DNA from: a virus
Reading direction: 5' to 3' (one strand)
DNA: 32,404 nt
Virus record (IMG/VR): IMGVR_UViG_3300008267_000201
Coordinates: 1-32,404 of that record
How positions within the stretch are numbered: the first letter of the stretch is position 1; each line of letters opens with the position of its first letter. Shown in pieces: positions 1-32,404 of the stretch. The position numbers and the translations under genes were made by a program. Below the pieces are notes generated by a model. The model did not search any database and was not told where the DNA came from. It was given only the letters and a program-made list of their open reading frames with translations.

Positions 1-728
1 TCCTCAAACATAATGTAAGGTTCACCAGTTTCAAGTCGTGTTTTTAATATCTCACCCCATAATTTTAATGCTTTAGGGTCTTTTTCTTCAACACGATTCA
101 TAAACGCATCATCAATTACAACACATTGGTGCATGTTTAAACATTGACGATTAACATCACCTTTTGGACGACGAATCATCATAAATTCTTCAATATCTGG
201 GTGATTAACATGTAAGTTAACAGAAGCAGCACCTCGTCTAACTGAACCTTGGTTTGTAGCTAGAATTGTTGAATCATAAATTTTAATCCACGGAACAACT
301 CCCTCACTCACACCATTACCAGAAATTACTTTACCACGTCCTCTAATTCGAGATACACCAATACCAACGCCTCCACCTTGAGATGATAAACGCATTAGTT
401 CTGAATTAGCAAGTGCAATTCCTTCAATAGAATCGTCTGTGTCGATTCCAAAACATGAAATAGGCATTCCACGCTCTGTTCCTAAATTTGAAAGCACAGG
501 TGAAGCTAAACACAACCAATTTTTAACCATTGCTTCATAAAAGTATGGCTGTAAATCTTTACGTTTTAAACGTTTAGCTGCTGCTCTTGAAACACGCTTA
601 AATGCTCCATAAACATCTTCATCAGGTAACAAATACCCTTTAGAAATCATTGATAATGAAATCTCGTTCATCCATTCAGGGTAATGTTTACCCTTAATCC
701 AATTTGTTGTGTCTACTTGTATGCTCAT
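1..728 (-). CDS. nrdA: Ribonucleotide reductase class I alpha subunit, 5' part (window edge)
   Basis: This is the N-terminal 242 codons of the large catalytic subunit, which reduces ribonucleoside diphosphates to deoxyribonucleotides for phage DNA synthesis. The window cuts off the rest. Visible family motifs are SPVLSNLGTERG (residues 76-87), the active-site cysteine in PISCFG (C92), QGGGVGIGVS (117-126), RRGAASVNLHVNHPDIEEF (164-182) and the QCLNMHQCVVIDDAF block. The protein begins almost directly with the catalytic fold. The roughly 90-residue N-terminal ATP-cone of E. coli NrdA, which mediates dATP inhibition, is absent. The start ATG at 728 lies 3 nt after the nrdB stop, so the two are cotranscribed with nrdB first. 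The subunit assignment is secure; the exact subclass is not, because the C-terminus is missing. Confidence 0.95.
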   Translation of the reverse strand, partial: MSIQVDTTNWIKGKHYPEWMNEISLSMISKGYLLPDEDVYGAFKRVSRAAAKRLKRKDLQPYFYEAMVKNWLCLASPVLSNLGTERGMPISCFGIDTDDSIEGIALANSELMRLSSQGGGVGIGVSRIRGRGKVISGNGVSEGVVPWIKIYDSTILATNQGSVRRGAASVNLHVNHPDIEEFMMIRRPKGDVNRQCLNMHQCVVIDDAFMNRVEEKDPKALKLWGEILKTRLETGEPYIMFE

Positions 729-731
729 AAT

Positions 732-1682
732 TTATAAATCTGTCCAGTCTGCTGTTGATTTTGAATAATCTGTTACTCGATTTGCAAAGAAATCTTGATG
801 GGTTTTACCACTTGTTAAATGCCCGAACCATTCCATTTGTTTTAAAAGATTAGGATCAATATCATTATAGATTGAATTATAACCTAATTCAACTAATTTT
901 TGATTAGCTCGTTCTTTAATAAAGTTTTTTAATTGTTGTTTATTTAAACCTTCAATATCACCCATTTCAAATGCTTTATCAATAAAATCAAATTCTAACT
1001 TTACAGATAAATCACATGCTTCATATACTGCTTGTGTTAATTGTGGTGTATCTAATTCTGGTTTTTCAGATAAAAGGGTTCTGTATATCCAACATCCTGC
1101 TTTTGAATGTAGCGATTCATCACGTACAGACCATTCTACAATTTGGCCAGTTCCTTTCATTAAGTTACGCAATTGAAAAGACATTAATACAGCAAATGAA
1201 GAAAATAAATTTACACCTTCAGTAAATGCTGAGAATATGGCTAGTGAGAGTGCTCGGTCATGTAGAGTATTTCCAGGTTGTTCAACTAAACGATCAATTT
1301 TAGCTTTTGCTTCTTCATCTTCCATGAATGCTTCAAAATCATCTAAACCAAGTTCTTCATTTAAACGAGCATATGCTTCAGCATGAATTGATTCAAAATC
1401 AGCAAATGCACAAGCCATTGCTTTAATTTCATGTTTTGGAAACCAATCAACAACTTTAGTTGACCAGTAGTCATTTACATACGTTTCAGTTTGTGCGAAA
1501 GATTTTAATATGTTTCCAATTAAATTCTTTTCTGATTCGGTTAATTTAAGTTTCCAATCATTTAAATCTGAAGATAGGGGTACTTCATCTGCTAGCCAAT
1601 GGGCTCTGTGTTGGTCTTTATAAAATTCAAAAGCAGTTTGGTACTCAAACGGTTTGTAGTGGGGTCTTAATTCTGTTATCAT
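732..1682 (-). CDS. nrdB: Ribonucleotide reductase class I beta subunit
   Basis: This 316-aa protein is the small, radical-bearing subunit that pairs with NrdA. Candidate metal ligands are E66 (in AQTETYV), E97 and H100 (in FESIHAEAY), E155 (in AFTEGVN), and E189 and H192 (in RDESLH). Y104 sits four residues after H100, where the radical tyrosine (Y122 of E. coli) belongs, so a tyrosyl-radical enzyme is expected. The first ligand aligns as Glu rather than the Asp84 of E. coli. There is no N-terminal ATP-cone, as is found in some Bacteroidetes NrdB proteins. Its start overlaps the helicase stop by 4 nt (ATGA), which indicates translational coupling. Length is slightly below the usual 340-375 aa. 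Confidence 0.96.
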   Translation of the reverse strand: MITELRPHYKPFEYQTAFEFYKDQHRAHWLADEVPLSSDLNDWKLKLTESEKNLIGNILKSFAQTETYVNDYWSTKVVDWFPKHEIKAMACAFADFESIHAEAYARLNEELGLDDFEAFMEDEEAKAKIDRLVEQPGNTLHDRALSLAIFSAFTEGVNLFSSFAVLMSFQLRNLMKGTGQIVEWSVRDESLHSKAGCWIYRTLLSEKPELDTPQLTQAVYEACDLSVKLEFDFIDKAFEMGDIEGLNKQQLKNFIKERANQKLVELGYNSIYNDIDPNLLKQMEWFGHLTSGKTHQDFFANRVTDYSKSTADWTDL

Positions 1683-3040
1683 GTGTTTAGTTCAAAAAAT
1701 TTACTTGCTAACATTTTGCGATCTAAGTCGTCAAAATTATCATTTGATTGTTTACTTTTTGGAGCAACGGTATCTGCTTCTTCATCATATTGTTCTCCAA
1801 TAGCAATTTGACCATTTGATGTATTTACATCCACTTGAAATGTTAAACCATCCATCCCATAACGATTTTTCATAATATGAAGTCTTCCTGTTCCGTTAAC
1901 TTTATCTTCTTTTTTTCTAGATAATGATATTGATAAGTCGGTAATCATCATTTTGTCATAACTACCAGCAGCTTTATCACCTTCAATAATATTATCTTTA
2001 GCCCCCGCACGATTTACTTGAGAAACCGACCAAATTGGTATATTTAATTCTCGAGCTAACCCTTTAGTGCTTGTATAAATATCATCAATTTCCCCTTTAC
2101 GGTCAACATTTCTTTTTCTTGTTGAGAGAAGATCAATATAGTCTATAATAATAAGATCAGGCTTAATCCCTAAATCAATTACTTTTTTAATATGGGATTC
2201 TATAGTAAACATTGTAGTTTTTCCCATAGCAAATTCACGAATAATTAACTCCCCAGGTAATTCAGATGCAATAGCATCTACTTTATCTTTATTTTTATCT
2301 AATTGGTCTACTGGGATTCCGGTAAAGAAAGCATCATATCGTCTTCCGGTGTATGCTTCACTTAATTCTAAGGTGTAATGTATAACGTTATATCCCATTT
2401 GGATAGCAAATCCACCCAGTGCAACTAAAGTCCATGACTTACCTCCTCCAGGGTTACCAAATATTAAACCTAAATCCCCATTACCTAAACCGCCTTGAAT
2501 TAATTCATTAATTGGTTCCCAAGGTGTAGGTACTACTAATCTGTGATCTTCACGGTAACGGGACTCTGTATCTTTTTTATATTCGTGGCCTATGTTTTTG
2601 TCTTGGCCTGCTTTCATTGCTGATTCAATCATGTATTTGATTGAGTCATAGTCACCTGCTTTAAGTAGGTCAACACTGTTTAGTAGTGCTTTTTTAAGTT
2701 GTTGGTTTTTACAAAATGTAGAAAACTCTTCTTGTGCATAAGCTAAATCGTCAATGTCAGCTTTATATGCTTCTCGTAATTGTTCTTTTACAGATACTTT
2801 AAGTACTTCATTATCAAGTTTTTTCATTTCAACTTTTAAAATATCCATTGAAATGGTTGTATGATATTTTTCGTAATACTTAACTATCTCATTTATAATC
2901 CATTTATGAGCAGGGTTACTAAAATATTCGTCGCTTAATACATCGTTTATGTTTTGTAAAAATTCTTTATGTGTTAGTAATGATGAAATAACCTTCATTT
3001 GAAAGGATGGTCCATATTCGTCAATCGATTGTAATGTCAT
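1679..3040 (-). CDS. 41: Replicative DNA helicase, DnaB family / T4 gp41-like
   Basis: This 453-aa hexameric 5'-3' replicative helicase unwinds the fork ahead of the phage polymerase. The N-terminal 130 residues are alpha-helical and match the primase-interacting domain of DnaB/gp41. The RecA-like motor has Walker A GNPGGGKS (195-202), Walker B DLIIID (295-300) followed by YIDLLS, and a sensor glutamine in WSVSQVNR (Q341). The KAAGSYDKMMITDLSISLSR stretch matches the conserved DnaB-family C-terminal region. The order helicase, 5' nuclease, UvsX, gp32 forms a compact replication/recombination block. No primase (gp61-like) is present in the window. The C-terminus overlaps nrdB by 4 nt. Confidence 0.95.
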   Translation of the reverse strand: MTLQSIDEYGPSFQMKVISSLLTHKEFLQNINDVLSDEYFSNPAHKWIINEIVKYYEKYHTTISMDILKVEMKKLDNEVLKVSVKEQLREAYKADIDDLAYAQEEFSTFCKNQQLKKALLNSVDLLKAGDYDSIKYMIESAMKAGQDKNIGHEYKKDTESRYREDHRLVVPTPWEPINELIQGGLGNGDLGLIFGNPGGGKSWTLVALGGFAIQMGYNVIHYTLELSEAYTGRRYDAFFTGIPVDQLDKNKDKVDAIASELPGELIIREFAMGKTTMFTIESHIKKVIDLGIKPDLIIIDYIDLLSTRKRNVDRKGEIDDIYTSTKGLARELNIPIWSVSQVNRAGAKDNIIEGDKAAGSYDKMMITDLSISLSRKKEDKVNGTGRLHIMKNRYGMDGLTFQVDVNTSNGQIAIGEQYDEEADTVAPKSKQSNDNFDDLDRKMLASKFFELNT

Positions 3041-3073
3041 TTTTTATAACTTTTATTTAAATTTAATAACTCT

Positions 3074-4102
3074 TTATTGGTTACCCAATAATTCTTTAAA
3101 AATATCTTGAACCCAAAATTCAACATTCCTTATCAACCCCCCAATTTGGTCTTCATAATACATTTTAATGAATTCTTCAGGGTAAAAGTTTAAAGGTAAA
3201 TTTTTAGCTAATTTATTTATTTTTAACTTATCACCATCACTAATCATAGGATTAGATAAATCCATAATTTTATATTTATTTTCTAAATTGGGGATGTCAT
3301 GCAATACTCTTGCATATATAACATGTTCTTTTAATTTAGATTCAGCTATATCTAACAAATCATCAAATGATAAATCATATTTAGCTAATTCAGGGAAGTG
3401 TTTAAATAACCCTTTTGGGCCTAAACCTTTAATACCTGTAATTCCATCTGAATTATCTCCCATTAAGAGTTTGTATAGGATGAAGTTGTTAGGGGTAACA
3501 CCAAAATTTTCCTTTACAGTGTCTGTAGTATAATATTCTTGTTCAGTAGGTCTATATACAATTACTTTTTCTGTAACTAATTGTAAATAATCTTTATCAC
3601 TAGAAACTATAAAAGCTCGATCATCGGGGTTAATAGGTAACGTAGAACTTAAATGAGCAATAACATCATCTGCTTCTACTCCAGGGAATGAAATTGTCTT
3701 AACTGGTAGTGTTTGTAAATATTGGATGATGCGGACTATTTGGCTTATTTTAGATTCATCTTCTTCTTCTAAATTATCAAATAATTCATGTTTAGTAACC
3801 CTAGTTAAATTTCTTCCTGATTTGTATTCAGGGATAATGTTTTTTCTATTATGTGATGAATTTGTTCCATCAAATATAACATAAACTTGGGTTGGTTGGA
3901 TAGTACGAATTAGAGACCCTAAAGATCGAAAAAATCCTCCTAAACCTCCTACATGGACTCCGTTTGAATTTACAGTATTTATAGCACTAAAATTTCTAAA
4001 AAATAAGTTGAGTCCATCTATAAGTAAATATCGTTCTGATTGTGGTGATTCGTCTCCATCTTCTTGTATGTTATTTAGGAGGTTTAAGAGGTCTTTTTTC
4101 AT
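3074..4102 (-). CDS. rnh: 5'-3' exonuclease / RNase H, FEN family (T4 rnh-like)
   Basis: This 342-aa member of the PIN/FEN nuclease superfamily probably removes RNA primers and 5' flaps from lagging-strand fragments. Conserved acidic metal ligands are visible: D29 (LIDGLNLFFR), D78 (VIFDG), E143, D145 and D146 (GVEADDVIAH), D169 and D171 (SSDKDY), and D216 and D219 (MGDNSDGI). These are followed by the helix-hairpin-helix GIKGLGPKG. The size fits T4 RNase H (305 aa) better than the 5'-nuclease domain of a host Pol I. The phage polymerase in this window lacks a 5' nuclease domain, so the standalone enzyme is expected to supply it. The short intergenic gap (33 nt) to the helicase shows no terminator. 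Confidence 0.93.
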   Translation of the reverse strand: MKKDLLNLLNNIQEDGDESPQSERYLLIDGLNLFFRNFSAINTVNSNGVHVGGLGGFFRSLGSLIRTIQPTQVYVIFDGTNSSHNRKNIIPEYKSGRNLTRVTKHELFDNLEEEDESKISQIVRIIQYLQTLPVKTISFPGVEADDVIAHLSSTLPINPDDRAFIVSSDKDYLQLVTEKVIVYRPTEQEYYTTDTVKENFGVTPNNFILYKLLMGDNSDGITGIKGLGPKGLFKHFPELAKYDLSFDDLLDIAESKLKEHVIYARVLHDIPNLENKYKIMDLSNPMISDGDKLKINKLAKNLPLNFYPEEFIKMYYEDQIGGLIRNVEFWVQDIFKELLGNQ

Positions 4103-4110
4103 ATAATTTT

Positions 4111-5202
4111 TTACATTAAGTCTTCTGGTTCAAATAAATCTGAAATGTCTTTCTTTTCTTCCCATTCTGACTCGTCAATGTCAATGCCATATGTTCCTGT
4201 CCCTAAGATGCCAGCCCATTCATGTGAGTATTCATCTTTGTACTTTTTAATAGCTAACGGATCGTCTTTAATAAATCCATGGACTGTACTTACAATAGTT
4301 CCCATTGTTGTAATGCCATTAATATGGTTTTTATCACATGAAATCTTGGTACGTAGAGCAAATTCAACCTTTTTCTTGTCTTTTACAGCACTTATTTTAG
4401 ATGTACCAGCATTTGTAACGTTACCAAATGTTAAACATAATGAAACATCATAATAAAATGTATCTCCACCTTTATTTGTCATTCTAGGTTGTGACATTGG
4501 AGTTAAGGCAGGGGCTACACCTACTTTATTTACAATAAATAATGTATTTGTGTATTTTGAACTTTCCTTACGAGACATTACAATTTGTTGGTTGATAAAA
4601 TTCCCAAATTGGGTTGCAATAGCTCCTGCGTTCCACATTGGGTTATTTTTACCTTGTTCAATTGACATTTGACATGGGATTGACCCTACAGAGTCCCAAA
4701 TGAATAATAAATCATATGGCAAATTACCCTTCTTTTGTTCAGTTAAAAGATCAATAATAAACGATGCAATGTCTTCAATTGAATTTAAAGTACTTCTATC
4801 TCTATAAATGAAAAATCCTGTTTGATCTGTAATTTCTCCTGTTGTTTCGTCAACAACATCATCAATTTGGAACCCCATTTTTTTCCAGTGTTCCCAATCG
4901 TGTTTCATTTCTGTAATGATTAAAACAGGAAGTACTCCCATTTTTTGGGCATTAACTGCTATTTCAATGGTTGTAGTAGATTTTCCAGTATTACTTTTTC
5001 CTCTAACCATAGAATTATGTCCCATAGGAATCCCAGGAATAGAAAGTGCTTCTTGTAATGCTGGGGAAAATGGGATCCATTTTTGTTCTTTGAATTTAAC
5101 GTTAGACGCTAAACCTTTATTTGCTTTAAATTTATCTAAACTAAAGGCGGTTTTCAGTTCTTTGTCCGCCGCCTCTGTTAGCGATTTTCTTGTTTTAGCC
5201 AT
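4111..5202 (-). CDS. uvsX: UvsX-like RecA/RAD51-family recombinase
   Basis: This 363-aa strand-exchange ATPase forms filaments on ssDNA for recombination-dependent replication and repair. Walker A is GKSNTGKST (68-76). A catalytic glutamate candidate lies in IITEMKHDWEH (about residue 98). Walker B is LLFIWD (165-170), followed by SVGSIP as in UvsX/RecA. The acidic C-terminal tail (WEEKKDISDLFEPEDLM) resembles the regulatory tails of T4 UvsX and RecA. It is downstream of gp32 and upstream of the 5' nuclease. The start is preceded by an A-rich leader (AAAAAAAGTT) rather than a Shine-Dalgarno sequence. The mediator UvsY is not recognised in this window. Confidence 0.95.
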   Translation of the reverse strand: MAKTRKSLTEAADKELKTAFSLDKFKANKGLASNVKFKEQKWIPFSPALQEALSIPGIPMGHNSMVRGKSNTGKSTTTIEIAVNAQKMGVLPVLIITEMKHDWEHWKKMGFQIDDVVDETTGEITDQTGFFIYRDRSTLNSIEDIASFIIDLLTEQKKGNLPYDLLFIWDSVGSIPCQMSIEQGKNNPMWNAGAIATQFGNFINQQIVMSRKESSKYTNTLFIVNKVGVAPALTPMSQPRMTNKGGDTFYYDVSLCLTFGNVTNAGTSKISAVKDKKKVEFALRTKISCDKNHINGITTMGTIVSTVHGFIKDDPLAIKKYKDEYSHEWAGILGTGTYGIDIDESEWEEKKDISDLFEPEDLM

Positions 5203-5219
5203 AACTTTTTTTAGTTTAA

Positions 5220-6041
5220 TTAGAATGGAGCATCATCATCATCTTCAAACAAATCATCAAATGTATCTGCTTTAGATTTTTTAGCTGCTGGTTTAGACGA
5301 TAAGCTATAATTTGATTTTGCAGGTGCTGCTTCTTCTTTTATTGGTGTTTCATCTTCTTCATCTTCATCTTCATCTCCTTCAGGAGTTAACCATTCTTGT
5401 AATGCTGCTTTGATATCATCAAATGGAAGGGGTTTGTAAGATTCTTTTGGATTAGTTTGTTCTTCTAACCATAATTCAATTTCTTTCTCATCTTTAGATA
5501 ATGCAGACATTTTCATTGACGGTGCAATAGTAGTTTTATTATACTTTGTACCAGTAACATCTGGCCCTACAGTGACTAGTTTAATGTCACGGCCTGTCAT
5601 AATGTCTGTGAAGTCACCTACTTCTTCATCTGCTGCCATTTGTAAAAATGCTTCGTAAATTTCCTTACCAAATTCCCACAATTGGACGCCTTCAGATTCT
5701 TCACCACGTACGATTACAGGAGCAAAAATACGAACTTTAGGATCTAATTTTTTAGCTAATTTCCAATTTTCTTTGTCATTTGTACCACGTAATTGTTTTG
5801 CAAATTCAGCAATTGGGTCTTTTTCTCCCCAGTTTAATGGAGAAGCAATTACTTTTTTACTTCCAATTCCATAATAAAATCTCATTTCAATAAATGGAAA
5901 TTCTTTATTGTACTTAAAAGGTACAACACGGATTGTTTGTTTACCAACTTGCGGTTTAAATCGCTTAGTTTGGTTTGACGAGCCACTTGAAGTGGGTTTT
6001 GTCATAGACTCAAGTTTCTTCTTGATTGCATCTAGATTCAT
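5220..6041 (-). CDS. 32: Single-stranded DNA-binding protein, T4 gp32-like
   Basis: This 273-aa protein coats ssDNA at the fork and recruits replication partners. Residues 1-15 carry a basic N-terminal segment like the cooperativity domain of gp32. Residues about 30-220 form the core, and the C-terminus is a strongly acidic tail (DEDEDEED around 225, then DTFDDLFEDDDDAPF at the end), the typical partner-binding tail. The protein contains no cysteine at all. The block VIASPLNWGEKDPIAEF (64-80) aligns by eye with the gp32 zinc-ribbon region, where Cys residues normally bind Zn. This homologue therefore seems to have lost the zinc site. A 63-nt AT-rich leader precedes it, long enough for its own promoter or autoregulatory site, but I cannot define one. 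Confidence 0.9.
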   Translation of the reverse strand: MNLDAIKKKLESMTKPTSSGSSNQTKRFKPQVGKQTIRVVPFKYNKEFPFIEMRFYYGIGSKKVIASPLNWGEKDPIAEFAKQLRGTNDKENWKLAKKLDPKVRIFAPVIVRGEESEGVQLWEFGKEIYEAFLQMAADEEVGDFTDIMTGRDIKLVTVGPDVTGTKYNKTTIAPSMKMSALSKDEKEIELWLEEQTNPKESYKPLPFDDIKAALQEWLTPEGDEDEDEEDETPIKEEAAPAKSNYSLSSKPAAKKSKADTFDDLFEDDDDAPF

Positions 6042-6104
6042 AATATAACTAAATTTTAAATGTTTACAACTTATAATATAATAACCTTTATTTTTTAATC
6101 CAAA

Positions 6105-6566
6105 CTATAGTTCAACTATTTTAAAAATCTTTGTATTCAATTGCTTAATTTCATTGTGTTGTGTAAGCAATATACAATTTTTATAGTGTTGCCAATCTAT
6201 TGGAAATTTTGGGTTTACAACCCCACCATTTAATCTTTTGATTAACTCATTTAGAGCATTTATGGTGTAAAGAGTATTTGACTCTTTTTTTCTATGTACT
6301 AAAATAGTATTTTCAGGAATATCATTTATGTTACCTTGATCTACATTATATGTAACTACATATTCATTATTACTTTTAATATGTAACACAAACATTTTGT
6401 CATACATTATAACATATTTATTTGACAACATGTCAATCAACCCTTCAAGGTCATCTAACACAGTAAAAGTACAAAACAATCTATTGTTCATTAAAAGGCT
6501 ATCAAATGTAAAGTCATAATCGTATTGACTATACATATGTAGGGGTTGTTCGAGAGTATTATGCAT
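6105..6566 (-). CDS. Conserved-looking hypothetical protein next to DNA polymerase
   Basis: This 153-aa protein is not recognised. It starts 3 nt after the polymerase stop, so the two are almost certainly translated from one message, and the next gene is gp32. It has no signal peptide, membrane segment or metal-binding cluster. The C-terminal third is compact (NALNELIKRLNGG, then FPIDWQHYKNCILLT, then IKQLNTKIFKIVEL) and looks like an ordered domain. In T4 the small gene near the polymerase is the translational repressor regA. Position alone makes a regulatory or replication-accessory role possible, but I see no convincing RegA sequence match. A real gene, function unknown. Confidence 0.8.
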   Translation of the reverse strand: MHNTLEQPLHMYSQYDYDFTFDSLLMNNRLFCTFTVLDDLEGLIDMLSNKYVIMYDKMFVLHIKSNNEYVVTYNVDQGNINDIPENTILVHRKKESNTLYTINALNELIKRLNGGVVNPKFPIDWQHYKNCILLTQHNEIKQLNTKIFKIVEL

Positions 6567-6569
6567 AAC

Positions 6570-7820
6570 TTATTTTATATTATGGTAATTAGTACCTTTT
6601 TTAGTTTTAACTTGTAATTTATATTTATTAAATATTCCTAATACTTTAAGTATTACTTCAGGTTCATTTTGATCAAAATCAAATAAAAACGAGTCGTAAA
6701 CATATAATACAAGTTTTGTGTTTTTTCCTCGCAATATTTTAAAAATATCCCATAGTATAAGAACATTATTTGCTGTTTCCAAGTTTTGTAAAACATAATT
6801 TAAAAGCTTTTGTGGATTCATATTATCCAACTCACTTTTTAAAAATCTATGATTCGATATAGGGCACCTGATGTATCCATTTGTTTCAAAGTGTTTCCAT
6901 AGGTCGTCAGTATATGATTTTACTAATTTAAAGAATTCTAAATCTTCATATTCTTTCCATATACCTCCATATAGTTGTTTAAATGTTATTTCTTTTGCTC
7001 TTGCATAATCCACTCCGTACATTTTAGCAAAACTGCTGTGAATATCACCATCAGTGAAAGTATACTCCAATAAATTAGCAAGAAGGGTAGGATGATAAGC
7101 AGAAATATCCATTTCAAAGAAAAAATCATTGCGCGGTATAAAACATTTTCTTTCTCCATTATCTTTATTTAATGCTGAAAAATTTAGGTTGTTGAATGTG
7201 TTTGAAGGTCTTGTTGTTAATGTGTTTAGGTTATATTGCGTGTATATAAATTCGTCTGCATCTTGGTCAAAGTACTGTTCAAATAATGTTTGATCCACTT
7301 TTATACCCGCTCGTTCTAGTTGATTAAACACAAGTGCTGCTTTATTGTAAAACGGGTTTAATATTGAACTATTAAAGTTTACAAAATTCTGTTCGCATAC
7401 CTCATAATGTTTTACAATCGGAACTATTGTGTTTAAATCTTGTAAATTTGGGTATTTGTTGTAAATGTATGTATGAGCTTGTGTTAGTTGAGGTATATAC
7501 GTATGTGGGGAGGGTGAGGGTTGGTAGCAGTGCTTAATAGGGAAATAATGTAAAAACTCTTTTCTATCTCTTACATAAATGTATTTTATACTATTTAATA
7601 CTTTTAAACAATCTTCTATTGTTAAATTAATTGTTTCACTATGATTTATAGGTATAATATACCCTTTTGAGTCATCTCTTGGACGAATGTACAAAGAACA
7701 TATTTCATTCTTAACAGGATGCAAATCATGTGAAGTAGGGATTACTTCAGCATAAACCACTTCGTGTTTTATATTTGCTAAAATATCTATGTGTTTAGGA
7801 TCTTCTATAAGCCAATACAT
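6570..7820 (-). CDS. Compact family A (Pol I-like) DNA polymerase
   Basis: This 416-aa protein is the likely replicative polymerase. A TTRPSNTFNNLNFSALNK segment (202-219) matches the family A 'TGRLSS..PNLQNIP' region. Motif A is EMDISAYHPTLLANL (catalytic D238). Motif B is RAKEITFKQLYGG, with K276, F280 and Y284 in the places of E. coli K758, F762 and Y766. Motif C is VYDS (D376) instead of the usual VHDE. Residues 1-150 resemble a 3'-5' exonuclease fold, but the expected DTET motif reads AEVIP, so proofreading is probably lost. At 416 aa it is much shorter than usual (about 600-900 aa) and lacks a 5' nuclease domain; that activity is likely supplied by the separate FEN protein. T4 itself uses a family B enzyme; family A enzymes occur in far-T4 phages such as RM378. 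Confidence 0.85.
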   Translation of the reverse strand: MYWLIEDPKHIDILANIKHEVVYAEVIPTSHDLHPVKNEICSLYIRPRDDSKGYIIPINHSETINLTIEDCLKVLNSIKYIYVRDRKEFLHYFPIKHCYQPSPSPHTYIPQLTQAHTYIYNKYPNLQDLNTIVPIVKHYEVCEQNFVNFNSSILNPFYNKAALVFNQLERAGIKVDQTLFEQYFDQDADEFIYTQYNLNTLTTRPSNTFNNLNFSALNKDNGERKCFIPRNDFFFEMDISAYHPTLLANLLEYTFTDGDIHSSFAKMYGVDYARAKEITFKQLYGGIWKEYEDLEFFKLVKSYTDDLWKHFETNGYIRCPISNHRFLKSELDNMNPQKLLNYVLQNLETANNVLILWDIFKILRGKNTKLVLYVYDSFLFDFDQNEPEVILKVLGIFNKYKLQVKTKKGTNYHNIK

Positions 7821-7846
7821 GCTTTAAAGATACTAAATTATTTTTT

Positions 7847-8524
7847 TTAGTCCACATAATATTGTAAAAAATTACTTCTAAAATATTGAGAAAAACCAGG
7901 AAAATTAGATTGACCTTCTATTTGGAATGCTGATGCTTGGTTAGAGGAGTATGTTTGGTCTCTGTCGCCTGTTATTCTCCATTGAAGTGATGCAGCGGTG
8001 TATAGGTCCCATGCTATGTTGTCATTTTTATCTGCTAATCTATCATATGTAGATTTAGTAATTTCTAGATATCTTAATTCATTGTTCTTTTTACAAAAAT
8101 ACCTTGTAAATACTCCTTTTTGTTTTTCTTGATCAGTAGGATAAGTTAAACCAAATTGAGGTATAGCCCTAGATTTAGCATTATTAATAGTACTATATAT
8201 TCCGCTATCAGCACTATCAACAGAATATCTAATAGCATCTTCAGATGTTAAGTTTGGTGTAGAATAATTTACCGTAGTTACAATAGTTTCAGGTACAAAA
8301 TCATTATTTTGGATACTAGTGTTATTAGGGGTTATTTGTTGGACAGGGAATGCAGTAGCAGAAATAAGTTCTATAGCAGTGTTATTAGGATTTTTTCCTG
8401 TGTATTTTTTTCCTGAGGATGTTTCAAAGTAATATCCAACATACTCCTTTTGGGTAGTGATAAGAGCATACTCATTACCATTAGTGTAAAGTCCTGTTTT
8501 TACTTGTGATTTAGGGTAGTACAT
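7847..8524 (-). CDS. Hypothetical protein, probably baseplate/virion-associated
   Basis: This 225-aa protein is of unknown function. It begins MYYPKSQVKTGLYTNGNEY and includes a YVGYYFETSSGKKYTGKNP segment (about residues 28-46), which looks like a small beta domain. It is rich in Tyr, Asn, Ser and Thr and has no signal peptide, membrane span or catalytic signature. It is the last gene of the structural block, 2 nt after the stop of the CHAP-domain baseplate protein, with the polymerase gene following. Position and composition suggest a minor tail or baseplate component. A role as lysis or injection factor cannot be excluded. Confidence 0.75.
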   Translation of the reverse strand: MYYPKSQVKTGLYTNGNEYALITTQKEYVGYYFETSSGKKYTGKNPNNTAIELISATAFPVQQITPNNTSIQNNDFVPETIVTTVNYSTPNLTSEDAIRYSVDSADSGIYSTINNAKSRAIPQFGLTYPTDQEKQKGVFTRYFCKKNNELRYLEITKSTYDRLADKNDNIAWDLYTAASLQWRITGDRDQTYSSNQASAFQIEGQSNFPGFSQYFRSNFLQYYVD

Positions 8525-8526
8525 AA

Positions 8527-9564
8527 TTATTTTCTATATTCGTCTTTAACTCTAAGCCAATAAACTTCAAATTTATCATTTGCTATGTATGGTTTACTTC
8601 CATAAACAAAAGGGGTTCCATAGTTTGCAGGCCATGAAGATGACCATCCTCCTCCTATATTTCCATGTCCATCTTTTACCCCTTTAGCTAGTTTTCCTGT
8701 AAATATTTGGGTATGGTAAACTGCTCCTCCTCTGTTAACTCCAGATTTATTTCCTCCTGAAGTGCCATCACTTAGATAGTATTGGATTATATCTCCGTAT
8801 TCAGCATTTTTGTTTATTTCTGAAAGGAGTAAGTTTTGGGTTTCTGTAGGAGTTAAAGTATTACTTTCTGCTACAGTCCATGATTGTTTCAATTCATAGA
8901 ACCCAGTATTTAAAGCATTTTTATAAAAACTAGGGTTCCATGCATCTCCCCATCCACCACCAGTAGGGATTTTATTTTTTCCTGGGGCTAAGTTAGCATC
9001 TATAATTTGGTTTATTATATGTTGGGCTATGTCACTAGTATATCGAGCACATGCTGATGATTCTCCAGAAGTAGAAAGATTAGTAAATACTTCTTTTGTA
9101 GCTGCTACTACTCTATCAGCCCAAGAAGAAACATCATTAGCAGTGTTATTTGTTGCAACTCCTGAAGTTTTTATAGGCGCTATTGGTTGGGGTTTGACAT
9201 AAGAGTATAAATCAGTAGTAAGTACTTTAGTGTATTCTTCAAATTTAGGGATCATAACACATTTAATGTCAGTTTCCCAATCGTTATCTTTTAATTTATG
9301 TTCTACTCCAGTAACAATAAATTCCATAGATTCAGCGTATCCTACAGGTAAAAAATTAGTATTTACTTGAAGCTTTTGATAGATTTTAAAGCCTGAAATT
9401 CCATCTAAGGTAAAGCTTAATTTAATAGGAATAAAGCCTGTTGACCCCCCAGAGTATTCTCTATTCCCTGCTGATATTTCTTGATGTCCTACTTCATAGT
9501 ATAGTCTGTAATATTCAGATACTATGGATAGGTTTTTTTCAGTAATAGTAGAATCAACTTTCAT
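8527..9564 (-). CDS. Baseplate hub-domain protein with C-terminal CHAP/NlpC-like cysteine hydrolase
   Basis: This 345-aa protein joins two parts. Residues 1-125 are a beta-rich domain (GFIPIKLSFTLDGISG, KIYQKLQVNTNFLP, LKDNDWETDI) shared with the neighbouring 359-aa protein and resembling the C-terminal domain of phage tail hub proteins. Residues about 145-345 look like a CHAP/NlpC-P60 cysteine amidase or endopeptidase. A candidate nucleophile is C172 (SSACARYTSD), followed by GGGWGDAWN, NAEYGDIIQYY (the usual GD-hydrophobic strand) and AVYHTQIFTG with candidate H284. It probably locally opens peptidoglycan at the tail tip during infection, the job done in T4 by gp5 lysozyme. Enzyme class comes from motif reading only. 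It lies 25 nt after its paralogue. Confidence 0.75.
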   Translation of the reverse strand: MKVDSTITEKNLSIVSEYYRLYYEVGHQEISAGNREYSGGSTGFIPIKLSFTLDGISGFKIYQKLQVNTNFLPVGYAESMEFIVTGVEHKLKDNDWETDIKCVMIPKFEEYTKVLTTDLYSYVKPQPIAPIKTSGVATNNTANDVSSWADRVVAATKEVFTNLSTSGESSACARYTSDIAQHIINQIIDANLAPGKNKIPTGGGWGDAWNPSFYKNALNTGFYELKQSWTVAESNTLTPTETQNLLLSEINKNAEYGDIIQYYLSDGTSGGNKSGVNRGGAVYHTQIFTGKLAKGVKDGHGNIGGGWSSSWPANYGTPFVYGSKPYIANDKFEVYWLRVKDEYRK

Positions 9565-9567
9565 ATA

Positions 9568-9578
9568 TTAATAAATAT
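9568..9578 (-). promoter_or_regulatory. ATATTTATTAA motif, weak variant
   Basis: The sense sequence ATATTTATTAA lies 3 nt before the ATG of the 345-aa tail-tip hydrolase. It keeps the ATATTTAT core of the structural-gene motif but differs after it. In AT-rich DNA, chance is possible. Confidence 0.35.
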
Positions 9579-9589
9579 TTTAAAAATAA

Positions 9590-10669
9590 TTATTTCCATT
9601 TATCTGGGATTTTGCCAGTCATATCCCAAAGTTGGGTCAAAGCAGCTAATTCTTTAAGTTCATCATAACTTGAAAGACCTTTTATTAAGGCTTTTAAAAT
9701 AGTAGGATAATTCCCATTAGTTAAAGTTGCAATAGTAGCATCAAGACCATCCTGGTATGAAAAATAATTTTTAACTCCTGGGGATGCGTTATATTTTGTT
9801 GAGTTTGGTTTTGTTTGGATTGAATTCCATGGGTTATAGGTAGCAGCAGCTCCCTCAGCAGCTCTCCAAACTTTCATCCACATTAAATTGTACTCAGTAG
9901 CTGGGGCTCCTAGGCGTGTTAGAATGTCTTTATACATTTGGGTCTGTTCAGATTGGGTGAAATCTATTGTATTATATCTTACAGCTCCTCCAGATTTGCT
10001 TTCTTTAATTGTCGGTGGATTTGATGCTGGTTTTTGGATCCAATTTTCAGTTCTAGCTTTTATTGTACTTTCATTTGATTTTAATATAGCAACTATATAC
10101 CCATTTGATTGGAATGCTAGTAATTCTTGTCTTCTTAACTCTACAAATCCAGGATGTGCTGAATATGAGTATTTAGTTCCATTGTAGTTATTAGGGTCAG
10201 AAGGGTCTGGGTAATTAGGGCCTGGTACCCATGCAAATAAGTCTCCTCTAAGGCCTCCATATTGGTTAGGTCTAGCAGGGTTTATTATTATAGGTGCTAC
10301 TGTTGGGGTTGGTTTAACATAAGCATATAAATCTGTAGTTATTATAGAATCAAATTCTTCAAATTTAGGTATTAGGATAACAGTTAAATCTGTTTCCCAA
10401 TCGTTATCTTTTAATCTATGATTTATACCAGTAATTATAAATTCTGAAGTAGTTGGGTATCCATCAGGGAGAAATCCTGTATTAACTTGGAGTTTTTGGT
10501 AGATTTTAAAGCCTGAGATTCCATCTAAAGTCATAGTAATTTTAAAAGGGATGAAGCCGGTTGACCCCCCAGAATATATTCTATCTTTTCCTTTAATATC
10601 ATAGTATAATCTATAATATTCAGAGGCTATAGATAAATTTTTTTCAGTTACTGTAGAATCAACTTTCAT
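9590..10669 (-). CDS. Baseplate hub-domain protein with C-terminal lysozyme/transglycosylase-like domain
   Basis: This 359-aa protein has an N-terminal 125 residues clearly paralogous to the next gene (both start MKVDST-TEKNLSI-SEYYRLYY and share SGGSTGFIP, LDGISGFKIYQKLQVNT and KDNDWETD). A Pro/Asn-rich linker spans about 120-165. The C-terminal part (about 243-345) resembles a lysozyme/soluble-transglycosylase fold found in phage tail proteins: MKVWRAAEGAAATYNPWNS, with E272 as catalytic acid candidate, then GVKNYFSYQDGLDATIATL and NGNYPTILKAL. It should cleave glycan strands, complementing the peptide or amide cleavage suggested for its paralogue. Its start lies 9 nt from the stop of the 1126-aa gene. 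Confidence 0.75.
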   Translation of the reverse strand: MKVDSTVTEKNLSIASEYYRLYYDIKGKDRIYSGGSTGFIPFKITMTLDGISGFKIYQKLQVNTGFLPDGYPTTSEFIITGINHRLKDNDWETDLTVILIPKFEEFDSIITTDLYAYVKPTPTVAPIIINPARPNQYGGLRGDLFAWVPGPNYPDPSDPNNYNGTKYSYSAHPGFVELRRQELLAFQSNGYIVAILKSNESTIKARTENWIQKPASNPPTIKESKSGGAVRYNTIDFTQSEQTQMYKDILTRLGAPATEYNLMWMKVWRAAEGAAATYNPWNSIQTKPNSTKYNASPGVKNYFSYQDGLDATIATLTNGNYPTILKALIKGLSSYDELKELAALTQLWDMTGKIPDKWK

Positions 10670-10678
10670 ATTCTTTTA

Positions 10679-13600
10679 TTATACTATTCCAAGAGCATAA
10701 AAAGTATCTTGCATGATTTGTTGATAGGAAGAAATTATATCTTGTTTATAATCAGTAGAACCTGTAACAAATGTTTTATCTCCTGGGATGAAGTTTCTTT
10801 TAAATCTATCCTCAATACCTGTATTCCATTTGGCAAATGAGGTAGCTTCGATTCCTTTTGCATATCCTGCAGCTGTTGCTCCAATGGCAATCATAGATGC
10901 GTATTCAGGGGTAATAGCTGTTTTTAAATCAATTTTACGAGCAAATGTAGATTCATAAGTTTCAATTTCATTAGAGCTAATTATACCATCACTGTTTTTA
11001 TCTTTACCAAAAGCTTGGTATCCATATAATTGAAGTTCATATTTTCCTTCTTTATTTTTTGCCTTTTTATAGTCATATTTAGGAGTTGAATCTATTAAAT
11101 ATAAAGTATTAGTAGTTTCATCTATAACAGGCTCTATGTTATTTACCCCGGTTAATGCCTTGTTTAATCCAATACAGATATTATTAATAAATTGGTATGT
11201 TGCCATGTTTCCTCTCTCATCCGTAGCTGATAACATGCATTGTCCTACAAAGTCTGTATTTAGGTATACATTCATCATGTCGGCAACATTCTTATTATAA
11301 TCCTCTTGGGTATTAACTTCAGAATTATCTTCATTAGACCAAGCAACTAATTCAGGGAATACTATAGAGTTTTTTCCTCCGGTCCAAGTTTTTAGGACAT
11401 TATCTCTTCTAACAATAGCTTTACCTAAATCAAATGACATTTGGTTAGGTAAACATAACATGTCAAATGAACCAGTATTATAAGCTATTTTAATTATAGG
11501 AGGATTTTGATCATATGTTTCAACAGTTAATTTATTTTTATCAATTTTAAGAATAGCTTTATCTTCCATAATTTGAAGAAGAAATCCAAATCTTATATAG
11601 TATTGTTTACCTTCATCTAAATCTAATACACAAAATCCTTTAGGGTCATATGGGCTAATAGTATATATAGGGTTTTCTACAGTTTCTGTGCTTAATATTT
11701 TTTGGGATCTTTTAAATTTAACAGACCAGAAAAATGGTTTCCCTTGATCTTTAGCATTAGATTCATTAGATGCTACAAACCTATGGAAAAATTCAAATTC
11801 ATTATCTATAGGATTTCCATTATTATCATATTTAGGTGCAGGAAAATCAGGAGTTGTTTTTTCTTGGAATTCTTTCCAAGCTTTTTCAAGTTCTACAGTA
11901 GAACCATTAGGAGTGTAAGTCCCATCAGGCCAATTTGCAGGTACATTGGTTCCAGAAAAACTAGCATAGTCTGTACCTGAGTCGGGGCCTATAGGGGATT
12001 CACTTCTTTTAAGTTTTGAGTTGCTGAGAGTAAAGCGAGTTCCATAATTGCTAGTTGTAGGGTCAGAAGGGGTATATGACCATTTACTTTCTAAACCATC
12101 ATATATTGTTTGTAAATCACCTGATAATATGCCCCATATTCTGTAAGGGTATTGGAATGATACAAATTCACCGGAAGCAGCTCCACTGTCATAAAATCTT
12201 TGAGTGGTAATTTTTCGGTATCTAGAGTCAGTTGATGATCCTTTAGATAGATATTTGAATTTAAATACACTATCATCAGGTGAAGCTCCAGCTCCTAAAG
12301 AAACAGGGTAATATTCTTGATTAGTTGCAGAATATGTAAATTTTTCTGTTTTTGAATTAAATAATTGCTTTAGTAAATAGTACTTATTAGGCCATATAAA
12401 TATAGGGAATTTTTTTACATATTTTCCAGCAGCTGTATTTACAATTTCACCTGGGGTTTTAATAATTCCAGTGTAATTTCTTTCCCCCATGTAATAAGCA
12501 GGTGAAGGGAATGTATTAGATGTTTGTGGGTCTCCTAAATTAACAGTAGGAATATACATAGTACCATTATTACCTACAGGAGGATCAACATAATTGTATT
12601 CTGGTTGGTCAACTACTGGGATGTTTTGGGATACTTCATATGAGTTTATAGCTATGTTAGATTCTCCTGTTGTGGATTGTTGCCCTGCAGTCATTTGGAC
12701 TGTTTCTGATGGTATTGCAGGGGCGAATATAGGAGCAACGTTAGTTGGGGAAGGTACTCCAAAAAATGCTTTTCGTTGAAGCAAAGACCATTCTTTCTTA
12801 TCTTTTTCAAATAGTTCTTTTACTTTAGATTGAATTCCATCATATGTAAAATTTCCATTTTCATCAGTTTGAAAATGATATTCAGGTCGATAATAATCAA
12901 ATTCATTACTTTTTACAGGTGCTGTTGTATTATCAGAATTAAGCCTATTAAGAGTATATGTAGCTTCAAATGTTATTTTTTTAGTTTCAAATTTTGTTTC
13001 TGGGTCTCCTTGGCTTACAAAAAATCCTTTTTTGGCACCGTCTATGGTAAGTTTATCTGATTTGTATTTATCGTTAGCAGACAGTACTTCAAAAAATTTA
13101 AGCATTGTGAATAGAACATTATCTGTTCTATGGTCTTCAACTGTTCTTCCTTTTAAATAAGAAGTAGCACCCTTATCAACAGCATTATAGATTGCATTTT
13201 TTGCAGTAATATTGGTTTTTAAAGATTCTATAATATCACCATAACTAAGAATAGTTAATTCTACATCATAAGAACCATCTTTATTAAATGTCCAATTAAA
13301 ATTAGATACTTTACCTAATAACCCATCATAATTCCCAGCGTATATTTCTCTATAATTTTCTATATATTGTAATATATCATCATATGCTTTATCTTGATTC
13401 CACTCAGGATTAAAAAATAATTGGTCATTTTCTAAAATAGTATCAGCTACTTGTTGTAATCGACCATTGTTATCTAAGAAAATGCTGTTACCCCATTCTA
13501 ATAAAACAGTATAACCTAATCTAAGATACAATACATCTAAAATGTTTAATTGATTTCTATCTTGTACTTTAATTTTAACAATTGCCTTTTTTAATGAACC

Positions 13601-14059
13601 TCTATTTAATGCTTTTACATCTAAACTTTCTATACCAGGCATTGGTACTATACCAAAATCTTGTCCTTCTATATATGCTCCATTATTACCTAAAAAATTG
13701 GTTCTTTGGTACACATCAAAGGTACCATTACCTGATATAAGATCAGGGGAAGAAGTAAGGTTACCTTCTACAAGAGAAGCATACCCCCCAAACAAAATAT
13801 GATTTTTAGCTAAACCAGTTCCTTGAAATTGTTCTTGGGTTGTTGGTCCGAACCCCATAGATGCTAGTTTTTCAGGGGTAAGGTAAGTTCCTGATGCTAG
13901 TTTTACCCAAGCTGTTCTAGAGTTAAGATATGTTATCTGTTCAGGAGTTCTTTGTCCATTCCATCCACTTCCATGAGCAATTTGTCTAGTTGTGATTTGG
14001 TCTTGGACATATCCTGAAAGTTCTTCACCTACTATTGATCCTGAGTATTTAGTTGACAT
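10679..14059 (-). CDS. Large baseplate hub-like structural protein
   Basis: This 1126-aa protein is probably a central baseplate/hub component. The N-terminal quarter has a beta-rich region including FGIVPMPGIESLDVKALNRG, SLKKAIVKIKVQDRNQL and LYLRLGYTVLLEWG, a pattern seen in hub proteins of T4-like environmental phages. A long variable middle region is rich in Pro, Asn, Thr and Tyr. The C-terminal region carries a canonical EF-hand calcium loop, DKNSDGIISSNE (1020-1031). There is no signal peptide or membrane segment. It lies between the gp53-like LysM protein and the two tail-tip hydrolases, which fits a hub that carries the lytic proteins. Sequence alone does not tell me which T4 gene product it replaces (gp27, gp48 or other). 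Confidence 0.7.
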   Translation of the reverse strand: MSTKYSGSIVGEELSGYVQDQITTRQIAHGSGWNGQRTPEQITYLNSRTAWVKLASGTYLTPEKLASMGFGPTTQEQFQGTGLAKNHILFGGYASLVEGNLTSSPDLISGNGTFDVYQRTNFLGNNGAYIEGQDFGIVPMPGIESLDVKALNRGSLKKAIVKIKVQDRNQLNILDVLYLRLGYTVLLEWGNSIFLDNNGRLQQVADTILENDQLFFNPEWNQDKAYDDILQYIENYREIYAGNYDGLLGKVSNFNWTFNKDGSYDVELTILSYGDIIESLKTNITAKNAIYNAVDKGATSYLKGRTVEDHRTDNVLFTMLKFFEVLSANDKYKSDKLTIDGAKKGFFVSQGDPETKFETKKITFEATYTLNRLNSDNTTAPVKSNEFDYYRPEYHFQTDENGNFTYDGIQSKVKELFEKDKKEWSLLQRKAFFGVPSPTNVAPIFAPAIPSETVQMTAGQQSTTGESNIAINSYEVSQNIPVVDQPEYNYVDPPVGNNGTMYIPTVNLGDPQTSNTFPSPAYYMGERNYTGIIKTPGEIVNTAAGKYVKKFPIFIWPNKYYLLKQLFNSKTEKFTYSATNQEYYPVSLGAGASPDDSVFKFKYLSKGSSTDSRYRKITTQRFYDSGAASGEFVSFQYPYRIWGILSGDLQTIYDGLESKWSYTPSDPTTSNYGTRFTLSNSKLKRSESPIGPDSGTDYASFSGTNVPANWPDGTYTPNGSTVELEKAWKEFQEKTTPDFPAPKYDNNGNPIDNEFEFFHRFVASNESNAKDQGKPFFWSVKFKRSQKILSTETVENPIYTISPYDPKGFCVLDLDEGKQYYIRFGFLLQIMEDKAILKIDKNKLTVETYDQNPPIIKIAYNTGSFDMLCLPNQMSFDLGKAIVRRDNVLKTWTGGKNSIVFPELVAWSNEDNSEVNTQEDYNKNVADMMNVYLNTDFVGQCMLSATDERGNMATYQFINNICIGLNKALTGVNNIEPVIDETTNTLYLIDSTPKYDYKKAKNKEGKYELQLYGYQAFGKDKNSDGIISSNEIETYESTFARKIDLKTAITPEYASMIAIGATAAGYAKGIEATSFAKWNTGIEDRFKRNFIPGDKTFVTGSTDYKQDIISSYQQIMQDTFYALGIV

Positions 14060-14070
14060 AACTTTTTGGT

Positions 14071-14382
14071 TTAATAGTTGTTCAAATTTTTATAATTTGA
14101 TATTATACTAGGTATTCTTTGGGGTGCTGGTATTCTGATTTGGGATCCAATTATTGGGTAAAGTGAGTCTGATGGTTGGTTTGGGTTAGCTGTTGATATT
14201 ACCCACCATAGTGTAGAGTCACTGTAATAATTTAAAGCCAAAATATCATATCGATCACCTCTTGCAGTATATACATAAATATCTAAAGAAGATGGTGAGA
14301 TAGAAGGGTATTTAACATTAGAAAATCTTCTTTTTAAGTCCCCCATAGCTGGTAGTATTTTAGCTGCGCTGTATCTATCCAT
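14071..14382 (-). CDS. 53: Baseplate wedge protein, gp53-like with LysM domain
   Basis: This 103-aa protein contains a LysM-type segment (IYVYTARGDRYDILALNYYSDSTLWWVISTAN, about residues 36-67). This pattern of a short N-terminal arm, then GDR-D-LA--YY-D--LWW-I--AN, is characteristic of T4 gp53 and similar short baseplate proteins. Here the fold serves protein packing in the baseplate wedge or spike rather than cell-wall binding by a free enzyme. It is shorter than T4 gp53 (about 196 aa), with only a brief C-terminal extension (IRIPAPQRIPSIIS). It lies 11 nt from the 506-aa gene and directly before the hub gene. Confidence 0.75.
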   Translation of the reverse strand: MDRYSAAKILPAMGDLKRRFSNVKYPSISPSSLDIYVYTARGDRYDILALNYYSDSTLWWVISTANPNQPSDSLYPIIGSQIRIPAPQRIPSIISNYKNLNNY

Positions 14383-14393
14383 GTTTTTTTAAT

Positions 14394-15914
14394 TTATGTA
14401 TTAGGGCGGTCATATGATCCATCCCATCCATTTGTTTGGTCTTTTAATGATATGAATCTTTGTTGGCCATAGGAAGGGTCTTTGTCAGGGAAATTAATAC
14501 TAGTAAAATCAGTTGCTCCTTGAGATACACCACTTAATTTCATTATTTCAGGTCTAAATTCATGAATTGGAGAAAATTTCATTTTAACTTCAAGCATTTG
14601 GGGAAGTTGTCTCATATCTTCCATAGACTCCCCATCAAGACCTAAATTAATTTCCCATGGGGAATCATCAGGCATTGTTATGTCTAAAGATTCAATCACT
14701 CCAGGCTGTTCATATAAATAATTTCCTACTGTTATTTTAGCAATATTCCCCCTCATATACCCAGCTTCTGAATAGCTAGGGGCTAGTGATGAAGCAAGGA
14801 AATTAAGTTTTTTATACATGGGCATTAGTTCTTCTTTAGAAGAAGCAGCTAATGTAAATCCTAAACTAATACTCCTTTTAAACCCACCATACCTATAAAA
14901 TTTTTCAGCTCGACCCATATATTCAACTGTTTTCCAATCAGCATTATAGGTATCCCCAAAATTTTTCAAATATGCTCTAAAATGCATATACAAATTTTGT
15001 AAAGCATCTGAGCCAATAGTGGTATTGTCTATTATTGCTATTCTAAAATCTATTAAATCTTTAGCAATTGAATTATCAGTAGCAGTTTCGGATTGATAAA
15101 TAGGCATAGCATTTATTACATCAAGAGGTCCTAATGATCCACTCGTTAATCCGCTAATTATTTGTTTACCTTTAGTATAATCTAATACATTTCCTCTAAC
15201 TCCTCCACTTCTAAAATTAATCCTATTTTCTATATTCCCTTTTCCTTTATAACTTGGAGAGGCACTTAAATAAGTAATTTTTGAATTAGGGTTAGTTATA
15301 TCTGGTTTTTTTGCTAGTCGAGCAACAGAGCCACTTCTAAAATCTTCAGAAATTTCTAAAGGGTTATTAGAATCATTATCTAGCCCAGCAAATAAACCTT
15401 GTTTTTTTACTGAAAAGCCTGAGAGGTTTATTGCTGCTTGGGTTATAGTTGAAAATGGAGTGTATATGGTTTCATCTCCAGATAATGAAAGTAAATTTTG
15501 TTTAAGAGTAAAAAATAAACCACTTACATTTCCTCCTTTATCTCCAACTCTAGTAAAATCAAAAAAATATTTAGTTAATCTTTGTACATCATCTGATGTT
15601 CTGATTAACCCGTATAGGTTTCCTCTGGTTAAGAAGTCAGGTCCCCAAGATTTAGAATTATATCTAAGTCCTTCGCCGCCTTTATTCCCTGTAAAACCTT
15701 GGGTAATGTCAAAATTGAATGGGTTATTTGGAGGATTACTAATTACAGAAGGTAAAGGGATTCTAATGTATGGTTGGGTATCATTTGATGGCCAAGGTAT
15801 ATTTCTTTGCCCAAAAACTTCTGCTGTAGATACTGAGTTTGGGTTAACAAACGCAGGGTTTTGGGGGTAATATGGATTTCCCGTCGGGGATGTTAATAGT
15901 TCATATAGTCCCAT
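14394..15914 (-). CDS. Baseplate protein, possibly tube-cap/initiator (gp48/gp54 role)
   Basis: This 506-aa structural protein has a low-complexity N-terminal half rich in Pro, Asn, Gly and Ser. The C-terminal domain is compact: FYRYGGFKRSISLGFTLAA, then KLNFLASSLAPSYSEAGYMRG, then VGNYLYEQPGVIESLDIT, then LPQMLEVKMKFSPIHEFRPE. The last block resembles tube-fold domains of proteins that cap or start the tail tube on the baseplate, which is the role of T4 gp48 and gp54. That assignment is inference from position and pattern. It overlaps the upstream 112-aa gene by one base, so translation is probably coupled. Confidence 0.6.
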   Translation of the reverse strand: MGLYELLTSPTGNPYYPQNPAFVNPNSVSTAEVFGQRNIPWPSNDTQPYIRIPLPSVISNPPNNPFNFDITQGFTGNKGGEGLRYNSKSWGPDFLTRGNLYGLIRTSDDVQRLTKYFFDFTRVGDKGGNVSGLFFTLKQNLLSLSGDETIYTPFSTITQAAINLSGFSVKKQGLFAGLDNDSNNPLEISEDFRSGSVARLAKKPDITNPNSKITYLSASPSYKGKGNIENRINFRSGGVRGNVLDYTKGKQIISGLTSGSLGPLDVINAMPIYQSETATDNSIAKDLIDFRIAIIDNTTIGSDALQNLYMHFRAYLKNFGDTYNADWKTVEYMGRAEKFYRYGGFKRSISLGFTLAASSKEELMPMYKKLNFLASSLAPSYSEAGYMRGNIAKITVGNYLYEQPGVIESLDITMPDDSPWEINLGLDGESMEDMRQLPQMLEVKMKFSPIHEFRPEIMKLSGVSQGATDFTSINFPDKDPSYGQQRFISLKDQTNGWDGSYDRPNT

Positions 15915-16252
15915 TATTTAAATTTTTGGTCTTGGTATCTATTACCTTTTACAGAGTTATATTTTGGTTTATTTTGAGCATCCGCTCCAATAGGATCATC
16001 TAGTTCTAACTGGGAGTTTATTGGTAGGTAATTATATATGAAACTTTCAGGGTTAAATTCTGCCCATTGTTGAAAAAAAAGTTGGTAATTGTCCATAGAT
16101 AATCCTAAAGTAGAATAACCCCCTGCTCCTTTTTTACGGTTATAATGTAGTAAAGAATCTTTAGTAGCTAATTGACTAATTTGAGGGTTATCTCCATCAT
16201 AGTAAGTGTACTTTGATCCCGTTACTTGAAGATATGTTAATACATCCCCCAT
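15914..16252 (-). CDS. Small hypothetical structural protein
   Basis: This 112-aa protein is not recognised. It has a central MDNYQLFFQQWAEFNPESF stretch, a Tyr-rich N-terminus (SKYTYYDGDNP) and a basic C-terminus (KGNRYQDQKFK). It lacks cysteines, signal peptide and membrane segments. Its stop overlaps the next gene's start by one base, and it follows the 116-aa gene by 6 nt. Tight packing within the baseplate operon suggests a minor wedge or connector component; nothing in the sequence is specific enough to name it. Confidence 0.7.
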   Translation of the reverse strand: MGDVLTYLQVTGSKYTYYDGDNPQISQLATKDSLLHYNRKKGAGGYSTLGLSMDNYQLFFQQWAEFNPESFIYNYLPINSQLELDDPIGADAQNKPKYNSVKGNRYQDQKFK

Positions 16253-16258
16253 AGTTTA

Positions 16259-16609
16259 TTAATTAAATCCTAAAGCACCAGCAAGCGACCCATCTTCATA
16301 CTTTGGAGGTTCAATTCCATTTAAATCTAAAGCAGATGGATTTGGAAGAGCATTAAGTACACCATCTTTATATAAATTATATAAAGCTTGAGTCCCACCA
16401 GCATTACTTCCATCTAATGAATATCCAGGAGCACTAGGAATAGTGTCACTATATTCTGCATGTAATGGAGAAAATTTAGTAGCTAAAGCATTAGTACTTA
16501 CACCATTAGGGGCAAAGTTGGTAGCATTAGTGTATGGAGTAGGAGTACCATTACCTGCTGTAAGGGTAAATAAAGACCCTTCATTAATTAATTTATTTTC
16601 TAAGCTCAT
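16259..16609 (-). CDS. Small hypothetical structural protein
   Basis: This 116-aa protein is of unknown function. It is rich in Ala, Asn, Gly, Pro and Ser (TAGNGTPTPYTNATNFAPNG near the N-terminus) and is probably flexible, with no catalytic or membrane signature. It is the first gene of the compact baseplate block after the tape measure gene and has an ATATTTATAAT motif 14 nt before its start. Placement between tape measure and baseplate genes suggests a tail-tip or baseplate part. Confidence 0.65.
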   Translation of the reverse strand: MSLENKLINEGSLFTLTAGNGTPTPYTNATNFAPNGVSTNALATKFSPLHAEYSDTIPSAPGYSLDGSNAGGTQALYNLYKDGVLNALPNPSALDLNGIEPPKYEDGSLAGALGFN

Positions 16610-16623
16610 AATTTTATGGTTTT

Positions 16624-16634
16624 ATTATAAATAT
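16624..16634 (-). promoter_or_regulatory. ATATTTATAAT motif before the baseplate block
   Basis: An exact sense copy ATATTTATAAT lies 14 nt upstream of the 116-aa gene and 6 nt after the tape measure stop. It could start a baseplate transcript covering the following tightly packed genes, none of which has an exact copy of its own. Confidence 0.6.
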
Positions 16635-16640
16635 TGCGTT

Positions 16641-19178
16641 TTATGATATTTGAAAAGCATTCTGAGCAGATGTTAATCCATCTTCATTAGGGAATGCTCC
16701 TTTTAATTCAACAATGTTTTTGCCATTAGCCGTTGCTGTTACATTTATTGGTCTGCTTGCTAATTCAACTATAGCAGCTTTTAAAGATTGAATTTCTTCT
16801 CTAAGCCCAGCACTACCTCCCCCTAATGATAATGAACCTTCAGCACCATAAACAACTCCATCATTCATTAAATTAGTACCAGCAACTATAGTATCTTTTT
16901 TATTAAAAGATATAGGGCCACCAGGTGCACCTAATAAAACTCTATCACCTCCAGGGCCTATAATACCATCATTCATAGCTGATTTAGCCATACTGTATGC
17001 TGAGTATGCTGCTACTGCAGCTCCAATGGCTGCCATTATTATAGGTACAGCGGCTCCTAAGGTAGAAGCGGCTGCTGTAGAGATAGAAGCTAATGCCCCT
17101 GCTTCTCGAGCTGCAGTGTTAGTAACAATAGCTCCAGTTTGTTGAGCTTCTCCGGCAGCGGCTGCTTTAGTAGACGTAGCAGTAGCGGCCGTTGCTACTG
17201 ATGTTGCTTGGGATGATCCAGCTATAGTTGAGGTATATCCTACTTGAGTTTTTTGGTAGTTTGTTGTAGATTTAGCAGCTGTATTTTGGGCCGTTTGTTG
17301 AGCAGATATTTGCTGCATTAACGATAACTGTTGTTGGAGGGTAGCGTTAACTGATTCTTGAGCTTTTTTCTGGTCATATATTGCCTTTACTTGGTAGTAA
17401 AGTTTAGCTAGGAATAATCCAGCTTGAAACACTAAAGTACCAGCTATTAACCCAGCAGCTATTGCTATGGCTTCTTTTATTAGATCAAACCCTGAAAGTA
17501 TTTGGTTTAGTATGCCAAAGAATTTATCAGCCATATTTCTAACCATTTCCAATGCAGCGTATATTCCTGGTAAGTGTTTATCTACTAGGTTTTGCATTAG
17601 GGCATCTATATGTTCAGCTACAGATGCCTGTTTATTTTGGGAATCCAATTGTTGTAATGCTATCATAGCCATTGCTCCTTGTTCTCCATGAGCGGCAACT
17701 AAAGATTGGTATCTAGCTTGCTCTGCAGAAAGAGATGATTGGGAAGCATTAGCCATAGTTTCTTGGGATGCTACTACTTTAGCCATTTCTTCAGCTGACA
17801 TGTTTAGGTAGTCAGCCATTGCTTGGATTCCAATAGCATTGTTTTGGGTAAAGAAACTAGAATCACCAACAGTCTTTTTAATTTCTTCAGCTAATTTAGC
17901 GTATTCGTTATTAAACGCTAATGTTCGCATGTATTCCCCATTAATTTTTTGACCTAATATCAATTCAGCTGATAATTCTTTCTCAATGGAGTCTTCAAAG
18001 TTTAATAATCCTTTAGCAGTTGCATTTACGTTTTCTAATGAAGTACCTAATGCTTTAGTAGTAGCTAATGCTTGAGCTAAACCTGTAGCTCCTCCTTCAA
18101 TTGTTAGTTTGAAAAACTCTGATGTTTTAGCTATGTCTTTTAATACATCTTTTTCATTTAATACAACTTTATGTCTTAATCCTGTAACTTTGTATTGGGA
18201 CATCATTTCCCCAGACATTTTTTCAACATCTCGCCTTTGGAGGTAGGCATATTTAGCTAACCCTGTTGTTTCTTCTAAAGTAAGACCAGCATACTTATAC
18301 ATTTTTCCCAAAAAGGCAACCCCTTTTTGTTCTTCTCTAGTCATTTCTCTAAAGTCCTGTTTAAGACCCATAGCTGCGTTAAGATCAGTAAAGACCTCAA
18401 GCATATCCCTAGAGTTATCATATATAGTTTTAGTAGATTGAGCTACGCTAGCCATGGATATTCTCATGCTAGCAGTTTCTTGATACGATCTATTTAAACT
18501 TTTTGCAGCTTTACCAGTTTGCTCATCTACTTCTTTAATAGTATTAAAAATGATATTAATAATATTACCTATAGCAGTAAGTGGATTTAGCCATTCTGAA
18601 AATGGTATCATGCTAACCATTTTTTGCATTCCTGCTAAAGCTTTGTCTGCTGTTTCTAGTCCTTTGGCTACTTTAACAGCTCTATCTAAGCTTTTTTCAA
18701 ATTTTCTCATGGACTTATCTGAGTCCTCTAAAACTTGTTTAAGTTGAGCTTGTAATTTTACATTTTCTGATATCTCTTTTCCAATACTTTTAAATTGGTT
18801 TATTTGGTTTTTAGTAAGAGATTCTTGTTTAGCTAAAAGCATTTGCTCTTGTCTTAATCCAGATAGGCGTTGTTCAAGTCCTTTCTGGTTTAATGCAAGA
18901 TTTTCTTTAGCTTGCTTGTATTGCTTTTTAAGGTCACTTAGCTGTTGTGCGGATAAATTAGCATTTTTCATCCCCCCTTCAGCAATTGAATGTTGATACT
19001 CACTAAATTTTTCAGCTATGTCAACTATTTCTCTAAAATTCTTTTTGGTGTTTTCAACAGATTTTTTAGGATCAAATTCAAAACTAGACATTTGAGCTTT
19101 TAATTGCCCAAATATGCCTGAAAGTTCTGCTGCGTCATCTTTAGCCTGGAGTATTCTACCTGTAAGATTTTTAGCCAT
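16641..19178 (-). CDS. Tape measure protein
   Basis: This 845-aa protein is the likely ruler and chaperoned core of the tail tube, which sets tail length and may help form the DNA channel. Residues about 40-170 are a long helical, coiled-coil region (many Lys, Gln and Glu). Hydrophobic segments lie at about 568-597 and 703-730, as is common in tape measure proteins. An Ala/Thr/Gln-rich stretch spans 610-700. The C-terminal block DGIIGPGGDRVLLG with KKDTIVAGTN (737-769) is a recurring tape-measure ending in related phages. It directly follows the gp26-like gene and its overlapping second frame, which is the classic chaperone-then-tape-measure order. An ATATTTATAAT motif lies 10 nt before the start. 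Confidence 0.85.
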   Translation of the reverse strand: MAKNLTGRILQAKDDAAELSGIFGQLKAQMSSFEFDPKKSVENTKKNFREIVDIAEKFSEYQHSIAEGGMKNANLSAQQLSDLKKQYKQAKENLALNQKGLEQRLSGLRQEQMLLAKQESLTKNQINQFKSIGKEISENVKLQAQLKQVLEDSDKSMRKFEKSLDRAVKVAKGLETADKALAGMQKMVSMIPFSEWLNPLTAIGNIINIIFNTIKEVDEQTGKAAKSLNRSYQETASMRISMASVAQSTKTIYDNSRDMLEVFTDLNAAMGLKQDFREMTREEQKGVAFLGKMYKYAGLTLEETTGLAKYAYLQRRDVEKMSGEMMSQYKVTGLRHKVVLNEKDVLKDIAKTSEFFKLTIEGGATGLAQALATTKALGTSLENVNATAKGLLNFEDSIEKELSAELILGQKINGEYMRTLAFNNEYAKLAEEIKKTVGDSSFFTQNNAIGIQAMADYLNMSAEEMAKVVASQETMANASQSSLSAEQARYQSLVAAHGEQGAMAMIALQQLDSQNKQASVAEHIDALMQNLVDKHLPGIYAALEMVRNMADKFFGILNQILSGFDLIKEAIAIAAGLIAGTLVFQAGLFLAKLYYQVKAIYDQKKAQESVNATLQQQLSLMQQISAQQTAQNTAAKSTTNYQKTQVGYTSTIAGSSQATSVATAATATSTKAAAAGEAQQTGAIVTNTAAREAGALASISTAAASTLGAAVPIIMAAIGAAVAAYSAYSMAKSAMNDGIIGPGGDRVLLGAPGGPISFNKKDTIVAGTNLMNDGVVYGAEGSLSLGGGSAGLREEIQSLKAAIVELASRPINVTATANGKNIVELKGAFPNEDGLTSAQNAFQIS

Positions 19179-19188
19179 GTGTTAATTT

Positions 19189-19199
19189 ATTATAAATAT
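19189..19199 (-). promoter_or_regulatory. ATATTTATAAT motif before tape measure
   Basis: An exact sense copy lies 10 nt upstream of the tape measure start, in the 35-nt gap after the frameshift extension's stop. Confidence 0.6.
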
Positions 19200-19213
19200 T
19201 AAAAATTAACATT

Positions 19214-19529
19214 TTATTTATATTTTACACTTTTTGATGGTGCGGTAGATGGTTTTTTAGTTGGAGAAGATGGAGTGCTAGATGTATGTCCTGGGTGTAT
19301 TACCTTTTGGTTAGGGTTTTTAGGGTTTTTCTTGGCTGCTTTATTTTCTTCTTCATAAAATTCTTTAATTTCATTAAAGATAAAACGGCGAAGGTATAGT
19401 GGCATATTATATACAACAGGCCAACTATACCCTCCTTTACCGTGAAAACAAATTTGATGAATTTGTCTGTAAACGTTTACTTTAGCTTCTGCTATTTCTT
19501 CTAGATTATCAGAAGTCAGGCCAAAAAAA
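19214..19529 (-). CDS. Second-frame extension of the tail chaperone gene (candidate frameshift product)
   Basis: This open frame has no good start codon of its own near its beginning. It is open from 19582 down to a stop at 19214, and its first ATG (19405) falls inside a coherent domain. Upstream of that ATG the frame encodes LTSDNLEEIAEAKVNVYRQI, then HQICFHGKGGYSWPVVYN and MPLYLRRFIFNEIKEFYEEE, followed by a Lys/Pro/Ser-rich tail. It is in the +1 (equivalently -2) frame relative to the upstream 243-aa gene and meets it at the T7 run at 19523-19529. A shift there would give a protein of about 341 aa. A single -1 shift would hit a stop at once. Independent initiation at 19405 (63 aa) is the alternative but would discard the conserved-looking part. 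Confidence 0.6.
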
Positions 19530-20240
19530 GTTAAGCCCGATTGGGATAGTAACTTTATTTGAATTTCCTGAGGGAAAAAAAGTTAGATCTACATCTGGTT
19601 GAAAATTTTTAATATGGTTTCTTAGTGCCTGGGAGTCTCGGGCTAGTAGGTGTTTATCTACAAATTCTCGAATGGTTTTTTGATCATCATTCCCATCAAT
19701 GGATGTAATCATATATTTTAATCTAGTAGATAGTTCTGGGGAGTTATCTCGATTAATTTTTTTAAGGCCTTCTAATTCACGGGAGATGTTTTGTTCGTCT
19801 TTATGAGTTAAGATTTTGAATGTTATTTTAGTTTTAGAAAGTGGAAGAGTAAAATCAAATTCGTTCCTACCAGGAGTAAATAATGATTCATCTAAAAGTT
19901 TAGGCTCTAGTTGAGATAAGCTAATAGTATGTTCTTCTTCATTATAAGTAAAGGTATATTCATCTCCATATCCTAAAACACGAGCAGCTAACATAATTGC
20001 ATTTTTATCTCCTACAACTAAATCATCATAATTAATAGGAGTTACAATCATTGCTTTTAATAATCTATCAATAGCAGTTCCATTTTTAATATAACTTTGG
20101 TTAAGAAGAATATCTTCTTCTTTAGCAGTCATATATTTCATATCAATATAACCTTTAGATAAAGGATTTTCAGGGGAATAAATTAAACCTTTTGAAGGTA
20201 ACTCAACCTTTTGAGTTGGTACTGTGTATTGTTCTTCCAT
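19509..20240 (-). CDS. T4 gp26-like baseplate hub / tail assembly chaperone protein
   Basis: This 243-aa protein carries ELPSKGLIYSPENPLSKGY (13-31), the TAKEEDILLNQSYIKNGTAIDRLL block, and DLVVGDKNAIMLAARVLGYG. This pattern matches the T4 gp26-type 'baseplate protein' family, which I recognise by eye. It ends PIGLNFFWPDF, a hydrophobic C-terminus typical of that family, so the zero-frame product looks complete. In phages with tape measure proteins, the gene just before the tape measure usually encodes the tail assembly chaperone, and a minor frameshifted form is common. Here the last codons overlap a second open frame at a T7 slippery run. It is unresolved whether it is a structural hub part or a chaperone. 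Confidence 0.75.
   Translation of the reverse strand: MEEQYTVPTQKVELPSKGLIYSPENPLSKGYIDMKYMTAKEEDILLNQSYIKNGTAIDRLLKAMIVTPINYDDLVVGDKNAIMLAARVLGYGDEYTFTYNEEEHTISLSQLEPKLLDESLFTPGRNEFDFTLPLSKTKITFKILTHKDEQNISRELEGLKKINRDNSPELSTRLKYMITSIDGNDDQKTIREFVDKHLLARDSQALRNHIKNFQPDVDLTFFPSGNSNKVTIPIGLNFFWPDF
19523..19529 (-). other. Candidate frameshift site (T7 run)
   Basis: In the sense strand the sequence reads AAC TTT TTT TGG CCT in the zero frame and ACT TTT TTT GGC CTG in the other. Seven consecutive T residues allow P-site re-pairing of Phe-tRNA in either frame. A second T7 run (19575-19581) lies at the upstream limit of the second open frame, so slippage anywhere between them would work. No obvious stimulatory stem was identified by eye. 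Confidence 0.5.
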
Positions 20241-20281
20241 AATTTTTATTTAATATAACTTTATTGTCTTATATACATATA

Positions 20282-20653
20282 TTAAAGAGCAGAAATATTA
20301 TCAGGATTTACATTATATGATAAAACTCCTTCTATTTTTAATATTGCTCTACGAATATCTTCCATTTTTGTACGATCAAAACCACCTTTTGTAATCCAAG
20401 GATGACCATCAACTTTAACAGTCATTATTGATTGGAATTTTTCTGTATCTTGTTCAGCATATTCCATCGGTTCTTTTACAGATGCTACTGTAATACCTGG
20501 TAGTGATCGGATGTCGGAAAATATTTCTTTTTGGGGGCGTTGTTTGATGTTAGTAATAAGCATCCCTACCATTTTAAATTTGTCTTGGTATTTTTCATTT
20601 AAAGCTTTTTTAAGCTCTTCTTGGATTATATTTTTTAATTGGTCTACTTTCAT
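20282..20653 (-). CDS. Small hypothetical protein in tail cluster
   Basis: This 123-aa protein has an N-terminal amphipathic helix (VDQLKNIIQEELKKALNEKY). An alternating beta-alpha pattern follows (SDIRSLPGITVASVKEP, FQSIMTVKVDGHPW, MEDIRRAILKIEGVLSYNV) that resembles a ferredoxin-like fold. No catalytic residues or membrane segments are visible. It lies between the secreted CHU_C-domain gene and the gp26-like gene. The ATATTTATAAT motif ends only 3 nt before its ATG. A tail assembly or scaffold role is plausible from position only. Confidence 0.75.
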   Translation of the reverse strand: MKVDQLKNIIQEELKKALNEKYQDKFKMVGMLITNIKQRPQKEIFSDIRSLPGITVASVKEPMEYAEQDTEKFQSIMTVKVDGHPWITKGGFDRTKMEDIRRAILKIEGVLSYNVNPDNISAL

Positions 20654-20656
20654 ACT

Positions 20657-20667
20657 ATTATAAATAT
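20657..20667 (-). promoter_or_regulatory. ATATTTATAAT motif before the 123-aa gene
   Basis: An exact sense copy lies only 3 nt before the ATG and 4 nt after the stop of the CHU_C-domain gene. If it is a -10-type promoter element, the message would be leaderless or nearly so. This spacing is the main argument that the motif might act in translation or RNA processing instead. Confidence 0.55.
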
Positions 20668-20671
20668 GGCA

Positions 20672-22051
20672 CTATTTAATAAGATTTACATGACCACTAA
20701 TTATTTTATTATTAACATTTACAATATAAACATAAACACCAGTTGAACAATTTTTATTACTATATGAACCATCCCAATAACCTTCAGGATCAGACGATTC
20801 ATATACTAATTCTCCCCAAACATTATAAATTGTAAAATAAAAATTATTAAAAATAAAACCATCACTAAATACAGGATGAAATATGTTATTATATTCATTC
20901 CCATCAGGAGTAAAACTGTTAGGGATAAAACAATATTGTTCAACAATTGTATCAAAAGAAGGTTCAGGTGAAGGTAAAATTGAATCAATACTATCATTAA
21001 CATGTATGTCTTCTATAATATCTTCAGGATTATCAATAATACTAATAGCAGGTTTAATAAATACTGTATCAAAAGTAGTGTTAGGGTATGTATATGTTAT
21101 CCAATCTCCACTGCATGAAGGATATTCAAAGTGGCATGTGTAATAAGATCCATTAGTTGAAGGAGTTACATCAATTGAAGCAACATTAAATCCTATAGGC
21201 GTTGAGTTTCCTACTTCATACCATACCAATGTAGGTATAATTTCATTTCCTGATGGGGTCCAGCGGTAAGCGTCATTATATGCTGACCAAATTGTTGCAT
21301 TTCGTCCTGGGGTTAGTATTATGTTGTCTCCTGAAAGGTTAGATATTCCTTGGGTAGCTTTGCTTTGGTATGCTGCCCACGAATAGGAAGGTTTTGATTG
21401 GGTGTATACTTCAATTACATTGGTTGATTCATGTAACACAATATGAAAATTTCCATTATCGTTTGGATTAGGTGAATTATACATTTGTGGTCCTAAAGGG
21501 ACATTAATCCAACTTACAACTAATTTTCTATTAGGAGCAGTACCTTGGGTTTGGTATTTAATATTACCCCCAAAAGTTGAGATTGGGTTCCAACTTTGCC
21601 AAACCCCAAAAATACAATTTTTTGGATTTATATAGTAATTATTAGGAAGTGGATTGTTGGGGAGTGCATTCATTTGGGTATTAAGCCAATTAGGGTCAAC
21701 AATATGAGGAGTAAATGAAATCCACCCATTAGAACAAATATAAAATTGAGAATATGACTGGCCAAAAAAACAGAAATCAAATCCAATATTGAGCATAGGT
21801 GAATATGAATCATCACTCATATTAGGAATAGCATTTCCTGTATTTGTTTGTGCTGTATAAGGTATATTAGATACAGTGTAATTTGTAGTTTCACGAGGGT
21901 TATTTAGTTGGGTAGGTTGATTTAAATTGGCGGTTAAAGTAGTTGATGATGCGCCGTAAGGTAATGTTTGATTTGAACCTAAATCAGGATATTGTTGACT
22001 ATAACCAACATAAACCAACAAAATAAATAAAATACTTTTTAGAACTTTCAT
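20672..22051 (-). CDS. Secreted protein with T9SS/gliding-motility (CHU_C) C-terminal domain
   Basis: This 459-aa protein starts with a classic signal peptide (basic MKVLK, hydrophobic SILFILLVYVG, likely cleavage after YSQ near residue 19). Residues about 85-270 look like a beta-rich adhesin or nidogen-like region (NIGFDFCFFGQSYSQFYICS, then NGWISF). An Ig-like stretch with paired Cys (C306, C313) spans about 272-335, followed by an acidic/Ser/Pro linker. The end (373-459) is a type B sorting domain of the type IX secretion system: FIPNSFTPDGNEYNNIF, FTIYNVWGELVYES, YWDG, GVYVYIV. Such proteins are exported and attached to the surface of Bacteroidetes cells. It sits alone behind a terminator inside the tail operon. 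Function in the phage is unknown; modification of the infected cell surface is one option. Confidence 0.9.
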   Translation of the reverse strand: MKVLKSILFILLVYVGYSQQYPDLGSNQTLPYGASSTTLTANLNQPTQLNNPRETTNYTVSNIPYTAQTNTGNAIPNMSDDSYSPMLNIGFDFCFFGQSYSQFYICSNGWISFTPHIVDPNWLNTQMNALPNNPLPNNYYINPKNCIFGVWQSWNPISTFGGNIKYQTQGTAPNRKLVVSWINVPLGPQMYNSPNPNDNGNFHIVLHESTNVIEVYTQSKPSYSWAAYQSKATQGISNLSGDNIILTPGRNATIWSAYNDAYRWTPSGNEIIPTLVWYEVGNSTPIGFNVASIDVTPSTNGSYYTCHFEYPSCSGDWITYTYPNTTFDTVFIKPAISIIDNPEDIIEDIHVNDSIDSILPSPEPSFDTIVEQYCFIPNSFTPDGNEYNNIFHPVFSDGFIFNNFYFTIYNVWGELVYESSDPEGYWDGSYSNKNCSTGVYVYIVNVNNKIISGHVNLIK

Positions 22052-22103
22052 AACTCTTATTTTTATACTTTAAATATACAAAATACTTTTAACATCTCCA
22101 AAT

Positions 22104-22139
22104 AAAAAAACAAAAGCCCCAACAAAAATTGGAGCTTTT
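22104..22139 (-). terminator. Intrinsic terminator after the tail tube gene
   Basis: On the minus strand an 11-bp stem (AAAAGCTCCAA pairing with TTGGGGCTTTT, one G-U pair) surrounds a 6-nt loop and is followed, after one G, by seven T residues. It lies about 20 nt beyond the tail tube stop and before the CHU_C-domain gene, in the right orientation to end the sheath/tube transcript. Confidence 0.9.
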
Positions 22140-22160
22140 AATATTAAATATAAAGTAATC

Positions 22161-22652
22161 TTAGTAGTTCAAGATACAATAATCTGGTTGTACTGTAACA
22201 GTAATGTTAACAGGTGTACCATCATCATCCCAGTTATAATCTCCAAAGTTAGCTTCAGTAATTACAGCTCCTTTAACAATCCATTCTGATACGTAATCAC
22301 CTACAGGGCCTACAGCGTTGAATGTAATGTCTTTTTTATAGAAATCAGAATAACCATCTCTACCTGTTACTGATTCGTGTCCTAAACGTACCCATTCCAT
22401 TACTGATTGTGCTCCAGAAGGAGTAATAGCATCATATAATGTAAAGGTAATAGTATTCCAGATAGTTTTTCCTTTTACATATCGTTGAATATTGATATGG
22501 TTAAGAGCTACAGCTGTTTGGGTCATAGATATTGCACTTACTCCTTTTACTAAGTATGCAGGAATCCCAGGTACTAAACTTAAATAAAAGCGATTAGTTT
22601 GTTTAGGTTCAAACGCTGTAAAGAATATCTGGTTATTGTCTAAAATTGGCAT
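22161..22652 (-). CDS. 19: Tail tube protein, gp19-like
   Basis: This 163-aa protein has the size and pattern of T4 gp19-family tube subunits, which stack into the inner tube through which DNA passes. Family-like elements are TNRFYLSLVPGIPAYLVKGV near the N-terminus, the WNTITFTLYDAITPSGAQ strand-loop, VMEWVRLGHE, and a C-terminal block EWIVKGAVITEANFGDYNWD followed by VNITVTVQPDYCILNY. It follows the two sheath genes, as gp18-gp19 does in T4, and is closed by a strong terminator. An ATATTTATAAT motif lies 20 nt upstream of the start. Confidence 0.92.
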   Translation of the reverse strand: MPILDNNQIFFTAFEPKQTNRFYLSLVPGIPAYLVKGVSAISMTQTAVALNHINIQRYVKGKTIWNTITFTLYDAITPSGAQSVMEWVRLGHESVTGRDGYSDFYKKDITFNAVGPVGDYVSEWIVKGAVITEANFGDYNWDDDGTPVNITVTVQPDYCILNY

Positions 22653-22672
22653 TTTAAGTTGGTTTTAATTTT

Positions 22673-22683
22673 ATTATAAATAT
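22673..22683 (-). promoter_or_regulatory. ATATTTATAAT motif before the tail tube gene
   Basis: An exact sense copy lies 20 nt upstream of the gp19-like start, giving the tube gene its own possible promoter in addition to read-through from the sheath genes. That would fit the high copy number needed. Confidence 0.6.
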
Positions 22684-22699
22684 CTAAACATTTAATTTT

Positions 22700-24427
22700 T
22701 TATCCGGGGAATTCAGCTCCTGTTGGTAATAAGATGAAATCCAAAGAAATAAATTCAGCTGTGCGAGTAGGTTTAATATAAATTTGTCCTACTAATTGGT
22801 TTTGATCAATTACTGCTGGGCCGTTGTTTGTTTCATCCATTACTACTTTGTAAGCGTATAATCCTTGTTTTTGTTGGATACCATCTAAGTATGGGTTTAC
22901 TCTGGATAGGAATGAACCTCTAGTAATTGAAGTATTTTGTTCAAATACTACAGTATCCGCAATTTGACGAATATAATTTTTTAATTCAATCATTAATCGA
23001 CGTACGTTTACACGATCAAGAGCTGAATCTGCTTTTTGTAATGTTTTTTGTCCAAATACTACAACTCCTTGTTTAGGTAATGTTGCAATTGGATTTATAT
23101 TATTAGCATATAAAGTATCTCTATTACCTTGAGTTAATTTAAATTGTGCTTGTAACACTGTATTTAAACCACCACGGTTAATTCCAGCAGGTGCAAACCA
23201 AGGAGCAGCTACTTTATCATTAAATGCATAAACACCTGGTATTAATGTAGAGGCAGGTACCCAAACATGTTTTCCAGTTGCTGGGTCTACAATACGAACC
23301 CAAGGCCAGTAAGCAGCAGCATATGAAGTATCTCTAGTTTGGGCTTCAGCTACAACATCTCCTAAAGTACTATTAAATGAAGTTAAATCTACTACAAACA
23401 TATTATCTCCTCTATTTTGAGTATTTAACAAAATACTTGAAATTTGAGAAGTATGAGTGTCATTTAATAATCCTGGGGTAAATAGTAAATTGAATTGGTA
23501 TGCTTCACGGTTTCCTAGTAAAGTAATCATGTTATCATAATCACTTCCTACTAATCCTTGAGTGTTTGTACCAATTTGATCATAAAAATTAATATTTGGA
23601 GCTACAGTACCTGCAGCGCCTCCAAATGCTCCTCCAATAGATCCACTTCCCGCAGCTGGTAATGAGCCAGTGTATAATGGGTTAGCTACATTTCCATTAG
23701 AGTCTAAATAGTTAGGAGTAGTATAATTTATTTCTTTAACTCTTACATATCGAGAAATATTTGGATAACTACCAGATACTTCCATTTGTTGGTTTGCAGA
23801 ATTATATTTTAATTTTTGATCACCTATAGCTTTAGCAATAAAGCGATTAGAATTAGGATCTAAATTAACATTATTAAAGGCTTCTAAAACAGTTTTACTG
23901 TTTTGTGTGTCATCTCCTCTTCGGATTAATACATTAAAGTTTCCTGATCCTGTATTTGGTTGGGTAATTTCCCATCTTACATTTTCTTTACTTCCAGAAA
24001 CTAAAGAACCATTAATCATTGAACCTGAGTTGTTCATAATAGCTCCTTCAGATATAGTTTCAAGAACAAATGGAGATAATCCAGATGTTGGGCCGCTAGA
24101 TCCAGTAGGCATATAGCTACTTGTGGCTGATGCCCAGTTAGCTGAAGATGATACTACTCTAGTTACAAGTAATGAGGTTCCGCCGTAATTGAAGTAGTTA
24201 TAGGCAGCAATTGAAGTAAGGTAAGAATAAGCATTACCACCACTAATAAAATTATCCCCAAATAACATTTGGAAATCAGAATATGAAGTTACTAAAGTGG
24301 GTTTTTCAACAGGTCCTTTTACAGTAGGTCCTACAATGGCTGCACCGGCTTGAACGGGTTGTCCTGTTAAAAATGTATTGTCTATCTCACTAATTGCTAC
24401 TCCTGGAGAAGATGTAAAGTTTGCCAT
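22700..24427 (-). CDS. 18: Tail sheath protein (copy 2), gp18-like
   Basis: This 575-aa protein is the contractile sheath subunit. The N-terminus (SSPGVAISEIDNTFL, then AAIVGPTVKGPVEKPTLVTS) and the C-terminal core (ALDRVNVRRLMIELKNYIRQ, VFEQNT, FLSRVNPYLDGIQQKQGLYA, GQIYIKPTRTAEFISLDFI) are standard gp18 sheath signatures. The middle (about 90-330) is the variable surface-exposed region with many Ser, Gly and Asn. It is a close paralogue of the next gene upstream and is cotranscribed with the tube gene. An ATATTTATAAT motif precedes the start by 11 nt. Confidence 0.94.
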   Translation of the reverse strand: MANFTSSPGVAISEIDNTFLTGQPVQAGAAIVGPTVKGPVEKPTLVTSYSDFQMLFGDNFISGGNAYSYLTSIAAYNYFNYGGTSLLVTRVVSSSANWASATSSYMPTGSSGPTSGLSPFVLETISEGAIMNNSGSMINGSLVSGSKENVRWEITQPNTGSGNFNVLIRRGDDTQNSKTVLEAFNNVNLDPNSNRFIAKAIGDQKLKYNSANQQMEVSGSYPNISRYVRVKEINYTTPNYLDSNGNVANPLYTGSLPAAGSGSIGGAFGGAAGTVAPNINFYDQIGTNTQGLVGSDYDNMITLLGNREAYQFNLLFTPGLLNDTHTSQISSILLNTQNRGDNMFVVDLTSFNSTLGDVVAEAQTRDTSYAAAYWPWVRIVDPATGKHVWVPASTLIPGVYAFNDKVAAPWFAPAGINRGGLNTVLQAQFKLTQGNRDTLYANNINPIATLPKQGVVVFGQKTLQKADSALDRVNVRRLMIELKNYIRQIADTVVFEQNTSITRGSFLSRVNPYLDGIQQKQGLYAYKVVMDETNNGPAVIDQNQLVGQIYIKPTRTAEFISLDFILLPTGAEFPG

Positions 24428-24438
24428 TTTATTTTTTT

Positions 24439-24449
24439 ATTATAAATAT
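24439..24449 (-). promoter_or_regulatory. ATATTTATAAT motif before sheath copy 2
   Basis: An exact sense copy lies 11 nt upstream of the start, in the 43-nt gap between the two sheath genes. Confidence 0.6.
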
Positions 24450-24470
24450 TAAGTCTTTTTTAAAAATGTA

Positions 24471-26264
24471 TTATTGGGTAGGAAATGTTGCCCCAGTAGG
24501 TAATATATTAAAATCTAATAAAATGAATTCAGCTGTTTTAGTAGGTTGAAGATAAATCTGTCCTATTAATTGATTTTGATCAACTACTTCAGGAGGGTTA
24601 TTAGACTCGTCCATTATTACTTGAAAAGCTGTTAAACCTTCTTGTTGTTGGACAATAGATAAATAAGGAGTTACTAAAGATAAAAATTGTTCTCTAGTTG
24701 CTGGAGTGTTTTGTTCAAAGACAAAACTTGTGGCTATACGGGAAATGTAATTTTTTAGGTTAATTAACAAACGCCTTACATTAACACGAGTTAATGATGT
24801 GTTTTGGGTTTGTAATGTTTTTTGCCCATATACTACTATAGCACCTCCTTGAGCTGTTGGAATTGAAGCTATAGGATTGACTTTATTTTGATAAAGTATA
24901 TCTCTATTACCTTGAGTTAATATTTTTTCAGTTTGAGTAGCTATAGTCATAACTCCTCTATTTACACCAGCAGGAGCTAACCACGGGTATCCATTTTTAT
25001 CATTAAATGCATATACACCAGGTATAAATGTAGAAGCAGGAGACCATACTTGAGTAGAAGAATTAGGAGGATGTACTGCTTTTACCCAAGGCCAATAAGC
25101 AGCAGCATATGAAGTGTCTTGGTTTTGAGCATTGGATGTAACTTGCCCTAAATTCTCATTATATTTAGCTAAATCAATAATAGCCATACAATTTCCTCTA
25201 TTTTCAACAACATTTATTAGTTGATTTATTACGCTATTGCTATCTGGGAAGAAATTTGGGTCGGCTATTAATCCTGGGGTGGTGATTATGTTGTAATTGT
25301 ATGCGTCTTTATTGGCTAGTAATGAAATAGATTCAGTGTAAGCAAATGGGCTTAAGCCTTGTATGTTAGCATCAGTAATATTTTCATTGTATAAACCATC
25401 ATATACTGTTGGTATGATATCTCCTTTTCCATCACCAAACACTCCACTTTGAGCTATAGGAATAGAACCAGTGTATTGGGGTTTAGGTAAACCATTATTA
25501 TCAAAATAATTGGGTGTAGGTTGATTTACCTGTTTTACCCTAATAGTTGAGTATTTATTAGGATAACTACCAGATAATTGAGTATAATATTCTCCCGTTG
25601 TTGGGTCTTGGCTGATGAGTTCAATTTGGTTTCCTATTACCTTTTCAATGTAATTAGATGAATTAGGGTCTAATGATACAGGGCCTATAGTATCTATTAT
25701 AGACATTAAAGTAGCTGAATCATTACCTTGTCTAATGATCAAAGAAAAAGTTCCAGATTGTGTATTAGGTGATACTATTTGGAATCTGTAGTTATCAGCA
25801 GATCCACTTAATAAAGTACCATTAGAACCAGTAGGCCCAACACTATTCATTATTATTCCTTCAGATAACGTTTCTAAAACAAAAACATCAGTATCATAAG
25901 GAGCACCAGCAGCATGAGCTGAAGATGATATAAAAGATGAAGTAGCTGGGGTCCAGTCATTTGTTGTACTCCCACTTACAACTCTAGTAACTAACAAAGC
26001 TCCAGGGTTAGGGCTTAGGTTTTGGAAGTAATTATAAGCAGCAAGTGAAGTAAAGTATGTATAAGTTGTTCCACCACTAACAAAAGTTTCACCATATTTG
26101 TTTTTATAATCAGAATATGATGTAACTATAGTAGGAATACCTACTTTACCCTTAACTGTTGGGCCTATAATAGCAGCATCTGCCTGTACAGGGAGCTGTA
26201 AGACAAAAGGTTGGTCGTTTTCTACTGCTAATATCCCAGGTGAGACAATTGTTTCTGAAGGCAT
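24471..26264 (-). CDS. 18: Tail sheath protein (copy 1), gp18-like
   Basis: This 597-aa paralogue of the following sheath gene has the same domain order: SPGILAVENDQPFVLQLPVQ, DAAIIGPTVKGKVGIPTIVTS, TRVNVRRLLINLKNYISRIA, FVFEQNTPATREQFLSLV, GQIYLQPTKTAEFILLDF. The conserved assembly core is shared, while the surface-exposed middle differs. Both copies keep all core motifs, so neither looks like a pseudogene. The pair may build a mixed sheath, or one may be specialised for one end of the tail. A variant motif (ATATTTATAAC) lies 16 nt before its start. Confidence 0.93.
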   Translation of the reverse strand: MPSETIVSPGILAVENDQPFVLQLPVQADAAIIGPTVKGKVGIPTIVTSYSDYKNKYGETFVSGGTTYTYFTSLAAYNYFQNLSPNPGALLVTRVVSGSTTNDWTPATSSFISSSAHAAGAPYDTDVFVLETLSEGIIMNSVGPTGSNGTLLSGSADNYRFQIVSPNTQSGTFSLIIRQGNDSATLMSIIDTIGPVSLDPNSSNYIEKVIGNQIELISQDPTTGEYYTQLSGSYPNKYSTIRVKQVNQPTPNYFDNNGLPKPQYTGSIPIAQSGVFGDGKGDIIPTVYDGLYNENITDANIQGLSPFAYTESISLLANKDAYNYNIITTPGLIADPNFFPDSNSVINQLINVVENRGNCMAIIDLAKYNENLGQVTSNAQNQDTSYAAAYWPWVKAVHPPNSSTQVWSPASTFIPGVYAFNDKNGYPWLAPAGVNRGVMTIATQTEKILTQGNRDILYQNKVNPIASIPTAQGGAIVVYGQKTLQTQNTSLTRVNVRRLLINLKNYISRIATSFVFEQNTPATREQFLSLVTPYLSIVQQQEGLTAFQVIMDESNNPPEVVDQNQLIGQIYLQPTKTAEFILLDFNILPTGATFPTQ

Positions 26265-26280
26265 TATTATAGATTATTTT

Positions 26281-26291
26281 GTTATAAATAT
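26281..26291 (-). promoter_or_regulatory. ATATTTATAAC motif before sheath copy 1
   Basis: A near-exact sense copy (last base C) lies 16 nt upstream of the first sheath gene, in the gap after the 87-aa gene. Confidence 0.55.
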
Positions 26292-26309
26292 GGTGTATTT
26301 AAACTTAAA

Positions 26310-26573
26310 TTAACCTAATTTAGTTATTTCGCCTGTTTCTGGGTTAAGTTCTATTTTACCGTAAGCGGTATTAATTTGGTTGGAAAATTCTTTTTCAAGA
26401 GTAACAGCATGTTCAAATGCTGTTTTAGCTTTATTATAACGATTTTCTAATTGGAGTTTGATTAACTCAATTTCACCCAATTCAAATATTACTTCTTGGG
26501 TTTGTTTTTGTATAGATCTTAATTGGTCTAACTCTTCTTTGGTTAAAAACTTTTTTTCTGAAACTATTGGCAT
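26310..26573 (-). CDS. Small coiled-coil hypothetical protein
   Basis: I place the start at the internal ATG at 26573 (MPIVSEKKFLTKEELDQL), giving 87 aa. The longer frame to 26672 would overlap the upstream 52-aa gene, and its extra residues are unlike a protein start. It is helical and charged (LRSIQKQTQEVIFELGEIEL, LENRYNKAKTAFEHAV), with a short C-terminal beta turn (INTAYGKIELNPETGEITKLG). Related small helical proteins are common beside tail genes of T4-like environmental phages. Function unknown, probably a small structural or chaperone protein. Confidence 0.75.
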   Translation of the reverse strand: MPIVSEKKFLTKEELDQLRSIQKQTQEVIFELGEIELIKLQLENRYNKAKTAFEHAVTLEKEFSNQINTAYGKIELNPETGEITKLG

Positions 26574-26604
26574 TTGTTTTATTTTTATATGGGTTAATAA
26601 ATGT

Positions 26605-26763
26605 TTATTGTTCTCCTCTAAGGGTTTTAAGTTCATTATACATTGCAAGAAGTTCTGCTTCTTTTTGAGCAATTAGTTCTTCTATTGTAGGTTCATTAGT
26701 TTCTACAAATGTTACTTCTACAAGTCCATTTTCGTCGTATATTTCTAATCTTTGTTGTGCCAT
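26605..26763 (-). CDS. Short hypothetical protein (52 aa)
   Basis: This short gene reads MAQQRLEIYDENGLVEVT, then FVETNEPTIEELIAQKEAEL, then LAMYNELKTLRGEQ and a TAA stop. It starts 14 nt before the 363-aa fibre gene stop and ends 31 nt before the 87-aa gene's start, filling what would otherwise be a gap. The composition is ordinary (an N-terminal beta hairpin, then an acidic amphipathic helix). The A/T-rich leader AATAATAAAAAACA resembles those of its neighbours. I consider it a real small gene, cotranscribed with the 87-aa gene. Function unknown. Confidence 0.7.
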   Translation of the reverse strand: MAQQRLEIYDENGLVEVTFVETNEPTIEELIAQKEAELLAMYNELKTLRGEQ

Positions 26764-26777
26764 TGTTTTTTATTATT

Positions 26778-27869
26778 TTATTGTGCAAATATTCTAACTG
26801 TTGGAGTTACAGCATTGTAAGCTGTTAATACTGCTGGTGAAAGTGTTGTTGGGGCAGAGCCTAAAGTATAAGAGTTGGTTCTTACTCCGTTATAAAATGT
26901 ATTAGCACTTGTAAGATACCCCACAATAGGTAAAAGTGCACCTGTTTGAAATGCTCTAACCGTTGGGGTTGGTATACCATTATGGACACACATCCAATAT
27001 GTAGTACCAGCAACAAAGTTATATATAGAATTATATCTTTTAAAGCCAATAGTAGAACAATCTAAGTTAGTACTTTCCATTAACTTATCATATGGTAATC
27101 CATCTCTATCCCCAAACATTAAAATTCTTGTATTTGCTCCAGCTACAGCACCAGTTACTTCAATTTCGAAATAATTAGCAGTAAATGAGTGTGCTGGTAT
27201 AAAAGGGACTAGGTACATAAAGCCATTTTGAAGAGCAGTTGTGGTTAATCCAGTATTAGTAATATTAAAACTATACCCATTCCCCGATCTTGGTTGAGTT
27301 AAAACATGAGGGCCTTTAATTCCTGTTGTGTCTCTTGCACTTATAATATTACCCCCTGTTTCTGGGTCAGAGGTTATGGTTATATTATCTCCTGCAGTAA
27401 GGTTTAGTCTTGTATTAGAGGTAATAGTATATGATCCGTCACCATTGTCAGTAACATCAATGCCTTCTCCAGATAATAGTGTGGTTGATCCCCCACTTTT
27501 AGCACTAATGGTATAAGACCCATCATTGTTATCAATTATACTAATATTAGCCCCAGAAACAAGAGAAATTGGAGGGGTTGGCCTTAATGTAGAGCTAATA
27601 GTATATGATCCGTCACCATTGTTAGTAACATCAATGCCTTCTCCAGAAGTCAGTGTAACAGACCCACCACCTCCAGTAACTCCTATGATTTCTTTAAAGG
27701 TAGCAATATCCTCAGTAGATAGTTTTTCAAAATCACGGATTGTTGCTTTTTTGTTTGGGTCTTCATAAACCATGTGTTTGCTGGTAATCTCACCTTCGCC
27801 GTCGGTTTCTGTAGCAATCCATGAATCTACTCCGTTTCCTTGTCTATAGTATGTATATGATATTGGCAT
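26778..27869 (-). CDS. Tail fibre/adhesin protein with NGDGSYTI repeats
   Basis: This 363-aa protein has an N-terminal region (MPISYTYYRQGNGVDSWIAT) followed by at least three copies of a roughly 40-residue beta repeat of the form LxSGEGIDVTxNGDGSYTIS (about residues 75-180). The repeat is frequent in phage tail fibres and bacterial adhesins. The C-terminal half (about 190-363) looks like a receptor-facing beta domain (YLVPFIPAHSFTANYFEIEV, GTTYWMCVHNG, TPTVRIFAQ). It lies 3 nt from the next fibre gene, so it probably assembles with the fibre proteins. The repeat is also visible in the DNA. Confidence 0.8.
   Translation of the reverse strand: MPISYTYYRQGNGVDSWIATETDGEGEITSKHMVYEDPNKKATIRDFEKLSTEDIATFKEIIGVTGGGGSVTLTSGEGIDVTNNGDGSYTISSTLRPTPPISLVSGANISIIDNNDGSYTISAKSGGSTTLLSGEGIDVTDNGDGSYTITSNTRLNLTAGDNITITSDPETGGNIISARDTTGIKGPHVLTQPRSGNGYSFNITNTGLTTTALQNGFMYLVPFIPAHSFTANYFEIEVTGAVAGANTRILMFGDRDGLPYDKLMESTNLDCSTIGFKRYNSIYNFVAGTTYWMCVHNGIPTPTVRAFQTGALLPIVGYLTSANTFYNGVRTNSYTLGSAPTTLSPAVLTAYNAVTPTVRIFAQ
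27422..27647 (-). repeat. Direct repeat inside the fibre gene (52 bp, two copies)
   Basis: Copies at 27422-27473 and 27596-27647 differ by one base. They encode the SGEGIDVTxNGDGSYTI unit twice. Near-identity at the DNA level suggests recent duplication or ongoing recombination between the units. Confidence 0.9.
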
Positions 27870-27872
27870 ATG

Positions 27873-28574
27873 TTATATATTATTTTCAATGTAAATTATT
27901 GCGCTAGCTTCAACTGCGGTAGGTAATGTTACCCATGCTGGGGTTATCCAGTTGATTTCTAAAAAATCACCCTGCACAACACTCATAGATATTGTAGCAC
28001 TTAATACAGTTGCGTCTGCACTTGATCCTGCAGTGGTTGAAGTTGCTATTGTTTCAGCAACGCTAGAATTTTTATTCAGAGCTAGTGTTGATGTTCCTGC
28101 AGAGGCAAGAGTTCCGTTTGTTCTAATGTATAAGTGAGCATACCTTACTTTCCCAGGTCTTGGTACATATATTCTAGTTCGTCCTGATGTGGTGTTTAAC
28201 TGATTTCGTACTGGGGCACCCATGCGGTAGGTTGTGCTTGCGGCTAAATTGGATCCCGTAGTAGCTAATACAAATCCCATTGTGTATCCACTTTGTGATG
28301 CCATTGTAGCATAAGATGCAGTTGTTGTGATATTTGGAACAATTAATACATTGCCTGCTCCATTCCACTGGAAGGCTGTATCTGTCTGAAGAACTTGTGT
28401 GCCCGCTGAGTTAGTAGCTACCCATGTAGGGTAGAATATACCCGAATTACTGGAACCGTCAGCTGTAATCACTTTAGATGCAGTAGCTGCAGTTGTAGCT
28501 AGTGATGCGGTTGTAGCTAGTGATGCAGTTGATGCATTTATTAGTGAACCATTTATTTGACTTATATTTGCCAT
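27873..28574 (-). CDS. Tail fibre/receptor-binding protein candidate
   Basis: This 233-aa protein opens with an Ala/Ser/Thr-rich repeat (INASTASLATTASLATTAAT), typical of trimeric fibre shafts that recur across these phages. The C-terminal half (about 115-233) alternates short strands (GRTRIYVPRPGKVRYAHLYI, then STLALNKNSSVAETI, VVQGDFLEINWITPAW, EASAIIYIENNI). This resembles a jelly-roll-like tip domain. It lies between the 559-aa and 363-aa fibre genes, separated from each by only a few bases. A role in receptor recognition is inferred from composition and place. Confidence 0.75.
   Translation of the reverse strand: MANISQINGSLINASTASLATTASLATTAATASKVITADGSSNSGIFYPTWVATNSAGTQVLQTDTAFQWNGAGNVLIVPNITTTASYATMASQSGYTMGFVLATTGSNLAASTTYRMGAPVRNQLNTTSGRTRIYVPRPGKVRYAHLYIRTNGTLASAGTSTLALNKNSSVAETIATSTTAGSSADATVLSATISMSVVQGDFLEINWITPAWVTLPTAVEASAIIYIENNI
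28492..28527 (-). repeat. 18-bp tandem repeat encoding SLATTA
   Basis: Two adjacent 18-bp units (28492-28509 and 28510-28527) differ at one position. They encode the repeated Ala/Ser/Leu/Thr hexapeptide at the start of the fibre protein. In-frame unit gain or loss would change shaft length without breaking the gene. Confidence 0.85.
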
Positions 28575-28583
28575 TTTATATTT

Positions 28584-30263
28584 TTATATTGTGTACCAAT
28601 CATTAGCTGGTCTAAATTTCATCGTCCAATAATTATTATCTGTAATATTATTATAATAGGCATGGCCTAAAATTCTAACATAATTTCCTGTGTTTGTAGG
28701 TTGAACAGTAGACATTTGAATCCCACTGCTATCCCTGATATAGATAGGTAATCCATGATCTATTGATTGTACATATGGAGAGTTAGTTAACCCAGCATTA
28801 CTAGTTACTGCAAGAGATCCTTCTAGAAGAATTATTTGTCTAGCAACATCTATACAAATTCCTAGTAATTTAGAACAATCAGCAGTTGCTTGAGTAGTTT
28901 GGTACCATATACCATCTGTTTCTAAATATATTAAATCAAATTGAGCTACACTAACATCTAATGTTCCGTTTATTGATTCTCCTTCATAGTTAAATCCTAA
29001 ACTAGCTACATCTGAAAAATTTTCTTGTATGTTGTTGTTAATTATCTTTAAGTTATAAGAAAAGAATGTTGATTTGCCATTATTGCTATTGACATCCCAA
29101 TCTAATGAAGGGTTTCCAACGCTGTCTGTTAACAATCTACTACTCCACTGGATTGAAGATATAGTAGCACTGTCATATAGGTATCTATTTGTCCAATCAG
29201 CAGATAAAGTATTTGTAGGGTCTGTTAAAGTTTGAAAATCCCAATCAACTACTGCTATTCCTCCTTTATAAAGAAACCTATTGTCCCAATCCATTGCTGA
29301 AGCGGCAGTTGAGTCGGTTGCTGTTCTAGCAGGGAAATATATTGATGGTGTATTATTTGTGTCATAAGCTATATTTTCAGTTAGTACCCCATTGCTAGAA
29401 GAAACAATTAATGAACCTGTAATTATTACATTTTGTATAAGCGGGTTAACTGATGAAGCGGTTGATGCAAATGATGCTGATGTTACGTTTTGAGCCCAAG
29501 ATGCAGTTCCAAATAATGAGCCGGTAAATGATGTAGCCCAAACGTTTCCATTTACTTGGAATGAAGCAGAAGTTGGGTTGATTGTTCCAATGCCTATATT
29601 TCCACTTTTACCTGATATGATTCCTCCACCACTGCCTAATTTGATAGAACCTACTGTGGAGTCTTGTACACCATAAATACCCATATGGTTTGATACGTTG
29701 ATATCATATAAAGCAGCGTCATCACCACCTTGGAAGTACATACCTCCATTTATAGGAACATAAATTGGTTGGGTTACTGTTAAAGATCCAGTTATTACTG
29801 CATTCCCTACATATGGGAAAACCGATCCTCCGGTTGTTGATACTGTTATAACATTTCCACCAGAATCTACTGCTAAGTTAGCTGTTGCTGTTCCTGGAAA
29901 GGAAGAGGCTGCTGTATATCCTGCAAGTTGCATTTGAGTGGTATGTATATCCCACTGAGCTATTAATCCGGTGCTTGTAGTATTATTTCCTTTTAGTATC
30001 CTAGCTTTATTTTGCCAGTTGTCTATAAATGAAGCAGAAGTATAAGTACCTCCTGGTGCATTAAATCCTATTTGTCCACCTTCACTAGCAGCATCACGAG
30101 CTCCTAAAGTTAAAGTGTTTTCAAAGGGGCCTAAGCTTGAAGTTCCTATGGCAGCACTTCCCGTTATTACTACATTACCCCTAAGGTAAGCACCATTAGA
30201 TGAGGTAATAGAATTTAATAAAGCATCAGAACCTGATACTATGACTTTTTTCCAGTTTGGCAT
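28584..30263 (-). CDS. Tail fibre protein with WKKVIVSGS anchor and DW repeats
   Basis: This 559-aa protein begins PNWKKVIVSGSDALLNSI, the same opening as the 410-aa fibre protein, and is presumably the part that attaches to the tail. Gly/Ser/Asn-rich shaft segments follow. A degenerate repeat of about 20 residues then recurs (AMDWDNRFLYKGG, VDWDFQTLTDPTN, ADWTNRYLYDSAT, IQWSSRLLTDSVG, LDWDVN), encoded at about 29085-29305. The C-terminal 130 residues form a separate domain (GESINGTLDVSVAQFDLIYL, SKLLGICIDVARQIIL, YVRILGHAYYN, YWTMKF). This is typical of long trimeric fibres in marine and freshwater phages; receptor unknown. Confidence 0.82.
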   Translation of the reverse strand: MPNWKKVIVSGSDALLNSITSSNGAYLRGNVVITGSAAIGTSSLGPFENTLTLGARDAASEGGQIGFNAPGGTYTSASFIDNWQNKARILKGNNTTSTGLIAQWDIHTTQMQLAGYTAASSFPGTATANLAVDSGGNVITVSTTGGSVFPYVGNAVITGSLTVTQPIYVPINGGMYFQGGDDAALYDINVSNHMGIYGVQDSTVGSIKLGSGGGIISGKSGNIGIGTINPTSASFQVNGNVWATSFTGSLFGTASWAQNVTSASFASTASSVNPLIQNVIITGSLIVSSSNGVLTENIAYDTNNTPSIYFPARTATDSTAASAMDWDNRFLYKGGIAVVDWDFQTLTDPTNTLSADWTNRYLYDSATISSIQWSSRLLTDSVGNPSLDWDVNSNNGKSTFFSYNLKIINNNIQENFSDVASLGFNYEGESINGTLDVSVAQFDLIYLETDGIWYQTTQATADCSKLLGICIDVARQIILLEGSLAVTSNAGLTNSPYVQSIDHGLPIYIRDSSGIQMSTVQPTNTGNYVRILGHAYYNNITDNNYWTMKFRPANDWYTI

Positions 30264-30329
30264 TTATTTTTTTATTATGGTTGGTTATGTAGAATGCTAC
30301 ATCCACTTCCCTTTAGGGCCTATAATACA

Positions 30330-30340
30330 GTAATAAATAT
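30330..30340 (-). promoter_or_regulatory. ATATTTATTAC motif in fibre-gene leader
   Basis: A variant copy lies 66 nt upstream of the 559-aa fibre gene, the only large leader in the fibre block. Two small inverted repeats follow it (CCCTAAAGGG at 30309-30318 and TGTAG-CATT-CTACA at 30287-30300). It is weaker than the other copies. Confidence 0.35.
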
Positions 30341-30344
30341 GTTA

Positions 30345-30578
30345 TTATTTTTTTCTTGTTGTTTTACTCTCTTCATGTTGAGCAATTTGTTGAAGACCCA
30401 ATATTTTTGCTTCTTCTTCAGCTTTAATCATCTGAGTAATTTCTTCTAATTCGTATTCTAATTTTAATTGAATAGAAGCACAAAACTTAGCATCACGTCC
30501 TTGAATAGGAACAGTTTCTAAAGCTTGGCGGATAAAATTTAATTCACTATGAGTAAAATCTACAGAAAATAAATTCAT
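30345..30578 (-). CDS. Small hypothetical helical protein
   Basis: This 77-aa protein is mostly alpha-helical (HSELNFIRQALETVPIQG, then KFCASIQLKLEYELEEITQM) with a basic end (ESKTTRKK). It has no recognised family. It lies between two fibre genes, 7 nt after the 67-aa gene, and the pair is probably cotranslated. It could be a fibre assembly helper or unrelated cargo; the sequence does not decide. Confidence 0.7.
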   Translation of the reverse strand: MNLFSVDFTHSELNFIRQALETVPIQGRDAKFCASIQLKLEYELEEITQMIKAEEEAKILGLQQIAQHEESKTTRKK

Positions 30579-30585
30579 AACTTAA

Positions 30586-30789
30586 TTATTTGGTTTGTTC
30601 TAGATATTGATTTTGTAATTTAATTACTAAATTATATAAAGGTTCAATATCTTCTCCAAGGAAAGTTGTTTTTTTAACCATAGAAAGAAGAACCTCTATC
30701 TCCTTAACCGTTAATTGGTTAGGAGATAGGGGTTGGTTTTGTGTTTGAGTAGGAGTAACTCCTTCAATGTGGTTTGCTGTAAATCCCAT
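30586..30789 (-). CDS. Small hypothetical protein (67 aa)
   Basis: I place the start at the ATG at 30789 (MGFTANHIEGVTPTQ), not at the longer frame to 30885, which would run into the 410-aa fibre gene. The product has a Pro/Gln/Thr-rich start (TQTQNQPLSPNQLTV) and a helical C-terminus (EIEVLLSMVKKTTFLGEDIE, PLYNLVIKLQNQYLEQTK). That helical end resembles small helical proteins encoded beside tail genes in related phages. The leader (AAATTTTTAAAAAAATAGTT) is A/T-rich. Confidence 0.7.
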   Translation of the reverse strand: MGFTANHIEGVTPTQTQNQPLSPNQLTVKEIEVLLSMVKKTTFLGEDIEPLYNLVIKLQNQYLEQTK

Positions 30790-30811
30790 AACTATTTTTT
30801 TAAAAATTTTA

Positions 30812-32044
30812 TTAAGCGTAAATATAAATATCTCCTGTATCTGTTTTAACATATATATTTCCAAATCCATTACTTGCACCACCATAAACTGGTGCTGCTG
30901 TTGGTACTGCGGTTCCTACTTCTGTTGAAGTTACATAAGCTGCTGCTGTAAATGAAGATCCATTGGCTGTGAAACTTGATGTGAATCCCCAACGGTTAAT
31001 TGAATTTTCATACCCAAATAATTCACCTACATCTTGAGTAGCTTGTTGAACTACTATACCACCATCTCCTGCTGCGTTTGAGCCAGAAGCAAACAATACA
31101 AATCTATCAGCAACCTGTAAATTAGTTGTGTTTTGGAAAGAAGCTGTACCTTGTACTGTTAAATTATTAGTAATAACTGCATTTCCTGTTACTGTTAATG
31201 TTGATGTTGAGCCATTAAATTGTAAATTAGATTCACCATTAATTGTACCACCACCGGTTGCAGTTAAAATATAATTATCTGTATTATTAGTAATAGCATT
31301 TGTTATATTGTTAGTAGATGCAGCATATGAAGCGCTTAATGCTTGATTAGCATATGATGATGTTACTGTTAATGTGTTTGTTGTAGCATTAAAGGTTAAT
31401 GTAGCTGAGTCAACTCGTACTGCTCTGTTACCAGTTGTTCCATCAGCAAACATGACGTAATATGGGCCGGTACCTGTTGTTGTATCGGTTACAGCTACGT
31501 TAGTAGCATTAGTTGCTGAGTTAGCTGTAAGAGCATTAGATGCAAATGATGCACTTACTGCATTTAATACATAAGATGCTGTTGTTGCTGTGCCTAATAA
31601 AGATCCAGTAAAACTAGTTGAAGAAATAGAAGTAATACCTGTAATAGTAGAAGCTAAGGTTAAGCTATCAGTACCTTCAACTGCTAAATTAGTTCCTGCT
31701 AGATCTGTTAATAAGTTACCATAAGTAACATATTTACTAGTACCATCATTGATAAAAAACTGATCTGTTGATGTTAAGTCAGTTTTAGCAGTGATAGGAA
31801 ATGTTGCTGTAACACCTGTTAATCCGGAACCATTTCCTTGAAATGAGCCACTGAATGATCCAGACATTACTACTGAAGTAGCTCCATTTGTTGCTAAGAT
31901 GTTCCCTGTCCCATTAATTGCTGTAGTGGATAAGTTACCTGTACCTCCACCGATTACTACCTGACCTGAGGTAAGGTTGTCTACTTGAAGAGTGGTTAAA
32001 TTTGCACTGCTACCCGAGACTATTACTTTTTTCCAAGTTGCCAT
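30812..32044 (-). CDS. Tail fibre protein with WKKVIVSGS anchor
   Basis: This 410-aa protein starts MATWKKVIVSGSSANLTTLQ, sharing its opening with the 559-aa fibre. Its body is very rich in Thr, Ser, Asn, Ala and Gly, with repeated SFTGSLLGTATTASYVLNA-like heptads (ASYAxxA, NALTANSATNATN) characteristic of beta-helical fibre shafts. The C-terminal segment (VADRFVLFASGSNAAGDGGI, VVQQATQDVGELFGYENSIN, RWGF) is a conserved-looking fibre domain. The last residues (YGGASNGFGNIYVKTDTGDI, YIYA) form a short strand end. A variant ATATTTATAAC motif lies 22 nt upstream. Confidence 0.82.
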   Translation of the reverse strand: MATWKKVIVSGSSANLTTLQVDNLTSGQVVIGGGTGNLSTTAINGTGNILATNGATSVVMSGSFSGSFQGNGSGLTGVTATFPITAKTDLTSTDQFFINDGTSKYVTYGNLLTDLAGTNLAVEGTDSLTLASTITGITSISSTSFTGSLLGTATTASYVLNAVSASFASNALTANSATNATNVAVTDTTTGTGPYYVMFADGTTGNRAVRVDSATLTFNATTNTLTVTSSYANQALSASYAASTNNITNAITNNTDNYILTATGGGTINGESNLQFNGSTSTLTVTGNAVITNNLTVQGTASFQNTTNLQVADRFVLFASGSNAAGDGGIVVQQATQDVGELFGYENSINRWGFTSSFTANGSSFTAAAYVTSTEVGTAVPTAAPVYGGASNGFGNIYVKTDTGDIYIYA

Positions 32045-32066
32045 AATTTAATTTTTATTTTTTTTA

Positions 32067-32077
32067 GTTATAAATAT
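32067..32077 (-). promoter_or_regulatory. ATATTTATAAC motif before the 410-aa fibre gene
   Basis: A near-exact sense copy lies 22 nt upstream of the start, in the 41-nt gap behind the partial fibre gene. Confidence 0.55.
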
Positions 32078-32085
32078 ATACAATT

Positions 32086-32404
32086 TTAATCAAGACCCAC
32101 ATAAAGAGCACCAGAAGTAAAATAAATTCCACCATTTGGTGCTGGGCTTGTTAGTTCTATAGATTGAGTAGACATTATTATTACTCCACTTTGACTTACA
32201 GTTAATACTGGGGTGTTGTTTTGGTTTTTAATTAGAAAAATATTAGAAGCGCTACTAGAGATAGTAGTTGATCCTTGATTATCTATATTAAAGAAAGTAG
32301 AACTTCCTGAAGTTAGTCTGAAAATATTAGTCCCAATGTCTACACTAGCAGAAATACTTTCAGTAGATATTCTAAATGGGGTTGGTGTATTTAATGCATA
32401 CGAA
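32086..32404 (-). CDS. Tail fibre protein, C-terminal part (window edge)
   Basis: This open frame enters from the window edge and ends at a TAA at 32086, giving 105 visible residues. The sequence is Ser/Thr/Asn-rich with fibre-like strands (RISTESISASVDIGTNIFRL, then TSGSSTFFNIDNQGSTTISS, PVLTVSQSGVI, PAPNGGIYFTSGALYVGLD). The pattern is that of the C-terminus of another tail fibre or adhesin in this array. The start is outside the window. Confidence 0.75.
   Translation of the reverse strand, partial: SYALNTPTPFRISTESISASVDIGTNIFRLTSGSSTFFNIDNQGSTTISSSASNIFLIKNQNNTPVLTVSQSGVIIMSTQSIELTSPAPNGGIYFTSGALYVGLD

Follow-up and report, generated by a model that had tools for sequence, protein, structure and literature searches.

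The window, by which we mean the whole stretch of DNA analyzed, comes from a T4-like myovirus; it is a fragment of 32.4 kb in which all selected ORFs lie on the minus strand, and a short word, ATATTTATAA(T/C), recurs in the gaps before its late genes. This raises the question of what the word does there, on which strand it is read, and by which protein. An earlier note on this DNA had described it as a reversed T4 late octamer directed away from the genes, and had offered two readings: a late promoter recognized by a gp55-like factor, or a sign of leaderless transcripts or of a translational or processing signal.

The gene layout provides both the test genes and a negative control. The control is the replication block (732 to 7820, minus strand), in which Pfam assigns NrdB, a DnaB-type helicase, a 5'-3' exonuclease, a UvsX/RecA-like candidate, gp32, and the C-terminal part of PolA. 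The tail genes span approximately 7.8 to 32 kb and include two tandem sheath ORFs, a tube, and a tape-measure-like ORF. The tail tube (22161 to 22652) and tail sheath (22700 to 24427), which together occupy 22161 to 24427 on the minus strand, are both preceded by the motif; the sheath matches Pfam PF17482/PF04984, and the tube is 53% identical to that of Flavobacterium phage immuto, whose tape measure is matched by ORF 16641-19178. The immuto sheath is 50% identical to that of the window, which, together with a CHU_C (type IX secretion) domain encoded in the window, indicates a Bacteroidota host. This domain belongs to a 459-residue ORF within the tail cassette (20672 to 22051, minus strand) that has relatives in 47 loci and is apparently a phage gene addressed to the type IX secretion system of the host. 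Several other arrangements were seen in passing. The tandem sheath paralogues (22700 to 24427 and 24471 to 26264) have a late motif each, and the immuto annotation has one sheath only. The tandem ORFs at 8527 to 9564 and 9590 to 10669 share near-identical N-termini (MKVDST.TEKNLSI) and differ in their C-terminal halves. DNA polymerase A is in pieces: the window holds only a 416-residue part (6570 to 7820), and immuto has two separate PolA ORFs (1 to 1326 and 37898 to 40231).

Seven exact copies of ATATTTATAA(T/C) are present in the window, all on the minus, that is, the coding strand, with none antisense, and all in non-coding gaps 3 to 22 nt before tail or other late ORFs, whereas about 0.04 copies of ATATTTATAA would be expected under an order-2 Markov model built from the non-coding DNA of the window. 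The seven strong copies of the earlier note are thereby confirmed in number, place, and strand. The form ATATTTATAAT lies at 16624 to 16634, 14 nt before ORF 16259-16609; at 19189 to 19199, 10 nt before the tape-measure-like ORF; at 20657 to 20667, only 3 nt before ORF 20282-20653 and so of a near-leaderless type; at 22673 to 22683, 20 nt before the tail tube ORF; and at 24439 to 24449, 11 nt before the sheath ORF. The form ATATTTATAAC lies at 26281 to 26291, 16 nt before the second sheath ORF, and at 32067 to 32077, 22 nt before a fibre-like ORF (30812 to 32044). None of the six replication genes of the window has a copy, as the earlier note had maintained. A count that tolerated one mismatch and covered the window on both strands gave 13 copies against a shuffle mean of 10.9, which is not above chance; what carries the signal is thus the exact match together with its strand and placement, and we used only exact, stranded, and positional counts, taking a copy as upstream when it lay within 35 nt of an ORF start. 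The two weaker minus-strand copies of the earlier note did not hold up. The look-alike ATATTTATTA at 9568 to 9578 is one mismatch off and is probably not a site of the late-motif kind, judging from the upstream regions of its relatives (0/39 exact, 1/39 with one mismatch), and ATATTTATTAC at 30330 to 30340, also one mismatch off, lies approximately 66 nt from the next start codon, a placement unlike that of the other sites. Both are unsupported and should be left out of the motif count.

The strand bias and the restriction to late genes extend across the lineage. In 80 IMG/VR relatives of the sheath gene, taken together with the window, the ten-mer occurs 393 times in the sense and 8 times in the antisense direction; these relatives are not independent observations, and 85 distinct contexts were left once similar ones had been removed. 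The window, together with immuto and six larger contigs, has 104 sense copies against 1 antisense copy, with 2.4 expected, and 98 of the 104 lie no more than 35 nt upstream of an ORF start, although a few starts may be off because contig ORFs were called by a simple longest-ORF rule. The negative control drew on 80 loci around UvsX, of which 73 remained after contigs already counted had been dropped; they hold 11 sense and 6 antisense copies in 632 kb, compared with 340 and 7 in 723 kb of sheath loci treated likewise. By gene, the exact motif precedes 79/79 sheath and 76/76 tube orthologs, 37/42 orthologs of ORF 20282-20653 (hyp123), and 18/19 of ORF 16259-16609, as well as the second sheath in 77/77 relatives, a count in which the sheath paralogues cross-match. 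It is exact in 4/12 relatives of the tape-measure-like ORF and in the one relative of the fibre-like ORF with usable upstream DNA. Upstream of replication orthologs the exact motif was never found (UvsX 0/77, exonuclease 0/76, gp32 0/75, helicase 0/61, PolA 0/58, NrdB 0/40). The comparison with coding DNA and early genes that the earlier note had proposed thus came out in favor of a promoter, with nearly all copies just before ORFs and none before replication genes. As a stranded signal, the exact ATATTTATAA is absent from LR756508 (1:1 sense to antisense) and Mel-JY01 (0:0), though both encode the gp55-like protein discussed below.

The direction of the motif differs from that described earlier. 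Its sense strand reads TATTTATA, identical to the T4 octamer TATAAATA at 6/8 positions, and the exact octamer TATAAATA is held by the antisense strand. Since TATAAATA is nearly palindromic, being like its complement TATTTATA at 6/8 positions, a "reversed octamer" match arises without any reversal. In the rightward late block of T4, TATAAATA itself is found 10 times in the sense and 0 times in the antisense direction, and TATTTATA 0 times. The conserved flank of the motif (YAAAA) is on its sense-downstream side, and an orientation away from the genes is not supported.

Among the 85 distinct contexts, information is limited to the ten bases, the YAAAA after them, and, weakly, two bases before them, and the positional profile has no conserved element near -35. 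Single substitutions in the window and six contigs show that the first seven letters hardly vary, apart from a tolerated T5->G change (28:0 sense to antisense), and that T8 (30:6), A9 (20:5), and A10 (19:1) are looser. The T5->G form ATATGTATAA, which occurs 11:0 in the sense direction in the larger genome G001 and 7:0 in G002, often just before ORFs, is perhaps a late sub-class. The early-region motifs of these phages, unlike the late motif, do have an upstream element, as in G001 and G002, where GGAAT is paired with the box CGTATATT. More fully, the early regions of G001 (L098-L106) and G002 (L107-L115) carry aaGGAATa, approximately 16 nt, and TTTCGTATATT, with sense-to-antisense ratios of 34:2 and 32:3 and copies mostly 17 to 27 nt before ORFs, which is probably the early promoter of this lineage. 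Immuto (NC_055915) has GTTG...TATATTTAGGTA 16 times at 60 to 77 kb and at 22094 (L088-L089), 16:0 in the sense direction and mostly before short hypothetical genes, and this is likely its early promoter.

The spacing from the motif to the start codon ranges from 2 to 31 nt in the window and seven genomes, with a mode of 12 nt, while the ten-mer stays fixed. It is 12 nt to the ATG in 64/79 sheath genes and 3 to 4 nt in 31 of the 37 motif-bearing orthologs of ORF 20282-20653. The latter spacing, being kept, implies that the leader of this gene is no longer than about 3 nt. The leaderless transcripts that the earlier note had considered thus receive partial support, from the gene behind the 20657 copy but not from most others, whose leaders would be approximately 8 to 25 nt. 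At 7 sites the motif is closely preceded by a terminator-like hairpin, several of these ending within a few nucleotides of it or directly adjoining it, which leaves little room for another promoter there; such terminators show no statistical enrichment ahead of the motif (7/104 versus 18/354).

With its fixed strand and position, its restriction to one gene class, its conservation throughout the lineage, and its lack of a -35 partner, the motif is in our judgment quite likely a late promoter of T4-like phages of Bacteroidota, lying on the sense strand and consisting of a -10 element alone, and its most likely reader is the gp55-like sigma-2 protein that these phages encode. We infer from the sequences that it initiates transcription, with the core ATAT(T/G)TA(TAA) acting as a -10-type element. 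RNA would most likely start at the A of the following YA, about 2 nt past the ten-mer, so that starts would fall at the YA 1 to 3 nt after (A/C)TATTTATAA. A form one base longer, ATATTTATAAAYAAA, recurs, a pattern that a start at the YA with a one-base tolerance would predict. The resulting leaders of about 1 to 25 nt would fit a host that uses no Shine-Dalgarno (SD) sequences.

The gp55-like gene is absent from the window, itself a 32-kb fragment, and was found in larger related genomes. The PHROG model of the T4 gp55 family, phrog_234, weakly matches a protein of a 174-kb relative (E 7e-4) and gp118 of immuto (E 0.008), orthologs of which occur at 46 to 47% identity in two large contigs, with many more in IMG/VR. 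An hhalign comparison of the gp118 family with nine T4-like gp55 sequences aligned 104 residues within sigma region 2, with E 8e-6 and a probability of 84%, whereas the pairwise comparison with gp55 is remote (23% identity, E 0.075). A PHROG scan of ten immuto proteins gave no sigma-family match, a PDB sequence-profile search with three gp55-like proteins did not match gp55, and a BFVD search gave one match, to an unnamed entry (E 4e-4). The AlphaFold model of the gp55-like protein (pLDDT 75) has no match in the PDB at E <= 0.001 by Foldseek alone; the sigma fold emerged only when candidates were re-aligned. VIA-align of the model to the top Foldseek chains placed T4 gp55 (7d7c_F) at Z 9.9 over 120 residues with an rmsd of 7.1, and sigma factors fill nearly all of the best rows (Z 8 to 9.9 over approximately 90 to 120 residues), so that the predicted structure has the sigma domain 2 fold of the gp55 family. 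In the named-phage collection, relatives at significant E are encoded by immuto, an unannotated 484-kb phage, and Microcystis phage Mel-JY01, all of which carry sheath relatives too.

Of the partners of gp55 in T4, a gp45-like clamp was found in 4/7 larger genomes (a phrog_223 match in G001, with orthologues in G002, G014, and Mel-JY01) and was not detected in immuto, G012, or G013, the immuto clade. No phrog_254 match for gp33 was obtained in the 7 genomes, which does not imply absence, as gp33 is short and poorly conserved. The search for these three proteins that the earlier note had suggested thus succeeded for gp55 and in part for gp45 but not for gp33, and its proposal of a late promoter read by a gp55-like factor agrees with the predicted sigma-2 protein in relatives and with the restriction of the motif to late genes. 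The host RNA polymerase would most likely be brought to the motif by this phage protein (immuto gp118 and its relatives), possibly with the help of the gp45-like clamp. The family also has an extra helical C-terminal domain of 93 residues, confidently predicted on its own (pLDDT 91), whose fold matches are weak (several helix-turn-helix proteins and one sigma-4, Z 4 to 5). As a tentative and rather doubtful suggestion, the protein may be a natural fused late sigma, combining sigma-2 with a C-terminal sigma-4- or gp33-like domain; that domain would dock on the polymerase flap and stand in for a separate gp33, and the fused protein would read the shifted box TATTTATA. A fusion of this kind has yet to be seen in nature, as a review on T4 late transcription notes (PMC2988020).

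A late promoter could instead be read by the host sigma-A, or by an alternative host sigma with a phage activator, the motif being a weak TAnnTTTG -7 element without the -33 element. ATATTTA can indeed be aligned on TAnnTTTG with A-11, T-8, T-7, and T-6 matched, the presumed early promoters of immuto (TATATTTAGG) have TATTTA in common with the late motif, and the -33 element is only weak in F. johnsoniae promoters (PMC6847099). However, T-12 is not conserved, position G-5 is A, and the additional TAA after it is not required by host promoters. Strict confinement to late genes, a similar core in Mel-JY01, which was recorded from a cyanobacterium, and the gp55-like sigma-2 encoded by the phage also speak against a host factor, and we regard this explanation as improbable.

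The translational or processing signal of the earlier note would make the motif an mRNA element of late transcripts, that is, a translation-initiation enhancer or an RNA processing site. The motif does lie near start codons, and Bacteroidota lack SD sequences and prefer A-rich leaders (PMC6847099). Against this, the ten-mer keeps its sequence over the whole range of spacings, is missing from replication genes, which use the same translation machinery, and is abutted by terminators at some sites. Mel-JY01 has a related motif, ATATTTAT(A/G)T(A/G), with 11 sense copies and 1 antisense copy, and its genes carry SD-like sequences; six sites in its structural region each lie 31 to 35 nt before an SD-preceded ATG, a distance that is most often 12 nt in the other phages. 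This shift of about 20 nt upstream, which makes room for an SD leader, is promoter-like and argues against a translation signal, and we consider an mRNA element very unlikely. Antisense transcription from a T4-type late promoter, TATAAATA on the other strand, is hardly credible in spite of the exact octamer there, since such a promoter would aim into the upstream gene at every site, with no gene there to transcribe, and the sense orientation of the octamer in T4, the sense-side flank, and the near-palindrome all count against it.

A sense-strand late promoter read by a gp55-like factor thus remains the preferred reading, and the ten-mer is very probably the switch for the virion-building genes of a large group of Bacteroidota T4-like phages that has received little study. 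The literature searched holds no description of a late promoter or its sigma factor in Bacteroidota phages. The motif and gp118 would provide a probable late-promoter signal and a likely sigma factor for this large group of aquatic phages, so that late operons become predictable from contigs, and illustrate how a gp55-type box may have changed where the host phylum has promoter and translation rules of its own. With immuto on Flavobacterium, the idea that gp55 and gp33 are fused in one late sigma can be tested directly in a phage that is in culture.

Among known systems, the Bacteroidota sigma-A promoter (-33 TTTG / -7 TAnnTTTG; PMC6847099, PMC9723704) has in common with the motif an A/T-rich host context and, if aligned, A-11 and T-8 to T-6, and differs in the elements named above (-33, T-12, and G-5, none conserved here), in the extra TAA, and in that the motif serves late genes only. 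The T4 late promoter (TATAAATA, with gp55, gp33, and gp45; PMC2988020, PMC7892883) is closer. Both consist of one AT-rich box without a -35 element, precede virion genes and not replication genes, have an AT-rich segment just downstream, and are tied to a gp55-like sigma-2, which is putative and found in relatives in our case. The present motif differs in its sense octamer (TATTTATA instead of TATAAATA, 6/8), with a nearly fixed A before it and AYA after it, and in a box much nearer the start codon; gp33 was not detected by profile, and the gp55-like protein has the extra C-terminal domain. The motif would work like a T4 late promoter, but we do not file it as one because its sense strand lacks the defining octamer TATAAATA. 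Lineage-specific variation of the gp55-recognized box is shared with the other T4-like late promoters, namely those of KVP40, 44RR, S-PM2, and Aeh1, the last with a/gC at -13/-12 (PMC2988020); these variants stay near the T4 consensus (PMC2988020), whereas here two central positions are changed.

What the first reader, a model, noticed from the sequence alone, without database searches (positions are those of the whole stretch)
20672..22051. Phage gene for a type IX-secreted surface protein inside the tail operon
The 459-aa product has a clear signal peptide, adhesin-like beta domains and a CHU_C/gliding-motility type C-terminal sorting domain. This is a Bacteroidetes host export signal, unexpected among sheath, tube and tape-measure genes. 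It implies the phage loads its host's T9SS to display or release a protein during infection. Possible roles are blocking superinfection, altering adhesion or gliding, or masking receptors. Alternatively, the domain could be reused in the virion.
Basis: partly seen in the sequence, partly recalled or inferred. Interest (0 to 1): 0.88.

Follow-up and report, generated by a model that had tools for sequence, protein, structure and literature searches.

The report
Phage-made host-surface protein, T9SS type B
A large family of uncultured bacteriophages that infect Bacteroidota carries a gene for a protein tagged for the host's own type IX secretion system, so the infected cell most likely displays a viral protein on its surface, probably to change how other phages or surfaces stick to it.

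Summary
Window 22051→20672 encodes 459 aa: Sec signal peptide with Gln at +1, a ~315-aa beta domain of no solved fold, a disordered linker, and a C-terminal CHU_C / T9SS type B sorting domain (Pfam E 1.2e-11; TIGR04131 36.6 bits, cut-off 35). It is not a chimera: orthologs lie between tube and g123/hub in 28 of 44 fully visible sheath-seeded loci of the same T4-like clade (12 lack it, 3 are split, 1 is a deletion remnant), under purifying selection. Longer orthologs add SprB repeats and PKD domains. The family also sits outside tail modules in other phages; all 85 sampled phage N-domains form one clade, Bacteroidota homologs outside. The gene lacks its neighbours' late-promoter motif (0/58; tube 69/70) and has a TTG-N20-TATWTT promoter-like site (49/58). 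No PorP/SprF shuttle was found in 23 phage records. Best reading: a horizontally spread accessory gene ("moron"), not a tail part, whose product is exported by the host T9SS and anchored on a host shuttle, remodelling the surface. Superinfection exclusion or receptor masking is the likeliest benefit, unproven. Phage T9SS cargo is known (type A, Cryophage); this type B family appears undescribed in the papers held.

The parts
20672..22051 (-). Whole ORF, 459 aa phage T9SS type B cargo protein
   Evidence: orthologs at the same locus
21998..22051 (-). Sec signal peptide, residues 1-18, MKVLKSILFILLVYVGYS
   Evidence: sequence; AlphaFold2 helix 2-17; aligned signal peptides
21995..21997 (-). Gln19, predicted +1 residue after signal peptidase I (Bacteroidetes Q-rule)
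   Evidence: invariant in 23 relatives; Q-rule PMC5837995
21050..21997 (-). N-terminal all-beta domain, residues about 19-334, shared by the phage members (except the split loci) and by Bacteroidota surface proteins; no solved fold
20933..21049 (-). Low-confidence acidic linker, residues about 335-373; orthologs carry SprB repeats and PKD-like domains in this place
   Evidence: pLDDT below 50 at 340-371; PF13573 and PF19408 in orthologs
20675..20932 (-). C-terminal T9SS type B sorting domain (CHU_C / Bac_Flav_CTERM), residues about 374-459
   Evidence: PF13585 and TIGR04131
22072..22101 (-). Promoter-like site of its own, TTG-N20-TATATTT
   Evidence: resembles the TAnnTTTG -7 box of flavobacterial sigma-A (PMC9723704)
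22104..22139 (-). Terminator-like hairpin and T run that closes the upstream tube gene
   Evidence: sequence; present also in loci lacking the cargo gene
20659..20666 (-). Late-type motif TATTTATA of the next gene g123; the cargo gene has none
22161..22652 (-). Upstream neighbour: tail tube (gp19-like)
   Evidence: phrog_4542, E 1.2e-21
20282..20653 (-). Downstream neighbour g123, conserved phage protein of unsure function
19509..20240 (-). Next downstream neighbour: baseplate hub (T4-like)
   Evidence: phrog_150, E 7.6e-12

Best explanation
The gene is a phage accessory gene (moron-like cassette) encoding a cargo of the host's type IX secretion system. Inferred path: the protein is made from its own non-late promoter; exported by Sec; signal peptidase I exposes Gln19, which is cyclised; the C-terminal type B domain is carried through the SprA translocon and captured by one of the host's PorP/SprF-like shuttle barrels, since no shuttle gene was found in the phages; the mature N-domain is thus held on the surface of the infected cell. 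There it remodels the surface. The likeliest benefit is keeping other phages off (superinfection exclusion or receptor masking), possibly by using up a shuttle that the host's own gliding adhesin needs. Shown here: the domains, conservation, purifying selection, separate promoter-motif class, spread among phage lineages, no shuttle gene found. Inferred: actual secretion, timing, anchoring and the benefit. My estimates: exported and displayed by T9SS 0.85; not a late or virion gene 0.75; superinfection exclusion or receptor masking as the main benefit 0.4.
For: Sorting domain over both curated cut-offs. Q+1 invariant; across Bacteroidetes species the mean Q-value is 71% (PMC5837995). Complete unsplit phage copies not cut by a contig end keep the sorting domain. 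Pairwise dN/dS about 0.04-0.23 in the N-domain and 0.05-0.29 in the sorting domain. Same locus in 28 of 44 sheath-seeded loci with both flanks visible; the absences need 5 changes on the sheath+tube tree, at least 4 forced by well-supported branches. TATTTATA within 75 nt upstream of tube 69/70, sheath2 59/61, g123 53/53, cargo gene 0/58; TTG-N20-TATWTT at cargo 49/58 against 0/70 at tube, 0.7% in shuffles. In a 174-kb relative (G023) the second motif precedes the ssb-like gene and other mostly non-structural genes, 11 found against 0.4 expected. Outside tail modules in other phages, near thymidylate synthase, topoisomerase, RNA ligase or endolysin genes. All 85 phage N-domains form one clade (99/96) with T4-like and other phages intermixed. 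No PorP/SprF gene in 23 phage records, against 7-20 hits in each of 11 Bacteroidota genomes. Type B substrates are anchored on PorP-like proteins (PMC9143113); shuttles are scarce and apparently not recycled, orphans share one shuttle, and a type B CTD can drive a substrate to the gliding machinery (PMC12618676). Phage receptors in F. columnare are thought likely to be part of the gliding machinery (PMC7345892).
Against: No secretion, expression or infection data. The host is unknown. The promoter argument rests on motif matches in related sequences; in many loci the TTG box lies in the conserved tube terminator arm, and read-through from the late tube promoter is possible. Clean absence in 12 of 44 loci and the L043 deletion show the gene is dispensable. 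Type B CTDs are highly specific for their shuttles, so an orphan phage cargo might be secreted poorly. The N-domain has no fold match that points to a binding function.
Confidence: 0.55

Rival explanations
1. Surface cargo that changes adhesion, aggregation or gliding of infected cells, so that progeny are released where new hosts are, rather than excluding other phages.
For: Long orthologs carry SprB repeats, PKD-like domains and the type B sorting domain, as gliding adhesins do; the CTD alone can send a substrate to the gliding machinery (PMC12618676); complete Bacteroidota homologs are about 700-2500-aa proteins of the same layout.
Against: The window copy and other short forms lack the repeat region and keep only the N-domain and sorting domain. 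No adhesin fold was recognised in the N-domain.
Confidence: 0.25
2. Virion part: the protein decorates the tail or capsid and the sorting domain is merely reused as a structural beta domain.
For: Physical position among tube, hub, sheath and tape-measure genes; beta domains are common in phage decoration proteins.
Against: Conserved signal peptide with Q at +1 would take it out of the cytoplasm where virions assemble; no late motif; outside tail modules in other lineages; absent from the immuto tail cluster and from 12 of 44 relatives that keep the flanking tail genes.
Confidence: 0.07
3. Released extracellular factor: secreted into the medium rather than anchored, acting on competitors, debris or free phage.
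For: Type B reporter fusions can reach the supernatant when the shuttle is co-produced (PMC12618676).
Against: Studied type B cargo appears surface-anchored on PorP-like proteins (PMC9143113); no enzymatic domain found.
Confidence: 0.1
4. Inert passenger: a captured host gene with no present role.
For: Several independent absences and one internal deletion remnant.
Against: Purifying selection in N-domain and sorting domain, intact reading frames, spread through several phage lineages.
Confidence: 0.03

Closest known systems
T9SS type B cargo proteins (TIGR04131 / PF13585), e.g. SprB of Flavobacterium johnsoniae
   Same: Sec signal peptide, C-terminal type B domain above curated cut-offs, SprB repeats and PKD-like domains in long orthologs
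   Different: Phage-encoded, far smaller than SprB (669 kDa, PMC9143113), no porP/sprF gene in 23 phage records; the window copy has no SprB repeat
T9SS cargo genes of 'Cryophage' from cryoconite holes (PMC7468147)
   Same: Phage genes for host T9SS cargo, variable between relatives; superinfection is among the roles the authors raise
   Different: Those are type A sorting domains on an endoglucanase, a GH39 and a PA14 protein in one phage; this is a type B family with one N-domain found in several phage lineages
crAss-like phage BACON proteins with T9SS sorting domain (PMC6949934)
   Same: Phage ORF with a T9SS sorting domain near structural genes
   Different: Different domains, human gut phages, one ORF with both domains mentioned
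LR745206.1, uncultured 635-kb phage, 732-aa protein (L002:11956-14154)
   Same: Same N-domain, a weak SprB-repeat match just under its cut-off, PKD-like domain and CHU_C; inside the phage clade
   Different: Neighbours read as translation and unknown genes, not a tail cluster; the record has four CHU_C matches
Bacteroidota homologs (L084-L126), e.g. Crocinitomix algicola L112
   Same: Same N-domain and, where complete, mostly CHU_C at the C-terminus
   Different: Mostly longer, from cellular genomes, outside the phage clade

Membership tests
T9SS type B cargo (TIGR04131 / PF13585) | C-terminal sorting domain over the curated cut-off, at the very C-terminus | tested here: met
   45.1 bits vs 27; 36.6 bits vs 35, residues 376-458 of 459
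T9SS type B cargo (TIGR04131 / PF13585) | N-terminal Sec signal peptide | tested here: met
   By sequence shape, AlphaFold2 helix and conservation, not by SignalP
T9SS type B cargo (TIGR04131 / PF13585) | Secreted through SprA with a PorP/SprF shuttle | not testable with these tools
   No shuttle gene in phage records; a host shuttle must be assumed
SprB gliding adhesin | SprB repeats | tested here: not met
   None in the window copy; present in longer orthologs
SprB gliding adhesin | sprF directly downstream | tested here: not met
   Next gene is g123; no PF11751 in phage records
Phage moron | Autonomous promoter, distinct from the flanking late genes | tested here: met
   By motif only
Phage moron | Present or absent between relatives without loss of flanking genes | tested here: met
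   28 present, 12 absent, 3 split, 1 remnant
Phage moron | Own terminator after the gene | tested here: inconclusive
   16-19 nt to the next gene, no hairpin seen there by eye; the terminator-like hairpin present belongs to the tube gene
Superinfection exclusion protein | Blocks adsorption or entry of other phages | not testable with these tools
   Needs infection assays
Virion structural protein | Late expression with flanking tail genes | tested here: not met
   Late motif 0/58 against 53/53 (g123) and 69/70 (tube); motif evidence only

The most novel reading that the evidence does not exclude
A phage-specialised family of T9SS type B cargo, spread between distant Bacteroidota phages, that works by capturing the host's scarce, non-recycled PorP/SprF shuttles: it displaces the host's gliding adhesin (a candidate phage receptor) from the surface and puts a viral protein in its place, a superinfection-exclusion mechanism acting through competition for a secretion shuttle.
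Probability: 0.22. Interest if true: 0.9.

Novelty: new variant of a known kind. Interest (0 to 1): 0.72.

Why it matters
Phages that use their host's export machinery to dress the infected cell are little studied in Bacteroidota, a phylum with its own secretion system and gliding machinery. A conserved type B cargo family, in several phage lineages and with a promoter motif unlike its late neighbours, gives a concrete gene to test whether viruses take over T9SS and gliding to control adsorption, adhesion or superinfection. It also supplies natural orphan type B cargo for asking which host shuttle accepts it.

Tried and rejected
Search of viral contigs with the window protein alone found nothing, because this short copy is divergent; seeding with the sheath gene and then with an N-domain alignment found the family. 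PHROGs has no family for it. PDB sequence searches found nothing. Foldseek of the full model gave only generic Ig/FnIII-type chains with TM about 0.1, and the N-domain alone gave no hit with E below 0.001, so no function was read from fold. Chimera rejected: same gene at the same place in independent contigs, and GC and GC3 like its neighbours. A phage-encoded shuttle was looked for and not found (the positive control is). Association of presence with a host group could not be tested, as hosts are unknown. A strict TTTG-N19/21-TAnnTTTG promoter pattern gave one site, inside the gene, and was dropped for the looser one. The type B motifs A-E of PMC12618676 could not be checked one by one because their letters are only in a figure.

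Full report
What is there. The finding's coordinates are right, the strand is minus. The 459-aa ORF has a signal peptide, MKVLKSILFILLVYVGYS|QQ, a beta-rich N-domain, a poorly ordered acidic linker and a C-terminal CHU_C / T9SS type B sorting domain that passes both curated cut-offs. AlphaFold2 on an alignment of 49 relatives gives mean pLDDT 82 with well-predicted N-domain and sorting domain and a linker mostly below 50 at 340-371. The N-domain modelled alone reaches pTM 0.82 but matches no solved structure by profile or by fold.

Where it sits. The window is a linear 32,404-base IMG/VR record with T4-like genes: two sheath paralogs, tube, hub, tape measure, and ssb-, UvsX-, helicase- and ribonucleotide-reductase-like genes; tube, sheath and hub are supported by family scans, the rest by my reading of the sequence. 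The nearest cultured phage by sheath is Flavobacterium phage immuto (50%), whose tail cluster runs sheath, tube, hub, tape measure with no such gene between.

Not a chimera, but an accessory gene. Of 80 contigs fetched by their sheath gene, 44 show both flanks: 28 have the gene intact, 3 a split version, 1 a deletion remnant and 12 only a gap of 80-132 bases. On a tree of sheath plus tube the absences need 5 changes, of which starred branches force 4. These counts come from contigs seeded by the sheath gene, so they are not biased by the cargo gene; loci L127-L201 were seeded by the cargo gene and are not used for frequencies (some of them do enter the tree). No record of this clade that was searched has more than one CHU_C match.

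Architecture. Complete unsplit orthologs in the T4-like clade are 409-820 aa. Long ones carry SprB repeats (E 6.7e-17 in L033), PKD-like domains and CHU_C; the window's group and others (L010/L016, L039/L054) are short. N-domain and sorting domain are kept in all complete unsplit phage copies seen; the profile listing shows weak first rows for a few of them (for example L064, L134), whose C-termini nevertheless read as the sorting domain. Pairwise dN/dS is well under 1 in both domains wherever it could be computed.

Promoter. In this clade the octamer TATTTATA lies within 75 nt upstream of tube (69/70), sheath2 (59/61) and g123 (53/53) but never of the cargo gene (0/58). The cargo gene has TTG-N20-TATWTT in 49/58, tube in 0/70; random shuffles of the same stretches give 0.7%. 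In two long relatives, read in 20-kb pieces, the first motif marks sheath, tube, tape measure and similar genes; the second marks a set of mostly non-structural genes: the ssb-like gene and the cargo gene itself in one of them, and across the two a pyrimidine-dimer glycosylase, oxidoreductases, a DUF932 protein and a glycosyltransferase. TATWTT resembles the TAnnTTTG -7 box of flavobacterial sigma-A (PMC9723704). A terminator-like hairpin closes the tube gene just before it. I read this as a separately transcribed, non-late unit. Caveats: related sequences are not independent, and in many loci the TTG box is part of the terminator's conserved arm.

Other phages and bacteria. The same N-domain plus CHU_C occurs in viral contigs with no T4-like tail gene of this kind nearby. 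Family scans of chosen neighbours found thymidylate synthase, DNA ligase, RNA ligase, topoisomerase and a GH19 endolysin. Bacteroidota genomes hold homologs, about 41-62% identical in the N-domain, with the same layout. In a maximum-likelihood tree of 126 N-domains all 85 phage sequences form one supported clade, T4-like and other phages intermixed, bacterial ones outside (the tool notes that its bootstrap had not fully settled, and the root is a midpoint). The simplest story is one entry into phages from Bacteroidota followed by transfer between phages. Among 50,697 annotated phage records only two, both uncultured and over 630 kb, have a type B domain like this.

How it probably works. Type B cargo needs PorP/SprF-like shuttles, which are scarce and apparently not recycled, with some orphan cargoes sharing one shuttle (PMC12618676); type B proteins appear to be anchored on PorP-like proteins (PMC9143113), and SprF is tied by a disulfide to the moving gliding track (PMC12635249). 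No shuttle gene was found in 23 phage records, while each of 11 Bacteroidota genomes has 7-20 matches. The phage protein would therefore have to borrow a host shuttle. Placing it on the surface could mask a receptor, displace a host adhesin or change adhesion. Phage receptors in F. columnare are thought likely to belong to the gliding machinery (PMC7345892), which makes exclusion the favourite, without proof.

Known or new. Phage-borne T9SS cargo has been reported: three type A cargo genes in Cryophage, called a unique occurrence (PMC7468147), and crAss-like BACON ORFs near or with a T9SS sorting domain (PMC6949934). Structure libraries list uncultured phage proteins named 'gliding motility-associated C-terminal domain'. 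In the papers held I found no description of this family, its fixed tail-cluster locus, its promoter or its clade. I file it as a new variant of a known kind.

Noticed in passing
L074:8939-10716, L075:3028-4805, L076:12283-14060: The locus holds three consecutive genes instead of one, each with its own signal peptide and Q at +1; only the third ends in CHU_C, the first two end in HN. The first has a different N-domain.
   Followed up: partly
L043:12336-12584: Remnant of the cargo gene: about 75 N-terminal codons joined out of frame to the last part of the sorting domain by an internal deletion.
   Followed up: partly
L177:10344-13597 (also L178, L182): Downstream of the cargo gene: by reading, a PAS/GAF-type sensor histidine kinase and a response-regulator-like protein, then an endolysin; a phage two-component system would be unusual.
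   Followed up: no
L206:13667-15571 (G023 near 95 kb): A second T9SS cargo, type A sorting domain (PF18962), 634 aa with signal peptide; PF18962 matches also in 6 other phage records, immuto among them.
   Followed up: partly
window 20659-20666 and 22675-22682, minus strand, and upstream of other structural genes: Late-gene motif TATTTATA, the reverse complement of the T4 late -10 TATAAATA (the latter from memory), just upstream of structural genes.
   Followed up: partly
window 22700-24427 and 24471-26264: Two tandem sheath paralogs, kept in nearly all relatives.
   Followed up: no
L002:9523-25953: The 635-kb phage record carries translation genes near its cargo gene: by reading, aminoacyl-tRNA synthetase-like proteins, an elongation factor G and a peptide deformylase.
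   Followed up: no
window 6570-7820: A 416-aa protein that reads like the palm part of a family A DNA polymerase without the rest.
   Followed up: no
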